The translations under genes and the position numbers were made by a program. A stretch of DNA of 64,000 nucleotides, from NCBI RefSeq assembly GCF_000219875.1, contig NC_017167.1:662765-726764 (forward strand), in the 5' to 3' direction. Shown here in pieces: positions 1 through 64,000 of this stretch (the stretch's first letter is position 1; every line of letters begins with the position of its first letter). Below the pieces are notes generated by a model that saw only the letters and a program-made list of their open reading frames with translations, made no database searches and had not been told where the DNA came from. This DNA is from Alicyclobacillus acidocaldarius subsp. acidocaldarius Tc-4-1 (GTDB taxonomy: Bacteria; Bacillota; Bacilli; Alicyclobacillales; Alicyclobacillaceae).

Positions 1-67
1 TATGTCTATGAGATCCCGAGGAGGGACATGACTGAACCGGGCGCATCTGCGCCTCTCAGGGGAAAAT

Positions 68-96
68 CGGCATCCATGGCCGGCCTGTGCTATAAT
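68..96 (+). promoter_or_regulatory. Candidate promoter of the gatCAB operon
   Basis: A perfect TATAAT lies at 91-96, about 70 bases before the gatC start. The -35 position (about 68-73) matches the consensus poorly, so only the -10 is convincing. A short perfect hairpin (GGCGCA/TGCGCC, 40-53) lies upstream with no T tract. No gene is visible in 1-164. Confidence 0.4.
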
Positions 97-164
97 CCCG
101 AGAGGAACTTCGTCTGACAAACCTCATGACCATCCAATGGCACCCTGGAGAAGGAGGATGCTCA

Positions 165-467
165 TTGAAGATCACCGATGAGACGGTGAGTCACGTCGCC
201 AAACTTGCGCGGCTGTGGCTTCATCCTCAGGAACTCTCGCAACTCGTTCCCCAGTTAAACGACATTCTCGAGTACGCCGCAAAACTGCAGAGCGTCTCGT
301 TGGACGGCGTGGAGCCGACAAGTCACCCGTTCCATGAGGTGAATGTGGTGCGCCCGGACGTGCCCCGCGAAAGCCTGTCGAGAGTGGAAGCGCTCCGCAA
401 TGCGCCGGATCAGGATCAGGGCATGGTGCGCGTTCCGGCGGTTTTGGAAGGAGGGGGCGGCGCATGA
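165..467 (+). CDS. gatC: Aspartyl/glutamyl-tRNA(Asn/Gln) amidotransferase subunit C
   Basis: Small subunit (100 aa) of the cytoplasmic GatCAB amidotransferase, which converts Glu-tRNA(Gln), and often Asp-tRNA(Asn), to the amidated form. GatC stabilises the GatA-GatB complex. The family start is visible as KITDETVSHVAKLARL, and the C-terminal part has the usual VEPTSHP segment. TTG at 165 is chosen because a strong AAGGAGG (151-157) sits 7 bases upstream and the protein then begins exactly where GatC proteins do; the ATG at 126 would add 13 unrelated residues and has no ribosome site. The stop overlaps the gatA start (ATGA), so translation is probably coupled. Family identification is firm. 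Confidence 0.95.
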   Translation: MKITDETVSHVAKLARLWLHPQELSQLVPQLNDILEYAAKLQSVSLDGVEPTSHPFHEVNVVRPDVPRESLSRVEALRNAPDQDQGMVRVPAVLEGGGGA

Positions 468-1918
468 GTACTCCGACGGTGAAGGAGATCCTCCGGTCCA
501 TCGCGGCAGGGGAGACCAAGGCGCGCGACTGGGTGGAGCAGTCGCTCCGCGCGATTCGCGAGATTGACGGCCGTCTGAAGGCGTTCCTCCTCGTGGATGA
601 GGAGCAGGCGCTCGCGGCGGCGGACCGGATCGATCGCGCCAAGATGTATCAGCATGCACCGCTTCGCGGCGTTCCGTACGCGGCCAAGGACAACATCGTC
701 ACGCGGGGCGTGCGGACCACGGCCGCGTCCCGCATCCTCGAGAATTACATACCGCCTTACAACGCCACCGTGATTGACAAGCTGCAGCAGGCCGCGGCCG
801 TGATGGTGGGCAAGACGAACATGGACGAGTTCGCGATGGGATCGTCCACGGAGACGTCCGCGTTCCAGAAGACCGCGAACCCGTACGGCGAGGACCGCGT
901 GCCCGGCGGATCCAGCGGCGGGTCGGCGGCGGCGGTGGCGGCCGGACTGGTGCCGTTCGCACTGGGTTCGGACACGGGTGGATCCATTCGCCAACCGGCG
1001 GCGTTCACCGGCTGCTTCGGCATGAAGCCCACGTACGGACGGGTGTCCCGGTACGGGCTTATCGCGTTTGCGTCATCGCTCGATCAGATCGGCCCGTTCA
1101 CGCGGACGGCGGAGGACGCGGCGCTCGTGCTGAACGCCATCTGCGGCCACGATCCGCTGGATTCCACCTCAAGCCGCCAGCCGGTGCCCAATTTCGCGGA
1201 CGGGATCGACAGGGGCGTCAAGGGCGTGCGCGTGGGTATCGTGCGCCACCTGCCGGAAGAGGGGCTTGAGCCGGGCGTGAAGGCGGCGGTCCATCGCGCC
1301 ATTCAACAGCTCGAGGCGGAGGGCGCTGAAGTGGTGGAGATTGAGCTGCCGCACATGGAGTACGCGGTGGCGACGTACTATCTCATCGCGCCGGCGGAGG
1401 CGTCGTCGAACCTCGCTCGCTACGACGGCGTGCGGTACGGGCGGCGCGCGGAAGCGTCGAGCCTCATTGAGATGTATGAGCGGTCGCGCAGCGAGGGCTT
1501 CGGCATGGAGGTCAAGCGCCGGATCATCATCGGCACCTATGCCCTGTCCTCCGGATATTACGACGCGTACTACAAGCGGGCGCAGCAGATGAGGACGCTC
1601 ATCCGCCAGGACTACGAACGGGCGTTTGAGGCGTGCGACGTGATCGCCATGCCGACGGCGCCGACGACGGCGTTTAAGCTCGGCGAGAAGCTGGACAACC
1701 CGCTGCAGATGTACCTGAACGACATCTACACCATTCCGGCCAATCTCGCGGGCCTGCCGGGTGCGAGCGTGCCGTGCGGATTTGTGGACGGGCTGCCCGT
1801 GGGGCTGCAGCTCATTGGCCGGCCATTCGATGAGGCGACCATTTTGCGCGTGGCGCACGCGTACGAGCAGGTGCGCGACTTCGCGTGGCCGAAACCGGTG
1901 CTGGGGGTGGCAGAATGA
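464..1918 (+). CDS. gatA: Aspartyl/glutamyl-tRNA(Asn/Gln) amidotransferase subunit A
   Basis: Amidase subunit (484 aa) that hydrolyses glutamine and passes ammonia to GatB. The amidase-signature triad is complete: Lys75 (in AAKDN), Ser150 (in the GGSSGGS stretch) and Ser174 (in TGGSIRQPA). The 24-residue spacing between the two serines is the one known for GatA. Length is normal for the family. It starts inside the gatC stop and ends in an ATGA overlap with gatB, making a tightly packed gatC-gatA-gatB operon. It is cytoplasmic, and no abnormality was seen. Confidence 0.97.
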
Positions 1919-3348
1919 ACTACGAGACGATCATCGGCCTCGAGGTGCACGTCGAGCTGAAGACGGACACCAAGATCTTCTGCGGCTGCCGCAACGACAG
2001 CAAGTCGGAGCCCAACACGAACGTGTGCCCGGTCTGCCTCGGCCATCCCGGCACCCTGCCGGTGTTGAACGAGCGGGCGCTGGAGCTTGCGGTCAAGGCG
2101 GCGCTCGCGCTCCACTGCAAGATCAACCAGAAGTCGAAGTTCGACCGGAAAAACTACTTTTACCCGGATCTTCCAAAGGGGTATCAGATCTCGCAGTACG
2201 ACAAGCCCATCGGCGAACACGGGTACATCGAGATCGAGGTGAACGGCGAGACGAAGCGCATTGGCATCACGCGCCTGCATCTTGAAGAGGACGCGGGCAA
2301 GTCGATGCACGCCTCGGATGGATCGCACACGCTCGTCGACTACAACCGCACGGGCGTGCCGCTCATCGAGATTGTGTCGGAGCCGGACATCCGCTCGCCG
2401 GAAGAGGCGCGGTTGTACCTCGAGGCGCTCAAGAGCATCATGGAGTACTGCGACGTGTCTGACTGCAAGATGGAGGAGGGGTCGCTGCGCTGCGACGCCA
2501 ACATCTCCCTCCGTCCCGTGGGGCAGACGGCGTTTGGCAACAAGGTCGAGTTGAAAAACATGAACTCGTTCCGGTTCGTGCAGCGCGCGCTCGAGTACGA
2601 GGTCGAACGGCAGCGCGAGCGGTACGAGAGCGGCGAGCCCGTCATCCAGGAAACGCGCCGCTTTGACGAGGCGACTCAGACGACGGTGTCGATGCGCACC
2701 AAGGAGGAGGCGCACGACTACCGCTACTTCCCCGAGCCGGACTTGGTCGATCTCGACATCGACGACGCGTGGCTCGAGCGGATCCGGGCCTCACTGCCTG
2801 AGTTGCCGTCGGCCAAGCGCCGCCGGTATGTAGAGGAACTGGGCCTGCCCCGGTACGACGCGGGCGTGCTCACCTCCGATCCGAAGATGGCCGCGTACTA
2901 CGAGGCCGTGATCGCGGCCGGCGCCGACGCGAAACAGGCTTCGAACTGGGTGATGAGCGACGTCTCCGGCGCGTTGAACGCCGAGGGCAAGACGTTTGCG
3001 GATTGCCCCATTCCGCCTGAGCATCTGGCGGGGCTCATCGGCGAGATCGCGAGCGGCAAGATCTCGTCGAAGCAGGCGCGCGAGGTGTTCAAGCTGATGT
3101 GGGAGACCGGCAAGAGCGCGGCGGAGATCATCAAGGAGAAGGGCTTCGAGCAGGTGAGCGATCCGGCCCAGTTGCAGCCCATCATTGACGAGGTCGTGGC
3201 GAACAATCCGAAATCGGTGGCGGACTACAAGGGCGGCAAGGAGCGCGCGCTGGCGGCGCTCGTCGGCCAGGTCATGAAGGCGACGCGCGGCAAGGCCAAC
3301 CCGACGCTGGTGAACGAGATGCTGATTGAGAAGATCAAGAGCCTCTGA
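1915..3348 (+). CDS. gatB: Aspartyl/glutamyl-tRNA(Asn/Gln) amidotransferase subunit B
   Basis: Kinase-like subunit (477 aa) that binds the mischarged tRNA, phosphorylates the glutamyl or aspartyl side chain and accepts ammonia from GatA. It begins [15 protein letters not shown], the usual GatB start. A zinc-type cysteine set is visible at Cys23, Cys25, Cys38 and Cys41. The C-terminal YqeY-like tail with helical repeats is present. The ATG at 1915 overlaps the gatA stop; an upstream in-frame start at 1885 would run into gatA and adds nothing conserved. It is followed 15 bases later by the methyltransferase gene, so all four genes may be one transcript. Confidence 0.97.
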
Positions 3349-3363
3349 CGGAGGGATGCTTCC

Positions 3364-4713
3364 ATGGCGAACACCCAATCGCCGCCCGTCGCGGCGGGCG
3401 AGGAATACGAGGTCGAGGCCATCCGCCAAAACGACGACGGCGACGGGGTCGCCCAGATTCGCGGGATGACGGTGTTCATCCCGTTTTTGTTACCCGGCGA
3501 ACGCGCGCGCGTGCGAATTGAGCAGGTAGAGAAGCGATTTGCGCGCGCTCGACTGTTGGATCGGATGAACGACGCGCCGGATCGCGTGGAGCCAAGGTGC
3601 CCGGTGTTTACGCGGTGCGGCGGCTGTCAGGTGCAACACATGGGGTATGCGGCGCAGGCGGGGTGGAAGGAGGCCCGGATTCGGCGGATGGCCGAGCGAC
3701 TGGGGCTCGATACTGGTCTGGTTCGGCCCATCGAGACCTCGTGCACCCCTTACCGCTACCGGAATCAGGTCCAGATGCCCGTGCACTGGAACGAGGCCGC
3801 GCAGCGCGTGGAGATGGGCTTCTTCGAGCCCGGCTCCCACGACATGGCCGTGACGGAGACGTGCCTCCTCGTTCCCGAGGCGATGGACGACGTCCTCCGC
3901 CGCGCTCGCTGGTTTCTCACGTCGCTCGGGTCGACGGCGCAGTTTGTCCACCACGTCATTGTGCGGCAGTCGGACGCGACGGGCGACATGGCGGTGGTGT
4001 TCGCGCTGGCCACGGACGATCCGTCTGTCAAGCGATCCGTCGGCCGCTTCCACGCTCCGCAGGTCGCGCAGGTGGCGGTGACCGTCCAGCCCCGCGCGCA
4101 TGGGCCCGTGTGGGGACCGACCGTTCACGTCATGAAGGGAGAGGACCACCTTGAGGAGAACCTCTGCGGGCTGCGCGTGCGGTGGTCGCCGCGGTCGTTC
4201 CTGCAGGTCCAGGCCGACATGGCGGAGCGCATGTACCAACACGTGGTGCGCGCTGCCGAGATCCGGGAGACCGACGTCGTGATTGACGCCTACTGCGGCA
4301 TTGGCGCCATGACCCTGCTTCTGGCGAGCCACGCGGCCAGGGCGTTGGGCGTCGAAGAGGTGGAGGACGCCATCCAGGACGCGCGCGCCAACGCGAAGCT
4401 GAACCAGGTGCGGAACGCGGAGTTTGTCGTCGATCGCGTCGAGCGCTGGCTGCCGCGCTTCGTGGAAGCGGGCAACCGAGCCGATGTGCTGGTGTTCGAT
4501 CCACCGCGAAAGGGCGTGGACAGGGCCGCGATTGAGGCGGCCGCCGAGGCGAACGTTGAGCGGCTGGTCTACGTCTCCTGCAATCCGGCCACACTGGAGC
4601 GCGATCTTCGCCTCCTTTCCGCGCGCGGGTTCTATGTGACGGACATGCAGCCGTTTGACATGTTCCCACAGACGTCGCACGTGGAGTGCGTGGTGACCAT
4701 GCGGCGAGGGTAG
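3364..4713 (+). CDS. rlmD: 23S rRNA (uracil-C5)-methyltransferase, RlmD/RlmCD (TrmA) family
   Basis: SAM-dependent RNA m5U methyltransferase (449 aa). An N-terminal TRAM-like segment (about 10-70) is followed by Fe-S ligands Cys79, Cys85, Cys88 and Cys167. The SAM site reads VIDAYCGIGAMTLLLA and is followed by the DPPRKGVD motif. The catalytic Cys406 lies in VSCNPATLERDL, and the base Glu441 is near the C terminus. In Bacillus the enzyme of this type (RlmCD) modifies U747 and U1939; which uridines are modified here cannot be told from sequence. A GGAGGG lies just ahead of the ATG. A rho-independent terminator follows at 4725. Confidence 0.93.
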   Translation: MANTQSPPVAAGEEYEVEAIRQNDDGDGVAQIRGMTVFIPFLLPGERARVRIEQVEKRFARARLLDRMNDAPDRVEPRCPVFTRCGGCQVQHMGYAAQAGWKEARIRRMAERLGLDTGLVRPIETSCTPYRYRNQVQMPVHWNEAAQRVEMGFFEPGSHDMAVTETCLLVPEAMDDVLRRARWFLTSLGSTAQFVHHVIVRQSDATGDMAVVFALATDDPSVKRSVGRFHAPQVAQVAVTVQPRAHGPVWGPTVHVMKGEDHLEENLCGLRVRWSPRSFLQVQADMAERMYQHVVRAAEIRETDVVIDAYCGIGAMTLLLASHAARALGVEEVEDAIQDARANAKLNQVRNAEFVVDRVERWLPRFVEAGNRADVLVFDPPRKGVDRAAIEAAAEANVERLVYVSCNPATLERDLRLLSARGFYVTDMQPFDMFPQTSHVECVVTMRRG

Positions 4714-4724
4714 CGATGCCACCG

Positions 4725-4749
4725 GCCCGCCCATGTGGCGGGCTCTTTT
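4725..4749 (+). terminator. Rho-independent terminator after rlmD
   Basis: A perfect 7-bp stem (GCCCGCC 4725-4731, GGCGGGC 4737-4743) with loop CATGT is followed by TCTTTT. It closes the gatCAB-rlmD unit, just before the end of the convergent hydrolase gene. Confidence 0.8.
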
Positions 4750-4791
4750 CCGCGCGTTCTCCATTGGCCCCGCCTTGCGGCGCGGCGGTCC

Positions 4792-5751
4792 TCATGGCCG
4801 ATGGCTGGCGTCAGGTTCTGCGCAAATCGAGTGAATCCAATCGGCGATGTCTTCGATGACCTGGGGATGCACGTGTTGTGGTACCTGGTACTCCCGTTTC
4901 GCCTTTCGGATATCTCCGTGGACTGACGGCATGAAAAGGTGATTGAGGTTCGCGTAGAGCTTGAATGTGGCGTTTGGTCTTTGGCCAAGCAGCTTGCGAT
5001 ACCCGTTGAAATCGCTCTCCACCGACACGTGAAAGTCCTTGTCGCCCTGCAGAATGAGAATGGGCTTCGTCAAATCGCGCAGGTAGCGCTCGCTCGGGTG
5101 TTCTCCCATCTCCTTGAAGTAATAGGCTGAGACGCGGCGGTTCAAGAGTTTTGTCGCCTTGGCCTCTTCGTCGCTGAGTTCGTAGAGACGCGAAAATTCA
5201 GCCGTCAGCTTCGCAATCTGGCGCTCGGCGATTCGCTTCACAAACCGGTTGCGCAGCCCGTTGAGAACCGCAAGATTTTGGTCCATCATGATCTCCTCGA
5301 GTCTCCGGGGCGATCCCGCCATGATGATGATTCCCGCAAAATTCCCTCCCTCCGCGTCGATCCGCGGCGCCAGCATGCCACCCAGGCTGTGGCCGATGAG
5401 AAAGACCTGGTTCGGCGCTACGCGCGGGTGGTGGCGCAGGAGCGCCGTCGCGCGCAAGGCATCCTCGATGGTCTCCTCCCGGACGGTGATGTAGGGGAGG
5501 CGGCGCATCTGGTTGCGGTAGACATAGGTCCGCTTGTCGTAACGAAGCACGGCGATGCCGCGCGCCGTCAAACCCTCGGCAAGATCGCGAAACGGCGCGT
5601 TGTTCCCGACGCGTTCGTCCCGGTCATTCGGCCCAGAGCCGTGGACCAAGAGCGCGGCGGGCAAGTCGCACTTTTCGCCGTCCGGGAGAGACAAGCGCCC
5701 CGGCAGCGGATAGTCCGTGTCCGAACCGACGATCACGTCTTCCTCGAGCAT
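4792..5751 (-). CDS. Alpha/beta-fold hydrolase (serine esterase/peptidase type)
   Basis: Predicted cytoplasmic serine hydrolase (319 aa) of the alpha/beta-hydrolase superfamily. Visible elements are an oxyanion-hole segment LLVHGSGPNDRDE, the nucleophile elbow GHSLGG, an acidic residue in LQGDKDFHV and a late His in LNHLFMPS, which together give a complete Ser-Asp-His triad. The substrate is unknown; the family includes esterases and acyl-peptide hydrolases. The ATG at 5751 is chosen because AGGAGG (5760-5765 on the complement) lies 8 bases upstream; an in-frame start 9 codons earlier has no such site. It may be cotranscribed with the coiled-coil gene 30 bases upstream. Confidence 0.8.
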   Translation of the reverse strand: MLEEDVIVGSDTDYPLPGRLSLPDGEKCDLPAALLVHGSGPNDRDERVGNNAPFRDLAEGLTARGIAVLRYDKRTYVYRNQMRRLPYITVREETIEDALRATALLRHHPRVAPNQVFLIGHSLGGMLAPRIDAEGGNFAGIIIMAGSPRRLEEIMMDQNLAVLNGLRNRFVKRIAERQIAKLTAEFSRLYELSDEEAKATKLLNRRVSAYYFKEMGEHPSERYLRDLTKPILILQGDKDFHVSVESDFNGYRKLLGQRPNATFKLYANLNHLFMPSVHGDIRKAKREYQVPQHVHPQVIEDIADWIHSICAEPDASHRP

Positions 5752-5781
5752 GAGACCGTCCTCCTCGCCGCGGTTCACATG

Positions 5782-6237
5782 TCACACGGAACGAGCTCGA
5801 CGAAGCCGGAGCAGTTCGGAGTCGTGTTCCAGCGCGTGCACCGCCAAGGTCTCGAGCATGCGATGGTGTTGCGCCTGCGTGCCTCGCACGTCGACCATAT
5901 CCGAACGGAGCCCAGCGTACATCGTGTTGGTGGTGGTCACCATGGAAATCAATTGGGTGAGATGATGTTCATGGCGCGCCAAGGTGAGGGACTGCTCATC
6001 CAGCAGGCGCCCGTGTTCGCGGAGCAGATTCGTGTGCTCATCCAGCGTCTCGGTGTGGCGCCGCAACGTCTCAGCTTGCGTCACCAGTTGATGTTCAACC
6101 GCTGAGAGGCGGGTTTCGACGCGAGCGAGTCTCCCTTCGATGCCATCGAGCCGCCGCTCGATCTCCTGTCTCAGGTCTGAAATGAGGACCTGGAGTCCCT
6201 CAATCGCCGTCAGAATAGCCTGAGGCTGTTGTTCCAT
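5782..6237 (-). CDS. Coiled-coil protein of unknown function
   Basis: 151 aa, almost wholly heptad-repeat sequence (about residues 10-110). It is rich in Leu, Glu, Arg and Gln, with repeating units such as RLDGIEGRLARVETRLSAVE and ETLDEHTNLLREHGRLLDEQ. There is no signal peptide, membrane segment or enzymatic motif. AAGGAG lies about 7 bases before the ATG. It reads toward the hydrolase gene. It resembles the many Bacillota proteins built as trimeric or dimeric coiled coils, but no function can be assigned. The left end of the IS element lies about 200 bases upstream of its start. Confidence 0.65.
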   Translation of the reverse strand: MEQQPQAILTAIEGLQVLISDLRQEIERRLDGIEGRLARVETRLSAVEHQLVTQAETLRRHTETLDEHTNLLREHGRLLDEQSLTLARHEHHLTQLISMVTTTNTMYAGLRSDMVDVRGTQAQHHRMLETLAVHALEHDSELLRLRRARSV

Positions 6238-6475
6238 CGATCATTCGCTCCTTGCCCAGACGAGGATAGGGAAAACGACCGCCATGAATCGATAGAGCGA
6301 TGATAATCCTGTTCAGAAAGAGGATCAAGAGGGTTAGGTTTATCATTTTGTAAACGAAATCTACGTGAGTAGACGACTCTCCGTTTTCGTCTGTTTGGAT
6401 TCCATCTATGTACTATCGGGGTCAAGAACTGCTCACATGATGGACAATCATGTACATTTAGTGTATTTTATTTCT

Positions 6476-7063
6476 ATGAAACTCAGTGATTGGGCAAGAA
6501 AGAACGGAATTACGTACAAGACCGCCTGGCGTTGGGTCAAAGAAGGCCGGATGCCCGTGCCTTTTGAGCAAACTCCTTCGGGCACCATTCTTGTTCACGA
6601 ACCCGAGTCTTCCACGGCGAATGCCGTGGCCTTGTATGCCCGCGTGTCAAGCGCCGATCAAAAAGCCGATTTGGATCGCCAAATCGCACGGCTCATGGAA
6701 TTTGCAACGGAACAGAAGCTTGTCGTGTTCAAGGCGGTTACGGAAATTGGTTCGGGACTCAACGGGCATCGACCGAAGCTCATGAAACTACTGTCCAATC
6801 CAGATGCGCATACGATTGTGGTGGAGCATCGGGATCGGCTCATGCGGTTCGGGTTTGAATACGTCGAGGCGGCTTTGGCGGCTCAAGGCCGACGAATCCT
6901 CGTCGTGGAGCCAGGCGAGGTCAAGGACGACTTGGTGTAAGACATGATCGAAGTCCTCACGTCGTTTTGCGCGCGGTTGTACGGGCGGCGTTCCGCTCGT
7001 CACCGCGCAAAGCGCGCTTTGGAGGTTCTCGAGCATGAAGATTCATCGGGCGTATCGGTATGA
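6476..7063 (+). pseudogene. tnpA: IS607 serine recombinase TnpA, interrupted by an in-frame TAA
   Basis: The reading frame starts at ATG 6476 (MKLSDWARKNGITYKTAWRW, a MerR-like helix-turn-helix). It then enters a resolvase domain with catalytic Ser58 in YARVSSADQ and Arg121/Arg124 in DRLMRFGFE. It stops at TAA 6938-6940 after 154 residues (EVKDDLV). The same frame continues without a break from 6941 to TGA 7061-7063, giving DMIEVLTSFCARLYGRRS and then a basic helix; this is the normal C-terminal end of IS607 recombinases, so the intact protein would be about 195 aa. A CAA-to-TAA or GAA-to-TAA change is the simplest explanation. The lost part includes the C-terminal helix important for oligomer assembly, so activity is doubtful. 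Confidence 0.8.
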
Positions 7064-8186
7064 GTTGGCGCCGAATCGGATGCAACGGGTCCTGCTTGCC
7101 AAGCACGCAGGTGCGGCCCGATTTGCGTACAATTGGGGGCTTGCCAGACGCATCGCGCTCTATGAAGAGACGGGGCAAAGCACGAACGCCATCGAACAGC
7201 ACCGGGAACTCAATCGCTTGAAGAAAACCGACTTCCCGTGGATGTACGAGGTCTCCAAATGCGCCCCGCAGGAAGCGCTGCGGGACTTGGATCGCGCGTT
7301 TCAACACTTTTTTCGCGGGTTGAAGGAGGGACGCAGGGTCGGATTCCCTCGCTTCAAGAAAAAAGGGCGCGACGATTCATTTCGCCTGACGGGTTCGATT
7401 CGCGTCTTGGACAACGCCATACAACTGCCTCGGCTCGGGCGGATTCGGCTGAAAAGAAAACCGCATGTCGAAGGCCGAATCCTGTCGGCGACGGTCAAGC
7501 GGGAGGCGGACCGATGGTATGTGAGTTTGTCGGCAGAAACGGAGATTCCGGACCCTGTTCCACCTTCGGGCGAGCCGGTGGGTGTGGATTTGGGTATTTC
7601 GTGCTTTCTCGCGTTGTCTGACGGGACGAAAATCGAGGCGCCAAAGCCGCTCGCCCGATACCTTCGCCGCTTAAAGCGGCTGTCGAAGCGGCATAGCCGA
7701 AAGAAACCAGGCTCGCGAAATCGGCGGAAGTCGGCGCTGGCGCTTGCTCGGCTGCACCGGAAGATCCGCAACATACGTCAGGACTTTTTGCACAAAGTGA
7801 CGACGGAGCTCGCGAAAACCAAGCGAGCAATCGCCATGGAAGACCTGCATGTGCGAGGCATGGTGCAGAATCGAGCGTTGGCGCGAGCCATTTCGGACGT
7901 GGGTTTTGGCGAGTTTCGACGAATGTTGACGTACAAGTGTGCGTGGTATGGCTCGGAACTCATCGTGGCACCACGGTTTTACCCGAGCAGCAAGACGTGC
8001 TCGGCGTGCGGGTACGTGATAAGCGAGCTGCCATTGTCGGCGCGGGAGTGGACGTGCCCGGCGTGCAGCACGCGGCATGACCGCGACATCAACGCAGCGA
8101 AAAATCTTTTGAGAATCAGTACCGCGAGTTCCGCGGGAAGTGACGCCTGTGGAGATCCCTCTGGCGGGGCGGCCTTGGGCTGCTAG
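7035..8186 (+). CDS. tnpB: TnpB, RNA-guided RuvC-like nuclease of the IS607 element
   Basis: 383 aa. TnpB proteins use an RNA from the transposon right end to cut DNA and favour retention of the element. The RuvC triad is complete: Asp185 (VGVDLGIS), Glu269 (IAMEDLHV) and Asp351 (HDRDINAAKNLL). A four-Cys zinc finger lies at Cys322, Cys325, Cys341 and Cys344. The N-terminal helix-turn-helix/REC part is of normal length. The start (ATG 7035, GGAGGT at 7020-7025) lies inside the old 3' end of tnpA. No frame damage is seen, which contrasts with the interrupted recombinase. Confidence 0.9.
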   Translation: MKIHRAYRYELAPNRMQRVLLAKHAGAARFAYNWGLARRIALYEETGQSTNAIEQHRELNRLKKTDFPWMYEVSKCAPQEALRDLDRAFQHFFRGLKEGRRVGFPRFKKKGRDDSFRLTGSIRVLDNAIQLPRLGRIRLKRKPHVEGRILSATVKREADRWYVSLSAETEIPDPVPPSGEPVGVDLGISCFLALSDGTKIEAPKPLARYLRRLKRLSKRHSRKKPGSRNRRKSALALARLHRKIRNIRQDFLHKVTTELAKTKRAIAMEDLHVRGMVQNRALARAISDVGFGEFRRMLTYKCAWYGSELIVAPRFYPSSKTCSACGYVISELPLSAREWTCPACSTRHDRDINAAKNLLRISTASSAGSDACGDPSGGAALGC

Positions 8187-8233
8187 TCATGGGTCGTGGA
8201 AGCAGGAAGCGAGAAGTGGACATTTGTCCATGA
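8187..8233 (+). ncRNA. Candidate omega-RNA (reRNA) scaffold 3' part at the IS right end
   Basis: Directly after tnpB, TCATGG (8187-8192) is complementary to CCATGA (8228-8233), and inside this GGAC (8218-8221) can pair with GTCC (8226-8229). In studied TnpB systems the guide RNA scaffold overlaps the tnpB 3' end and this right-end segment, and bases beyond the boundary act as guide. By analogy the guide would begin near 8231. This is inference from position and pairing only. Confidence 0.35.
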
Positions 8234-8403
8234 ATTGCAGAACGGTTTGCACTGGGGTAACTCACGCGCTGTCACAACGAGTGTGATACGTTACGATGAA
8301 TCTATCACAGGGTCGGTATCGAGTCACCGGAGGCGTCCGGTATGACCCGCAGAGATTCGATGCTCACATGGTCAAAGATATCGCGCTTGACGGAGGTATG
8401 AAC

Positions 8404-9150
8404 GTGCTAAAAGCAGTCAACACGCCTCACCACCTGGGCATTGAGGTGAGTGGGGATACCGAAGACTTTCAAACATTGTATGAAGCGCTTTGGAATTTAG
8501 CTGGGGACGAAGATCAATGGTCCGAGTTGGAGGAGGCACGCCTTCGCATTCTCGCGGTGTGCTACGATCTTCGCCATGCCCTACAAGGGCATCGCGAAGT
8601 CGAGGTATACGACAACGGATTGACGCCTGGGATGATGCGAACCTGGGGCCGAATTGGGCCGCGAGAGAACGTTCGTTTCGCCTTTAAGATCCTGTATCCT
8701 GAGGCATTGTTCGTCACGGCGGCTCTGAACGACTTCTTGTTCATCTACACGGGCCCCCATGGCGAAGCCATCACATCTCGAGCACACGCGGATCAGATGG
8801 ATCTCAACATCGTGTACGGGCGGTATTTCCAGACGCTCGTGCTCCGCTGCGCGGAGGAGATCACCAGCAAAAGCGGCTTTAAGCGCCTGCGGAAAGCCTT
8901 GAATACCCAGTTCCCGTGGACCTACCAATACTTCAGTCAATACCTTGACTACCTCGATGACGAGTTCGTGCAGAAGCGCCCCGAGCGGCGTGGCGTCATC
9001 TTACCTACGCTGGTCGAACGAATGACGTCCAAGGGGCCAGAATACCAGGAAATAGTGAATTCCATCCTCCGATACGCGGACGAGCATGGGTGTACACCCG
9101 ACGAGGTCAGGTTCATAGACGAGATCGACTGGGATAATCTGGTGTGGTGA
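8404..9150 (+). CDS. Uncharacterised protein, possibly DUF6904-like
   Basis: 248 aa from GTG 8404, which has GGAGGT at 8392-8397 six bases upstream; longer in-frame starts at 8296 (284 aa) and 8398 are possible. The N-terminal part (LKAVNTPHHLGIEVSGDTEDF, with ARLRILAVCYDLRHALQGHREVE later) recalls from memory a small family of uncharacterised Bacillota proteins (DUF6904), but this needs a profile search. The rest has a mixed helical pattern and a very acidic C terminus (DEIDWDNLVW). There is no membrane segment or known catalytic motif. It sits between the IS element and decayed DNA, so it is likely accessory. Confidence 0.55.
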   Translation: MLKAVNTPHHLGIEVSGDTEDFQTLYEALWNLAGDEDQWSELEEARLRILAVCYDLRHALQGHREVEVYDNGLTPGMMRTWGRIGPRENVRFAFKILYPEALFVTAALNDFLFIYTGPHGEAITSRAHADQMDLNIVYGRYFQTLVLRCAEEITSKSGFKRLRKALNTQFPWTYQYFSQYLDYLDDEFVQKRPERRGVILPTLVERMTSKGPEYQEIVNSILRYADEHGCTPDEVRFIDEIDWDNLVW

Positions 9151-9674
9151 GGGCCGGCTGGTCCTGTGAAGGATACCTCGGGCCAGAGGATTCCAGCCGA
9201 TCACGACATTACTGCCTATGCTCGGCGCCTGGGCGAGGCATCCGGCTTCATCCTTGCGTGATTGGCACGAAATCCTTGGGCCCATCCTCACGATTGCCGG
9301 TATCGATGAACCCCTCGTCTATCTGGAGGACGAGCGCTTGGGCTCGTTGTGCGTTGCGTCTAAGGAGCGGGTGGCGTCCAGATGTTGGGGATCTTTGGAT
9401 GGCTCGCTCTGTTCGGCCAATCGCGTGGACGTCACAAATCATGGTACAACACGCCAACCGTATGCATTTGCTGCATGCGACGAGAGGGTATCTCGCCCGC
9501 GAACAAGGGGCTGAGCCGCTGGTGCGCGCTATCAATGCGTGGCTCGCGGAGAACTGGTCGATCCAAGCTGAGAGGGGGCAAGAGATCTGAATGCGTTGGT
9601 TCCCGGATACAGGCGGTTGTCATCCAGAGTTAGTACACGGACGAGCATGGCGAGGACGGGCCAGGCCCTTGGCT
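9151..9674. other. No intact gene; probably decayed coding sequence
   Basis: All three plus frames contain short protein-like stretches that follow one another with frame changes: DITAYARRLGEASGFIL (about 9190-9260), then LGPILTIAGIDEPLVYLEDE (about 9277-9335), then GYLAREQGAEPLVRAINAWL near 9487-9550, ending at TGA 9588-9590. This pattern suggests one gene broken by several indels, but the family was not recognised. No promoter, terminator or RNA gene was seen. Confidence 0.3.
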
Positions 9675-10358
9675 TTACCGTGCCGACGTACGGCGATAGA
9701 CATAGCCCCCTTGGCGCAGTCCCTGTACCAGTATCCCAGCGGGACCCAGTTTGCAGCGGAGGCGTGACACGAGTTTGGCGATACCCTTCGGATTGACGTG
9801 CCCTTGCCAAAGAGCTTGAGCAATTTCGTCGCGACTCACGACTTCATCCTCGCGACTTATGAGGAGATCCAGTAACTTTGCCTCCATCTCGGAAAGCGGA
9901 ACCAAGCGGTGTTCAATGAGCAAACAGCGTTCGTTCTGTTTGTAGTGGACCCCGAGTCCGAGATTGACGGATACAGGAGGAAGCGAGGGCAGGCCGTCCG
10001 GCACGCGGAATCGCTTGAGAAAAGTCTGTGCATCACCGCCGATGAACGTGCGAATCGCCGAAAGCGGGTCGGTCAAAAATCCAGACAAGCCAAGAGCGCG
10101 GGCCCGTTGCCAGTCGCGCTCGGTGAGTGCCGATCGAACCAAAACGTAGTGCAGTCGGTGTCGCGGAGAAGACTCTAACATCTTCCAGAATGCATCATTC
10201 AACTTCAGCGCTCCATCAATGAAGACGTCTTCCGAACATGCTGCAGCGAGCGCGATGACGCGCTCGGCCGTCTTGCACGTCCGTAGCTCACATCCCTCCA
10301 GCACGATGGCAAGCATGCGCGCGAGACACAGTTCGTCTGTGCACAGGATGATACGCAT
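9675..10358 (-). CDS. Winged-helix transcriptional regulator with degenerate receiver-like N terminus
   Basis: 227 aa. The C-terminal part (about 145-225) is an OmpR/PhoB-type winged helix: LVPLSEMEAKLLDLLISRED, then SRDEIAQALW, then a recognition helix in KGIAKLVSRLRCKLG and a wing ending GLRQGGYVYR. The N-terminal 110 residues have the layout of a response-regulator receiver (MRIILCTDE, EDVFIDGALKL), but the conserved Lys near the end is replaced (GFLTDPL) and the phosphoacceptor region is not canonical. Phosphorylation control is therefore doubtful, and no partner kinase is adjacent. A ribosome site (CAGGAGCG) precedes the ATG. The target is unknown; the gene lies between decayed sequences. 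Confidence 0.7.
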   Translation of the reverse strand: MRIILCTDELCLARMLAIVLEGCELRTCKTAERVIALAAACSEDVFIDGALKLNDAFWKMLESSPRHRLHYVLVRSALTERDWQRARALGLSGFLTDPLSAIRTFIGGDAQTFLKRFRVPDGLPSLPPVSVNLGLGVHYKQNERCLLIEHRLVPLSEMEAKLLDLLISREDEVVSRDEIAQALWQGHVNPKGIAKLVSRLRCKLGPAGILVQGLRQGGYVYRRTSAR

Positions 10359-10447
10359 GGGTTCACGCTCCTGACCATCCGCACAAGGTCCCTCTTCTCA
10401 AGAGTCTACACATTCTTGCTCAATATCCCATGTTCACAACTTCTATT

Positions 10448-10464
10448 GCTAGCAAAATGCTAGC
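10448..10464. promoter_or_regulatory. Short palindrome upstream of the winged-helix regulator gene
   Basis: GCTAG-CAAAATG-CTAGC lies about 90 bases upstream of the minus-strand regulator start. It could be an operator, for instance autoregulatory. Only the symmetry supports this. Confidence 0.25.
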
Positions 10465-10529
10465 GAACTTCCTTGCGTCGATCGCGTAGACTATCCTCAT
10501 GATCTATCAAAACTTGGAACTGTTCAAAG

Positions 10530-11465
10530 TTAGGAGGCGGAAACAGCGAAGCCTACGCGGATGGTGAGTATGTTCTTCGTGGCAGGATTAGGGCTAGTCG
10601 CTGTGCCTAATTGTGGCTGCTGATGACAGTAGCGCTGTCGGACCCCCGCGTCGTAGCGGCCTGCCAGCGCCACGGTATTGACCGCGGCCGGCATGCTCGC
10701 TTCGACAAACAGGACGGGCGCAAGCAGTCCGCGAATGTCGAGCGCCCAAAGCAGCAGTTTCCCCATCACCGGTACCATGACGACGCGCAGCGCGACGCCA
10801 AGCCGTACGTCCCTCTGCAAGGCCGCAGACCAGCGCGTTCGCTCGAGCTGCACGCCCAGGATCAGCAACACGACGGCCGTGTACGCATCTCCCAGCAGCT
10901 TGGCCGCCGTGCCCAGGCTGCCCGGAAGGGCGTGGTGAACCAGCGACAACGCAAGACCCAGCGCGCTCGCGTAAAGAAGCGGTGACCGATACAGCGCCTT
11001 GAAGCCGCTGCCTTCGGCGCGCCCACTCGCCGCGATGGATAAGCCGAGCGTGTTCACGAGGAGAATTTGCAGGATAACGTAGAGTGTCCCGAGCGCGAAG
11101 CCCTGCGTGCCGAACGCCAAAAGCAGCACGGGCAGCCCGTAGTTGTTTGAGTTGCTGAAGATGGTCGTCAGCATCAGCGCGCGAGAGGTCGGATGATCCA
11201 GCCGAAACAGGCGGCCCGCCATCCACGCCGCCAACCAGCAAAACGCCGTCATCGCTGCGGTGAACGCCACAATTTGCACGACGTAATCGCTATCCAGATT
11301 GGCGGACGGCAGGGCCGAGAGGATGAGCGCCGGTGCCAAAAGGTACAAGGCGACGGTGGAGAGCGATCTCGTCTCGACATCCTGGTATCGCGCCACAAGC
11401 GCGCCTGCAGCGCAGACCACCACAATCGGCACCGTGATGCTCCGCAGAAGGTGCAAGAAGCTCAT
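10530..11465 (-). pseudogene. AEC-family (auxin efflux carrier/malate-type) permease, C terminus lost
   Basis: From ATG 11465 the sequence MSFLHLLRSITVPIVVVCAA runs through about eight hydrophobic segments typical of AEC permeases, including the conserved FSNSNNYGLPVLLLAFG motif and a late ASMPAAVNTVALAGRYDAG. After GRYDAG the frame changes into unrelated hydrophilic residues to the stop at 10530, and the last membrane helix is absent. Removing one G from the five-G run (complement of 10642-10646) would give SDSATVISSHN and then a stop, so even the corrected frame is truncated. Family members export or import organic anions such as malate. It is probably non-functional. Confidence 0.6.
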
Positions 11466-11555
11466 TTCACAGATCCCATATCTCGGTGATCTCGACCACG
11501 AAGCCTCGGCCACGTCACTCTTTCTCTTCGTCACCGGAATTCTCCTGCTCATCCG

Positions 11556-11584
11556 TTGACGAAACCGCCTCTTTCTTGTATAAA
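11556..11584 (+). promoter_or_regulatory. Promoter of the cation/proton antiporter gene
   Basis: TTGACG (11556-11561) and TATAAA (11579-11584) are separated by 17 bases, about 110 bases before the antiporter start. This is a good sigma-A type match in the divergent intergenic region. Confidence 0.6.
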
Positions 11585-11692
11585 GGAAGTGCACAGTCGC
11601 CGATACGCGCGGCGAGTTCGAACTGAATCTCGCGAGAACACAGGTGGAGTCTGTCAAACGACAGGCTCCTTTTCGCGTTTTGGAGGTGCTCA

Positions 11693-12931
11693 ATGGCGTC
11701 GAATCCCCTGCAAGTTGCGGAATCGTACCTCTTCGCGCTCTTTGTCATGCTCGCGTCCGGCGCTCTTGCCTCGCGGTTGGCCGAGCGGTTGCGCCTGCCC
11801 GACATCGTCCTGTACGTCCTTGTAGGCTTCTTGCTCGGGCCCTCGGCGCTCGACGTGCTGCGCATCCCCGAAGGCGGGGCGTTTCACGACGCCGTCCTCT
11901 CGCTTGGCGCAGCTTGGATTGTGTTTCAGGGCGGGCTCGAAATGCGGTTTCAGGTTCTGCGCCGCATCTGGCTGTCCGTCCTCCTTCTCGCCACGCTCGG
12001 CCTGGCGATCACGGCCGCAGTCGTCGGCGTCGCCGCGCATGTGGCCCTGGGGCTTCCCATGCTGTCGGCACTCCTCTTGGGCTCGCTGCTCGCCTCGACG
12101 GATCCCGCCTCGCTCGTGCCCATCTTTCAGCGCCTGTCCATCCGCGCGCGGGTGGCGCAGGCCGTGATCGCCGAGTCTGCCTTCACGGACGCCACGGGCG
12201 CCATGTTGACGGCGCTGGTGCTGAGCCGGGTGATGGCCGCCGGCGCCGATACGCACGTGAGTGCAGGCGATCTCGTCGAGCAAATCGCGCGACTCGCCCT
12301 GGGGGGAGCTGCGATTGGCGCCGCGTTTGGCCTTGCTGCCGCGTGGCTCATCAGCCGGTACGCGCCTCCCACACCGGGGGGCCGCTCGCTGTATCTCGTG
12401 CTCGCGGCGCTCGGCAGTTATGCCACCGCCGCACAACTCGGTGCCAGCGGCTTCATGGCGAGTTTTGTGGCCGGGATGGCTCTCGTTCATGCGCCCAAGC
12501 GATGGCCGAGGGTGGAAGAGCCGGCGCGCGCTCTGCTTGAGGGATTTGTGGACGGAATGTCGCTGCAGTTTCGCATGATGATCTTCGTGTCGCTCGGCAG
12601 CCAGATAAGCCTGCGGCTCTTGTCCCAACACGTTTGGCTCGCGCTCATCGTGGTTGCCGTGTTCATGCTTGTGGCGCGCCCGTTGACGGTGCTGGCGAGT
12701 CTTCTGCCGGATCGGCAGGCGAAGTGGAGTTGGCGCGAAATCGCCTTTTTCTTCTGGGTGCGCGAGACGGGGACCATCGCCATTGCGCTCGCTGGTCTGG
12801 TCCAGAGCTCGCAGATCCCGGGTGCGCAGGTCTTCACACAGGTGGCAGCCACAGCCGTGCTGATCACGTTGTTGGTCCAGGCGAGCACCACGCCCCTTGT
12901 GGCGCGATGGTTACGCCTCATCGAGGCATGA
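11693..12931 (+). CDS. Cation:proton antiporter (CPA family, NhaP/KefB-like membrane domain)
   Basis: 412-aa membrane protein with about 12 hydrophobic segments, predicted to exchange Na+ or K+ for H+. Conserved elements are the GFLLGPSAL loop after the first helices, FQGGLEMRF, the STDPASLVPIF helix break and AESAFTDATGA, which carries the acidic ion-binding residue. A late RETGTIAIALAG segment follows. It has no cytoplasmic TrkA-N regulatory domain. GGAGGT sits just upstream of the ATG and a sigma-A-like promoter lies at 11556. The ion specificity cannot be read from the sequence. Confidence 0.85.
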   Translation: MASNPLQVAESYLFALFVMLASGALASRLAERLRLPDIVLYVLVGFLLGPSALDVLRIPEGGAFHDAVLSLGAAWIVFQGGLEMRFQVLRRIWLSVLLLATLGLAITAAVVGVAAHVALGLPMLSALLLGSLLASTDPASLVPIFQRLSIRARVAQAVIAESAFTDATGAMLTALVLSRVMAAGADTHVSAGDLVEQIARLALGGAAIGAAFGLAAAWLISRYAPPTPGGRSLYLVLAALGSYATAAQLGASGFMASFVAGMALVHAPKRWPRVEEPARALLEGFVDGMSLQFRMMIFVSLGSQISLRLLSQHVWLALIVVAVFMLVARPLTVLASLLPDRQAKWSWREIAFFFWVRETGTIAIALAGLVQSSQIPGAQVFTQVAATAVLITLLVQASTTPLVARWLRLIEA

Positions 12932-13002
12932 ATCCGGAAACCTTGGGTTGTGGGACGCGTTGGGGTATACTGAACACAAGCCTATTCCAATGGAGGTGTC
13001 CT

Positions 13003-13497
13003 ATGGCTACGAACGTCTCCCAGTTGAAGCGCACGCGCATCGATCTCGCTGACGACGTCAAAAGGCGGATGATTGAGCTCCTCAACACACATGTCGTGCA
13101 TCTCACGGATCTTTGGAACCAGACGAAACTTGCGCATTGGAACGTCCGCGGTCCCCACTTTTTGTCGTATCACGAGATGCTCGACACACTCGCCGCTCAC
13201 CTTGTCGAGGCCATCGACGACGTGGCGGAGCGGGCGACGGCGCTCGGCGGCGTGGCGGGGCTGCCAATCCAGGACCTCGCGGCTCAGACGAAGCTCCCGA
13301 AATGGGACCTGTCCGTCACGAAGGACGTGGAAGTGCTGAAGGCCCTCGCGGATCGCTGGGCCGTCGTCGCGAACGAGGCGCGCAAGTTCATCGAGGAGTC
13401 GGAAGAGCACGACCCGGACACCGCAGACTTGTTCACCGAGGTCTCGAGGCAGTTAGATCAGGACCTTTGGTTCTTGGAAGCGCACATCGAACATTGA
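13003..13497 (+). CDS. dps: Dps-family ferritin (DNA-binding protein from starved cells)
   Basis: 164-aa ferritin-like protein that oxidises and stores iron and shields DNA under starvation or peroxide stress. The inter-subunit ferroxidase ligands are all present with Dps spacing: His45 (HWNVRG), His57, Asp61, Asp72 and Glu76 (DDVAERATALGG). Such proteins form 12-mers. The start is set by TGGAGG upstream of ATG 13003; the longer in-frame extension overlaps the antiporter gene. It is a single gene, closed by a strong terminator. PerR control is common in Bacilli, but no clear Per box was recognised here. Confidence 0.92.
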   Translation: MATNVSQLKRTRIDLADDVKRRMIELLNTHVVHLTDLWNQTKLAHWNVRGPHFLSYHEMLDTLAAHLVEAIDDVAERATALGGVAGLPIQDLAAQTKLPKWDLSVTKDVEVLKALADRWAVVANEARKFIEESEEHDPDTADLFTEVSRQLDQDLWFLEAHIEH

Positions 13498-13513
13498 CAG
13501 TTCTCGCTTGCAG

Positions 13514-13540
13514 AGCCCCGCAATCATGGCGGGGCTTTTT
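13514..13540 (+). terminator. Rho-independent terminator after dps
   Basis: A perfect 8-bp stem (AGCCCCGC 13514-13521, GCGGGGCT 13529-13536) with a 7-base loop is followed by a T run. Confidence 0.9.
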
Positions 13541-13652
13541 CGCGCCGTTGGGCACGAATTCGCGCCCGTCCGCCGTGAGACGCCCCTATTCGACCATATT
13601 ATCGAGAGCCACATCCGGTGTTCATCCCTGATGAGTCTACTTTTTCGGTCAT

Positions 13653-13679
13653 AAACAAAAATAAAACAACACAAAACAG
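13653..13679 (+). promoter_or_regulatory. Candidate operator (A-rich AAACA repeats) at the rhaB promoter
   Basis: AAACA occurs at 13653, 13664 and 13674, i.e. spaced 11 and 10 bases, so on one face of the helix. It covers the -35 position of the promoter whose TATAAT is at 13691. Closely similar sequence lies at 21926-21950 and at 34004-34035. It is a candidate site for the DeoR-family regulator encoded at 30205. Confidence 0.5.
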
Positions 13680-13696
13680 ATTTGTTCGTGTATAAT
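13668..13696 (+). promoter_or_regulatory. Promoter of the rhaB operon
   Basis: Perfect TATAAT at 13691-13696. The -35 position lies in A/C-rich sequence and is weak, as expected for a regulated promoter overlapped by the AAACA repeats. The distance to the rhaB start is about 36 bases. Confidence 0.55.
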
Positions 13697-13731
13697 CACT
13701 CTTGTGAGAACCCTTTCATGAGTGTGCGGGG

Positions 13732-15213
13732 GTGAGTCGAGTGCTTCATGTCGCTGCGGTCGATCTCGGCGCATCCAGCGGCCGCGTCATGCACGGCATG
13801 TTCGACGGATCGCGACTTGCACTGGAGGAGCGCCACCGATTTTCGACTCGCCCCGTCAAGCGCGACGGCCACCTGGTCGTCGATGTCGACCATCTGTATC
13901 GCGGTATCCAAACAGGTCTCGGGTGCATTGTGTCTGCGCATCCAATCGCGTCGGTGGGGATTGACTCGTGGGCCGTGGACTTCGGCCTGATTGACGAAGC
14001 GGGACGGCTCGTTCAGCCACCGCGTCACTACCGGGACGGCGCCCACGAGGTCGGCGTCCGCCGCGCGCTGGAGCGCATCTCGCTCGAGGACCTGTTTCGC
14101 GAGACGGGCATTCAATTTCTTCCGTTCAACACCATCTATCAGTTGATGTCGTTGCAAGACGAGAACGAAACGCTTTTGTCGAGGAGCCGTTTGCTTCTGC
14201 TTTTGCCTGATCTCTTGAATTTCATGTTGACGGGCGTCGCGCACGCGGAGTGGACCAATGCCACCACGACCCAGCTTGTGTCGGTGCGCACGAAGGGATG
14301 GGCCACCGAGGTCTTGGAGCGGCTAGGATTGCCCGCGAGTCTCTTCCCGGAAATCCGGAGCCCCGGCACTTCACTCGGCCCGGCTCGCCACCTGGTGGAG
14401 ATTGGACCGCCACAGGTGGTGCACGTCGCCTCCCACGACACGGCCTCCGCGGTCGTGGCCGTCCCGGCGATGGGCCAACCGTACCTCTACATCAGCTCAG
14501 GAACCTGGTCGCTCGTCGGAACCGTGGTGCCAGAGCCCATCGCGTCGGATGATGCGCTTCGGTGGAACTTTTCGAACGAGGGCGGCGTGGGCAATTACCG
14601 TTTACTTAAGAACGTCATGGGCCTGTGGCTTCTCCAGGAGCTCGAGCGCGAATGGGCGACAAGGGGCGAGCCGGTATCGCTGCCCCAGATGTTGCAGGAA
14701 GCCCAGCGTGCCCAACCGTTTGCTCATCTTTTCGATCCCGACCACCCTCGATTTCTCCGTCCGCCATCCATGACGGAGGCCATCCAACAGGCGGTGAAGG
14801 AATGGGGAGGCCATCCGCCGGAGGAGCGAGGCGAAATGGTTCGAGCGGTCCTCGAGTCGTTGGTGCTCAAGTACCGCGTCGTGGTGGAAGAAGTGAAAGC
14901 TCTCACAGGGTTTCACTACGACGCCTTGCACGTGGTCGGGGGTGGCTCGCAAAACGCGCTTCTCTCCCAGTGGACGGCGGATTGCTTGGGTCTTCCGGTG
15001 CTCGCTGGCCCCTCGGAGGCGAGCGCGTGGGGAAACGCGCTGATGCAGCTCGTCGCTCTCGGCGAGATATCGAATTTGGAAGAAGCGAGAGCGCTCCTGC
15101 GGTCATCCGTTACGCTTCGCACGTACGAGCCGGCAAATACGGCATTGTGGGAAGACGCATACGCGTGTTTTCGCGAGCGCCTGAGCCATCATCCGACACT
15201 GGCGAACTCGTGA
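13732..15213 (+). CDS. rhaB: L-rhamnulokinase (FGGY family)
   Basis: 493-aa sugar kinase that should phosphorylate L-rhamnulose at C1. The FGGY phosphate-binding loop is seen at the N terminus (AVDLGASSGRVMHG), with the substrate segment SVGIDSWAVDFGLID, ISSGTWSLVG in the middle and the C-terminal ATP-site motif VVGGGSQNALLSQWTADCLG. Length matches RhaB. Two GTG starts are possible, 13732 and 13741, with a G-rich ribosome site next to the first. It is the first gene of a G+C-rich pair with the aldolase/dehydrogenase gene 17 bases downstream. Confidence 0.88.
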   Translation: MSRVLHVAAVDLGASSGRVMHGMFDGSRLALEERHRFSTRPVKRDGHLVVDVDHLYRGIQTGLGCIVSAHPIASVGIDSWAVDFGLIDEAGRLVQPPRHYRDGAHEVGVRRALERISLEDLFRETGIQFLPFNTIYQLMSLQDENETLLSRSRLLLLLPDLLNFMLTGVAHAEWTNATTTQLVSVRTKGWATEVLERLGLPASLFPEIRSPGTSLGPARHLVEIGPPQVVHVASHDTASAVVAVPAMGQPYLYISSGTWSLVGTVVPEPIASDDALRWNFSNEGGVGNYRLLKNVMGLWLLQELEREWATRGEPVSLPQMLQEAQRAQPFAHLFDPDHPRFLRPPSMTEAIQQAVKEWGGHPPEERGEMVRAVLESLVLKYRVVVEEVKALTGFHYDALHVVGGGSQNALLSQWTADCLGLPVLAGPSEASAWGNALMQLVALGEISNLEEARALLRSSVTLRTYEPANTALWEDAYACFRERLSHHPTLANS

Positions 15214-15230
15214 TCAAGGAGGAAACTGCT

Positions 15231-17273
15231 GTGATTGTCACACAGGAAACCACCGTTCTCCAGGAGCTTGTCGACCGATCTCGCCGCCTCGGCGCGGATC
15301 GCAGCGTATGCAATTGGGGTGGGGGAAACACGTCCGCCAAGACCACCATGCTCGATCACATGGGCCGCGAAATCCGCGTCATGTGGGTGAAAGGCAGCGG
15401 TTCCGACCTCGCCGAGGCGACGGAGAAGAGCTTCACCGCGCTTCGGCTCGACGAAGTGCTGCCGCTCATGGAGCGCGACGCGATGACGGACGAGGAGATG
15501 GTCGACTACCTCGCCCACTGCATGGTGGAGGCCAAGCATCCGCGATCGTCCATCGAGACTCTGCTTCACGCCTTCATCCCGCACGCGCATGTGGATCACA
15601 CGCACCCGGATAGCATCATTGCCATCTGCACGAGCACCAACGGGCGCGAGGTGGCCAAGGAGATTTTCGGCGATCGCGCTGTGTGGGTCCCGTACCTGCG
15701 CCCGGGGTTCGCTTTGTCCAAGCTCGTCGCGGAGGCCGTGCGGGCGAATCCCCATTGCGAGTGCGTGCTGATGGAGAAGCATGGCCTCATCACCTGGGGC
15801 GAAACGTCCGAAGCCTGCTACGCCAACACCATGCGCATCATTGGTGAGGCTGCGGAGTATCTGAAGGCGAAACAGCGGGGGCGCCTGGCCTTCGGCGGTG
15901 TGAAACATCCCGCGCTGCCGCAGGAAGAACGGCGGCGCATCGCTGTGCAGATCCTGCCCTTTGTCCGAGGCATCGTGAGCGAACGGCAAGGCGCTATTCT
16001 CTCCTACGATGACAGCCCCGAATTTCTCGAATTCGCGGGCAGCCACGATGCGCCGTCGCTCTCGCAGGTCGGTGCGGCCTGTCCGGATCACCTCGTTCAT
16101 ACCAAGCGTCGGCCGTTGTTTGTGGATTGGTTCCCTTCCGAAGGCGTCGACGCGCTGAAAGAAAAACTGAGGGCGGCGCTTACGGCCTATCGGGACGACT
16201 ATGCGGCCTATTACGAACGGAACGTAGATCTCGACGTGCCCATGCACGATCCGTTTCCGCGCATCATCCTGATTCCGGGGCTCGGCGCTATCGGCACGGG
16301 CAAGAACAAGAAAATGGCGAACATTGCGCTCGATCTGTACCGGAGAGCCATCGCAGTCATGCGCGGCGCGACGGCGCTCGGCGAGTTCGTATCGCTCAGC
16401 GAGAAGGAGTCGTTTGACGTCGAGTATTGGCCGCTCGAGCTCTACAAGCTGACGCTCGCGCCACCGGAGAAGGAGTTGTCGCGCAAGGTCGCGTACATCA
16501 CCGGTGGGGCAGGCGGGATCGGCAGCGCCACCGCGCGGCGCCTTGCGGAAGAGGGTGCGCACGTCGTGATCGCGGATCTCGCCGTGGACGCGGCCCGGCA
16601 ACTTGCCGACGATCTCTGCACCGAGCACGGCCCAGGCGCGGCCATCGGGGTTGCGCTCGACGTGACCCAAGAGGAGGCGGTCGTGCGATCCATCGAGGAG
16701 GCCATCCTGGCCTACGGCGGGATCGATCTCTTCGTCTCGAACGCGGGCCTCGCCAGCTCGGCGCCTATCACCGAGACCTCGCTCGAAGAGTGGAACAAGA
16801 ACGTCGCGGTGCTCGGGACGGGTTACTTCCTGACGTCGCGGGAAGCGTTCCGCGTGATGGTGGAGCAGGGCTGCGGCGGCGCCATGGTCTTCGTCACGTC
16901 GAAGAATGCCGTGTACGCAGGCAAGGACGCGTCCGCGTACAGCTCCGCGAAAGCCATGGAGAATCACCTCGCGCGTTGCTTGGCCGTCGAAGGTGGGCCG
17001 CACGGCATTCGGGTGAACATCGTGCTTCCCGACGCGGTGCTGCAAGGATCGCACATCTGGAACTCGGCCTGGCGCGAGGAGCGCGCGCGCGCGTACGGCA
17101 TTGCGCCTGAGGAGCTCGAGGACTACTACCGCAGTCGGACCATCCTCGGCGTGAACATCTTGCCCGAGGACATCGCGGAAGCCATCCTGTTCTTCTGCTC
17201 GCCGAGATCGGCCAAAACGACCGGATGCATGCTCACGGTGGACGGAGGCGTCGCCGCCGCGTTCCCGCGGTGA
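15231..17273 (+). CDS. rhaEW: Bifunctional rhamnulose-1-phosphate aldolase / L-lactaldehyde dehydrogenase (RhaEW type)
   Basis: 680 aa. The N-terminal half (about 1-420) is a class II aldolase/adducin domain that splits L-rhamnulose-1-phosphate to DHAP and L-lactaldehyde; metal-site histidines are visible in HAFIPHAHVDHTHPDS. The C-terminal half (about 425-680) is a short-chain dehydrogenase with AYITGGAGGIGSATARR, a catalytic Ser in FVTSKNAV and Tyr/Lys in AYSSAKAMENH, expected to oxidise lactaldehyde to L-lactate. This fusion is known from Bacillus rhamnose operons. GTG 15231 follows AAGGAGG (15216-15222). It is the last G+C-rich gene before the first A+T-rich block. Confidence 0.9.
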   Translation: MIVTQETTVLQELVDRSRRLGADRSVCNWGGGNTSAKTTMLDHMGREIRVMWVKGSGSDLAEATEKSFTALRLDEVLPLMERDAMTDEEMVDYLAHCMVEAKHPRSSIETLLHAFIPHAHVDHTHPDSIIAICTSTNGREVAKEIFGDRAVWVPYLRPGFALSKLVAEAVRANPHCECVLMEKHGLITWGETSEACYANTMRIIGEAAEYLKAKQRGRLAFGGVKHPALPQEERRRIAVQILPFVRGIVSERQGAILSYDDSPEFLEFAGSHDAPSLSQVGAACPDHLVHTKRRPLFVDWFPSEGVDALKEKLRAALTAYRDDYAAYYERNVDLDVPMHDPFPRIILIPGLGAIGTGKNKKMANIALDLYRRAIAVMRGATALGEFVSLSEKESFDVEYWPLELYKLTLAPPEKELSRKVAYITGGAGGIGSATARRLAEEGAHVVIADLAVDAARQLADDLCTEHGPGAAIGVALDVTQEEAVVRSIEEAILAYGGIDLFVSNAGLASSAPITETSLEEWNKNVAVLGTGYFLTSREAFRVMVEQGCGGAMVFVTSKNAVYAGKDASAYSSAKAMENHLARCLAVEGGPHGIRVNIVLPDAVLQGSHIWNSAWREERARAYGIAPEELEDYYRSRTILGVNILPEDIAEAILFFCSPRSAKTTGCMLTVDGGVAAAFPR

Positions 17274-17325
17274 GGCGCCTTCTATTAAGGTCCATTTAAA
17301 AAAGCACCTTTCGAATGGAGGCTTG

Positions 17326-18284
17326 ATGAGGTGGATGAAATATAGAAAGCTTTTGTCATTAGATGTCTCTATTTTAGGTCTCGGGGCATCGCCATTCGGT
17401 GGAGTGTTTGGAGGTGTTGAGGAAAGTTCGTGCATTAAGTGCGTTTACGCGGCGCTGGACGGGGGGATAAATTATATAGATGTTGCACCTTATTATGGTA
17501 ATACTCGAGCGGAGACAATATTGGGTAAAGCGCTTCGAGGAGTACCCCGCGATCGGTATGTGCTCTCCACCAAGGCCGGGAGAATAAGCGAATCTCATTT
17601 TGATTTTTCCGCCGGGCATCTAAAGCGGAGTGTAGAACAGAGCCTACGTCGGCTTGGAACAGACTACGTTGATATTTTATACATACATGACATAGAGTTT
17701 GCACATCCACAACAGATTTTTGAAGAAGCTATTCCGTGTGCAATGAGGTTAAGGGATGAGGGAAAGGTGCGCTTTGTGGGGGTTTCCGGATATCCGCTTA
17801 CTGTTCTTGAACGAACGTTAGATAATAGTGATATAGAAATTGTGCTTTCTTACTGTCATTATACCCTTATTGACAACAGTCTTCTGGGTTTAATTCCTAA
17901 GGTAAAACCAAGGGAGTAGGATTGGTTAATGCATCTCCGCTAGGAATGGGTCTCTTGACTGAAGTTGGTCCCCCCTCTTGGCATCCAGCTGAAAATAGAT
18001 TGCGGACGGTTTGTAAGACTGCGTCAGACTACTGCATACGACACGGGACAAGTATTGCAAAGATAGCTCTCCAATTCTCTGTGAGTAATGAAGACATTCC
18101 AACGACGCTGATTGGGGCAGCAACTCCGGAAACGATTATGCAGAACATAAAGTGGATTGAGGAGCCACTGGACGGAGAGTTGTTAGGAGAGATGAAGAGC
18201 CTCCTCAGCGATGTTCAAGGTATTACTTGGAGTAGCGGAAATGAGGAAGAGTGGAGTAGTATGGGTGAATATACAAATGATTAA
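17326..18284 (+). pseudogene. Aldo/keto reductase, likely aldose (L-fucose/L-galactose) dehydrogenase, one frameshift
   Basis: The first part (17326-17919) gives an AKR barrel start: LGLGASPFGGVFGG, then DVAPYYGNTRAE with the catalytic Asp/Tyr pair, STKAGR with the Lys and DILYIHDIEFAH. It stops at TAG 17917. The rest of the barrel (NASPLGMGLLTEVGPPSWHP to the end at 18284) is in another frame. Adding one A to the A4 run at 17904-17907 restores one continuous protein through KGVGLVNASPLGMGL. AKRs of this type oxidise L-fucose, L-galactose or similar aldoses to the lactone. This is a strongly A+T-rich gene: 23 of 60 bases are G/C at 17461-17520, against 48 of 60 at 16501-16560. Confidence 0.75.
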
Positions 18285-19293
18285 AGTGCAATGTGAGCGC
18301 CCATTTCAATTTCGTGTGTTGAACTGTGAGCCTATTTCGCGCGGCCAAGGGGAAGTGCTAGTCCGCGTAAAGCGTGTGGGTATTTGTGGGACAGATTTTC
18401 ACGCATACCGTGGGGAGCAGCCGCTCGTTACGTACCCACGAGTCCTCGGGCATGAGGTTGCAGGTGTTGTTGAAGATGTAGATTCAGGCGCTTCTCCGTT
18501 TTCTACGGGAGAGGTCGTGTGCCTATTTCCGTACAGGTCGTGTGGCAACTGTAAGGCCTGCCTACGAGGTAAGCCTAATTGTTGCAGAGCTCTCGATGTG
18601 ATCGGTGTAACGTCCGACGGAGGCATGAGTGAACTGATATCCGTTCCAGAATCTCAACTGGTAAGCTGTAACGGGCTTGACCTTGATCAAGCAGTCATTG
18701 TGGAGCCGCTCAGTATCGCAGCACATGCAGTGCGCAGAGCTTCCGTATCGAATGGCGACCACGTCCTCGTCATTGGGGCAGGTCCTATTGGAATTGCTGT
18801 TGCTCGGCTTGCAGCGCTTCGTGGAGCACACGTGTATATCACTGACCTCCGGCGTGACCGTCTAGAAGCAGCCGCGCAGTGGTGTGGGCCAGACCACGTA
18901 AATGTAATTCCAGGCGATATATCTTTGCAAGTGACGCGTGACTTGACAGCGGGCGACATGATGGAGATTGTGTTCGACGCGACGGGAAATAAACAGTCTA
19001 TGGAGTTTGCTTTGCAGTATGTGGGCCATGGTGGGCGTTTGGCCTTGGTTGGAATTGTACAAGATTCTTTGTGTTATCCGCATCCTGAAATTCATAAGAG
19101 AGAACTCACCTTATTGTCGTGTCGAAACGCCTTACGCGAGGACTTCCAATATGTCATCGAGCTCATGCGGAACAAGAAAATCGCGGTGGATGGGTACATC
19201 ACACATAGAGCTATGCTATGCGACGTCAAACACGTATGGACAGAGTGGGAGCTTTCGATGCGCAATATGGTAAAAGGTGTGTTTGAAGTATGA
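18277..19293 (+). CDS. Zinc-dependent medium-chain dehydrogenase (sugar or aldonate dehydrogenase)
   Basis: 338 aa of the MDR family. The catalytic zinc site is indicated by VGICGTDFHAY and LGHEVAG. The structural zinc lobe has Cys residues in CGNCKACLRGKPNCC. The NAD(P)-binding fold is VLVIGAGPIGIAVARLAA. Closest in style are L-threonine/sorbitol/L-galactonate dehydrogenases (COG1063), so oxidation of an aldonate or polyol is plausible. ATG 18277 begins just before the AKR stop; GTG 18265 is an alternative start. It is A+T-rich and sits in a three-gene cassette with the AKR and lactonase. Confidence 0.78.
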   Translation: MIKVQCERPFQFRVLNCEPISRGQGEVLVRVKRVGICGTDFHAYRGEQPLVTYPRVLGHEVAGVVEDVDSGASPFSTGEVVCLFPYRSCGNCKACLRGKPNCCRALDVIGVTSDGGMSELISVPESQLVSCNGLDLDQAVIVEPLSIAAHAVRRASVSNGDHVLVIGAGPIGIAVARLAALRGAHVYITDLRRDRLEAAAQWCGPDHVNVIPGDISLQVTRDLTAGDMMEIVFDATGNKQSMEFALQYVGHGGRLALVGIVQDSLCYPHPEIHKRELTLLSCRNALREDFQYVIELMRNKKIAVDGYITHRAMLCDVKHVWTEWELSMRNMVKGVFEV

Positions 19294-19323
19294 AAACTTA
19301 TTTTTTGATTGGAGAGGAATAAA

Positions 19324-20196
19324 GTGCCAGAACTGAAGCGCATAGATGCACATCAGCATTATTGGCGTATTGCACGGGGGGACTACGATTGGATGACAGC
19401 CGATATGAGATCGATTCGAAGGGACTACCTCCCTGAAGATTTAATGCCATCCCTAATTAAGCATAACTTTTCCGGCAGTATAGCGGTGCAAGCAGCTGCT
19501 ACGTATGAAGAGACTAACTTTCTTCTTGACCTTGCTGCGTCGGATTCCACTATTCTAGGTGTTGTTGGGTGGGTAGATCCGTATGATGAGCAGTGGATGA
19601 CAAGGATCGAGGCATATCGAAGAATACCTAAATGGCGGGGCTATCGGCTGATGGTGGAGTACTTGGACAATCCATATAGTCTTTTAGAGGGAACGAGTAA
19701 AGAGTTACTTATATACTCCTCACTAGAAAACATTTCAATAGACATCTTGGTTCGCTGTGACCAATTGAGCTTCGTGTTAGACCTCATCGACCGATTTCCG
19801 AATCTTAGAGTCATTCTTGACCACATGGGAAAGCCCACAATGAAACCAGAAGACTTTTCGCGTTGGGCAGAGTGTATCAAACAAATATCTTCCAACAAGA
19901 GGGTATACGTAAAAATATCAGGGATGGTAACAGAAGCAAAAAGAAGCTATGGGTGTTATATGCCTGATTTTGATTTCCATCCATATATCGATCATGTCGT
20001 CGATGTATTCGGACCACGACGGGTTGTATTTGGTAGCGACTGGCCTGTATGCCTTCTGGCGACTGGCTACAGCGAGGTTGTAGAAATAGTTGAGAGATAT
20101 CTTCAATCGAGGATGGATGCGTCCTTGTGGGAAGGTTTGTGGGGAACAAACGCTGCAGAATTTTATGGTCTTCAACGGGTGAGTGGAGATGTCTGA
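19324..20196 (+). CDS. Amidohydrolase-type sugar lactonase (L-fuconolactonase/L-rhamnonolactonase family)
   Basis: 290 aa, TIM-barrel metal hydrolase of the COG3618 group. The metal-binding HxH is in [11 protein letters not shown], later His residues are in VILDHMGKP, and the conserved Asp is in [10 protein letters not shown]. Family members open sugar lactones such as L-fucono-1,5-lactone or L-rhamnono-1,4-lactone. GTG 19324 is chosen, with GGAGAGGA (19311-19318) five bases upstream. It is A+T-rich and translationally coupled, as its end overlaps the araB start by 8 bases. Together with the AKR it would convert an aldose to the aldonate. Confidence 0.8.
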
Positions 20197-21874
20197 GTAT
20201 TCGATCGGCGTGGACTACGGCACACAGTCTGGCCGCGCCGTTCTCGTGGAGATCGGGACCGGGCGCGAGATCACCAAGGCGGTCAAAAATTACACGCATG
20301 GCGTGATGGACGAGTACCTGCCGGATGGGGTGACGCGCCTCGGACCCGACTGGGCGCTCCAGCATCCGCGCGATTATGTGGAGGTCCTCGAGGAGACGAT
20401 TCCTCGGCTTCTCCGCGAGTCGGGCGTGCGGCCGGAGGACGTGATCGGCATCGGCATCGACTTCACGTCGTGCACGATGCTGCCCATTCGCGCGGACGGC
20501 ACGCCGCTCTGCTTGGAGCCGCGCTTTGAACGGCATCCGCACGCGTACGTGAAGCTCTGGAAGCACCATGCCGCGCAGGACGAAGCGAACAAGTTGAACG
20601 AGATTGCGCGCGAGCGCGGGGAGGCGTTTCTCGCGCGCTACGGCGGCAAGATCTCGTCGGAATGGATGATCCCGAAGATCTGGCAAATCCTCGACGAGGC
20701 GCCGGAGATCTACGATGCGGCGGACGCCATGGTGGAGGCGACCGACTGGATCGTCATGCAACTGACGGGCAAGCTCGTGCGCAGCTCGTGCCCGGCGGGG
20801 TACAAGTCCATCTGGCACAAGCGGACGGGGTATCCGAGCCGCGACTTCTTCAAGGCTCTTCATCCGCGCCTGGAGCACGTCGTGGAGGAGAAGCTCTGGG
20901 GGCCTATCCTGCCCATCGGATCGCGGGCAGGGGAGCTGACGGAGGCGATGGCGCGCCGCATAGGACTGGTGCCTGGGACGCCGGTGGCCGTGGGCAACGT
21001 GGATGCGCACGTGTCGATGCCGGCAGTCGGGATCACCGAGCCGGGCAAGATGCTGATGATCATCGGCACGTCGACCTGCCACGTCCTGTTGGGGACGGAG
21101 GAGCGCGCGGTGCCAGGCATGTGCGGCGTGGTGGAGGATGGCATCATTCCGGGGTACATGGGGTATGAGGCTGGGCAGTCCTGCGTCGGAGACCACTTCG
21201 AGTGGTGGATTGAAAACGGGGTGCCGCCGGCGTACTGGGACGAAGCGCGGCGCGAGGGCATCGGCATCCATGATCTCCTGACGCGCAAGGCGGCGAAGCT
21301 GAGACCGGGCGAGACGGGCCTTCTCGCACTCGACTGGTGGAACGGGAACCGATCCACGCTCGTCGACGCGGACCTCACGGGTCTTCTAATCGGCGCGACG
21401 CTCGCCACGAAGCCAGAGGATATCTACCGGGCGCTGATTGAGGCGACAGCGTACGGCACGCGGATGATTGTCGAGACCTTCCGGGCGAGCGGCGTGCCGG
21501 TCGACGAGATGTACGCGTGCGGCGGGATTGCGCAGAAGAACGCGCTGATGATGCAGATCTACGCGGACGTGCTCAACATGCCCATCTACATCGGCGCATC
21601 GACGCAGGCGCCGACGCTCGGAGCGGCGATGTTTGGCGCTGTGGCGGCGGGGAAGGCGCGCGGCGGATACGACTCCATTGAGGAGGCGGCGCGGGAGATG
21701 GGCAGCGTGCGCGAGAAGCCGTACGTTCCGAACCCGAGCGCCGTCAAGGTGTACGACGAGCTGTACCGCGAGTACACGCGCTTGTACGACTACTTCGGCC
21801 GCGGCGAAAACAATGTGATGAAGGTGCTGAAGCGCATCAAGAGCGCCGTGGCGCAGGAAGAGGTGAAGATATAG
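20189..21874 (+). CDS. araB: Ribulokinase-type FGGY kinase (AraB)
   Basis: 561 aa, the length of ribulokinase rather than of the roughly 490-aa rhamnulokinases. The N-terminal [16 protein letters not shown] is typical of AraB, and [20 protein letters not shown] is the C-terminal ATP motif. The mid-region [13 protein letters not shown] is also characteristic. It phosphorylates L-ribulose in arabinose catabolism; in this setting it may act on another ketose. ATG 20189 lies within the lactonase stop region. It is distinctly G+C-rich, unlike the genes on both sides, so it is an island of host-like composition between two A+T-rich blocks. No araA or araD is present in the window. Confidence 0.85.
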
Positions 21875-21925
21875 TGAGGGAACCGAACAAAAGAAAACAA
21901 ACATTTAAGAGCTAAATAAAGATAT

Positions 21926-21950
21926 AAACAGATAGAAAACCACAAAAACA
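21926..21950 (+). promoter_or_regulatory. Candidate operator (AAACA repeats) ahead of the sugar ABC operon
   Basis: AAAC repeats at 21926, 21937 and 21946 match the rhaB site base for base over much of its length (both have AAAC, then AAAAC, then an ACAAAACAG-like core). They lie directly upstream of a good promoter. Further AACAAAA repeats occur at 21886-21903. Confidence 0.5.
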
Positions 21951-21951
21951 G

Positions 21952-21980
21952 TTGATTTGAAGTGTTGTGTGTAGTACACT
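21952..21980 (+). promoter_or_regulatory. Promoter of the sugar ABC transporter/fucose operon
   Basis: TTGATT (21952-21957) and TACACT (21975-21980) have a 17-base spacer. The A-rich operator abuts its upstream edge. The first start codon (TTG 22028) follows GAGGAGAGGGG. Confidence 0.6.
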
Positions 21981-22027
21981 GAAAGTTAGAAAGCGATTTC
22001 AACTCGCTCTGAGGAGAGGGGTTTCAC

Positions 22028-23503
22028 TTGCTAGAATTGCGCGGTATATCAAATCATTCGCTGGCACTAAGGTACTAGATGATGTCTCCTTTGTTGCTTA
22101 TCCAGGCGAGGTACACGCTCTAGTTGGACAAAACGGAGCCGGAAAAGCACGCTCATGAAGATTCTGTCTGGAGCTTACACGGCCGATGAGGGTGTGATTC
22201 TGATTGATGGGCGCGAGGTGGCAATATCGAACCCGCGCGATTCGGAGGGGGTTGGTATAGGAATCGTATACCAAGAGTTGAGTCTATTCCCCCACCTAAC
22301 GGTCGCCCAAAATATATTGTTCGGTGTTGAGCCGGGTTCTCGGTTGGGTTTTTAGACGACCGGAAGGCGGTGGAAATGGCTAAGCTGGAACTTGAGAGAC
22401 TTGGAGTGACTATCAATCCTCGGGCACCGGTTGCTCGGCTTAGTGTCGGTCAGCAGCAAATTTGCGAAATTGCCAAAGTAATACACAAGCATCCGAGAAT
22501 TGTTATTTTAGATGAGCCCACAGCTTCACTTACACTGTCGGAAACTCAAGCTCTCTTTCGAGTCATTAAGGCTATGAAAGAGGAAGGACTTACGATAATA
22601 TTTATCAGTCATCATATGGAGGAAATTTTTGAAATAGCAGATCGTTGCACGGTTCTTCGGGATGGAAAGGTTGTATATACAGGTTTAGTAAAAGAATTAG
22701 ATGAACGTCGTCTTGCTGAGCTAATGGTTGGTCATACAATTGGTGAGTTCTATCCTGAACGGTCAAATCGACCTAGGAAAGAAGTCGCGCTGAAGCTTGT
22801 GGACTTCGGGGGACGTGGTGTGGGTCCCATTTCGTTAGAAGTCTGTTATGGTGAGATTTTGGGTATTTCTGGTCTGGTTGGATCCGGAAGATCAGAATTG
22901 CTTCGCATGATATTTGGAGCTGATAAAAGTGAGTATGGAGAGATGTACATTGACGGAAAGCGCGTTCAGATCCATTCTCCTAGGGACGCAATACGCCATG
23001 GCTTGGCCTTCGTGACAGAGGACAGGCGTGTGGATGGTTTGAATCTTCAATTATCAGTAGAATTTAACTTGAATCTTCCGAGTCTCCTTCTTGGAAATAG
23101 AAGGTCATTCTTGGGGGTTGTAAACAATGATGAGGAACGGCGTATCTCTGAGCAAATGTGCGAAGCCACCAGGGTGAGGTGTGCCTCTATCAATCAGCGT
23201 GTATGGATGCTGAGTGGCGGAAATCAGCAAAAGGTAGCTATAGCAAAGTGGATACCTACGAATGCTCGGATATTTCTCCTTGACGAACCAACCAAGGGTA
23301 TAGATGTAGTATCAAAATCTGAGATATACAAGACGATTAATAAACTTGCAGATGAAGGTAACGCAGTGATTGTTGTGTCGTCATATAATCCCGAGCTGAT
23401 TGGTCTATGCGACAGAATTGTCACCATGGCACACGGACAAATAACAAAGGAATTCACGAAGGGTGTCTCTGAAGCGGAATTGTTACTGGCTCAGGGGTTA
23501 TGA
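22028..23503 (+). pseudogene. Sugar ABC transporter ATPase (RbsA type), three single-base frameshifts
   Basis: Two-domain sugar-import ATPase of about 490 codons. The protein would begin [20 protein letters not shown] from TTG 22028. Frame breaks occur at an A3 run (22051-22053), at an A4 run inside Walker A (22143-22146, where GQNGAGK should continue [11 protein letters not shown]) and at a T5 run (22349-22353). One added base at each run restores a full protein. The remainder from 22370 is intact: LSVGQQQICEIAKV signature, VILDEPTASL Walker B, a second domain with the degenerate GLVGSGRSELL, LSGGNQQKVAIAKW and FLLDEPTKGID. If the breaks are real the transporter has no motor. Confidence 0.8.
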
Positions 23504-23539
23504 CTACGTACGATACTTGTCAACAGGGGTGAAGTGCAT

Positions 23540-24547
23540 ATGGGACACATGGTAAGTGCGTCGGCTTCCGATAATAAGTTGGGGTCAAGTCGCCTTAAAG
23601 TATCGTTGAGGAACGCGCTGAATGCGTCACTGGTGTTTGCGGGATTGGTCGTATTGGTAATTGTTTTCTCGCTTCTATCGAAGTCATTCCTTACGTTTTC
23701 GAATATATTTCAAATCCTTCAGCAAGTAGCGGTTGTGGGCATACTGTCAATCGGCCAGGCCTTCGTTATCATCACAGCTGGTATTGACATGTCGCAAGGC
23801 TCGGTTATTGATTTGGTAGGTATTGCAACAGGGTTGCTTCTAGCACATCACTACCCAATCTGGATATCAGTTGTGGCAGGGCTGTTAATCGGAGTGGCGA
23901 CTGGTCTTGTAAACGGATTGCTCATTACTCTGGCAAAAATACCTCCTTTTATCGCGACACTAGGCACAATGAGTATAGATGCTGGAATTGCCCTGATCAT
24001 TCCAAACGGCCAACCCGTATTTGGTATACCTCAATCTGTATATAATTTTGGAAATGGAGGTGTTTTGAAGATAATCCCCAATATCGCTCTATTGATGATA
24101 GTGCTTGCGGTTGTGTTTCATTTTGTTCTCAGCAAGACAAAGTTTGGTAGATATACGTACGCTGTCGGTAGCAACCCTCTTGCTGCTAGACTCTCGGGTA
24201 TGCGGGTAAATCGCCACATCATTTTCGTCTACATCTTAAGCGGTGTCTTGTCTGCAGTCGGTGGCATCGTCATGTTGGCTTGGGTGAACTCTGCAATGCC
24301 TGATATGGGGACTAATTACCAATTGAATTCGATTGCCGCGGTTGTGATTGGGGGAGCTAGCCTTTTTGGCGGTGAAGGCACAGTTTGGGGGAGCATGATT
24401 GGCGCCTTGCTGATGGCTGTGCTCGCAAATGGCTCCCAATTGGTGGGTATATCGTCGTATTGGCAGAGCGTCTTGTTAGGAATCGTCGTTGTGTTGGCCG
24501 TCTTTATTGATGGGTTCAGGCGGCGGGCGGCTGATTCAAACGCCTAA
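23540..24547 (+). CDS. Sugar ABC transporter permease (RbsC type)
   Basis: 335-aa inner-membrane permease with 8-10 hydrophobic segments. Family hallmarks are VVGILSIGQAFVIITAGIDM, SQGSVIDLVG, the loop GSNPLAARLSGMRV and VIGGASLFGGEGTVWGS. It would pair with the RbsA-like ATPase upstream and the lipoprotein downstream to import a monosaccharide, probably L-fucose or L-rhamnose from the operon content. ATG 23540 is preferred over GTG 23534 because AGGGGTGAA ends about seven bases before it. It is A+T-rich like its neighbours, with no frame damage. Confidence 0.88.
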   Translation: MGHMVSASASDNKLGSSRLKVSLRNALNASLVFAGLVVLVIVFSLLSKSFLTFSNIFQILQQVAVVGILSIGQAFVIITAGIDMSQGSVIDLVGIATGLLLAHHYPIWISVVAGLLIGVATGLVNGLLITLAKIPPFIATLGTMSIDAGIALIIPNGQPVFGIPQSVYNFGNGGVLKIIPNIALLMIVLAVVFHFVLSKTKFGRYTYAVGSNPLAARLSGMRVNRHIIFVYILSGVLSAVGGIVMLAWVNSAMPDMGTNYQLNSIAAVVIGGASLFGGEGTVWGSMIGALLMAVLANGSQLVGISSYWQSVLLGIVVVLAVFIDGFRRRAADSNA

Positions 24548-24564
24548 TCCGCTTGATCATAAAA

Positions 24565-24685
24565 TGAGCGTTTTGCAGAATTAACGTTCGCGACGTATTT
24601 GGCGCTATATGTAGCGTGGCAGTGGTAGTTTACACACTATATATAGGCGAAAAACGGTAACAAATCGAATTCTGCAAAACGCTCA
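24565..24685. repeat. 121-bp element with perfect 18-bp terminal inverted repeats
   Basis: TGAGCGTTTTGCAGAATT (24565-24582) and its exact reverse complement (24668-24685) bracket 85 bases. These contain a small hairpin (CGCT-ATATGT-AGCG) and several TA-rich stretches. It fills most of the permease to binding-protein gap. It could be a MITE-like element or a large mRNA stem-loop that separates expression of the binding protein from the membrane genes. No clear target duplication was found. Confidence 0.6.
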
Positions 24686-24720
24686 AAATCACTTCAAAAA
24701 GAGTTCTGAGGGGCGATGAG

Positions 24721-25761
24721 ATGATGAAAAAGACAAGCTCGACACTGCAGAAGAAAGGTTTCTTGGGTGCCGCTGTATGTGTAGCGGCGTCGCTGGCAGT
24801 GGGCTGTGGCACCGGTGTGTCCCACACAGAGACGAATGTACAAAACGGTACGTCTGCCGCAGCCTCCACTAAACACTACACTTTCGAATTAATTACGAAG
24901 TCCAATGACTCGCCGTACTGGCTAGCAGTCAAGGACGGAGCAGATGACGCGGCTAAGAAGTACGGGGTCACAGTGACCTTCGAGGCGCCCGCCACCGAGA
25001 CCGATTTGACAACACAGTTGTCAATGTTCAACAACGCGGTTACAGCGCACGTGGATGGTATTATCTTAGCCGCTCAAAACCCGTCAGCCCTCGTGGGTCC
25101 TGTTGAACATGCCGAGAAACAAGGCATACCTGTCGTCACCGTAGACTCTGGTGTGAGTCCTAATGTCTCCGATTGCTTCTTGGCGACGAATAACATTGCT
25201 GCAGCTGAGGCAATTGCTCAGTACGCCGCTCAGAAGGTGCATGGAAAAGGCCAGTATGCGATTATCGACTTTAATCAAGAATCTAGTACTGGGATTCAGC
25301 GGCCTCAAGGTTGGCAATTGGGTATGAAGAAATATCCAGGGCTTAAGTTTGTTGGTATGCAACTTTGCAACAACAGCATTGCGACTGCTGAGGCTGAGGC
25401 AGAAACTTTTCTGCATGCTCATCCGAATATCAACTTAATGTTCGGGGCAAATGACAGGTGTGTGCTCGGCATAGCCAATGCAATACAAGCAATGGGGCTG
25501 AAGGGTAAGGTGTTCGTAGCCGGGTTCGACGCCGACATGGGCGAGGTTGGTGACATTAAATCAGGGCTAATCAATGCTGCGATTCTTCAGTATCCTTACC
25601 AAATGGGATACGAGGCAGTGGAGGAACTTGTCGCAATTAAGCATGGGCAGCACGTTCCTAAGCAGATTGATACCCCGTATATGCTTGTTACGACTCAAAA
25701 CGTGAATAGCCCGGCAGCTGTTAAGGCTATCAGTCAGTACATCCAGGGGTATAAGGGTTGA
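24721..25761 (+). CDS. Sugar-binding lipoprotein of ABC transporter (RbsB type)
   Basis: 346 aa. Basic N terminus [12 protein letters not shown], hydrophobic stretch and lipobox LAVGC give a membrane-anchored extracellular lipoprotein. The periplasmic-binding-protein fold of pentose/hexose type follows: [47 protein letters not shown], then [12 protein letters not shown] and [14 protein letters not shown]. It delivers the sugar to the permease at 23540. GAGGGGC precedes the ATG. It lies after the 121-bp inverted-repeat element, which may set its expression level. The ligand is not evident from sequence; 6-deoxyhexoses are the best guess from context. Confidence 0.88.
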
Positions 25762-25814
25762 GTATCTCGGTGGGCACAGGTCGAGCACCTGTGCCCACGC
25801 AAGGAGTGATCAGG

Positions 25815-27578
25815 ATGCAGTTCAACTTGAAGATCGGCATTAGGCCAATAGTTGATGGTCGCTTCGGAGGTATTAGAGAAAGCCTGGAACCTATTACCAT
25901 GCAAATGGCTCATCGTGTGGGTGAGCTGCTCCGCACGCATGTACGCAAGCCAGACGGAAGCCCCGTCGAGTGCCTTGTTCCTGATTTTTGCATTGGAGGG
26001 GTCGCTGAAGCTGTAAAGGCGGACAAGTGGTTTGCTTCTCAGGGCGTCGCGGCAGTGATTTCGGTAACTCCGTCTTGGTGCTATCCGCTTGAGACAATTT
26101 TTAGAGATAGAACAATTCCGCAAGCGATATGGGGCTTCAATGGTACAGAACGCCCAGGAGCGGTTTACTTGTCCGCAGCGGTTGCTGCACTGTCGACTTT
26201 AGGTATACCGGTTTTCGCAATATACGGTTCGGACGTACAAGATGTGAATGATGCGACTTTACCGGCCGACGTACAGCGAAAGCTAATACAATTTGCTAAG
26301 GCGGCTACGTCTGTGGCAGCAATGAAAGATAAGTCATACCTGTCGGTCGGATACGTGTCGATGGGGATCGCGGGTTGCCTGATCGACGAATCGTTCTTTA
26401 GTGATTATTTGGGCATGAGAGTCGAGTATGTGGATATGACGGAGTTTGTGCGCAGAATAGAACGGGGGATTTTTGATCCCGATGAGTTGGAGCGGGCGCT
26501 TAAGTGGGTACAGAAGTATTGCAAAGAGGGAGATGACCGAAATCCTCCCGCGGAGCGACGTAGCAAAGCTCAGAAGGATAGGGATTGGGAGTTCGTTGTG
26601 AAAATGACCCTCATCATGAAGGATTTGATAGAAGGGAATGATAGACTGAAAGGGCTCGGTTACCCAGAAGAGTCTTTCGGGCATGCGGCTATCGCGGCCG
26701 GGTTTCAGGGTCAAAGATCTTGGAGTGACCACTTTCCAATTAGCGATTTTATGGAGAGCATCCTATGTTCGTCCTTCGACTGGAACGGGCCCAGGCGTCC
26801 TTACATAGTGGCGACGGAGAATGATTCGTTAAATGCGGTATCCATGCTATTCGGATATCTACTCACAGGAACAGCTCAAATATTTGCAGATGTTCGAACC
26901 TACTGGAGTCCAGAAAGTATTCAAAGGGCAACAGGATGGAAGCCTACTGGCCAATCGGAAAATGGATTTCTACACCTCATCAATTCAGGGCCAGCTGCGT
27001 TGGATGGCACCGGCGCTGCAACTCGAGATGGCAAGCCGGTCATAAAGCCATTCTGGGAGATGACGGAACAGGACATCGAATCCTGTCTAGAATCGGTGAC
27101 TTGGTGTCCTGCCTATGACTATTTCAAGAATGGGGGATTTTCTTGTAGATATGTAACAAAAGGTGGGATGCCAGTAACCATTATACGGTTGAATAGGATT
27201 CGTGGAGTAGGTCCTGTGCTTCAATTGGCAGAGGGTTACACGATCGATCTTCCACCTGAGGTAAGTCGAACTATCGACGAACGAACCAATCCGACGTGGC
27301 CAAGTACGTGGTTTGTGCCGAAATTAACCGGCAGTGGCGCCTTTGAGTCGGTTTATACGGTGATGGACAATTGGGGGAGCAATCATTGCGCGATATGTTA
27401 TGGACATATCGGTTCGGAACTCATCACCCTAGCGTCGATGTTGAGAATCCCAGTGCCCATGCATAATGTAGAGAGCTCGAGAATCTTCAGGCCGAGAGTT
27501 TGGTCACAGTTTGGTCACGACGACGGCATCGGGGCTGATTTCCGAGCCTGTGCTGCATTTGGTCCGCTGTACGCGTGA
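25815..27578 (+). CDS. fucI: L-fucose isomerase
   Basis: 587 aa, the length of FucI (about 590). It converts L-fucose to L-fuculose in the cytoplasm and also acts on D-arabinose in known enzymes. The start [25 protein letters not shown] is diagnostic. Metal and substrate region residues are seen in [32 protein letters not shown] and the C-terminal [30 protein letters not shown] precedes ATG 25815. It is A+T-rich, starting about 50 bases after the binding-protein gene. It is not a RhaA-type L-rhamnose isomerase, which is shorter and different in sequence. Confidence 0.93.
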
Positions 27579-27614
27579 GAAAGCTGCCTGAACGCTACAA
27601 GGGGTATGGAAGAT

Positions 27615-29072
27615 ATGGCCTATAACGTGGTCGCGGTCGACCTGGGATCCACGAGTGGTAGAGTTTATCGGGTTAGCTTTGACGGCAGGAAACTGTACCT
27701 GTCCGAAATTCATCGCTTTTCCAATGGCCCAGTTGTGACAAGTGGATCGGTAGCGTGGAATTTATATCGGATTATCGATTCTGCCTTAATGGGACTAAGA
27801 AAAGCACTTGAGATGTCAAATGTGATATCAGTGGCAATTGACAGTTGGGGGGTCGATTTTGGAGTATTCACAGTTTCGGGTGAATGTTCAGGGGTAGTTT
27901 CTTGTTATAGGAACCCAAAAAACGAAGAATACGTACAGCATATTCGAAGGAAAGTGCCAGAATCGTTGGTATACAAAAATACAGGTATACCTATTAGCGG
28001 CATTAACACTTCGACTCAGCTTGTGAGAATGCTTGATAATCATGAGGTGGTTGAGGGTAGAGTCCTTTTTATCGCGGGAATATTAGCAAACAAGCTGTGT
28101 GGAAGTTGGGCAGTGGAACGTTCGATTGCCAGCACTACTCAACTTTACAATCAGCATATAGGCGAGTGGGACGGGGCCTTGGTGAGCGCGTTGGGTATCC
28201 GAGACATCATACTACCGGACATCGTAACACCCGGCTCTGTCTTGGGTGAACTAACTATACCCGAGCAAAGGACTCGTGCTAAGGTCATCTCAGGGTTGGA
28301 ACATGATACGCAAGCGGCGACGTTCTGTCTAGGGCCTGATTCCGAGGAGTTGTTCATCTGTTCCGGAACTTGGTCGCTCGTCGGAACGACCCTAAGTCGG
28401 CCTGTACTCTCTGAAGCCGCAATGAACGCGAAGTGGTCGAACGAAAGAGGGTTTTGGGGAATAGATTTCCTGAAAAATCTTCCTGGAATGTGGATCATGG
28501 AACGGCTGTTTTCAGAGATGTCTATGCCCCGCGAGGGGCTGGATGACATCATACTTAAAGCAGCTGCGTCCGATAAATTTCAGTTTTTATTTGACATTAC
28601 AGATCCTCGCTTCTTTTCACCAAGCAGCATGATATCTGAACTGAAGCATTATGCGAAGGAAATGGATCTAGCGCTTCCTGACGAAATACCTGTTTTGTAC
28701 AGATCTTTTTTAGAATCCTTAGTGATGACGTATAAAGACGCTATTAGAGAAATGATTGAACTTACAGGAGAGATACCCAAGAATGTAAGACTTATGGGAG
28801 GGGGTGCAAAGAATCGATTGCTAGCAAAGATGATCGCCGATGCGACGGGTTTGCCCGTCGTGAGGGGCCCGGCTGAGGCGAGCGTCGTCGGAAACGCATT
28901 GGTGCAGCTAGTCGCGAATGGGCTTGTCGATGCATCAGATGTTTCGGCAGTCGCATCGAGTGTTGGAGAATTGGAGGTTGTCGAGCCATCTCCTTCAGAA
29001 AAGCAGATTTGGGACGACATGTACGATAAATATTGGACAAAAAGGTATCGAATAGAGGGGTACCATGGATAA
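27615..29072 (+). CDS. FGGY kinase of the rhamnulokinase/fuculokinase type (probable L-fuculokinase)
   Basis: 485 aa. RhaB-like features are VAVDLGSTSGRVYRVSFDG, VAIDSWGVDFGVF, FICSGTWSLVGTTLSRP and LMGGGAKNRLLAKMIADATG. Its place between fucI and the aldolase gene argues for phosphorylation of L-fuculose at C1, although by sequence it resembles RhaB more than E. coli FucK. It is a second paralogue of the window's rhaB but A+T-rich. ATG 27615 is preferred to 27606 because the AAGGGG site is better spaced. The stop overlaps the next start by 8 bases. Confidence 0.85.
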   Translation: MAYNVVAVDLGSTSGRVYRVSFDGRKLYLSEIHRFSNGPVVTSGSVAWNLYRIIDSALMGLRKALEMSNVISVAIDSWGVDFGVFTVSGECSGVVSCYRNPKNEEYVQHIRRKVPESLVYKNTGIPISGINTSTQLVRMLDNHEVVEGRVLFIAGILANKLCGSWAVERSIASTTQLYNQHIGEWDGALVSALGIRDIILPDIVTPGSVLGELTIPEQRTRAKVISGLEHDTQAATFCLGPDSEELFICSGTWSLVGTTLSRPVLSEAAMNAKWSNERGFWGIDFLKNLPGMWIMERLFSEMSMPREGLDDIILKAAASDKFQFLFDITDPRFFSPSSMISELKHYAKEMDLALPDEIPVLYRSFLESLVMTYKDAIREMIELTGEIPKNVRLMGGGAKNRLLAKMIADATGLPVVRGPAEASVVGNALVQLVANGLVDASDVSAVASSVGELEVVEPSPSEKQIWDDMYDKYWTKRYRIEGYHG

Positions 29073-29748
29073 CATAGACGCTCTGTGTACAGTACTGAGA
29101 GTTCTAGCGGACAATGGTTTCGTCTACGGGCCGGGAGGCAATGCAAGTATTCGACTAGACGACAAGACCATAGCGATCACCGCATCAGGATCCTCGTTCG
29201 ACTCATTGGTTAGGGATAATTTTGTAAAGGTGAATCTTGAATCAGGTGAGTGCTGTGTAAGTGGGGCTCCTCGTCCCAGTTCCGAGACGTCTATGCATCT
29301 AGCGATTTACAGGACGCATCCAAAAGTGAATGTTGTTCTACACACACACCCTACCTACTGTATCGCTCTGTCCACGGTAAGTGATGAGTTGCCCATTTTA
29401 TTCCCGGACCAGGCTGCGCTGGTAGGCAAGACGAAAGTGCTTCGATACATGTTGCCGACTACAGAGCAATTTGGGAGATCGGTGGCAATGGAGCTGGTGA
29501 AATCTAATGTTTGTTCATTGATTTTGCAAAACCATGGTCTAGTGGTGACCGGAAGCACTGTCCTGCAGGCTTTCTATCGAACACAAATTGTTGAGCAGGC
29601 ATGTAAAATCTACTTAAGTGCGCTCTCTACCCGTGAGAAGGTGCGTGAGTTATCTCAGGAAGAAATTTTGGAGATACAAAACCTAGAAGCTGAGAGATAT
29701 CGAAACCAAATGTTGACTCAGTACAAGCGGTTTTGGACCGAGGTGTGA
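29065..29748 (+). CDS. fucA: L-fuculose-1-phosphate aldolase (class II aldolase/adducin family)
   Basis: 227 aa zinc aldolase cleaving L-fuculose-1-phosphate to DHAP and L-lactaldehyde. The phosphate-binding region is GPGGNASIRLDDKTIAIT and TASGSSFDSL. Zn ligands are His residues in VVLHTHPTYCIA and a later His in LILQNHGLVVTG; the acidic residue is in SSETSMHLAIYR. Its length suits FucA. It overlaps the kinase gene and precedes fucU by 3 bases. The lactaldehyde produced would feed the dehydrogenase half of RhaEW and then LutABC. Confidence 0.88.
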   Translation: MDNIDALCTVLRVLADNGFVYGPGGNASIRLDDKTIAITASGSSFDSLVRDNFVKVNLESGECCVSGAPRPSSETSMHLAIYRTHPKVNVVLHTHPTYCIALSTVSDELPILFPDQAALVGKTKVLRYMLPTTEQFGRSVAMELVKSNVCSLILQNHGLVVTGSTVLQAFYRTQIVEQACKIYLSALSTREKVRELSQEEILEIQNLEAERYRNQMLTQYKRFWTEV

Positions 29749-29751
29749 CAG

Positions 29752-30201
29752 GTGCTAAGAGGTGTGCCAGCTGCCTTGACTTCCGACGTAGTTTATGTGC
29801 TCCACTGCATGGGACACGGTGATGAATTGGCGATATGTGATGCCAATTTCCCAGCATATGCTAACGGCTGTAAAGTAATCGATACGGGATATTCGTCTGT
29901 TCCTGAGCTTTTAGGTTATGTCCTAAGGATCTTCCCATTAGATGATTATAGTCCAGTCAACAGCGCAGTGATGATGAAGGAGGAGAGGGATCGTCAGCTT
30001 CCTACTCCTGCGCGTGATCGGATTATCTCTCTGTTGCAAGAATACTGTGACGGTGAGTCACGAATTGAGGAGCTACCGAGAGAAGCATTCTATGAAAGAT
30101 CGAGAAAAGCTTATGCCATCATTCGAACCGGGGATACCAGCTTGTATGCCAACGTGATTATCAAAAGGGAGTCCTTACTGAGGTATAGGCAGAGGAAGTG
30201 A
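29752..30201 (+). CDS. fucU: L-fucose mutarotase (FucU/RbsD family)
   Basis: 149 aa. It interconverts alpha and beta anomers of L-fucose so that the right anomer reaches FucI. Family motifs are LHCMGHGDELAICDANFPA near residue 20 (with the conserved His and Asp), SPVNSAVMMKEERD, and the C-terminal YERSRKAYAIIRTGDTSLYA followed by NVIIK. GTG 29752 follows GAGGTG. It is the last A+T-rich gene of the island; the DeoR regulator 3 bases downstream is G+C-rich, marking a sharp composition boundary near 30200. Confidence 0.9.
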   Translation: MLRGVPAALTSDVVYVLHCMGHGDELAICDANFPAYANGCKVIDTGYSSVPELLGYVLRIFPLDDYSPVNSAVMMKEERDRQLPTPARDRIISLLQEYCDGESRIEELPREAFYERSRKAYAIIRTGDTSLYANVIIKRESLLRYRQRK

Positions 30202-30204
30202 ACC

Positions 30205-30981
30205 GTGCGAATGCTCCCAGCCGAACGACAGCGAGCCATTCTCCAATACCTGAACGAACGCGGCAGCATCCGCGTGAAAGAACTCAGCCGCATGTTCTCC
30301 GTGACCGAAGAGACCGTGCGACGGGATTTACACATCCTCGAGATGGAGGGCAAACTGCGCCGCAGCCATGGCGGCGCAGTTCGCATTGACGACGATACGC
30401 CAGCGGAGACATCTTATTTGATTCGAGAGTCCGAGCACGTTCCGGAGAAGATGGCCATTGCGCGAACCGCCATCACGTATGTCGAGCCGGGCGACAGCAT
30501 CATCCTGGACGCGAGCAGCACCGCGCTGCACGTGGCAAACGCGCTGCCTAACATTCCGATTACGGTCTTGACCAATTCGCTCAAGGTCGCGATGGAGCTC
30601 GCGTCCAAGGACAAAATCGAAGTGATTTCCACAGGTGGAATTCTTCGAGCGAGCTCTCTCTCGTACGTCGGGCCCATGGCGGAAGAGGCCATCAGCCGCT
30701 TTCACGTGAACAAGGCCTTTCTCTCGTGCAAAGGCGTCCACGTCGAGCACGGCTTCACAGAGTCGAACGCCCTTCAGGCTCTCGTGAAGCGGAAGATGGT
30801 CGAGATCGCCGACACGCTGGTTCTGCTCGCGGATCACAGCAAGATTCAGGCGCGGGACTTTACGAAGGTCGGCGATGTGGACGAGATCGATCTGCTCATC
30901 ACCGACCAGGAGACGAGCGAGGAGGACGTGCGGACCTTCGAGGCCGCTGGGGTGCGCGTGGTGCGCGGCCGGATGGAGTGA
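30205..30981 (+). CDS. DeoR-family transcriptional regulator of 6-deoxyhexose genes (RhaR-like)
   Basis: 258 aa. The N-terminal DeoR helix-turn-helix begins ERQRAILQYLNERGSIRVKE and continues SVTEETVRRDLHILEMEGKLRR followed by SHGGAV. The C-terminal sugar-phosphate sensing domain has ILDASSTALHVANAL, TGGILRASSLSYVGP and LLADHSKI. Bacillus rhamnose genes are controlled by a DeoR-family RhaR, and the position next to this operon fits that role. The AAACA repeats at 13653, 21926 and 34004 are its candidate sites. GTG 30205 (AGGAAG upstream) or ATG 30211 may be the start. It is G+C-rich and intact. Confidence 0.85.
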   Translation: MRMLPAERQRAILQYLNERGSIRVKELSRMFSVTEETVRRDLHILEMEGKLRRSHGGAVRIDDDTPAETSYLIRESEHVPEKMAIARTAITYVEPGDSIILDASSTALHVANALPNIPITVLTNSLKVAMELASKDKIEVISTGGILRASSLSYVGPMAEEAISRFHVNKAFLSCKGVHVEHGFTESNALQALVKRKMVEIADTLVLLADHSKIQARDFTKVGDVDEIDLLITDQETSEEDVRTFEAAGVRVVRGRME

Positions 30982-31033
30982 CGGGGCAGCAAACACAGCC
31001 GGGGGCGTCTTGCCAGCCTCCCGGCTGTCCCCG
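30982..31033. terminator. Bidirectional terminator between the regulator and lutC
   Basis: A 9-bp stem (ACAGCCGGG 30995-31003, CCCGGCTGT 31020-31028) is extended by CGGGG/CCCCG across a bulge. It lies between convergent genes; the T tract is weak on both sides. Confidence 0.55.
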
Positions 31034-31034
31034 T

Positions 31035-31706
31035 TTATGGCGATGTGCGGTCGCGCAGAAGGAAACAGATCACACGGGCGGGGCCGTGCACGCCAATGGT
31101 CTGATCGTTCTCGATGTCCGAGGATCGGCTCGGGCCGCTGATGAAGTGCACGTACGCGGGGAGGTGCCCGCCGAGGGCGCGATCGCGGAGGCGTGCCATC
31201 ACGTCGCCCAGGCTCTGCACAACCTGGCTCTCCCGCATCACCACGAGGTGAACGAGCGGGACCTGGTGCACCGTGCGGCCAGCCGCCCCGCCGGTCTCCA
31301 CGACGATGGTCCCTGTGTCCGCGACGCCGAAGCTCGCGCCGGTGATGCCGACGTCGATCTCCACAACCGGGGCCTCGCCGAATCGCCGCACGCCCCACCG
31401 TTCGATCACGTCCTCCACATCCGCGGGCCAGGGCGCCTCCTTGCCCCAAGCGCCGACGGTCCGTGGGTTGAGAGCCTCCAGCGTCCGGTCGAGGGCCGCA
31501 CACAGGGCCGCCTCGTCTTCGCAGCGGATCACCTCGCCCGCGAGCGCCTCGAACTTCGCGCAGAACGCCACGATCCGCTCCTCCTGGCTCGTCCTGCGAT
31601 CCGCCCAGAATTCGGGCGCCCCGACGGCCTCGCGGGGCGCGGGGGCGGACCCGGGCTCGCGGCCGAGCCGCGCGGCGATATGCGCCAAAAATGCTGACTT
31701 ATCCAC
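31035..31706 (-). CDS. lutC: L-lactate utilisation protein LutC
   Basis: 223 aa, third subunit of the LutABC iron-sulfur L-lactate oxidase system (cytoplasmic), which turns L-lactate to pyruvate. The LUD domain is seen as VEIDVGITGASFGVADTGTI, VVMRESQVVQSLGD and YVHFISGPSRSSDIENDQTI, ending with GPARVICFLLRD. GTG 31706 overlaps the lutB 3' end by 8 bases. It is a member of the lutA-lutB-lutC minus-strand operon. It is required with LutB for growth on lactate in B. subtilis; its precise role is not settled. Confidence 0.92.
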   Translation of the reverse strand: MDKSAFLAHIAARLGREPGSAPAPREAVGAPEFWADRRTSQEERIVAFCAKFEALAGEVIRCEDEAALCAALDRTLEALNPRTVGAWGKEAPWPADVEDVIERWGVRRFGEAPVVEIDVGITGASFGVADTGTIVVETGGAAGRTVHQVPLVHLVVMRESQVVQSLGDVMARLRDRALGGHLPAYVHFISGPSRSSDIENDQTIGVHGPARVICFLLRDRTSP

Positions 31707-33117
31707 GCCTCGTCCCTCTCTTTCGCGTCATCCACCATTCGCGAAACGTCTGGCTGCCAAGCGCGGGGAAGTCGCGCCTCTCCGTCCAGCCAGCGAGTGG
31801 ACCAATTTTCGCCCGAATGACGCCATCGCGCGCGAAACCACCCTGCAGGCGCCGCGCCACGCGGATGGCGCCGAGGTAACGGCGGTGATCCGCAAACGTG
31901 ACGGCGTAGGCGGTGAACGCCGCCTTTTCGCCCGTCTTGCCGCCGGTATTGGCCACGAAGCGCTGTCGCTCCTTGACGAGCATGTCGTGAAGCGGAATCT
32001 TGACCGGGCACGCCTCATAGCACGCGCCGCACAGGCTCGAGGCGTACGGCAGATCCTGATACGCCTCCCCGCCCTCAAGCAGTGGCGACAGCACGGCGCC
32101 GATGGGCCCGGGATAGACCGATCCGTACGCGTGGCCGCCGATCTGCCGATAGACGGGGCAGACGTTCAGGCACGCGCCGCAGCGGATGCAGTGGAGCACG
32201 GCCTGAAAGTCGGGATCGCCCAATTGGCGGGATCGGCCGTTGTCGAGGATGATGACGTGCATCTCTTCGGCGCCGTCGGCATCTCTGTCCCGGCGCGGGC
32301 CGGTGACCATCGACAGGTAGGTGATGGTGTTCTGGCCGGTCGCGCTCTTCGGCAGGAGATGGGCAAACACCTCGAGGTCCTCGAGCGTAGGCAGAACGCG
32401 CTCCATGCCCATGAAGACGATGTGCGTCTTCGGCAGGTTGGCGACCAAATCCGCGTTGCCCTCGTTCGTGAAGAGCGCGATGGAGCCCGTCTCGGCGATC
32501 CCGAAGTTGCAGCCGGTGATGCCGATGTCGGCCGTCAGGTACATCTCGCGCAGCCGCTGGCGGGCGAACGCGACGAGATCGCGCGTCTCCGTGGTGAGGT
32601 TCTGGCCGCCGTCGGCCTCGAACAGCGCCTGGATCTGCTCCCGCGTCTTGTGGATGGCGGGAATGATGATGTGGGACGGGGTCTCGCCTGCCAGCTGCAC
32701 GATGTATTCGCCGAGATCGGTCTCGATGACCTCGACGCCGAGCGCCTCGAGGTGATGGTTGAGGTGGACTTCCTCGGTCACCATCGACTTCGACTTGACC
32801 ACGCGGCGCGCGGACTTCGCGCGTACGATGTCCGTCACCACGGCGAGCGCCTCGCGCGCGTCGGCGCAGAAATGCACATGCGCCCCGAGCCGCTCGAGGT
32901 TGTCTGCGAACTGCCCGAGGTAGTAGTCCAGGTTTTCGATGGTGTGCCGCCGAATGGCCTCGCCGCGATCGCGCCAGGCCTCCCAGTTGCCAAAGTCTTC
33001 GGTGACGGCCTGCTTGCGGTTGCGCAGCCGATCCGTCGTGAAGTGAACGGCTCCGCGCAGGAAGTCGTCGCGGAGGGCGAGCTTCGCGCGATCGCGCACG
33101 GACGAGTGGGCGCTCAT
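31699..33117 (-). CDS. lutB: L-lactate utilisation protein LutB (iron-sulfur)
   Basis: 472 aa. The N-terminal LUD domain (about 60-290: SKSMVTEEVHLNHHLEALG, ITGCNFGIAETGSIAL) is followed by two 4Fe-4S ferredoxin motifs, CIRCGACLNVCPVYR and CGACYEACPVKIPLHD. A C-terminal helical tail follows. It is the electron-transfer core of LutABC. It starts in an ATGA overlap with lutA and overlaps lutC by 8 bases, so the operon is translationally coupled. In this locus it would oxidise the L-lactate that arises from L-lactaldehyde during rhamnose or fucose breakdown. Confidence 0.94.
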   Translation of the reverse strand: MSAHSSVRDRAKLALRDDFLRGAVHFTTDRLRNRKQAVTEDFGNWEAWRDRGEAIRRHTIENLDYYLGQFADNLERLGAHVHFCADAREALAVVTDIVRAKSARRVVKSKSMVTEEVHLNHHLEALGVEVIETDLGEYIVQLAGETPSHIIIPAIHKTREQIQALFEADGGQNLTTETRDLVAFARQRLREMYLTADIGITGCNFGIAETGSIALFTNEGNADLVANLPKTHIVFMGMERVLPTLEDLEVFAHLLPKSATGQNTITYLSMVTGPRRDRDADGAEEMHVIILDNGRSRQLGDPDFQAVLHCIRCGACLNVCPVYRQIGGHAYGSVYPGPIGAVLSPLLEGGEAYQDLPYASSLCGACYEACPVKIPLHDMLVKERQRFVANTGGKTGEKAAFTAYAVTFADHRRYLGAIRVARRLQGGFARDGVIRAKIGPLAGWTERRDFPALGSQTFREWWMTRKRGTRRG

Positions 33118-33860
33118 GCGGTCACCTCCTCGGTGAGGCCGGCCGCTTCAGCCAAGAGTTCGGCGAGATGCATCACGCGCACGCGCGCGCCGCGGCGGGA
33201 GAGCGTGCCGCCGATGTTCATCAGGCAGCCCATGTCCGTGGACACGAGCACGTCGGCGCCCGACGCGACGACGTTGTCTGCCTTCTCGTCCGCCATGGCG
33301 CTCGAAATTTCACTCATTTTCACCGAGAACGTGCCGCCGAAACCGCAGCAGTCGCGGGCGTAAGGGAGCTCGACGAGCTCCAGATCCCGCACGTGGCGCA
33401 GGAGCTCGAGGGGTTCCTCGCGGACGCCGAGCAACCGCGAGCCGTGGCAGGACGGGTGGAACGTGACGCGATGCGGAAAGCGGCCGCCGAAGTCCACCTT
33501 GCCCAGGTGGTTGACCAGAAATTGGGAGAGTTCATAGGTCTTCTCCGCCAACCGCATGGCTTCATCGGCGAGGGCTGGATCGCCCGCGAAGAGCGCCGGG
33601 TAATAGTGGCGAATCATGCCGACGCACGATCCGGAAGGGCTCACGACGGCGTCGGCGTCGGCAAACGCCTCGAGGAGCGTGCGAGCAACGTGGCGGGCCT
33701 CGTCAGCGTAGCCGCTGTTGAAGGCGGGTTGGCCGCAGCAGGTCTGCCCGATGGGGAATTCGACCTCGCAGCCGCTCGCCTCGAGGAGGCGCGTCGTGGC
33801 GATGCCGACCTTCGGAAACACGGCATCGACGATACAGGTGACAAACAAGCTCACTTTCAT
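33114..33860 (-). CDS. lutA: L-lactate utilisation protein LutA (CCG domain)
   Basis: 248 aa with two cysteine-rich CCG motifs, GQTCCGQPAFNSG (about residue 38) and RDCCGFGGTFSVKMSE (about residue 170), characteristic of heterodisulfide-reductase-like subunits. It begins MKVSLFVTCIVDAVFPKVG. It is the first gene of lutABC on the minus strand; a GGAGG lies just before ATG 33860. The promoter at 33995-34024 carries the A-rich repeats shared with the sugar operons, which points to coregulation instead of the GntR regulator LutR used in B. subtilis. Confidence 0.93.
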   Translation of the reverse strand: MKVSLFVTCIVDAVFPKVGIATTRLLEASGCEVEFPIGQTCCGQPAFNSGYADEARHVARTLLEAFADADAVVSPSGSCVGMIRHYYPALFAGDPALADEAMRLAEKTYELSQFLVNHLGKVDFGGRFPHRVTFHPSCHGSRLLGVREEPLELLRHVRDLELVELPYARDCCGFGGTFSVKMSEISSAMADEKADNVVASGADVLVSTDMGCLMNIGGTLSRRGARVRVMHLAELLAEAAGLTEEVTA

Positions 33861-33994
33861 GGCGTAGGACCTCCATGACCGCGGCCGGACAAGCCGCGGT
33901 CGGTCACTTCACAGGATGTCTCATATCCAGTGTAGCGCTTACAGGCGCGGCGCGCACCGATAGAGACACGGGGTCGGATATCGTGACAAGGGTC

Positions 33995-34035
33995 ATTATA
34001 GCGAAACAAAAAGAAATAAAGCAACGAAAATCAAC
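33995..34035 (-). promoter_or_regulatory. lutABC promoter with AAACA-repeat operator
   Basis: On the minus strand TATAAT is the complement of 33995-34000, and TTGCTT (complement of 34019-34024) is the -35 at 18-base spacing. Between and beyond them the plus strand reads AAACAAAAAGAAATAAAG (34004-34021) and then ACGAAAATCAAC, closely like the sites at 13653 and 21926. The remaining sequence in 33861-34137 shows no gene. Confidence 0.5.
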
Positions 34036-34137
34036 AAGAAGCCAACGCACCGTCCTTCCTGGGATTTCCAAGTGAATCGATGTATACGCGGCGCCTGTGT
34101 TCGGAGACATTACGGTCCAGATTGGGGGGTGAAACCT

Positions 34138-34344
34138 GTGACCATCGCGCAGCAGGTGAAGACGACGCTCGCGAACCTGAAGAGTGCGCAGGCGAACCTC
34201 GAATCGTTTGCGCTCGCGACCGACAATCAAAAGGCCAAGCAGTTGTACACGCAAGCGGCTCAGCAGACACAGCAGGTGGTGCAGCAACTGCAGGCTCGGG
34301 TCGCCGAGATGGAGCAAGAGGAGCCTCAGTACAAGGGGTTCTAA
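34138..34344 (+). CDS. DUF1657 small protein
   Basis: 68 aa starting MTIAQQVKTTLANLKSAQAN and ending EQEEPQYKGF, the conserved ends of DUF1657 proteins found beside spoVA and yetF-like genes in spore formers. It is predicted to be a helical hairpin; the function is unknown. GTG 34138 is chosen with GGGGGG eight bases upstream; the longer frame from 34072 adds unrelated residues. It is the first gene of a likely sporulation unit with the YetF-like protein and spoVAC-AD-AEb. Confidence 0.85.
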   Translation: MTIAQQVKTTLANLKSAQANLESFALATDNQKAKQLYTQAAQQTQQVVQQLQARVAEMEQEEPQYKGF

Positions 34345-34404
34345 TCCTCGCTGGCGCCAGGGAGCATGCTCCCTGGCTCGCTTCACGTCGGTGGAGGTGA
34401 CCGG

Positions 34405-35265
34405 GTGGCCGAGTGGTTGACCATCGTGATCCGATCGCTCATCGCGTTTGCTGCGATGTTTCTGTTCGCGAAGCTCATCGGCAAGCGGCAGCTTTCGCAG
34501 ATCACGTTCTTTGAGTACATTGTCGGGATCGCCATCGGCGATATGGCGGCCATCATCCCGGATCAGTTGCAGGCGCCTCTGTATCATGGGTTGTTGCCCA
34601 TGGCCGTGTACACGGCGCTGCCGATTTTGCTCAGCTTCATCGCGCTCAAAAGCAAAAAGGCGCGCGACATCCTCGAGGGCAAGGCGCGAGTGCTCATTCA
34701 GAACGGGAAGATCCTCGAGGACAACCTGCGCAAGGAACGCATGTCGACGGACGAACTGTTGGAGCATCTGCGGGCCAAGAACGTATTCCAGGTGGCCGAC
34801 GTGGAGTTCGCCATCATGGAGTCGAACGGTTCGGTCAACGTCATGTTGAAGCCGGACGCGGAGCCGGTGACGCCAAAGCGCCTCGGGCTCAAGGTGCCCG
34901 CCGAGTCGCAGCCTCAGGTCGTGATCATGGACGGGAAGATCATGGACGAAGGGCTCGCCACCATTGGCTTCAACCGCAGATGGCTGAAAGGAGAATTGGA
35001 CAAGCTCGGCGTGGCGGTGGAGAACGTGTATCTGGCGCAGGTGAACGCGGCCGGAGAATTGTACGTGGATCTGTACGACGACCGGATTCAGGTGCCCGAA
35101 CCGAAGGCGCGCGAGCTGACGCACATCCTGCTGAAGAAGGCGCAAGCGGATCTGGAACTGTACGCGCTCGCCACGGAGAATGAGGGGGCCAAGCGGGACT
35201 ACGCCGCCATGGCGAAACGAATAGAGTCCGTGCTGAACGAGACGGAGCCGTACTTGCGGCACTAG
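34405..35265 (+). CDS. YetF-like membrane protein (DUF421)
   Basis: 286 aa. Three N-terminal membrane helices (about 5-80; AEWLTIVIRSLIAFAAMFLF, FEYIVGIAIGDMAA) are followed by the paired DUF421 cytoplasmic domains (NVFQVADVEFAIMESNGSVN and later GFNRRWLKGELDKLG). The C-terminal 50 residues (ILLKKAQADLELYALATENE) resemble DUF1657, so a DUF1657-like tail appears fused here. GTG 34405 follows GGAGGT at 34393-34398. YetF-like proteins lie with spoVA2mob-type clusters in Bacilli, where they affect spore heat resistance; that role is inference here. Confidence 0.85.
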   Translation: MAEWLTIVIRSLIAFAAMFLFAKLIGKRQLSQITFFEYIVGIAIGDMAAIIPDQLQAPLYHGLLPMAVYTALPILLSFIALKSKKARDILEGKARVLIQNGKILEDNLRKERMSTDELLEHLRAKNVFQVADVEFAIMESNGSVNVMLKPDAEPVTPKRLGLKVPAESQPQVVIMDGKIMDEGLATIGFNRRWLKGELDKLGVAVENVYLAQVNAAGELYVDLYDDRIQVPEPKARELTHILLKKAQADLELYALATENEGAKRDYAAMAKRIESVLNETEPYLRH

Positions 35266-35279
35266 GGAGGGACGCGAGA

Positions 35280-35753
35280 TTGCCGAAGGCACAGCTGAAG
35301 CGGGCGACGCCCGTGATGCAGGCGTATCAGGCGTTCGCGTCGGCGCGTGAACCGGCTCGCCCCATGGCGAGAAATCTCGCCATCGCGTTTGTCGCAGGCG
35401 GGTTGGTTTGCGTGCTGGGCCAGGCGGTGAGCGACTTTTTCGTGCACGTGTGCGGCTTCAGCCGCAAAGACGCCGGCAATCCGACCGTCGCAGTGCTCAT
35501 CGCGCTCACCTGTCTGCTCACGGGGCTCGGCGTATTCGACAAGATTGCGCAGTTCACGGGCGCGGGCACGGCCATTCCGGTGACGGGGTTTGCGAACGCG
35601 ATGGCCTCGGCCGCCCTCGAGTCGAAGACGGAGGGATGGGTGCAAGGCGTCGGTGCCAACATGTTCAAGCTGGCCGGGGCCGTGATCGTCTGGGGCGTCG
35701 TGGCGGCCTTTTTCATCGGACTGATTCATACGCTCGTCGCGCCGGGGAGGTAG
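35280..35753 (+). CDS. spoVAC: Stage V sporulation protein AC
   Basis: 157-aa membrane protein, part of the SpoVA channel that moves dipicolinic acid across the spore inner membrane. Hydrophobic helices occur at LAIAFVAGGLVCVLGQAV, VAVLIALTCLLTGLGVFD and VIVWGVVAAFFIGLIHTL. The GAGTAIPVTGFANAMASAA motif is typical of SpoVAC and SpoVAE. TTG 35280 follows AGGGAGG. It precedes spoVAD by 3 bases. spoVAA, AB and AF are absent, so this resembles the short AC-AD-AEb module. Confidence 0.92.
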   Translation: MPKAQLKRATPVMQAYQAFASAREPARPMARNLAIAFVAGGLVCVLGQAVSDFFVHVCGFSRKDAGNPTVAVLIALTCLLTGLGVFDKIAQFTGAGTAIPVTGFANAMASAALESKTEGWVQGVGANMFKLAGAVIVWGVVAAFFIGLIHTLVAPGR

Positions 35754-35756
35754 AGC

Positions 35757-36804
35757 ATGCTCAGAGGACACCAGAGCTGGGAGTTTGAGCACCGACCGAT
35801 GCTGCTGTCGACGGCGGCCATCGGCGGGCCGACAGAAGCGAAGGGGCCGCTCGCCGACGACTTCGATCTGCTGCACGCGGACATCCGCATGGAACAGAAG
35901 AGCTGGGAGCAGGCCGAGCGCACGCTCTTGGACGAGGCGTGTCAGAAGGCTATCGAGAAGGCGGGCCTCACGAAAGACGCCATCTCGTTTTTCATTGCGG
36001 GCGACTTGATGAATCAGATCATCTCGTCCTCGTTCGCCGCGCGGACCCTCGCCATGCCCTATCTCGGGATCTTTGGCGCGTGTTCCACGTCCATGGAGGG
36101 TCTCGCTCTGGCGTCGCTGCTCGTGAACACCGGCTCCGCCCGCTACGTTCTCGCGGCCACCGTCAGCCACAACGCCGCCGCGGAGAAGCACTACCGGTAT
36201 CCGACCGAGTACGGCGCGCAGAAGCCCCCCACCGCGCAGTGGACGGTGACCGCCGGGGCGGCCGCCATCGTCGCGCCAAACGACGGCAAGGGTGAGCATC
36301 CGGTCGTCACGCGGGCCACCATCGGCCGGGTCGTGGACATGGGTCTGTCGGATCCATTCAACATGGGCGCCGCCATGGCCCCTGCTGCGCTCGACACGCT
36401 TGTCAGCCACTTCCGGGACTTCGATTTGCCGCACGATTACTACGATCTCGTCCTCACGGGCGATCTCGGCCGCGTCGGATCCCGCATCCTCCGCGACCTC
36501 ATGGTGGAGCACCGCGTGAACATCCCGCAGGATCGGTACCACGACGCGGGCGTTCTCATCTACGGCGACTTGCCGGAGGTGCTGGCCGGGGGCAGCGGGT
36601 GCGGTTGTTCGGCGTCCGTGGCGTACGGCCATGTGCAGCGCAGGCTTCGGGACGGTGAGCTCCGGCGCGTGTTGGTGGTGGCAACCGGGGCGCTCTTATC
36701 CCCCCATCTCGTATCAGCAGAAGGAGACCATTCCGTGTATCGCGCACGCCGTCGCCATGGAGTGGCCGAGCGCGGCTTGTGAAGCCGGGGGGAATACGCC
36801 ATGA
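35757..36804 (+). CDS. spoVAD: Stage V sporulation protein AD, 3' end frameshifted
   Basis: Thiolase-fold protein that binds dipicolinic acid. Visible features are GHQSWEFEHRPMLLSTAAIG, FGACSTSMEGLALASLLVNT, the SHNAAAEKHYRYPTEYG segment and VVATGALLSP. As written, the frame changes after GALLSP and stops at 36782 with 33 foreign-looking residues. Removing one C from the six-C run 36700-36705 gives ISYQQKETIPCIAHAVAMEW, the usual SpoVAD end, with the stop at 36802-36804 overlapping the spoVAE ATG. The corrected gene is about 348 codons. Either a slippage mutation or a base-call error explains it. Confidence 0.88.
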
Positions 36805-37151
36805 CCTACCTGTGGGCATTCCTCGTCGGCGGCGCCATCTGTCTCCTCGGCCAGTTTCTCATGGACGCCTTTCGCCTTCAGCCCGCGCAGGTGGTCTCCA
36901 TCCTCGTGGTGATAGGCGCCGTGCTCGGCGGACTCGGCCTGTACGATCCCGTCGTGCGCTTCGCGGGCGCGGGGGCGACAGTGCCCATCACCTCGTTTGG
37001 CAATGCGCTCGTCCAGGGTGCCATCGCCGAGGGCAAGGCGCACGGGCTTGTCGGCGTCATCACGGGCATCTTCGAGCTCACGAGCGCGGGCATTTCCTCG
37101 GCCATCGTGTTTGCCTTCCTGACGGCGGTCTTCTTCCGGCCCAAGGGATGA
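36801..37151 (+). CDS. spoVAE: Stage V sporulation protein AE (SpoVAEb)
   Basis: 116-aa membrane protein with helices at FLVGGAICLLGQFLMDA, VVSILVVIGAVLGGLGLYD and AIVFAFLTAVFFRP, and the conserved GAGATVPITSFGNALVQGA. It forms the dipicolinate channel with SpoVAC. It follows spoVAD with ATGA coupling once the spoVAD frame is corrected, which itself supports that correction. No terminator was recognised directly downstream. Confidence 0.93.
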   Translation: MTYLWAFLVGGAICLLGQFLMDAFRLQPAQVVSILVVIGAVLGGLGLYDPVVRFAGAGATVPITSFGNALVQGAIAEGKAHGLVGVITGIFELTSAGISSAIVFAFLTAVFFRPKG

Positions 37152-37311
37152 CCCTGCCTCGTGTCGAATCCCGTCGATCGCGTCTCTTTCGTGTGGCGCA
37201 TCCGCGTCGGCAAATTTCCATGAAACACAACGCCCAGTTGCATCGTCACCTAGATATAATCGAAACGGGGAATTTCGACACGGATTGCGCCGACGGGAGG
37301 AGTTACAGACA

Positions 37312-39207
37312 ATGCCAAAGCCGATGGGCGGGCATGGCCGGTACATGCCAGGACTGGACGGATTGCGAGCGCTTGCGGTGCTCGCCGTGATCGCGTATCA
37401 CGTCAATTGGGGCGGAGCTCCCGGAGGACTGCTCGGCGTTCAGGTCTTCTTCGTGCTCTCCGGCTATCTGATCACGGATCTCCTCGTGTCGGAGTGGCGA
37501 AACACGGGCCGCATCGATTTCAAACAGTTTTGGCTGCGGCGCGCGAGACGGCTCTTGCCTGCGCTCGTGGTGATGCTCATCGCTGTGATGATCTGGGTAT
37601 ATCTGGCGGATCGCGCGCAGTTTGCGCAGTTTTTTCAGGACGCCGTCGCGTCGTTCTTCTACGTGAGCAACTGGTGGTTCATCTTTCACAAAGTCTCCTA
37701 CTTCCAAAGTTTCGGCCGACAGACGCCGCTCGGGCATCTCTGGTCGCTCGCCGTAGAGGAGCAGTTCTACCTCATTTGGCCGCTCCTGCTCCTGTTCGCG
37801 CTCAAGCTTTTGAAGCGGCGCGGGCGGATCCTTGCCTTCACCGGAGGGCTTGCCCTCGCCTCGGCCGTATGGATGGCAGTGCTGTATCAGCCGGGTATGG
37901 ACCCGACCCGCGTCTACGATGGGACGGACACGCGCGCGTTCGGGCTGCTCATCGGCGCGATGCTCGCGTTTGTGTGGCCGTCGAGCGCGTTCAGTCGCCC
38001 GCTCGCGCCTCGCCGCCGCCTGTTGCTCGATCTCGTCGGCCTCTTGAGTCTCTTGTCGATTCTCTGGATGATCTGGCAGACCAATGAGTACGAGCCGTTT
38101 TTGTATCGCGGCGGCCTGGTGATTCTATCCATCGCCACGGCAGGTTTGGTAGCCTGTCTGGCGCATCCCAGCACGCTGCTCGGCCGCGCGTTCGGATCCC
38201 AACCCTGGCGCTGGATTGGCGTGCGATCGTATGGCATTTACCTTTGGCACTTTCCCATCATCGCTCTGACCACGCCGCTCATCGATGCGAACGACTTCAG
38301 TCCCTTGCGCGCGGCGTGGCAGGTGGCGCTGGCCGTGGTGATTGCGGCGCTTTCCTGGCGGATCGTCGAAGAGCCCATTCGGCGCCTGGGCAAGCGCCAG
38401 CGGGCGGAGAGTAGCGTCGTTCGAGATAGGTACCGCACGAGACGCGTTCGCAGCGGGCGGCGCCGCATGATGTATGGAACGGGCGCCGTGGCCGGGATCG
38501 CCATTCTGTTCTGCGCCGGCATGACGGCGTATCCCGTGGTGGCGTCGCTAGGCAAGGTGCACGCGAAACCGGTGACCGCGGCCGGATCGAGCGAAACGCC
38601 CTCGGCGCGTGACGCGCATGCGGCCCCGGGTGGTGAAGAGACGAAGGGTTCACCAATCGGGGCTCATCCAACCCAGGCATCTGCCACGCCACGGACCGGG
38701 ACGGTGCGCACGATTGCGGACGCCAAGCCGAAGAAGGCGTCAGGCGTCGGCGTGACGGCGATTGGGGACTCGGTCATGATCGACGTGGAGGCGGATCTGG
38801 AGAAGCTCCTGCCCGGCATCGTGTGCGACGGACAGGTCGGGCGCCAGATGTACCAGGCACCGCAGGTGGTTCAGGCCCTGAAGGCGAAAGGAGAATTGGG
38901 TCACATCGTCATCCTCGAACTCGGCACCAATGGGCCCTTCAGCAAACAACAGCTCGTCTCCGTGCTCCAATCGCTCAGGCCTGTCCAGAAGATTATCTTG
39001 GTCAACACGCGCGTGCCGCGCCCGTGGCAGAACGCGGTCAATCAGACGCTGGCTCAGGTTGCCGCAAGCTATCCGCATGTGGTGCTCGTCAACTGGTATC
39101 AAGCGAGCGCAGGGCATCCGGAATATTTTTGGCCGGACGGTGTTCACCTGAATCCGACCGGTGCGATGGTGTACGCCAAGCTGGTGGCGCAGGCGGTGGA
39201 GCAATGA
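37312..39207 (+). CDS. OatA-type acyltransferase: acyltransferase-3 membrane domain plus SGNH domain
   Basis: 631 aa. N-terminal acyltransferase-3 domain (about 10-375, about 10-11 helices) begins GLDGLRALAVLAVIAYHVNW and includes VFFVLSGYLITDLL, the GHLWSLAVEEQFYLIWPLLL motif and WRIVEEPIRRLGKRQ. After one more helix and a Ser/Thr/Ala linker comes an extracytoplasmic SGNH domain with AIGDSVMID, the LELGTNGPF block and WPDGVHLNPTG. Such proteins O-acetylate peptidoglycan or other envelope glycans. ATG 37312 follows GGGAGGAG. It is likely the first of a surface-acylation group that continues to 45023. Confidence 0.88.
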   Translation: MPKPMGGHGRYMPGLDGLRALAVLAVIAYHVNWGGAPGGLLGVQVFFVLSGYLITDLLVSEWRNTGRIDFKQFWLRRARRLLPALVVMLIAVMIWVYLADRAQFAQFFQDAVASFFYVSNWWFIFHKVSYFQSFGRQTPLGHLWSLAVEEQFYLIWPLLLLFALKLLKRRGRILAFTGGLALASAVWMAVLYQPGMDPTRVYDGTDTRAFGLLIGAMLAFVWPSSAFSRPLAPRRRLLLDLVGLLSLLSILWMIWQTNEYEPFLYRGGLVILSIATAGLVACLAHPSTLLGRAFGSQPWRWIGVRSYGIYLWHFPIIALTTPLIDANDFSPLRAAWQVALAVVIAALSWRIVEEPIRRLGKRQRAESSVVRDRYRTRRVRSGRRRMMYGTGAVAGIAILFCAGMTAYPVVASLGKVHAKPVTAAGSSETPSARDAHAAPGGEETKGSPIGAHPTQASATPRTGTVRTIADAKPKKASGVGVTAIGDSVMIDVEADLEKLLPGIVCDGQVGRQMYQAPQVVQALKAKGELGHIVILELGTNGPFSKQQLVSVLQSLRPVQKIILVNTRVPRPWQNAVNQTLAQVAASYPHVVLVNWYQASAGHPEYFWPDGVHLNPTGAMVYAKLVAQAVEQ

Positions 39208-39235
39208 CGCGGAGACGTTGAGGAGTGGGAAGAGG

Positions 39236-39954
39236 TTGCAGAGGCTCGTCGCGCCCGCGTCGCTGCACGCTTTTGCGCGCGCCTGCTTTACCGCCGCAGA
39301 AGGCGTTGCGCCGCGCGACGCGGATTGGTCCGTCACCGCGCTTGTCGAATCGGATCTCCGAGGAATTTCGAGCCACGGCGTCATGCGCTTGCCGTGGTAT
39401 CTGCACGGATTGAAAAGCGGCAAAATGCGAAGCCGCATCTGGCGTGGATTCGCACCGGACCTGTCACGGCCGTGCTGGACGGGGACCACGCGCTTGGCTT
39501 CGTGAGCGCCAAAGAGGCAGCGGCGTACGCGGTGGAGTTGGCGCGCGAAACCGGGCTCGGCGCGGTTGCGGTGCGCCGGGCGAATCACTGTGGCGCCTTG
39601 TTTTTGTACGCCGAGTGGGCGACGTTGTACGGAATGGTCGGGGTTTGAGGTTTCATGTTCGCCGACGATGGCAAGTCCCCAGGCAACGGTTTCTTTTATC
39701 TGGCGCTACATCCGGATTTCTTCGTGGGCCAGGAGGAGTTCCTGCAGCGCACTGCGTCGCTCATCGAGGAGATTCATGATGCGCCGCTTGCGAAAGGCGC
39801 GCCGTCCGTTTCTGTACCCGGCGAACGGCGGCAGCGGGAGCGAGTTGCGCGCAGCCGCCGAGGCATTCCCATCTCCGACGAGGTGTGGGCCGATCTCGTC
39901 GAGTTGTCCGATGGCTACGGCATTCCGCTGCCCGAGGTGTGGGGATTTGAGTGA
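39236..39954 (+). pseudogene. LDH2/YlbC-type malate/lactate dehydrogenase, frameshifted and internally deleted
   Basis: Three consecutive pieces of one family in different frames. The N-terminal piece includes LVESDLRGISSHGVMRLPWY (39236 to about 39430). A middle piece, TAVLDGDHALGFVSAKEAAA to RRANHCGALFLYAEWA, runs to TGA at 39646-39648. After loss of the central roughly 130 residues the C-terminal piece is SPGNGFFYLALHPDFF to GIPISDEVWADLVELS (to 39954). The NAD-dependent LDH2 family oxidises malate, L-lactate or ureidoglycolate. TTG 39236 was the probable start. Unlike the single-base breaks elsewhere this is clearly a dead gene. Confidence 0.8.
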
Positions 39955-39994
39955 GCTTAGGCGCGGCGGATTGCGCACAGGCTGGCGCAGGTGC

Positions 39995-40798
39995 TCATCC
40001 TGAGCTCGGTTTGGCGCTCGCGGCAGGCACGAGTGTGCCCTGCAGATCCTGGGCCAAAAGCGATCCCGCCAATTCATGGCCGAGCGTGTTGGGGTGCCAG
40101 TCGTCCGCGCTGTACATCTGAATCGACTGGTGATGGGCCGCGAGGTAGCGCTTCATCTGGTTAAAGAGATCCACGACAATCACGTCCGGCGTCTTGAATT
40201 GCTTTGCCACCCGAATTTCGTCGGCCACGAGCTGGCTCTCCGACGTTTGGTCGTGGCCGTAGGATGCGCCGGTCGGCGGCGGCGTCACGACGATCACGTC
40301 CGCGTGCGCAGCGAGGGCCTGTTGAATTTCAGACTGAACGGCCTGTTCGAATGCGGAGATGGGCGTCTTGTTGGCGATGTCATCCAACATGCCCCACGAG
40401 ATGACGACTACCTGGGGATGGACTTCGCGGAGAAATTCGGGATACTTGGCCGCCATCTGCGTGGGGCCGTATCCTTCGATGGATTTGTTGATGAACTGAA
40501 AGGTGATGGGGCCGGTCTTCGTCAGTTCCTGAAACGCCCGCACCAGATAGCCACCGCCGGTCTTGTCATCCCATCCGTGCGCGACCGAGCCGCCGACGCC
40601 CATCGCGACGACCGGCTGCGCGGATGGATGAGAGAAGAGGGGATAAGGACTCGTCTGTCGCGCCGCCGACTGCGCGCTCTCGGGCGCCGTGGGCGCGTTT
40701 TTGGCAGGATGGGTCCCGCAGGCGCTGACCGCACAGGCGATGGCGCATGCGCCGAGCGACGCCGCGACGCGGCGCCTTTTCATGTTTTTGGTGGGCAT
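39995..40798 (-). CDS. Lipoprotein SGNH/GDSL hydrolase-like protein
   Basis: 267 aa. Signal peptide with lipobox (CAIACAVSAC, Cys about 24) predicts anchoring outside the membrane. SGNH elements are a Ser in VGGSVAHGWDD, a block with VVVISWGMLDDIANK, and the terminal Asp-x-x-His in DDWHPNTLGH. The canonical GDS is GGS here. It is a tandem paralogue of the next gene upstream (41028). It may deacetylate or acyl-transfer on a surface glycan. ATG 40798 is favoured; ATG 40783 would also leave a signal peptide. It ends just after the dead LDH2 gene on the opposite strand. Confidence 0.8.
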   Translation of the reverse strand: MPTKNMKRRRVAASLGACAIACAVSACGTHPAKNAPTAPESAQSAARQTSPYPLFSHPSAQPVVAMGVGGSVAHGWDDKTGGGYLVRAFQELTKTGPITFQFINKSIEGYGPTQMAAKYPEFLREVHPQVVVISWGMLDDIANKTPISAFEQAVQSEIQQALAAHADVIVVTPPPTGASYGHDQTSESQLVADEIRVAKQFKTPDVIVVDLFNQMKRYLAAHHQSIQMYSADDWHPNTLGHELAGSLLAQDLQGTLVPAASAKPSSG

Positions 40799-40986
40799 GC
40801 CGCGAACCTCACTTCGTGTGGCGTTGTGTCCTTTATTATACCGTTTTTCGCCATCGGACAAGGATCCGTCCTATCGCCAATCCCGAGTGGATGCCACATG
40901 GTCACAGCAGACGTGAGGTTTCCGCAGCGCGAGGATCCCTCCATGCGGGTTGCCATGGTCAGCGTGTTGCCGGGATTCCGATCATC

Positions 40987-41011
40987 AAAAAAGCGCCCGC
41001 GTCAGGCGCTT
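40987..41011 (-). terminator. Rho-independent terminator of the second SGNH gene
   Basis: Stem AAGCGCC (40991-40997) and GGCGCTT (41005-41011), with loop CGCGTCA. On the minus strand it is followed by a T run (complement of 40987-40992). It lies between the two SGNH paralogues, so they are probably separate transcripts. Confidence 0.75.
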
Positions 41012-41027
41012 CTCTGTCGAAATCCTT

Positions 41028-41978
41028 TCAGGATGCCGATGGGTCCTCCGTGTGATCCGGCGAGGAGGACGAGTCCACCTTGAATACGGGCGCCGTAACT
41101 GGGAATTTCCCCAGGAGGTCCTTCACCAAAAGCTCGGCGGCGAGCGCATGGCCCTTCGCGTTGGGATGCCAGCTGTCGTGCATGAGCGGCTGGATGCTTT
41201 CGTGGTGCGCCTGAAGATACGCCTTCATCTGGTCAAACAAGTTGAAGACGTACACATTCGGATTGTGGAAGCTGTCTGCCACCTGAATCTCGCTCTCCAT
41301 GAGCGCCTGTTGCGCCGCCCGGTACGTGGTATAGGATGCTTTGGACACGGGCGTCGTCACCAGCATCACGATGGCGCGATGGTCAAGAGCCTCTTGGATT
41401 TGCCAGTGCACTTGTTCGTCGTACACGCGAAACGGCGTGTGTTGATACAAATCATCCAGGCCGCCCCACGCGATGCAAACAATCTGCGGACGATACGTCT
41501 CGAGCCACGTCACGTACGTATTTCGAATACTCAGCACACCCTTGCCCGGCTCCGCCTTGTCGATCACGTCATACGTGATGGGCGTCAGCGCGGAGAGCGC
41601 CGAAAACGTCCGATGCAGGTAGCCTCCACCCTTGGGATCCTTCCAGCCGCGCGCAACCGACGAGCCGATGATGAGCACGCGCACCACGCGATCTTGCGCG
41701 GGCGCGTTCGGCGCGTTGGTCGAGCCGCTCGAATTGGCATCCGTCCCGCTCCCCGCCGGGTTGCCGGGCGCGTGCACCGGATTCGGCGCCACGCCGGACT
41801 CCGTCGGCGAGGCGTCTGAAGATGGGGAACCCGTGTCCGTGGACGCCGTGTACGCCGCCTGGCCGGGCGCTCCAGGCGTGCCTCCGTCCGCTGCGCGCGC
41901 CGTAATGGACGCCGGAACCCATACCGCGCTTGCGACGAGGGCAAATGCCAAAAACCCCATTTGCCAGCGCTGTTTCAT
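41028..41978 (-). CDS. Exported SGNH/GDSL hydrolase-like protein
   Basis: 316 aa. N-terminal signal peptide (FLAFALVASAVWVPASITARA) without a lipobox is followed by a low-complexity Ser/Pro/Gly/Asn linker (about 30-95), then the SGNH domain: VLIIGSSVARGWKD, IVCIAWGGLDDLYQHTPF and DSWHPNAKGH. Key Ser and Asp-x-x-His residues align with the paralogue at 39995. ATG 41978 has GGGGGT eight bases upstream; GTG 41984 is less well placed. Divergent from the acyltransferase gene at 42249, with 270 bases between. A role in envelope glycan acylation or deacylation is inferred from context. Confidence 0.8.
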   Translation of the reverse strand: MKQRWQMGFLAFALVASAVWVPASITARAADGGTPGAPGQAAYTASTDTGSPSSDASPTESGVAPNPVHAPGNPAGSGTDANSSGSTNAPNAPAQDRVVRVLIIGSSVARGWKDPKGGGYLHRTFSALSALTPITYDVIDKAEPGKGVLSIRNTYVTWLETYRPQIVCIAWGGLDDLYQHTPFRVYDEQVHWQIQEALDHRAIVMLVTTPVSKASYTTYRAAQQALMESEIQVADSFHNPNVYVFNLFDQMKAYLQAHHESIQPLMHDSWHPNAKGHALAAELLVKDLLGKFPVTAPVFKVDSSSSPDHTEDPSAS

Positions 41979-42141
41979 CGCCACGACCCCCAGGATGTCT
42001 TTTCCTTCATCTTGTCATTTTCATCTCAAATCGCCCTTAAAATCGTAGTTTTTCGCCCATCTCGTCCGCAACCGGATGACTTCACAACCATCTTGACGCA
42101 CCATGGTGACATCCGCCTTTGGCAACGATGGCGAAAGCGTG

Positions 42142-42177
42142 TTAAGGTGGCATTAAGCCTTTGATGAACTTTTGATG
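42142..42177 (+). promoter_or_regulatory. Phased direct repeats upstream of the acyltransferase gene
   Basis: TTAAG at 42142 and 42153, and TTTGATG at 42160 and 42171, are each repeated with an 11-base period. This phasing is typical of OmpR/PhoB-type regulator sites. No clear -10 follows, so the promoter itself is uncertain. The rest of 41979-42248 shows no gene. Confidence 0.35.
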
Positions 42178-42248
42178 TTTTTCAACGAAGCTTCAAGCTC
42201 GCTCCCGTAAGCTATGCGATGTTCAAGTGCAAGTGAGGAGGGGTTCAG

Positions 42249-43445
42249 GTGAGCCAGGCCCAGGCGAAGAAGCCACATCTCTACGAGGTCGACCTGATGC
42301 GGGCCTGCATCATCTTAGGTGTCATCTGCGTACACGTCCTGTCGAGTTTCAACGTCCGCACCCCGGACGGATCGTGGATGGATGTGTCCTCTGGGATTCT
42401 GATGATGACGTTCCATTTCACGCGTGAAGCGTTCATGTTCATCACCGGCCTCGTTCTCTTCTACACCTATTACGACCGCCCGTTCACGGCCGCGTCGTTT
42501 TGGAAGAAACGGTTTCTGCTTATCGCCATTCCGTACATCGCGTGGACAGCCATTTACATTCTGTTTCAAGGGACGTTTCTCAAAGGGTTCGAGTGGACCG
42601 CGCCGTATTTGATCCACACGTTCCTCACAAGCCTGGCCACCGCGAATCAATATTTCCTGTATTTTCTGCTCGTGTCCATGCAGCTATACGTCGTGTTTCC
42701 GCTCATGGTGCGCTGGCTCAAGCGCTCGGAGAGGCATCATCGGGCGATTGTCGCGGCCGCCTTTTTCGTCGAGATTGGCATCATGATCTGGAATCAGGCC
42801 TCGCTGCAGTTCGTGAACGTATATCAGTTGCCTGAGTGGCTCCGCATCCTCGTGCGATATCGGGATCGCGACATCTTCACGTACGAGTTCTGGTTCATCG
42901 CAGGGGCGTTATTCGCCATCTATTATCCGCGCGTCAAGGCGTGGGCCATGTCGCACGCGCGTACGCTTTTCTGGACGTGGCTTGGCATGTGGTGCCTTCT
43001 CTTTGGCGTCTATTTTCTCAACCGGGATGTGTTCCACCTGACGGGAGGACAGATTGTCGACACGCTGCAGCCGGTCATGGTGCCCTACAGCTTGGCCGTG
43101 GCGCTCTTGCTCTGGCGGACAGGGCTGGAGTGGCAGGCGCAGCGCGCCAAGGGGCGCATGCCACGCGCGAGCCGAGTCATCCGCTTTTTTGGCAGCGTGA
43201 GCTTCGGCATCTTTCTCATTCACCCTATCGCGCTTCGCTTCGTGGAGCTCTTGGCGGACCAGGTTCACGCCTCCCTTGCCGTACAGTACGCGATGCTGCC
43301 CGTCTGGATTGCGCTGACCTACGTGAGCTCCGGCGTCGCCGCGTACCTCATTGGAAGGATTCCGTTCGTCGGATACATCGTCGGCGAAAAGACAGGTCTG
43401 CCAAAGTCCCCGGCGCGCAAAGCTGCGTCTAGTGCGGCGGGATGA
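42249..43445 (+). CDS. Acyltransferase-3 family membrane protein (no SGNH domain)
   Basis: 398 aa with about 10 transmembrane helices. The domain begins EVDLMRACIILGVICVHVLS (family-typical acidic residue and active-site His) and includes FHFTREAFMFITGLVLFY and, late, FFGSVSFGIFLIHPIALRFV. Such proteins move acyl groups to envelope sugars. Unlike the protein at 37312 it has no fused SGNH domain, but an exported SGNH protein is encoded divergently next to it, suggesting a split version. GTG 42249 follows GAGGAGGGG. The acyl-CoA ligase gene starts 48 bases downstream. Confidence 0.85.
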   Translation: MSQAQAKKPHLYEVDLMRACIILGVICVHVLSSFNVRTPDGSWMDVSSGILMMTFHFTREAFMFITGLVLFYTYYDRPFTAASFWKKRFLLIAIPYIAWTAIYILFQGTFLKGFEWTAPYLIHTFLTSLATANQYFLYFLLVSMQLYVVFPLMVRWLKRSERHHRAIVAAAFFVEIGIMIWNQASLQFVNVYQLPEWLRILVRYRDRDIFTYEFWFIAGALFAIYYPRVKAWAMSHARTLFWTWLGMWCLLFGVYFLNRDVFHLTGGQIVDTLQPVMVPYSLAVALLLWRTGLEWQAQRAKGRMPRASRVIRFFGSVSFGIFLIHPIALRFVELLADQVHASLAVQYAMLPVWIALTYVSSGVAAYLIGRIPFVGYIVGEKTGLPKSPARKAASSAAG

Positions 43446-43493
43446 CACGCCCTGGATACGCGGATTCCAAATCATGAAATCGAGGTGTTTCTC

Positions 43494-45023
43494 ATGTCGT
43501 CTCTGCAAAACACGTTGTCGCGCGCGCTCGCCGATCCTTCGCGATCCGTCCTCTGGGACGGCCGCTGGTATACGTGCGGCGAGCTCCGCGCACACGTTCA
43601 GGAGCTTCGGGCCAAGCTATCCGCCATTGGCGTGCACCCCGGGCATCGCGTGATGGTGGCGCTGCCGAACTCGTATGCATTTGTCGTCGGTTATCTCGCG
43701 TGCCTGGAACACGGTGCCATTTGCGTGCCGGCCAACAGCGAGATGCCAGCAGGCGAACTCGAACGAGCGCTTGCGCGATATCGGGCAGATTACGGCATCG
43801 TTTCGCCCGCAGCTGGTGAACGATGGAGCGAGGTGCTTCACAAGCATCGCTTCAACCGCGGGCTTTCCTTTGAGATGGATGCCGCTCAAGGCCAGGTGGT
43901 TCAAATCTGGCAACGTTCCTCCGCATCTGAACCCGAGGCGCGACAAGGCACCTCGGAACAAGAGCCAGCCGTGCTCATGTTCACTTCTGGCACCACGGGT
44001 GAGCCCAAAGGCGTGCTCTTGACGCACGGACACCTGTGGGCCGCCGTGCAGAACGTCATTCGAAGCCACGCGCTCACGGCTTCGGATGTGGCTTACTGCA
44101 TCCTGCCGCTCTTCCACATCAACGGCCAGGTGATCGTCCTCTTGTCGACACTCGTGTCCGGCGGGCGGATCGTCATGCGCGATAAATTCCACGCCTCCTT
44201 GTTCTGGGACGATATTGGCCACCACGGCGTGACCTGGGTCTCGTGCGTCCCGACGATTTTATCGATTGTCGCCAAACGGCCGGCGCCAAAAGAGGCGCTC
44301 GGCACGCTTCGCTTTCTGCGATCCGCCTCCGCGCCGCTCACGCCGGCGGTGGCCGCGCGAATTGAAGCGGCGTTTGGGGTTCCGGTCATCGAGGCGTACG
44401 GGATGACCGAGGCGGCGGGGCAGATCTGCACCAACCCGCTGCCGCCTGGCGTGCGCAAGCCGGGATCGGTCGGGAAGCCCGTGGGGATGTCGCTCCTCAT
44501 TGTGGACGCAGAGCGCAAGCCCGTCGCCCCGTATGAGCTCGGCGAAATTGCCATCCGCGGAGACAATGTCATCCATCACTATGTGGGCATGGAGCCGGCG
44601 CCGGATTACGGTTATGGCCCGGGATGGATTTACACGGGCGATCTCGGCTACATGGATGAGGATGGCTACGTGTACATCACTGGACGCGCGAAGGAGATGA
44701 TCAACCGGGCGGGCGAGAAGATCTCGCCGCGGGAAATTGAGGACGTGCTGAACGCGCACGAGGCGGTGGCGCGGTCCGCCGTGGTGGGACTTCCGGATCC
44801 GCTTTACGGGGAACGGGCCGTCGCGTGGGTGGTCCCGGAGGAGCCAGACGGCGTCGATGCGGACGCGCTGCGCGCCGAGCTGGAGTCGTTCTGTGCGGCG
44901 CACCTTGCCAAGCCGAAGCGGCCGTCCCAGATCGTCATCGCGCGATCCCTGCCGGTGAACGCGACGGGAAAAGTGCAGAAGCACGTGTTGCGCAATTTGG
45001 AGCCGCGTGATAGGCTTGCTTGA
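43494..45023 (+). CDS. AMP-forming acyl-CoA synthetase/ligase (ANL superfamily)
   Basis: 509 aa. The ATP/AMP signature is MFTSGTTGEPKGVLLTHGHL. Further motifs are EAYGMTEAAGQICTNPL, WIYTGDLGYMDEDGYVYITG, the hinge GRAKEMINRAGEKISPREIE and the C-terminal catalytic Lys in NATGKVQKHVLR. It activates a carboxylic acid, probably a fatty or short branched acid, via acyl-AMP. ATG 43494 has CGAGGTG six to seven bases upstream. It is probably cotranscribed with the acyltransferase gene upstream, so it could supply its acyl donor; the exact substrate is not predictable. Confidence 0.88.
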   Translation: MSSLQNTLSRALADPSRSVLWDGRWYTCGELRAHVQELRAKLSAIGVHPGHRVMVALPNSYAFVVGYLACLEHGAICVPANSEMPAGELERALARYRADYGIVSPAAGERWSEVLHKHRFNRGLSFEMDAAQGQVVQIWQRSSASEPEARQGTSEQEPAVLMFTSGTTGEPKGVLLTHGHLWAAVQNVIRSHALTASDVAYCILPLFHINGQVIVLLSTLVSGGRIVMRDKFHASLFWDDIGHHGVTWVSCVPTILSIVAKRPAPKEALGTLRFLRSASAPLTPAVAARIEAAFGVPVIEAYGMTEAAGQICTNPLPPGVRKPGSVGKPVGMSLLIVDAERKPVAPYELGEIAIRGDNVIHHYVGMEPAPDYGYGPGWIYTGDLGYMDEDGYVYITGRAKEMINRAGEKISPREIEDVLNAHEAVARSAVVGLPDPLYGERAVAWVVPEEPDGVDADALRAELESFCAAHLAKPKRPSQIVIARSLPVNATGKVQKHVLRNLEPRDRLA

Positions 45024-45070
45024 ACTGGGATGTATAGCCCAGGGTGCGGAAAGACTGAAGGAGGATGGAA

Positions 45071-46015
45071 TTGAAGAAGGAACGGTGGATTTCCGGCATC
45101 GTCGGCGCAGCCGCGGGCGCGCTGATCGTGGGTGGTGTCTGGTTTGGCACGTACGCGGCGCATGGGGGCGGCTCGGTGGTGGCGATGGTCGGCAAGACGC
45201 CCATCACGAGGCAGGAGCTCGCGCAGCAGTCGGAGGCTTACGCCGGATCGGCGATGCTGGAGGAGCTCATTGCCAATGCCTTGATTGAGCAGGCGGCAGC
45301 CAGGGAACATGTCACGGCGACGAATGCGGAAATCAATCAGCAACTGACCGCCATCGAGATGCAGAACGGCATTACGTCTGACGCGCAGCTGAATGCGCTC
45401 CTGGCGCAGAACCACATGACGAAGGCGCAATTTCTGAGCCAGATTCGCGACAACATTCTCGCGACCAAGCTCGCCGAGGCGCAGGTCCACGTGACGGACA
45501 AGCAGATTGCGTCGTACTACAAGCAGAACCAGTCGATGTTCACGGTTCCGGAGACGCGCAAGATTGCCATCATCGAGGTGAAGACGAAGGCGGATGCGGA
45601 GAAGGCTCTTGTAGAAATCCGGTCTGGGACGCCCTTTGCGTCCGTGGCGAAATCCATGTCGACCGACGCGGCCACGCGCGCGAAGGGTGGGGTGATCGGA
45701 ACCTTCACGATGAATGAGCTGAAGGCGGATCAACCCTCCATTGCCTCTGCGGCCTTCGCGCTTAAGGCCGGCGGAGTGAGCGAGCCGCTCAAGGTGCAGG
45801 GCGGGTACGACATCGTGCAGTGCCAGGCCATTACGCCGGAACACGTAGAGCCGCTGTCGGCCGTTCGGTCGCAGATCATCCAGGCCATCAAGCAGCAAAA
45901 TGCCGAAAGCGAGACGAAACTCGTGGCACAGCTCGCGAAGTCGGCGGACATTCGCATTCTCGATCCGTCTTATGACGCGGTGCTCACGGCCATCAAGAAT
46001 CCGACATCGACCTGA
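45071..46015 (+). CDS. PrsA/SurA-like peptidyl-prolyl isomerase foldase
   Basis: 314 aa. One N-terminal membrane helix (ISGIVGAAAGALIVGGVWFG) anchors it; no lipobox Cys is seen, unlike classical PrsA. A SurA-type N-terminal domain (VGKTPITRQELAQQ, ANALIEQAAARE) flanks a parvulin-like domain (about 160-250; VPETRKIAIIEVKTKADAEK, SMSTDAATRAKGGVIGTFTM, GVSEPLKVQGGYDIV). It assists folding of exported proteins outside the membrane. TTG 45071 is preferred because AAGGAGG (45058-45064) is six bases upstream; the ATG at 45065 directly abuts it. Confidence 0.85.
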   Translation: MKKERWISGIVGAAAGALIVGGVWFGTYAAHGGGSVVAMVGKTPITRQELAQQSEAYAGSAMLEELIANALIEQAAAREHVTATNAEINQQLTAIEMQNGITSDAQLNALLAQNHMTKAQFLSQIRDNILATKLAEAQVHVTDKQIASYYKQNQSMFTVPETRKIAIIEVKTKADAEKALVEIRSGTPFASVAKSMSTDAATRAKGGVIGTFTMNELKADQPSIASAAFALKAGGVSEPLKVQGGYDIVQCQAITPEHVEPLSAVRSQIIQAIKQQNAESETKLVAQLAKSADIRILDPSYDAVLTAIKNPTST

Positions 46016-46084
46016 CGCATGGCACCGCGCTGGATGGCCTCGCGGTGGCCGCCCGGGGCGGACGTCCAAGAATTTCTCTTCTCC

Positions 46085-46144
46085 TTGCGTTCCTCTCAAA
46101 TTTCGTGTATCGTAACGTGTACATCGCATATCGTATCGCGATAC
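46085..46144 (+). promoter_or_regulatory. Promoter of the riboswitch-MFS unit, with nearby palindrome
   Basis: TTGCGT (46085-46090) and TATCGT (46108-46113) are 17 bases apart. A perfect 12-bp palindrome GTATCGCGATAC (46133-46144) lies just downstream and could be an operator. No gene is seen in 46016-46149. Confidence 0.4.
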
Positions 46145-46149
46145 AAGCG

Positions 46150-46272
46150 GCAGCGCTGAATTCCTCCTTCGGAGGAAACGGGGGACCCAACTCTCGGGGT
46201 GAAACGACTTTGGTCGTGGGGCGCCTTTCCGCCCTAACCCGTCAGCTAACCTCGTAAGCGCACGGAAAGGGG
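46150..46272 (+). ncRNA. Cyclic di-AMP riboswitch (ydaO-yuaA type)
   Basis: The conserved blocks appear in order: GAGGAAACGGGGGACCCAA (46172-46190), CGGGGTGAAACGA (46195-46207), CCTTTCCGCCCTAACCCG, then TCAGCTAACCTCGTAAGCGC. P1 pairs GCGCT (46153-46157) with AGCGC (46257-46261). The pseudoknot-type pairing CCTTTCCG with CGGAAAGG (about 46263-46270) is present. These match the ydaO consensus known from memory, with the hallmark CAGCTAACCTCG. In known cases c-di-AMP binding turns off genes for K+ or osmolyte transport and cell-wall functions. It lies upstream of the MFS transporter gene. Confidence 0.92.
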
Positions 46273-46432
46273 TCGATGCCATGTATCGCCGCTTTCTTCT
46301 CCTCGCTTTTCCCACCGGTGAGCCTCGTTGGTGTACCTCATCTGCGGATCCCCCTCGTGCGATATCGCGGCTTTGTGTCCGCTTTTACGCAGGCGGCGCA
46401 GTCGAGATCGCCATACCTTGAGGGGGGAAACC
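46273..46432 (+). promoter_or_regulatory. Leader between c-di-AMP riboswitch and MFS gene
   Basis: 160 bases with no convincing gene. Possible expression-platform elements are a perfect palindrome GCGATATCGC (46359-46368) and a short GCGG/CCGC hairpin followed by TTTT (46367-46386). A strong terminator is not obvious, so the switching mechanism is unclear. Confidence 0.35.
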
Positions 46433-47827
46433 ATGGAACTGCAAGCGACAAGGCCGGCCAATCCGGTCGAAGATGCGAAGTGGAGTCCATTTCACCTGAA
46501 GCTCACTATCTATTCGTCGGGCGGGCCTTTTCTTGACGGGTACATTCTGAGCATCGTCGCCGTGGCGCTCACGCAGTTGACGCCTGAATTGCATCTCGAC
46601 GCCATGTGGAGCGGCCTGATTGGGGCATCGGCACTCATGGGCATCTTCATCGGCGGACTGCTTGGGTACGTGACGGATCGATTTGGACGCCAGCTCATGT
46701 ACACTATCGATTTCGTGTTGCTCATCGTGGCCTCGGTTTTGCAGTTCTTTGTGCACAGCGCCTGGGAACTCTTTGCCTTGCGCGTCGTGCTCGGCATCGC
46801 GGTCGGGGCGGATTATCCCATCGCAACGTCGCTTTTGACCGAGTTCGCGCCGCGCAAACACCGCGGCATGATGCTCGGTGTGACGGTCATCGCGTGGTAC
46901 GTGGGCGCCACGGTCGCGTATCTAGTGGGACAGTGGCTTCTGCCCATCGGGCCGGACGCATGGCGGTACATGTTGGCGTCGAGCGCGGTGCCGGGCATCG
47001 TGCTCGTGATCTTGCGGCTCGGAACCCCGGAGTCTCCACGTTGGTTGCTGCAGCACGGTCGGGCGCGCGAAGCGCTGAAGGTGCTTCGCGACATTTACGG
47101 GCCGGGAGCCAGCCTGAGGCACATCGCGGTGCCAGATGAAAAGCGAACGCGCACCAGTTACCTGACGCTCTTCAATCGCGCGTATTGGAAGCGCACGCTG
47201 TACGTCAGTGGCTTCTTCACGGCCGCGGTCGCGCCGCTCTTCGCGATGTTGACGTTCGGCCCGACGCTGCTTGACGACTACCACGTGCTCAGCGGATCGT
47301 CCGGGTACGGTTCGGCGCTCATCAGCGTGCTGTTCATCGTGGGTTGCGTGCCTGCGCTCTGGCTTTTGAACCGGCTGGGGCGCCGGGCAACGATGATTGT
47401 CTCGTTTGCCGTCATGACCGTCGGCATGTTGCTCCTTGGGCTGTTTCCGAAGGGGCCGCTCTGGGTCATCGGCGTCGGCTTTCTGCTGTACGCGCTGTTT
47501 TCCGGCGGGCCGAACATCATGGAATGGCTCGCCCCAAACGAGTTGTTTCCCACCGAAGTGCGCGGGACTGCGGTTGGCGTGACAACGTGCATCAGCAGGC
47601 TGGGAGCCGTGGCCGGCACGTATCTCTTGCCGTGGGCTTTGGCTCGTTATGGCGTGGGTCCGACCATGCTGGTGGGGGCGCTCGTGACCTTCGGCGGATT
47701 CTTGATCAGCCTCTTCCTGGCGCCGGAGACGCGCGGCCTCACCCTGAACGCGGCGAGCGTCGGAGAGGACGCTGAGATGGAGCGGACGTCGTCGTTGTCC
47801 GAACGCCGCTTGCGCGTCGGCCGCTAA
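46433..47827 (+). CDS. MFS transporter (metabolite:H+ symporter group) under c-di-AMP riboswitch
   Basis: 464 aa, 12 membrane helices. The loop 2-3 motif is GYVTDRFGRQLMYTID; a sugar/metabolite porter pattern PESPRWLLQHGRAREALKVL follows helix 6. Late features are NRLGRRATMIVS and EWLAPNELFPTEVRGTAVGV, typical of the metabolite:proton symporter and sugar porter groups. ATG 46433 is preceded by GAGGGGGG. The riboswitch upstream suggests an osmotic or compatible-solute role, as c-di-AMP controls K+ and osmolyte uptake; substrates such as proline or betaine are conceivable, not shown. It is closed by a terminator. Confidence 0.85.
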   Translation: MELQATRPANPVEDAKWSPFHLKLTIYSSGGPFLDGYILSIVAVALTQLTPELHLDAMWSGLIGASALMGIFIGGLLGYVTDRFGRQLMYTIDFVLLIVASVLQFFVHSAWELFALRVVLGIAVGADYPIATSLLTEFAPRKHRGMMLGVTVIAWYVGATVAYLVGQWLLPIGPDAWRYMLASSAVPGIVLVILRLGTPESPRWLLQHGRAREALKVLRDIYGPGASLRHIAVPDEKRTRTSYLTLFNRAYWKRTLYVSGFFTAAVAPLFAMLTFGPTLLDDYHVLSGSSGYGSALISVLFIVGCVPALWLLNRLGRRATMIVSFAVMTVGMLLLGLFPKGPLWVIGVGFLLYALFSGGPNIMEWLAPNELFPTEVRGTAVGVTTCISRLGAVAGTYLLPWALARYGVGPTMLVGALVTFGGFLISLFLAPETRGLTLNAASVGEDAEMERTSSLSERRLRVGR

Positions 47828-47847
47828 GCACTTGGGGATGAACGGAG

Positions 47848-47880
47848 AAGCCCTGGCTCCTCGTCGGGTTGCCAGGGCTT
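47848..47880 (+). terminator. Terminator after the MFS gene
   Basis: Perfect 10-bp stem AAGCCCTGGC (47848-47857) and GCCAGGGCTT (47871-47880) with a 13-base loop. The T tract is interrupted (TTTGCCTTG). It also serves the convergent DUF378 gene. Confidence 0.75.
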
Positions 47881-47908
47881 TGCCTTGTTGTGCGCTTCAC
47901 AACAGGTG

Positions 47909-48118
47909 TTATGTCCGCACGGCTTGACTTTTCACGAGCACAGCCACCAGTTGCCAAAGGGCGCCGAGCCCGACAAGCGCGTACACGAACTGCGAGAGCC
48001 ACGTGGCGCCGAAGATGGCGCCCACGAGGTTGTAGTTGGCAAATCCGATCAGGCCCCAGTTGATGCCCCCAATGACGACGAGCGCCCAGGCAATCCAGTC
48101 CACGGGGTTCCAGCGCAC
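47909..48118 (-). CDS. DUF378 small membrane protein
   Basis: 69 aa with two membrane helices: DWIAWALVVIGGINWGLIGF and FVYALVGLGALWQLVAVLV. The GGINWGLIGF motif with NLVGAIFG is diagnostic of DUF378, a family of unknown function common in Bacillota. It starts at 48118 and is convergent with the MFS gene. It is a single gene. Confidence 0.88.
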   Translation of the reverse strand: MRWNPVDWIAWALVVIGGINWGLIGFANYNLVGAIFGATWLSQFVYALVGLGALWQLVAVLVKSQAVRT

Positions 48119-48199
48119 GGTCTCACCTCCAAACCGAATCTGTCGCTAGGGTGTTCTAGCTTTGACCCCGCTATGCAATGGGCTTGACGCAATTTGCCG

Positions 48200-48250
48200 T
48201 TGCCCAGTGAGGCGCTGCACGTATATACTTGTGTCTGAATCTTTATTCAG
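48200..48250 (+). promoter_or_regulatory. Candidate lysA promoter with start-proximal hairpin
   Basis: TTGCCC (48200-48205) and TATACT (48224-48229) are 18 bases apart. A perfect hairpin CTGAAT-CTTT-ATTCAG (48235-48250) would lie at the transcript 5' end. No L-box (lysine riboswitch) features were recognised. Confidence 0.4.
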
Positions 48251-48311
48251 GTCTTGGCACAGGTCGGGGCGCCGCGCGTCGTGAAAGAGAGAGACGATAG
48301 GAGTGGACGGA

Positions 48312-49643
48312 GTGAAATCAGAGCACCTGTTAGACGTGAGGCCGAAGGTGGACGCGCATTTTCCGCGAGACGAAAAGGGCCATCTTCTCATCGGCGGCGT
48401 GAGCGCGGTGGATCTCGTGGAACGGTTCGGCACGCCGCTCATCGCGTACGACGAGGGGCTCATCCGCGATACCATCCGGGCGTTTCACCGTGTGTTTCGA
48501 GAGGAAGGCGTGCCGTATCAAATTTCTTACGCCAGCAAGGCCTTCTGCACCATGGCCATGTGCCAACTCGCGCACGAGGAGGGCTTGGGCATCGACGTGG
48601 TGTCCGGCGGCGAGTTGTATACCGCTCTTGCGGCAGGCGTGCCAGCGAGCAAGCTCCACATGCACGGGAACAACAAGACCCCGGAGGAACTGCAGTACGC
48701 GGTTGAGAGTGGCATCGGGGCCGTGATCGTCGATAATTTCGACGAGATCGACCTCTTGGACGACATCCTTCAGGCAACAGGGCGCACGGTGGATGTCCTG
48801 GTCCGGGTAGCGCCAGGTGTCGAGGCGCATACGCACGACTATATCTCCACAGGGCAGCAGGACTCCAAGTTCGGCTTCGATCTCGCCAGCCAGCAGGTGG
48901 AGGAAGCCTTTTTGCGACTCAAGCAGGTGGAGCGCGCGCGGGTCGTTGGCGTGCATGCGCACATCGGATCTCAAATCTTCGATGTGGAGGGCTTTCGACT
49001 GCTCGCCGATCGAATGGCGGGCGTGTACGAAGACGGCCTGCGACGGTTCCGTTTTCCTTTTTCTGTGCTCAACCTGGGGGGCGGTTTTGGCATCCCGTAC
49101 ACGGATGAGGATGCGCCGCCGGTGGCCGATCTCGTCCGGGGGGTGATCCGCGCCGCCAAGGCGGCCTTTGCGGCTCGAGGCATGGACGTGCCCATCTTGT
49201 GGATTGAGCCGGGCCGCAGCATTGTCGGGCCCGCGGGGGTGACACTGTATCGCGTGGGCAGCCGTAAGGTCATCCCGGGCGTGCGGAACTACGTCGCCAT
49301 CGACGGGGGCATGACGGACAACCCGCGCCTCGCGCTTTACGGCGCGAAGTATCATGCGTGTTACGCGAACCGCGCTGCGGATCCACCGGATCGCCCGTGG
49401 TCGGTGGCCGGCAAGTGTTGTGAGAGCGGCGACATGCTCATCTGGGATCTCCCGCTACCGGATCCAGAACCGGGGGATATTCTCGCCGTTTTTGCGACAG
49501 GTGCCTACACGTATGCGATGGCGAGTCATTACAATCGCATTCCCAAGCCCGCTGTCGTGTTTTGCCGGCATGGCGAGGCGCGCCTCGTGGCGCGGCGCGA
49601 GACGTGGGCGGACGTGGCGCGGCTGGATGTGCCGCTTCGGTGA
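48312..49643 (+). CDS. lysA: Diaminopimelate decarboxylase
   Basis: 443 aa PLP enzyme (fold III) making L-lysine from meso-diaminopimelate, the last step of the pathway. PLP Lys76 is in SYASKAFCT. The phosphate/glycine loop is LNLGGGFGIPY, active-site residues are in WIEPGRSIVGPAG, and the subunit-contributed Cys is in GKCCESGDML. The late GAYTYAMASHYNR is conserved. GTG 48312 is preferred: AGGAG (48299-48303) is eight bases upstream, whereas GTG 48303 overlaps it. It is a single gene ending at a strong terminator. SpoVA proteins and lysine/DPA metabolism are elsewhere in the window, but there is no operon link. Confidence 0.95.
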   Translation: MKSEHLLDVRPKVDAHFPRDEKGHLLIGGVSAVDLVERFGTPLIAYDEGLIRDTIRAFHRVFREEGVPYQISYASKAFCTMAMCQLAHEEGLGIDVVSGGELYTALAAGVPASKLHMHGNNKTPEELQYAVESGIGAVIVDNFDEIDLLDDILQATGRTVDVLVRVAPGVEAHTHDYISTGQQDSKFGFDLASQQVEEAFLRLKQVERARVVGVHAHIGSQIFDVEGFRLLADRMAGVYEDGLRRFRFPFSVLNLGGGFGIPYTDEDAPPVADLVRGVIRAAKAAFAARGMDVPILWIEPGRSIVGPAGVTLYRVGSRKVIPGVRNYVAIDGGMTDNPRLALYGAKYHACYANRAADPPDRPWSVAGKCCESGDMLIWDLPLPDPEPGDILAVFATGAYTYAMASHYNRIPKPAVVFCRHGEARLVARRETWADVARLDVPLR

Positions 49644-49644
49644 G

Positions 49645-49665
49645 GGGCCTCGGAGGCCCTTTTTT
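49645..49665 (+). terminator. Rho-independent terminator after lysA
   Basis: Stem GGGCCT (49645-49650) and AGGCCC (49654-49659) with a three-base loop and six T. Confidence 0.85.
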
Positions 49666-49769
49666 CGTGCGCCGGCGGCGGTGACCGGCCGCGATTCCGG
49701 CTTCTCGGGCGGCGAGTGATATACTGAAAGAGGGCCACCAGGCACGTGCTGTGAAAGGGGTAGTGGCAA

Positions 49770-51296
49770 GTGGCGACGAAAGCGTTTGATAGTCTACTGG
49801 AACTCATCACGGAGACCTCGACGAACCTGCCGCCCGACGTGCGCCGGGCTATCAAGCGGGCGCAGCTTCAGGAGGAATTGGGCAGCCGCGCATCCATCGC
49901 CCTGAACACCATCATCGACAACATCATCTCCGCAGAGGAGGATGTGCAGCCCATCTGCCAGGATACGGGCATGCCGACCTTCATCGTCCATTGCCCGGTC
50001 GGTTTCAATCAAATCGAGTTCGAGAAAGAGATTCGGCGGGCCGTGGCCGAAGCGACGCGCCTTGGCAAGTTGCGACCGAACTCGGTCGACCCGCTCACCG
50101 GCAAGAACACCGGCGACAATCTCGGCGAGGGCACGCCCATCGTGCACTTCCACCAGTGGGAGAAAGACGAAGTGGAGGTGAAGCTGATTCTGAAGGGCGG
50201 GGGCTGCGAGAACAAGAACATCCAGTACGCGCTTCCCACTGAGCTTCCCGGCCTCGGCCGCGCGGGGCGCGATCTCGACGGTGTCCGCAAGTGCATCCTG
50301 CACGCGGTCTACCAAGCCCAGGGGCAGGGCTGCAGCGCGGGCTTCATCGGCGTGTGCATCGGCGGCGATCGGACGAGCGGCTACGAGGCGGCGAAGGAGC
50401 AATTGTTCCGCCCGCTGGACGACGTCAACCCCAATCCGCAGCTCGCAGAACTTGAGCAGTACATCATGGAGAAGGCGAATCAGCTCGACATCGGCACCAT
50501 GGGCTTCGGGGGCCGTGTGACGCTCCTCGGGTGCAAGATTGGCGTGCGCAACCGGATTCCCGCGAGCTTCTTCGTCTCTGTGGCGTACAACTGTTGGGCG
50601 TTCCGGCGCCTCGGCGTGGTGCTCGATCCCGAGACGGGCGAAATCCGGCGCTGGCTGTACAAGGACGGCGAAGGCCAGCTCGAGCGGCCGAAACAGGCCT
50701 TTTCGACGGAGAACGCGATTGTCCTGCAGGCGCCCATCAGCGAGGAGCAGATCCGCAAGCTGAAGGTGGGCGACGTGGTGCTCATTCGGGGCGAGATCCA
50801 CACGGGCCGCGACGAGCTCCACAAGTACCTCATGCACCACGATTCGCCGGTGGATCTCCGCGGCGGGATCCTGTATCACTGCGGGCCGGTCATGCTGAAG
50901 GACGAGAACGGCGAGTGGCATGTCAAAGCCGCGGGGCCGACGACGAGCTCGCGCGAGGAGCCTTACCAGGCTGACATCATCGAGAAGTTTGGCATTCGCG
51001 CGGTCATCGGCAAGGGCGGCATGGGCGAGAAGACGCTGCAGGGTCTCAAAAAGTCGGGCGCCGTGTACCTGAACGCCATCGGTGGCGCGGCGCAATTCTA
51101 CGCGCGGTGCGTGACGAAGGTGAAAGGCGTGGACTTCCTCGAGCAGTTCGGCATCCCCGAGGCGATGTGGCATCTCGAGGTGGACAACTTCCCAGCTATC
51201 GTCACGATGGACGCACACGGCAACAGCTTGCACAAGGAAGTCGCCGAGGAGTCCATGGTCAAGCTTGAGGACCTCAAGGATCCTGTGTTTGTGTGA
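49770..51296 (+). CDS. Class I fumarate hydratase (iron-sulfur, single chain)
   Basis: 508 aa. Reversible hydration of fumarate to malate in the TCA cycle. It is the 4Fe-4S class with alpha and beta parts fused: alpha (about 1-290) carries cluster cysteines in PICQDTGMPTF, GGGCENKNIQYALP and GCSAGFIGVCIGGDRTSGYE. Beta (about 330-508) has KVGDVVLIRGEIHTGRDELH, GPTTSSREEPYQ and VIGKGGMGEKT. GTG 49770 follows GAAAGGGG. Many aerobic Bacilli carry the iron-free class II FumC, so an oxygen-sensitive class I enzyme suggests iron-rich or low-oxygen growth. It ends at a terminator. Confidence 0.94.
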   Translation: MATKAFDSLLELITETSTNLPPDVRRAIKRAQLQEELGSRASIALNTIIDNIISAEEDVQPICQDTGMPTFIVHCPVGFNQIEFEKEIRRAVAEATRLGKLRPNSVDPLTGKNTGDNLGEGTPIVHFHQWEKDEVEVKLILKGGGCENKNIQYALPTELPGLGRAGRDLDGVRKCILHAVYQAQGQGCSAGFIGVCIGGDRTSGYEAAKEQLFRPLDDVNPNPQLAELEQYIMEKANQLDIGTMGFGGRVTLLGCKIGVRNRIPASFFVSVAYNCWAFRRLGVVLDPETGEIRRWLYKDGEGQLERPKQAFSTENAIVLQAPISEEQIRKLKVGDVVLIRGEIHTGRDELHKYLMHHDSPVDLRGGILYHCGPVMLKDENGEWHVKAAGPTTSSREEPYQADIIEKFGIRAVIGKGGMGEKTLQGLKKSGAVYLNAIGGAAQFYARCVTKVKGVDFLEQFGIPEAMWHLEVDNFPAIVTMDAHGNSLHKEVAEESMVKLEDLKDPVFV

Positions 51297-51329
51297 TTGC
51301 GTGGAATCTACGTGCTTGGGTTTTCGGGG

Positions 51330-51374
51330 GCTGCCCTGTATCCGCTGGCGAAGCGGTGAACGGGCAGCTTTTTT
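51330..51374 (+). terminator. Rho-independent terminator after the fumarase gene
   Basis: Stem GCTGCCC (51330-51336) and GGGCAGC (51362-51368). The loop contains a second hairpin (CCGCT/AGCGG), and six T follow. Confidence 0.8.
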
Positions 51375-51518
51375 CTGTGGAGCACCGCCGGTTTCCCCTT
51401 GATAGGCTCTTGCTCTCACTTGGCAGGACCCCGGACGATTCGCGAGAGCGACTGGATGGGTCGGTGCTGACTGCGGTAGCACGGTGCACAGATTCCTGAA
51501 CACGATCGGACGAAGGTC

Positions 51519-51722
51519 TTGCATGCGCGGCTCCAGTTGGGCGATACGTGGTTGTTCATTTCAGACGTTTTTTCGAAAGATGGAATGCCTCTAGAGCGTG
51601 GGCCAGTCAGTTTGATGGTCGAGTTTTCGATTGAACCGGAGATGGATGCCGTCTATGCCCGTTTGATGAAAGAAGCCAAAGTTCACATGCCGCCGCAGAA
51701 GACGTTTTGGGGTGCGAAATAG
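51519..51722 (+). pseudogene. Fragment of a PhnB-like VOC-fold protein
   Basis: 67 residues, MHARLQLGDTWLFISDVFSK to MPPQKTFWGAK, match the middle of PhnB/3-demethylubiquinone-type VOC proteins (LGDTxLxxSD, then VxMPxQxTFWGA). Those are about 140 aa, so both the N-terminal strand region and the C-terminal YGxVxDRYGxxW part are missing. TTG 51519 has no good ribosome site. It is best seen as a relic. VOC proteins include glyoxalases and antibiotic-binding proteins; no function is expected here. Confidence 0.6.
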
Positions 51723-51974
51723 ATCGATTCAGGGTTACGTGGGACTTGAACTGTCCGCTGTGAAAGGGCTCGATACGGCGAAAGGAATCGTCGGTGATTT
51801 AGCCGCTTTGCTGCTACGTCCTCGACCACTCAGTCTCGTTTCAAGACAAGCCACGTGCGGGATGGCCCGCACGACCTTGTGAAGGGCAAGTTGTGCCCTG
51901 TTGCCGGCTCATTGGGCGGCTTTCCCGACTTCCACTGAGACGCCCCGCTCCGCACCGTGTATTTTCCCTCAGCC
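51723..51974. other. Gene-free stretch with two adjacent hairpins
   Basis: No gene was seen. CGTGCGGG-ATGG-CCCGCACG (51854-51873) is a perfect 8-bp stem, and AGGGCA-AGTTG-TGCCCT (51883-51899) follows ten bases later. Neither has a T tract. They may be a relic or a small structured RNA. Confidence 0.3.
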
Positions 51975-52063
51975 AAAATTTTTGCGTTAGGACAAATGTG
52001 TAGGTCACAAAATGCCGAGAGCGGCGTATAATAGGGTCAGAAAGTTTCCTTGAGCTAAAAATC
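51975..52063 (+). promoter_or_regulatory. mntH promoter flanked by two MntR-like operator sites
   Basis: TATAAT lies at 52027-52032 with a weak -35 GTCACA (52004-52009), 17-base spacer. Two A/T-flanked sites resemble the Bacillus MntR box: AAAATTTTTGCGTTAGGACA at 51975-51994 upstream, and the complement of 52042-52063 (TTTTAGCTCAAGGAAACTT core) downstream. Manganese repression of mntH would fit. The match was judged from memory of the consensus. Confidence 0.5.
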
Positions 52064-52130
52064 TTACCCAAATACAACTCATGTCCGGGGCCCTGATGGA
52101 GGGGCAGTTCCCGGCGGAGGGGGCGATGAG

Positions 52131-53429
52131 GTGAGTGTGACGACCACGAGCTTGCAGACGTCTGACGCAAAGGCTGTCCGAGCGGCCAGGGCCGCCTTGG
52201 ATCATCGCCGCAGAGGGCTGCGCGCGCTGCTCCCGTTTCTCGGCCCGGCGTTTGTCGCCTGCGTGGCGTACATTGACCCCGGCAATTACGCGACGAACAT
52301 CCAAAGCGGTTCAGAGTTCGGCTATCGCCTGCTGTGGGTGGTGGTGCTCGCCAATCTGATGGCGATGCTCATTCAGCACCTGTCCGCAAAACTTGGCATC
52401 GCCACGGGCAAGAGTTTGCCCGAGATGTGCCGAGATCACTTTCCCAAGTGGCTGACTTACGTGATGTGGGCGTTCTCTGAAGTCGCGGCCATGGCCACCG
52501 ATATCGCGGAATTTTTGGGCGCAACCGTGGGCTTGAATCTGTTGCTCCACATCCCCATGCTGTGGGGAACCCTTGTCACGGGCGTGGTGACGTATTTGAT
52601 CCTGACCTTGGACCGCCTGGGCTTCCGCCCATTGGAGAAGTTCATCACGGCGTTCGTCCTGATCATCGCCCTGTGCTACGTCGTGGAGACCATTTTTTCG
52701 AAGCCCAATTGGGGCCAGGTGGCGTACCACAGCGTAGTACCGTGGCTGGGCAACCAAGCGGCAGTGCTGCTCGCCGTCGGCGTGATTGGCGCGACCGTCA
52801 TGCCTCACGTGGTGTACTTGCATTCGAGCTTGACGCAAAACCGCATTCAGCCACGCGACGAAGAAGATAAGGTGAAAATCGCGCGCTTCAGCGCGAAAGA
52901 GGTCGCCATCGCCATGTCGCTGGCTGGACTCGTGAACCTGTCGATGATGTTCATGGCTGCGTCCGTGTTTCACAACACGGGTCACACGGGCATTGCGGAT
53001 ATCTCGACGGCGTACAAGACCCTGACGCCGCTCCTTGGCCCGGCGAGCGCCGCGGTGTTTCTCATCTCGCTCCTCGCCTCGGGCTTCTCGAGCTCAGCGG
53101 TCGGCACGATGGCCGGGCAGGTGATCATGCAGGGGTTCGTCGGCTTCACCATTCCGCTCTGGCTTCGGCGCGTCATCACGATGATCCCGACGGTCATCAT
53201 TGTCGCTCTCGGGCTCAATCCGACGGAGACACTCGTGTTGAGCCAGGTGGTGCTGAGCATTGTTCTGCCGATGCCGGTGGTAGCCCTCATCTACTTCACG
53301 CGCAGGCCGGACATCATGGGGCGACTGGTCAACCGGCGGCTGACCACCTGGGTGGCGAGCTTCTGCGCGAGCGTGATCGTCGTCTTGAATATGATCCTTC
53401 TGTACCTGTCCTTCGGCGGCAGCTTCTGA
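52131..53429 (+). CDS. mntH: Manganese/divalent metal transporter MntH (Nramp)
   Basis: 432 aa, 11 membrane helices. It imports Mn2+ (and Fe2+) with protons. The metal site is complete: DPGN in VAYIDPGNYATN (helix 1) and MPH in GATVMPHVVYLHS (helix 6). An amphipathic, basic N terminus precedes helix 1. GTG 52131 follows CGGAGGGGG at 52114-52122. A GC-rich leader hairpin lies just before the ribosome site (about 52085-52112). MntR-like sites flank its promoter. The gene is closed by a strong terminator. Confidence 0.95.
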   Translation: MSVTTTSLQTSDAKAVRAARAALDHRRRGLRALLPFLGPAFVACVAYIDPGNYATNIQSGSEFGYRLLWVVVLANLMAMLIQHLSAKLGIATGKSLPEMCRDHFPKWLTYVMWAFSEVAAMATDIAEFLGATVGLNLLLHIPMLWGTLVTGVVTYLILTLDRLGFRPLEKFITAFVLIIALCYVVETIFSKPNWGQVAYHSVVPWLGNQAAVLLAVGVIGATVMPHVVYLHSSLTQNRIQPRDEEDKVKIARFSAKEVAIAMSLAGLVNLSMMFMAASVFHNTGHTGIADISTAYKTLTPLLGPASAAVFLISLLASGFSSSAVGTMAGQVIMQGFVGFTIPLWLRRVITMIPTVIIVALGLNPTETLVLSQVVLSIVLPMPVVALIYFTRRPDIMGRLVNRRLTTWVASFCASVIVVLNMILLYLSFGGSF

Positions 53430-53441
53430 TGTCGCTCGTGT

Positions 53442-53465
53442 GCCCGGCGTTGCCGGGCCTTTTTT
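53442..53465 (+). terminator. Rho-independent terminator after mntH
   Basis: Stem GCCCGGC (53442-53448) and GCCGGGC (53452-53458) with a three-base loop, followed by C and six T. Confidence 0.85.
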
Positions 53466-54780
53466 ATGCCGTCCGGGTCAAGCGCGCGCGAACTTTGCGG
53501 ACGAGATCGAGATACGGCGCGAGATCGCCGCGCGTGATGCGCCACAGCGCCCTGCTGTCGCGTCCTGAAGCCCGCCGATACCAGGTGACGTATAAAGCGA
53601 GCTCCAGCACGTACGAGAGCGTCGAGGCGATGGACGCGCCGTACATGCCGGCGATCGGAATGAGTCCTAGGCACATCAGGGCGTTGGCGGCGATCACGGC
53701 CAGGTTCACCCAGGTGAGCGCCGTGGGGCGCCCGAGCGCGTTGGTGAAGTACTGGGCAATCACATTGGCTGTGGCCTTGAGCACGAGACCTGGGAGGAGC
53801 ACGTAGAACGGCCCGAGGCTTCCGCCGTACTTGTGCCAGCTATAAATGAGCACGATGATGGGCATCCCCAGGGCCAGGGCGCAGGCGGCGAAGATGGACG
53901 TGATGAGCGTCTGCCGCGAGGCGTTCTCCGTGATGGCCCCGGCGTCATCTACGCTCGCGGCCGTCACGCGGTGAAAGACCATGGTCGCGATGGTTTGGGT
54001 GAGGGTGTTGAGGATCTCCGCTGCGGCCACTGCCACGCCGTAAATGGAGAGCGTGGTGGCGTTGTGCATCAGCGCAAGCATCCAGAAGTCCGTGCGATAG
54101 TTGACGTACCCCGTGACAATGGCAAGCGAGGAAGCCGTGCCGTACCGATACAGCCCCCGCCATTCCGCCCGGTGGAATCGCCACTTGAGCGTCTCTCCGA
54201 ACCCGAGCTTCTGATACGTGACGGCGAGCGTCAGCGCGACGCAAACGGCCCAGGAAACGAGCCAAATGCGAAACGTCCACACGAGACGGGGCCCAGGAGC
54301 CATGTGCCAGTGGAACGCAATAAAGGCCAGGTACAGCACGAGAAAAGTCACGGCTTGCGCGATGTTGACGCGGTTCAGCCACGAGATCTCTCCCAGTGAG
54401 TTGAGAAGCTTCGAGCCGTATCCGAACAGAAACGTGAAGGGAATCCCAACCATCGCATAGGCCATGGAGAGGGGCGGGTGCCAGAGCCAGATGGCGGCGA
54501 GGGCGCACAGCCAGACGGCGAGGCTGAACAAATACATCACAAAGTTTCCCATTTGCACAATCTGCGCCTTGTCGTGTGGCCTGCGGGGCAGCGCGTAGGA
54601 AAAATAATTGGTGTATCCGCCCGAGAACGACTGACCCAGGGTGGCCACGGTGGTGGAGAGTTGAAATTCGCCGCGACTCGCCGTCGGCAAGTACCGCGCG
54701 GCAATGGCGCTGTTGGCGAAGGTGAGAAATGAGGATAGTCCTCGATATGCGAAGCTGTACAGCGTGAGCTTTCGTCCCAT
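53464..54780 (-). CDS. Polysaccharide/lipid flippase-like membrane protein (MOP superfamily)
   Basis: 438 aa with about 12-14 hydrophobic helices. The start TLYSFAYRGLSSFLTFANSA resembles Wzx/RfbX-type O-unit flippases, and the first-helix region ends RYLPTASRGEFQLSTTVATL, the conserved MOP pattern. The late segment GLVLKATANVIAQYFTNALG is also typical. It probably flips a lipid-linked oligosaccharide outward; no glycosyltransferase gene is adjacent, so the substrate is unknown. ATG 54780 is chosen; GTG 54783 is equally possible. Longer in-frame starts lack a ribosome site. Its end abuts the mntH terminator. Confidence 0.8.
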   Translation of the reverse strand: MGRKLTLYSFAYRGLSSFLTFANSAIAARYLPTASRGEFQLSTTVATLGQSFSGGYTNYFSYALPRRPHDKAQIVQMGNFVMYLFSLAVWLCALAAIWLWHPPLSMAYAMVGIPFTFLFGYGSKLLNSLGEISWLNRVNIAQAVTFLVLYLAFIAFHWHMAPGPRLVWTFRIWLVSWAVCVALTLAVTYQKLGFGETLKWRFHRAEWRGLYRYGTASSLAIVTGYVNYRTDFWMLALMHNATTLSIYGVAVAAAEILNTLTQTIATMVFHRVTAASVDDAGAITENASRQTLITSIFAACALALGMPIIVLIYSWHKYGGSLGPFYVLLPGLVLKATANVIAQYFTNALGRPTALTWVNLAVIAANALMCLGLIPIAGMYGASIASTLSYVLELALYVTWYRRASGRDSRALWRITRGDLAPYLDLVRKVRARLTRTA

Positions 54781-54944
54781 CACGGTGGTTCGTCTCCATT
54801 TCCGGCTGAGCCGAGAATCGCGTGCAAATCTGCCACGTATCACTTTACTGGAGTCTGTCCCGTCCGTGAAGGGGCGTCGCACGGCTCGTTCCGCGCTGTG
54901 GTACCATGGACGCGAAAGAGCTCGAGACGAGAGGGTGGCTTTGC

Positions 54945-56693
54945 ATGCGAGCGGTCGACGTGATCGACAAAAAACGCAGAGGGGAGGCTTTGGCGGAGGA
55001 GGAGCTTCGGTTTCTCATTGAGGGGTACGTGGCGGGGAGAATCCCGGATTACCAGATGAGTGCCTTTCTCATGGCGGTGGTCTGGCGAGGCATGACCCGC
55101 GAGGAGACGCTCGTGCTCACGCGGCTCTTGGCCGATTCCGGAGAACGGCTGGATCTCTCGGGCATCCCGGGCGTGAAGGTGGATAAGCATAGCACCGGAG
55201 GCGTGGGGGACAAGGCGACGCTCGTCGTGCTGCCCCTCGTCGCGTCCATCGGCGTGCCGGTCATCAAGATGTCCGGGCGGGGGCTTGGTCACACGGGAGG
55301 GACCATCGACAAGCTGGAGTCCATCCCAGGATTCCGCACGGATTTGAGCGTAGCGGAACTCGTGGCGCAGGTGAGGCAGGTGGGCATCGCACTGGGAGGA
55401 CAGACCGCGGATCTCGCGCCGGCGGACAAGAAGCTGTACGCGCTCCGGGACGTCACGGGGACCGTGGAGTCGTTGCCCCTCATCGCGAGTTCCGTGATGA
55501 GCAAGAAGCTGGCGGGCGGCGCCGACGCCATCGTGCTCGACGTGAAGGTGGGCGACGGCGCGTTCATGAAGTCGCGCTCGGACGCGCGCAGGCTCGCGCG
55601 GCTGATGGTCGAGATCGGCGAGGCGGCGGGCAGAAGGACGGTCGCCGTCCTCAGCAACATGGATCAGCCGCTCGGGTGCGCCATCGGGAACGCGCTCGAG
55701 GTGGCCGAGGCCATCCGCGTTTTGTCCGGCGAGGGGCCTTTCGATCTCGCCGAGATCGCGCTCGCCCTGGCTGAGGAGATGACGGTATTGGCGGGCGTGG
55801 CCGCCACGCGCGAGGAGGCGCGGCGCATGTTGCGCCAGTCGGTCGCCGAGGGCCGGGCGCTCGAGACGCTTAGGCGCTGGATTGCGGCGCAGGGCGGCGA
55901 TCCGGCCGTGGTCGACGATCCGAGCCGCCTTCCGCAGGCGCCGGTCCAAATGCCCTATCTGCCGAAGAAGGCCGGGTTTGTCGCCAAGCTGTCGGCGCTC
56001 GCGTTCGGGCTCGCGGCGATGCGGCTTGGCGCGGGCCGGGAGACGAAGGAAGAGGCCATCGATCCGTCCGTCGGGATCGTGCTGCACGCCAAGGTGGGCG
56101 ATCGCGTCCAGACCCATCGCCCCATGTTCACCGTGCACGCGCGCACGGGGGAGGACGCCCTCCGCTGCATCCAGGAGCTCGAGGCGGCCATACAGATTTC
56201 GGACGATCCCGTCGAAGCGCCGCCGCTCATTCTCGCCCGGATCGACCGAAGCGAGGCCCTGCCCTACGCCGATCTGATGGACGCGGCGCGAGAGGCGCGC
56301 GATCGCGCATACGTGCCGTACTCCGGTTTCGCCGTGGGCGCGGCGCTTGAGCTTGCGGACGGGCGCATGGTGACGGGCGCCAATGTCGAGAATGCGTCGT
56401 ATGGGCTCACCAACTGCGCGGAGCGGTCCGCGGTGTTTCGCGCTGTCGCCGAGGGTGGACCGGGGACGAAGCCCGAGATTCGCGCGGTGGCCGTCATCGC
56501 GGACAGCCCAGAGCCGGTTTCTCCCTGCGGCGCGTGCCGGCAGGTGTTGGCCGAGTTCTGCTCGCCCGACACGCCGGTCTACCTCGGGAATCTTCAGGGC
56601 GACGTGAGGGAGACGACCGTTGGCGCGCTTCTCCCGGGCGCGTTCACGGACGCGCAGATGGCAAACGTGAGGCGGCAAGACAAGGAGGCTTGA
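54945..56693 (+). CDS. pdp-cdd: Pyrimidine-nucleoside phosphorylase fused to cytidine deaminase
   Basis: 582 aa joining two salvage enzymes. Residues about 1-433 are a full pyrimidine-nucleoside phosphorylase: MRAVDVIDKKRRGEALAEEE, phosphate loop KHSTGGVGDKATL, MSGRGLGHTGGTIDKLES, and SSVMSKKLAGGADAIVLDVK. Residues about 445-582 are a full cytidine deaminase with zinc ligands Cys491, Cys528 and Cys531 and catalytic Glu493 (CAERSAVFRA, PCGACRQVL). The pair would turn cytidine to uridine, then to uracil and ribose-1-phosphate. ATG 54945 is chosen from the AGAGGGTGG site; ATG 54906 adds 13 residues. The frame is unbroken across the join. Confidence 0.92.
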   Translation: MRAVDVIDKKRRGEALAEEELRFLIEGYVAGRIPDYQMSAFLMAVVWRGMTREETLVLTRLLADSGERLDLSGIPGVKVDKHSTGGVGDKATLVVLPLVASIGVPVIKMSGRGLGHTGGTIDKLESIPGFRTDLSVAELVAQVRQVGIALGGQTADLAPADKKLYALRDVTGTVESLPLIASSVMSKKLAGGADAIVLDVKVGDGAFMKSRSDARRLARLMVEIGEAAGRRTVAVLSNMDQPLGCAIGNALEVAEAIRVLSGEGPFDLAEIALALAEEMTVLAGVAATREEARRMLRQSVAEGRALETLRRWIAAQGGDPAVVDDPSRLPQAPVQMPYLPKKAGFVAKLSALAFGLAAMRLGAGRETKEEAIDPSVGIVLHAKVGDRVQTHRPMFTVHARTGEDALRCIQELEAAIQISDDPVEAPPLILARIDRSEALPYADLMDAAREARDRAYVPYSGFAVGAALELADGRMVTGANVENASYGLTNCAERSAVFRAVAEGGPGTKPEIRAVAVIADSPEPVSPCGACRQVLAEFCSPDTPVYLGNLQGDVRETTVGALLPGAFTDAQMANVRRQDKEA

Positions 56694-56695
56694 AG

Positions 56696-58525
56696 GTGGC
56701 ATCACAGGTGATTTGGGCGCGCGACGTGCGCGGCAAGGCGAGGCAGGAGATTGACCCCGAGTATCGCTGGAACCTGGAAGACATCTACCCGGATCAAGAG
56801 GCGTGGCACAAGGACGCGCATCGCGCCCGCGCGCTCGCGGAGGCGTTCGCCGAGTTTCGCGGGCGGTTGAACACGTCCGGCGAGACGCTTCTCCAGGTGC
56901 TGCAGGCGCACGATGAACTTGGCCAGATCCTCGCGAAGCTCTTCGTCTACGCCAAGATGAAGCTCGACGAGGACACGACGGAGAGCTGGCGGCAGGCGCT
57001 CTTCGCGGAGGCCCAGCGGCTCGCCGCCGAAATCCAGGCGAAGACGTCGTTTTTCTATCCTGAACTCGTTCAGCTCTCCCCGGAGCAGGTCGAAGGCTGG
57101 CTCGAATCGGTCGAGGGACTCCGCTTGTACCGTTTCTTCCTTGAGGAAACGCTCCGCCAGCGCGATCACGTCCTCACCCCGGAGCAGGAGGAGCTTTTGG
57201 CGCAGTTCAGCGAGGTGCTGCACGCCCCGTCCGAGATCTTTGAGATGTACAACAACGCGGACACGGTCTTCCCGGTCATCCGCGACGAAAACGGGGAAGA
57301 CGTGCAGGTGACGCACGCGCTGTATCACGAGCTGTTGGAGCGGCGGGATCGCGGCGTGCGGGAACGGGCGTTCCACGCGGTGTACGACACGTACAAAAAG
57401 CATCGCAACACCATAGCGGCGCTGTATGCGGCGAGCGTGAAGCGAAACGTCGTTAACGCTCGCGTCAGGAGGTACCCGTCCGCGCTCGACGCGGCGCTGG
57501 ATGGGGACCGGATCCCGCGCGCGGTGTACGAAAACCTGATCCGCGCGGTGCGGGAGTCTGTGCCTGCGCTTCAGTCGTATCTCGCGCTGCGCAAGCGCGC
57601 GCTTGGGCTCGACGAACTCAACATGTGGGATTTGTACGTGCCACTCGTCGGCGAGATCGACTGGAAGGTCCCCTACGCGGAGGCGCGCGAGACCGTTCTT
57701 CGAGCTGTCGAGGTGTTCGGCGAGGCGTACGCGAGCGCCGCGCGCGAGGGGCTCTACGGGCGCTGGGTGGATGTGTATGAGACCCGGGGCAAGCGCTCGG
57801 GCGGTTATTCATGGGGAACGTATGGCACACATCCGTACATCCTTCTCAACTACACGGATTCGGTGCAGGACATGTTCACGTTGGCGCACGAACTTGGCCA
57901 TTCCATGCACAGTTATTTTTCGCGGAAGACGCAGCCGTACATCTACAGCGATTACACCATCTTCGTGGCCGAGGTCGCGTCCACGGTCAACGAGGCCATT
58001 TTGTACGATCACCTGCTCGGTCGGGAAGAGGACCCGCTCCGGCGCGCGTACCTGCTCAACCGCCAGGTGGAGACGATTCGCACCACGCTTGTCGCGCAGA
58101 CACTCTATGCGGAATTCGAGAAGCGCACGCACGAGCGCATCGAGTCGGGCGGCGCCATCACGGCGGATTGGCTGGACGAAGTGTTTTACGAGTTGAATCG
58201 AGCCTACTACGCGCCCGAGGTGACGGTGGACGACGACATCGCGCACGGCTGGATGCGCATCCCGCATTTTTATTCCGCGTTTTACGTGTACAAATACGCG
58301 ACCGGGATTTCGGCCGCGCTTGCCCTGGTGGAAAAGATCCGGCGCGAGGGGGACGAGGCGGTGGCGCGGTATCTCCAATTTCTTTCATCGGGAAGTTCCA
58401 ACACGTCCATCGATCTGCTTCGGATGGCGGGAGTGGATATGACCAGCGACGCGCCGGTCCGCCAGGCGCTCGAGCGGTTCGCGCGGCTGACGGCGGAACT
58501 CGGCGATCTTCTGGCGGCGCGCTGA
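56696..58525 (+). CDS. pepF: Oligoendopeptidase F (M3 family)
   Basis: 609 aa cytoplasmic zinc metallopeptidase that degrades short peptides. The HELGH motif (LAHELGHSMHSYFS) and the downstream Glu in FVAEVASTVNEAILYDHLL are present, as is the late YKYATGISAALALVEKI segment. GTG 56696 follows AAGGAGG (56683-56689), three bases after the pdp-cdd stop, so the two are probably one operon. Length is normal. In Bacillus, PepF overproduction affects sporulation through peptide signals; no such role can be claimed here. Confidence 0.94.
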   Translation: MASQVIWARDVRGKARQEIDPEYRWNLEDIYPDQEAWHKDAHRARALAEAFAEFRGRLNTSGETLLQVLQAHDELGQILAKLFVYAKMKLDEDTTESWRQALFAEAQRLAAEIQAKTSFFYPELVQLSPEQVEGWLESVEGLRLYRFFLEETLRQRDHVLTPEQEELLAQFSEVLHAPSEIFEMYNNADTVFPVIRDENGEDVQVTHALYHELLERRDRGVRERAFHAVYDTYKKHRNTIAALYAASVKRNVVNARVRRYPSALDAALDGDRIPRAVYENLIRAVRESVPALQSYLALRKRALGLDELNMWDLYVPLVGEIDWKVPYAEARETVLRAVEVFGEAYASAAREGLYGRWVDVYETRGKRSGGYSWGTYGTHPYILLNYTDSVQDMFTLAHELGHSMHSYFSRKTQPYIYSDYTIFVAEVASTVNEAILYDHLLGREEDPLRRAYLLNRQVETIRTTLVAQTLYAEFEKRTHERIESGGAITADWLDEVFYELNRAYYAPEVTVDDDIAHGWMRIPHFYSAFYVYKYATGISAALALVEKIRREGDEAVARYLQFLSSGSSNTSIDLLRMAGVDMTSDAPVRQALERFARLTAELGDLLAAR

Positions 58526-59764
58526 CTACGCGCGCCGCGCGCATTTCGGGATCTCCACAGTGACCGTGGTCCCTGCGCCGACCTGAGATCGGACGGAGAT
58601 GGCCCCTCCGTGCGACTCGACGATGTGTTTGCACACAAACAGGCCGAGCCCCGTCCCTGTGGACTTCGTGGTGTAAAACGGCCGAAAGATCCGGTCCATG
58701 TGTTCGATCCCGCAGCCGTTGTCCACCACGTTCACCCGCACGCGATCGTCCTCGTCGTCGACTTCCAGTTTTACTGCCGCATGCTGCTGGCCGCGGCAGG
58801 CCTGAAGCGCATTCTGTACCAGATTGATGAGGACCTGCTTGATCTGAGCAGGACGCCCGGCAGTTCGGACGGGATGGTCGGGGACGTGAAGTTCGAATGC
58901 GATATCGCAGAGGCTTGCTTCGGGGACGAGAAACCGGTGAACGGATCTCGCAATCTCGGCCATGTCGATCTCGGCCGCCTCCTCGCGGTCCGGTCGGCAC
59001 AGGCCCATGAAGTCCTCCAACAGTTCGCGAATGCGGTCCAGCTCGCTAATGGTGAGCTCAAGGTAGGCACGGTCCTTGGCGTCGCAGCGTTCTGCAAAAA
59101 GCTGCAAAAATCCGCGGGCCGTCGTGAGGGGATTCCGGATTTCGTGCGCGATCCCAGCGCACAATTGAGCTAATGCAGACACTTTCTCAAATTCCTGCAG
59201 TTTCTTTCGCATGCGTTGAATCACGCACTGACTTTTCCGCATGAGTGTGCGCTCGCAGCTTGTCCACGCCTGGGCGGCTGCGTGTGCGAAGTAAAGTGTG
59301 AGGCGCCCAAGGTTGTGAGGGTCTTCCTCGGATGCGCGCCGGACCACGGCGAGATGCCGGGCTCGTCCAACGGCCATCGGCAGCTGCGTCCACGCCGCGT
59401 GCCATTGCTCGAGGCGGAGCACGGCGACCGCCGCTTCGCTGACCTCGGTTCGCCGCGATGTCCGCATCTCCTGAGCAGTTGCTGGGCGGAGTTCGCGCAA
59501 GGCTGCGCTCAAGCACGCAGCCATGTCACCCGTCTCCCATTCGCCGTGCGCCGCGCTGGTCATGATGCCGCCCTCGGCGTCGAGCACCAGGCACAGGAAC
59601 GGATCGGGGTCGGGGTGCGTCGCGGCGAGATCGCGCACGAACTCGAAAAAGGACATTTCGCGCGAGCTCGCGCGCGCATGGAGGTGCGGCGCCCTGGGGC
59701 GGGGCAGGGAGGTCGCGCCCGAGCCCTCATCAGGCCTGCAGCAGTCGTTGTCGTTTGAAGCCAT
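58526..59764 (-). CDS. Sensor histidine kinase (KinE-like, soluble)
   Basis: 412 aa. The N-terminal 190 residues have no membrane helix and form a probable GAF/PAS-like sensor domain (FLCLVLDAEGGIMTSAAHGE). Then HisKA with the phospho-His in CAGIAHEIRNPLTTARGFLQ, and HATPase with N box QVLINLVQNALQA, G1 VNVVDNGCGI and G2 TGTGLGLFVCKHI. It is similar in layout to Bacillus sporulation kinases, but no cognate regulator gene is adjacent. The start is uncertain: ATG 59764, ATG 59809 and the longer GTG 59863 all lack good ribosome sites. It is convergent with pepF. Confidence 0.85.
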   Translation of the reverse strand: MASNDNDCCRPDEGSGATSLPRPRAPHLHARASSREMSFFEFVRDLAATHPDPDPFLCLVLDAEGGIMTSAAHGEWETGDMAACLSAALRELRPATAQEMRTSRRTEVSEAAVAVLRLEQWHAAWTQLPMAVGRARHLAVVRRASEEDPHNLGRLTLYFAHAAAQAWTSCERTLMRKSQCVIQRMRKKLQEFEKVSALAQLCAGIAHEIRNPLTTARGFLQLFAERCDAKDRAYLELTISELDRIRELLEDFMGLCRPDREEAAEIDMAEIARSVHRFLVPEASLCDIAFELHVPDHPVRTAGRPAQIKQVLINLVQNALQACRGQQHAAVKLEVDDEDDRVRVNVVDNGCGIEHMDRIFRPFYTTKSTGTGLGLFVCKHIVESHGGAISVRSQVGAGTTVTVEIPKCARRA

Positions 59765-59951
59765 GGATGCATATGCAGAGCCCAACGTGACAACCACCTT
59801 TAACGGCATTGCAAACAAATTTCTACACTTGTATTCATTATGCGACGCGGCCGAATGTCGCACAAGACGGTGAATTCCAGTTCACGCTCTTTCGACAAAG
59901 GTTCTAAAAATTCGAGACGTGGGGGGTGGCCTCGGCCTGAACGGATGGGCC

Positions 59952-60752
59952 TCAGTTGCCAAGGGGTGTCTCCGGTGGATGGCCGCGCGCAAAGCGAGCG
60001 GTGCGGCAGTGGAGATCGGCGAAGATATCTTCCGCCCCAGCAAAGGCTTCTAATCCGGCTTCCGTCACGCCGCCCGGCACGCAAACGGCGTCCAGGACTT
60101 CGTCGAAGGACCAACCGGCTTCGAGCAGGCGGGCAAACCCGACGGCCGTGTCGCGGATGAGTTCGGCCGCTTCTGTCGAACGAAGCGCACCTGTGGCCAC
60201 GGCCGCGTTGGTCCAAGCGAGGCATAGGCGCGCCCAAAAGGCCGGTCCACAGCTCGTGAGATCCGACGCTACGCGCACTTGCCCGTCCGCGACGGAATAC
60301 GGCCGGCCGATGGGGCGAAGAAGTTTCTCGACTCGACGCTTGATGCTTCGGTCCGCGGCGTCCGGGTAGATGACGAGGATGACGCCCGATTTAGTCCACT
60401 GCGTGAGGCTCGGCACCATCTTGACCGGGACGGCGGGGGTGAGGTCCTGCCAAGCGGCAAGATCGGCCGTCGAAATCGTGGTGAGCAGCAGGCTCTTGGG
60501 CAAGAGCCGCGGGCCGATGTCGCGGATCACCTGTTCTCCGTCCGCGGCGCGCGTGCAGAGGACCACCGTCTCGCACGCCTCGGCAATCTCGCAAAGTCCT
60601 CTGGCGACAGAGATGTGAGGGTGACGTTCAGCCACGAGGGCAGCCTTTTCCGGCGTGCGGTTGAACACGAGGATGTGCTCGCCTGCGGTCTCCGCGAGCA
60701 GGGCGGCCAGCATGCCGCCCATGTGTCCGGTCCCAATGATGCCGATGGTCAT
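59952..60752 (-). CDS. comER: ComER-like pyrroline-5-carboxylate reductase family protein
   Basis: 266 aa. N-terminal Rossmann motif [20 protein letters not shown], then [16 protein letters not shown] and [17 protein letters not shown], and a C-terminal helical dimerisation domain ([14 protein letters not shown], then [15 protein letters not shown]). It resembles ProC but the proline-site residues differ, as in ComER of Bacillus, a protein with an effect on sporulation and biofilm entry. GGGGGTGG lies six bases before ATG 60752. It is divergent from pgk and lies upstream of the histidine kinase on the same strand, 187 bases apart. Confidence 0.8.
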
Positions 60753-60810
60753 GGTGGGCCACCCCCGATGCAATCTCGCTCTTGCCATGTATATGCCTGC
60801 CCTTGCCCCT

Positions 60811-60840
60811 TTAGACGCGCGCGGGAGCGTCTGGTACAAT
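60811..60840 (+). promoter_or_regulatory. Promoter of the pgk-tpiA-gpmI operon
   Basis: TTAGAC (60811-60816) and TACAAT (60835-60840) are 18 bases apart. An inverted repeat AGACGC-N8-GCGTCT (60813-60818, 60827-60832) sits between the hexamers and could be an operator. Confidence 0.45.
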
Positions 60841-60893
60841 ACAAGCGGAACAGCACCCGAGATGAGACGATGCTTGGAGATGGGAGGATTTTT

Positions 60894-62081
60894 GTGCCTA
60901 AGAAGACCGTGGAAGATGTGGCGTGGCGGGGCAAGCGCGCCCTGGTGCGCGTGGACTTCAATGTGCCTATGGACGATGCGCATCACATCACCGATGACAC
61001 GCGCATCCGCGCGGCGCTGCCCACCATCACATACCTGTCGGACCGCGGCGCTCGCGTCATTCTCATGAGCCACCTCGGGCGTCCGAAGGGTGAACCGAAT
61101 CCGAAGTATTCCCTTCGGCCCGTCGCAGATCACCTGGCCTCGCTCCTTCCCAACAAGCGGGTGTCGTTTTGCCCGGAGGCCGTCGGTGAGGAGGCGCAGA
61201 AGGCGGTGTCGGCGCTTGCGGACGGCGACATTCTGCTCCTGGAAAACGTCCGCTTCTATCCCGGCGAGGAGAAGAATGACCCGGCGTTCGCCCGGCAGCT
61301 GGCCGATCTTGGCGACGTCTTCGTGAACGACGCATTCGGTTCGGCGCATCGCGCGCACGCGTCCACGGCCGGGATCGCGCAATATCTACCCTGCGTGGCG
61401 GGCTTCCTCATGGAGAAGGAGGTCGGCATCATGGGCAGGGCCCTCGCGAATCCGGAGCGGCCGTTCGTCGCGATCATCGGAGGCGCCAAGGTGTCGGACA
61501 AGATCAAGGTTCTGGAGAACCTGCTGCCTAAGGTGGACGCCCTCATCATTGGCGGCGGGATGGCGAACACATTTTTGGCGGTCGAGGGCCACGACATGGG
61601 CAAATCCCTCGTCGAGGAGGACGCAAAGGAGACGGCGCGTCGACTGCTCGATCTCGCCCGCGCGTCGAACCGGAAGCTCCTGCTCCCCGTGGACGTGGTG
61701 GCGGCCAAGGCGTTTGCGCCGGACGCCGAGCACACGGTGCGGCTCGTAAGCGAGCTTCAGCCGGACGAGATGGCGCTCGACATCGGCCCGGCCAGCGTGG
61801 AGATGTTCCGAAACGAGATCCTCGGCGCGAAGACGGTCATCTGGAATGGCCCGATGGGCGTGTTTGAGATGCCCGCGTTCGCAAAGGGGACGTTTGCCAT
61901 CGCGCAGGCCATGGCGGAGGCGGACGCCACCACCATCGTCGGCGGCGGCGATTCGGTGGCTGCCGTGGAACAGGCGGGCGTGGCGGACAAGATGACCCAC
62001 GTCTCCACGGGCGGCGGCGCGTCGCTGGAGTTTTTGGAGGGCAGGACCCTGCCCTGCGTGGCCGTGATTGAGGACAAGTGA
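60894..62081 (+). CDS. pgk: Phosphoglycerate kinase
   Basis: 395 aa glycolytic enzyme making ATP from 1,3-bisphosphoglycerate. Substrate-binding residues are in [36 protein letters not shown] and [14 protein letters not shown]; the ATP domain has [19 protein letters not shown] and the end [14 protein letters not shown] with [16 protein letters not shown] 60894 (GGGAGGA five bases upstream) gives the standard length; ATG 60870 would add eight residues. It is the first gene of the operon. gapA and cggR, which often precede pgk in Bacilli, are not here. Confidence 0.96.
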
Positions 62082-62094
62082 GGAGGTCTTTTGG

Positions 62095-62865
62095 ATGGCG
62101 AGGACGCCCCTTCTCATGGGCAACTGGAAGATGTACAAGACGGTGGCGGAGGCCCGGGCTTTCGCGGAGGCCCTCGGGCAGCAGTCGCAGAAGCTTGACC
62201 GCCGGGTCGAGTACGCCATTTGTGCGCCGTACACCTGTTTGCACGTCCTGCGCGTGATGTTGCCGGCCCAGGTGCGCTTGGGAGCTCAGAATGTTTTCCC
62301 AGAAAAGGAAGGTGCGTATACAGGCGAGATTGCCCCGGGTATGCTTGCCGAGTTCGGGACGAAATACGTCCTGGCTGGACACTCAGAGCGCCGGATGCTG
62401 TTCGGCGAGTCGGATCAGTTCATCAATCAAAAGGTGAAGGCCATCGTGGCGAACGGCATGACACCGGTTCTGTGTGTTGGCGAGAACTCGTCGCAGAAGG
62501 AGGACGGCGTGACCAAGGAAGTGGTCACGGGTCAGGTGCTGCAGGGGCTCGACGGTCTCAGCGCAGACGAGGTGGCGAGCGCGGTCGTCGCGTACGAGCC
62601 GGTCTGGGCCATTGGGTCCGGCAAGACGGCCACGCCCGAGGACGCGCAGGAAGTCGCGCGGGCGATTCGCGCGGCCGTGGCGGAGACCTGGTCGGACCAA
62701 GCTGCCGAGGGGCTTCGCATCCTGTACGGCGGCAGCGTGAAGCCTGAAAATGTGGCGTCGTTCGTCCGTGAGCCCGATCTCGACGGGGCGCTGGTGGGCG
62801 GCGCCAGCCTGGATCCCGTGTCGTTCGCGGCGATGGCGGAAGCCATTAAGGAGGTGCTCGCATGA
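62095..62865 (+). CDS. tpiA: Triosephosphate isomerase
   Basis: 256 aa TIM-barrel enzyme. Key residues are Asn/Lys in LLMGNWKMYKT, catalytic His in LAGHSERRMLFGE, catalytic Glu in VVAYEPVWAIGSGKTAT and the phosphate site in RILYGGSVKPENV. ATG 62095 follows GAGGAGGT. It is 13 bases after pgk and overlaps gpmI by ATGA. It also disposes of DHAP made by the sugar-phosphate aldolases of the deoxyhexose island. Confidence 0.97.
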   Translation: MARTPLLMGNWKMYKTVAEARAFAEALGQQSQKLDRRVEYAICAPYTCLHVLRVMLPAQVRLGAQNVFPEKEGAYTGEIAPGMLAEFGTKYVLAGHSERRMLFGESDQFINQKVKAIVANGMTPVLCVGENSSQKEDGVTKEVVTGQVLQGLDGLSADEVASAVVAYEPVWAIGSGKTATPEDAQEVARAIRAAVAETWSDQAAEGLRILYGGSVKPENVASFVREPDLDGALVGGASLDPVSFAAMAEAIKEVLA

Positions 62866-64000
62866 CCGAGTTTGTGCGAAAACCGCGCCCGAACGGCAAA
62901 GGCCCCGTCGCGCTCATCATCCTCGACGGCTTCGGCTTAAGTCCGCACCACGAGGGAAACGCGGTGTACCTGGCCAAGACGCCGAACTTCGATCACTACT
63001 GGGAGACGTATCCGCACACGACGCTACAGGCGTCCGGCGAGGCCGTCGGCTTGCCGGACGGGCAGTTCGGCAACTCCGAGGTCGGTCACTCGAACATCGG
63101 GGCGGGGCGCATCCTGTATCAGGATTTGACCCGGATCACCAAGGCCATCCGCGACGGCGACTTCTTCCAGAACGAGGTCCTGGTTCGCGCGATGGATCTC
63201 GCCGTGCGCCGCAAGAAGACCCTGCACATCTGCGGCCTCGTGTCGGACGGCGGCGTGCACAGCCACATCGATCACCTGTTTGCGCTGCTGCGCATGGCCG
63301 CGGGCCGAAAGGTTCCCCGCGTCGCTGTCCACGCGTTCCTCGACGGGCGGGACACGCCGCCGACGACGGGCGTCGGATATCTGACCGAACTCCAGCGGCT
63401 CATGGACGATCTCCAGACGGGGTTCATCGCGACGGTGATGGGGCGGTATTACGCGATGGATCGCGACAGGCGCTGGGAGCGCGTCAAGCTCGCGTACGAC
63501 GCGATGGTCCACGGCGAGGGGAATCGCCGAGAGGACGTCATCGCGGCTGTTCAGGCGAGCTACGAGGCGGACGTCACGGACGAGTTCGTGAAGCCCATCG
63601 TGCACGTGGGCGCGGACGGCAAGCCGCTCGCGGCGGTGGAAGACGGGGATAGCCTGATCTTCTTCAACTTCCGGCCGGATCGCGCCATTCAGCTATCGCT
63701 CGCCTTCACCGATCCGGCGTTCGATGGGTTCGACCGCGGGCCCAATCCGCCAAAGGTGCACTTTGTCTCGATGACGAAATACAGCGACGATGTGAAGAGC
63801 GAGATCGCGTATCCGCCGGACTTCCCGACCGAGACGTACGGGGAGGTCGTGTCGAAGGCGGGGCTGACGCAGCTCCGCATCGCGGAGACGGAGAAGTTTC
63901 CGCACGTCACGTTCTTCTTCTCCGGCGGGCGCGAGGAGCCGTTCCCCGGCGAGGAACGCGTGCTCATCCCGTCGCCCAAGGTCGCCACGTACGATTTGAA
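62862..64000 (+). CDS. gpmI: 2,3-bisphosphoglycerate-independent phosphoglycerate mutase (3' end outside window)
   Basis: The first 379 codons of about 510 are present; the frame is open at the window edge. It interconverts 3- and 2-phosphoglycerate using two Mn2+ ions. It starts MTEFVRKPRPNGKGPVALII with the metal Asp in LIILDGFGL, and the phosphoserine in GQFGNSEVGHSNIGAG. The substrate domain (GLVSDGGVHSHIDHL, FLDGRDTPPTTG, GRYYAMDRDRRWERVKLAYD) is complete, and the second metal domain begins. Manganese dependence links it in function to mntH. The ATGA overlap with tpiA shows translational coupling. Confidence 0.96.
   Translation, partial: MTEFVRKPRPNGKGPVALIILDGFGLSPHHEGNAVYLAKTPNFDHYWETYPHTTLQASGEAVGLPDGQFGNSEVGHSNIGAGRILYQDLTRITKAIRDGDFFQNEVLVRAMDLAVRRKKTLHICGLVSDGGVHSHIDHLFALLRMAAGRKVPRVAVHAFLDGRDTPPTTGVGYLTELQRLMDDLQTGFIATVMGRYYAMDRDRRWERVKLAYDAMVHGEGNRREDVIAAVQASYEADVTDEFVKPIVHVGADGKPLAAVEDGDSLIFFNFRPDRAIQLSLAFTDPAFDGFDRGPNPPKVHFVSMTKYSDDVKSEIAYPPDFPTETYGEVVSKAGLTQLRIAETEKFPHVTFFFSGGREEPFPGEERVLIPSPKVATYDL

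Follow-up and report, generated by a model that had tools for sequence, protein, structure and literature searches.

Probable exchange of the middle of a resident deoxy-sugar regulon for a fucose gene set and a host araB copy in Alicyclobacillus acidocaldarius Tc-4-1

The window analyzed here, a 64,000-nucleotide stretch (bases 662765–726764) of the chromosome of Alicyclobacillus acidocaldarius subsp. acidocaldarius Tc-4-1, contains a cluster of genes for the use of deoxy sugars (Table 1). An outer frame, with rhaB- and rhaEW-type genes on the left and the gene of a DeoR-family regulator followed by lutC, lutB, and lutA on the right, encloses a middle part, hereafter the slot, that holds oxidoreductase, lactonase-like, and sugar transporter genes, a fucose set (fucI, fucK, fucA, and fucU), and araB. 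Curated models above their cut-offs name rhaEW, araB, fucI, and lutB; rhaB, the second kinase, the aldolase, the mutarotase, the lactonase-like gene, and the transporter genes were placed by weaker scores together with their neighborhood, and the names lutA and lutC rest on neighborhood and partial matches. By its model scores, rhaEW encodes the bifunctional rhamnulose-1-phosphate aldolase/lactaldehyde dehydrogenase of the RhaEW-type rhamnose pathway, and fucI, which passes two equivalog cut-offs, encodes the isomerase of the phosphorylating pathway of L-fucose. The candidate fuculokinase, aldolase, and mutarotase belong to the right superfamilies and stand in a Paenibacillus-like order, all scoring below the curated cut-offs (NF043034 being the best of the NCBIfam matches to fucA, which all fall under theirs). 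For the lactonase-like amidohydrolase, the top PDB chain is 4dlf, labelled Amidohydrolase 2. An RNA family scan of the window returned one c-di-AMP riboswitch, which lies outside the region. Genomes of the genus are labelled below as G000 (the window's genome), G010 (taken as Alicyclobacillus mali NBRC 102425), G002 (taken as A. acidocaldarius DSM 446), and so on.

Table 1. Features of the locus, in window coordinates
Feature	Position	Strand	Evidence or remark
A-rich block before rhaB, candidate operator of the DeoR-family regulator	13654..13681	+	conserved in relatives
rhaB-type kinase, resident frame	13732..15213	+	TIGR02627 469 bits, under equivalog cut-off 528
rhaEW, resident frame	15210..17273	+	NF006190 1187 bits, TIGR02632 955 bits, both above cut-off
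exchanged middle (slot): fucose set and araB	17278..30192	.	limits of G002 homology
aldo/keto reductase (akr), broken frame	17323..18284	+	two ORFs in different frames; break near 17.9 kb
zinc alcohol dehydrogenase (adh)	18211..19293	+	PF08240, PF00107 above cut-off
amidohydrolase akin to L-fucono-1,5-lactonase	19309..20196	+	NF052480 237 bits, below cut-off 400
araB (ribulokinase), apparent second copy of the ara-operon gene	20183..21874	+	TIGR01234 798 bits, above cut-off
promoter-like gap before transporter, weak copies of the A-rich block	21875..22030	+	matrix scores
sugar ABC transporter ATPase	22030..23503	+	N-terminal part in three frames; family from long C-terminal piece
sugar ABC transporter permease	23534..24547	+	no model over cut-off
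sugar ABC transporter substrate-binding protein	24721..25761	+	no model over cut-off
fucI, L-fucose isomerase	25758..27578	+	NF008220 953 bits, TIGR01089 892 bits, both above cut-off
FGGY kinase, rhamnulokinase group, probable L-fuculokinase (fucK)	27606..29072	+	TIGR02627 312 bits, below cut-off
class II aldolase, probable L-fuculose-1-phosphate aldolase (fucA)	29065..29748	+	best PDB matches are L-fuculose phosphate aldolase
fucU-like mutarotase	29752..30201	+	NF011949 78 bits, below cut-off 141
DeoR-family regulator, resident frame	30205..30981	+	87-95% identity in G002, G008, G010, G012, G014
lutC, lutB, lutA, lactate oxidation, resident frame	31035..33860	-	TIGR00273 529 bits, above cut-off, for lutB
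A-rich block in gap upstream of lutA	34009..34036	+	matrix score 16.6

Along the locus, the G+C fraction changes from 0.626 (13653–17273) to 0.471 (17326–20196), 0.650 (20198–21874), 0.477 (21880–30201), and 0.656 (30205–33860), and GC3 amounts to 0.39–0.54 in the measured slot genes versus 0.73–0.87 in rhaB, rhaEW, araB, deoR, and lutABC. As a baseline we took 300 kb drawn from 20 places on this chromosome, cut into 300 one-kb windows with a mean G+C of 0.617, of which nine fall below 0.52. Positions 22001–30000 form eight consecutive one-kb windows below this value, the longest such run in the baseline being four (sampled stretch L051, where the run touches the edge of the stretch and may in truth be longer than four). 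The composition mosaic is thus unusual for this chromosome, not unique. A+T-rich stretches of the chromosome sample are found in L051, L055, and L059. In aligned pieces of more than 300 bases, DNA homology with G002 stops at 17278 and restarts at 30192. A preliminary description of this DNA had reported a mosaic that switches at gene borders, and the G+C of the five blocks, the ends of homology, and the limits of the araB copy agree with it: the borders given (about 17280, 20190, 21875, and 30200) differ by no more than about 12 bases from the homology or araB-copy limits, and the counts of 48, 23, and 25 G/C in the 60-base lines at 16501, 17461, and 23341 are exact. The continuous G+C-rich rhamnose genes that it expected in relatives did not turn up, the transporter region of G002 reaching only 0.47–0.58 and the other types of middle in G002, G008, and G014 being low as well (about 0.46–0.58). 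Because the rhamnose middles of relatives are likewise A+T-rich, composition alone is no proof of foreign origin and was ruled out as such.

We searched 15 genomes of the genus, including that of the window, with FucI, RhaEW, DeoR, AraB, and RhaI. The full frame rhaB-rhaEW-slot-deoR-lutCBA was found in seven of them, on a single contig in G000, G002, G004, G011, and G014 and pieced across contig breaks in G008 and G010, and it is a frame that belongs to this species group; the rhaB of the window is 91–93% identical to those of G002 and G010. What lies between the outer genes differs among close relatives, as in known cases of displacement in situ. In G002, G008, and G011, rhaI is accompanied by a rhamnose-type ABC transporter; its ATPase and permeases share 37–43% and its binding protein 30–32% identity with their counterparts in the window. 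The RhaI of G002 scores 627 with TIGR02635 (cut-off 531), and the binding protein of its transporter matches RhaS best, at 275, under the cut-off of 342. The middle of G014 comprises rhaI, an alpha-L-rhamnosidase gene (five Pfam domains), and ORFs resembling another transporter, the one binding-protein-like ORF tested giving no Pfam match, and G004 has a short middle with rhaI. A fucose set without rhaI occurs in two of the 15 genomes, that of the window and that of A. mali NBRC 102425, the closest named relative that carries this set. FucI itself is present in three (G000, G010, and G001) and RhaI in nine. RhaEW is nearly full-length in 12 genomes, among which G000, G010, and G005 lack RhaI; G001, G009, and G012 have matches to the dehydrogenase half only. 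Searches for a rhamnose isomerase found neither RhaI nor a RhaA-type enzyme in G000 or G010, and rhaI is also absent from four genomes without the fucose set (G001, G005, G009, and G012). The full frame was not seen in the other eight genomes: G001, G009, and G012 have no rhaEW, G005 and G006 have scattered parts of the frame or a different gap, G007 has lut on the opposite side of rhaB, and G003 and G013 were so counted with lut outside the stretch examined.

One of these genomes appears to preserve a trace of an earlier arrangement. In G012, dps is followed by about 270 bases and then by deoR, and this gap holds the coding sequence for the C-terminal 32 residues of a rhamnose-type binding protein (78% identity, E 1e-15). 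G012 joins the window's genome with support 98/98 in an rpoB tree that was flagged for unequal base make-up in 11 of its 15 rows and that leaves the placement of G010 and G002 unresolved. Because of the scar and this pairing, a rhamnose middle would be the simpler older state. The proposal that a resident rhamnose operon was partly replaced is therefore upheld by the shared outer genes, the other middles of relatives, and the scar of G012, and fails for araB, which is not resident. We read the locus as a resident deoxy-sugar regulon with an exchanged middle that consists of a fucose set and a copy of the host araB, and put the probability of this reading at roughly 0.8.

A second araB copy lies in the ara operon (G000:C1:3077652-3079337), before genes judged from their translations to be araD- and araA-like. 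The slot gene is 97.3% identical to it at the nucleotide level over 20198–21887 (1690 bases) and 99.6% identical in the center: five of the 45 differences fall within the central 1247 of the 1690 bases (P 1.5e-18, for borders set once the data were known), identity in the first 100-base bin is 80%, and further differences cluster near the end. A near-identical center between less alike ends is the pattern expected of paralogues that undergo ectopic gene conversion. Since the ara-operon copy and the araB of G002 differ more evenly, with 61 of 92 differences in the same central tract, conversion, and not constraint, would account for the clean center, and the slot gene appears to duplicate the ara-operon gene and to bear signs of gene conversion. 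This overturns the earlier view of araB as a resident rhamnose-operon gene left standing between inserts.

Two araB copies are present in G000 and one each in G002, G008, G012, and G014, and G001 and G006 have two matches each at 50–54% identity. Bases resembling the start of araD follow the slot araB in G000 and are found at the same place in A. mali, a genome that gave no araB match at E 1e-100. There, two contigs, one carrying the fucose set and the other araD, are identical over 74 bases from the end of araB before they diverge, and a third contig ends about 70 bases into araB. As the contigs end where they should if near-identical copies had collapsed in the assembly, we infer an araB gene at the corresponding position in the slot of A. 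mali. Instead of being copied in, an araB-like gene could have arrived from outside with the fucose set and been overwritten by the host gene later, for which the converted look of the center would speak, as would araB-like kinase genes after fucI, with 49% identity in G001 and 52% in one Peptococcaceae locus. Such neighbors, of 49–52% identity, were found in two of 53 FucI loci (several of them clipped by contig ends), which mildly supports a pairing of araB with fucI. We nevertheless consider this course unlikely, as even the less alike ends of the slot gene match the host gene, araD-start-like bases follow it, and it precedes the transporter and does not stand beside fucI.

The source of the fucose set is more elusive. 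In a quick FucI tree calculated without bootstrap, the window and A. mali sit on a long separate stem, apart from G001, with the caution that the branch of the window joins a second long one (L120). FucI and FucK searches and this tree revealed no donor and no close relative besides A. mali, and fucK, 80% identical in A. mali, otherwise has no match above 36% identity among 59 genomes of the order (E ≤ 1e-60). On a fucI phylogeny outside the host clade, which the preliminary description had named as support, the tree offers the long separate stem, which joins only another long branch, and no donor. In 14 of 21 Paenibacillus loci, some of which run into contig ends, fucI is followed by genes for a RhaB-like kinase and, next, a FucA-like protein.

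Divergence between G000 and A. mali, given as dS from a simple counting method with values above 1 near saturation, is 0.17 for cpa, 0.18 for rhaB, 0.35 for rhaEW, 0.32 for adh, 0.42 for the lactonase gene, 1.59, 1.24, and 1.09 for the transporter genes, 0.72 for fucI, 0.52–0.70 for fucK, fucA, and fucU, 1.02 for deoR, and 0.73, 0.48, and 0.49 for lutC, lutB, and lutA, compared with 0.07 for yetF and 0.37 for rpoB. As dS is uneven within the fucose set, its presence in both genomes does not go back to one simple event, and the history of the locus is probably patchy, with repeated recombination. If the set were instead old in the genus, inherited vertically and lost elsewhere, and A+T-rich because slot genes drift lower, the values of adh and the lactonase gene close to that of rpoB would fit, as would the low G+C of the other middle types. 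That account seems very improbable to us in view of the low identity of fucK beyond A. mali, the presence of FucI in just three of 15 genomes and its long stem apart from G001, and the rhamnose-type scar kept in G012. For rhaB, dN/dS is about 0.20 between G000 and A. mali and 0.16 between G000 and G002, and because of these low values the gene looks still constrained despite the absence of rhaI.

Control of the locus may have outlasted the exchange. The 28-base A-rich block that precedes rhaB has the same sequence in G000, G002, G010, and G014 and differs by one change in G008, and related A-rich blocks precede rhaB in G011 and G004. We built an operator matrix from seven genomes, scanned the 64-kb window with it, and assessed significance by shuffles. 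The best further matches in the window are in the gap upstream of lutA (16.6), in the gap between araB and the transporter (11.5), and at a coding position (9.3). The lutA-gap match beats 500 of 500 shuffles in each of G000, G002, G008, G010, and G014. In the slot gap of the window, the score of 11.5 at 21886 is reached by 17 of 500 shuffles and is accompanied by one of 9.0 at 21927; the same place in A. mali scores 21.3, reached by none of 500 shuffles, and the slot-gap match of G002 is reached by 44 of 500. The matrix scan found no convincing A-rich block before the slots of G014 and G011, and none in the gaps before akr (72 of 500 shuffles) and before the binding protein gene (146 of 500). 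Matches of 9.3 and 7.3 fall within slot coding sequence, block 2 is unexceptional overall (seven of 100 shuffles reach its maximum), and the peak in an unrelated 20-kb ara region is 4.6. Common control of rhaB and lutA through the A-rich block is likely on this evidence, and its extension to the slot is plausible; the DeoR protein would probably control rhaB and lutABC, perhaps together with the slot. Of the suggestion that regulation was kept, the retention of the regulator gene and of the block before rhaB stands, and common regulation of the slot finds weak backing.

Two slot genes, one for the aldo/keto reductase and one for the transporter ATPase, do not read as intact frames in this assembly. 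A comparison by base-position phases yields candidate breaks and not a rate, and we claim no excess of breaks for the slot. Both genes are intact in A. mali, as a single open frame with a PF00248 match and an ORF of 492 aa, respectively. The breaks might indicate a decaying island whose fucose set no longer functions in this strain. However, the spoVAD gene of the same window (above cut-off) also loses, near 36.7 kb, the C-terminus common to G002 and A. mali, so that sequencing error is a possible cause of the breaks, and together with the intact genes of A. mali and the open frames of FucI, FucK, FucA, and FucU this makes decay improbable.

The exchanged middle likely serves the use of L-fucose and perhaps that of D-arabinose too. 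FucI would make L-fuculose, the rhamnulokinase-like FucK and FucA would convert this to DHAP and L-lactaldehyde, the resident RhaW domain would turn lactaldehyde into L-lactate, and the resident LutABC would turn lactate into pyruvate. One study describes RhaEW as converting rhamnulose-1-phosphate to DHAP and L-lactate, and lactaldehyde as shared between the rhamnose route and that of fucose (PMC3870299). Because this lactaldehyde/lactate tail is shared, the frame could take either sugar. FucI enzymes are also active on D-arabinose, from which this one would yield D-ribulose, and the extra AraB might then provide D-ribulose-5-phosphate. According to a further study, the AraB of EHEC accepts D-ribulose as a substrate, and the fucose locus of some Escherichia contains an inserted D-ribulokinase (PMC12307932). 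A. acidocaldarius DSM 446, which has the rhamnose middle of G002, reportedly grows on rhamnose and produces no acid from D-arabinose (PMC3035248). An oxidative branch of fucose use was considered and rejected, as an enolase-superfamily gene above cut-off occurs elsewhere in G000, G010, and G002 alike and does not track the slot. More tentatively, and with some doubt on our part, the locus may be a plug-in frame, in which the kinase, lactaldehyde, and lactate steps and the DeoR switch are fixed, interchangeable middles under the same operator set the 6-deoxysugar, and a host AraB copy that gene conversion keeps matched to the ara operon adds the use of D-arabinose.

Mosaic operons, in which horizontally acquired genes displace residents in situ, are a known concept, and the kind of structure described here is already known. 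As in those operons, incoming genes replace resident ones while their neighbors stay; here, a whole middle of other sugar specificity is swapped and a host paralogue is added. With the RhaEW-type rhamnose pathway (PMC3870299), the locus has rhaB, rhaEW, and a DeoR-family regulator in common; relatives add rhaI and an ABC transporter, whereas the window has fucose genes in place of the isomerase and the rhamnose transporter. The Escherichia fucose locus with DarK, cited in PMC12307932, likewise places a pentulose kinase inside a fucose locus, but the kinase of the window is a host AraB copy with signs of conversion and not a separate D-ribulokinase. The role in D-arabinose use that the plug-in frame would give AraB may parallel the DarK insertion in Escherichia. 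Our literature searches did not return this particular combination.

In this bacterium, a sugar pathway appears to have been exchanged while the outer genes stayed put, and the locus offers a clear case of change in the middle of an operon, as the rhamnose state, the fucose state, and a deletion scar all occur among close relatives. The araB gene cautions against reading islands from composition, since a G+C-rich, seemingly native gene amid A+T-rich DNA can stem from copying within the genome and stay similar to its source through gene conversion. For the organism itself, the gene content predicts growth on fucose and perhaps on D-arabinose, and none on rhamnose.

The slot between rhaEW and deoR is filled by a further, likewise A+T-rich type of middle in one genome of the genus (G014), where rhaI is followed by an alpha-L-rhamnosidase and transporter-like ORFs. 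In another (G012), rhaB and what follows it, up to and including most of the rhamnose-type transporter, are missing, and 32 residues of the binding protein remain. In the DSM 446-like genome (G002), a small gene that encodes an Anabaena sensory rhodopsin transducer domain separates rhaI from the genes of its rhamnose-type transporter.

Elsewhere in the window, a c-di-AMP riboswitch was detected, and spoVAD has lost, near 36.7 kb, the C-terminus common to G002 and A. mali, perhaps through an assembly error.

Coordinates of the features, counted within each stretch (L065, G002; L066, G014; L075, G012)
Feature	Stretch	Position	Family
Small transducer-domain gene	L065	8410-8775	PF07100
DDE transposase gene splitting lutC	L065	14909-16609	PF01609
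rhaI/rhamnosidase middle	L066	8706-15000	
Deletion site with binding-protein remnant	L075	6747-8349	
spoVAD	window	35757-36782	
c-di-AMP riboswitch	window	46144-46276	RF00379 (89.2 bits)

In the resident frame of G002, lutC is split by a DDE transposase gene lying inside it, and the lactate operon of this genome may therefore be impaired.
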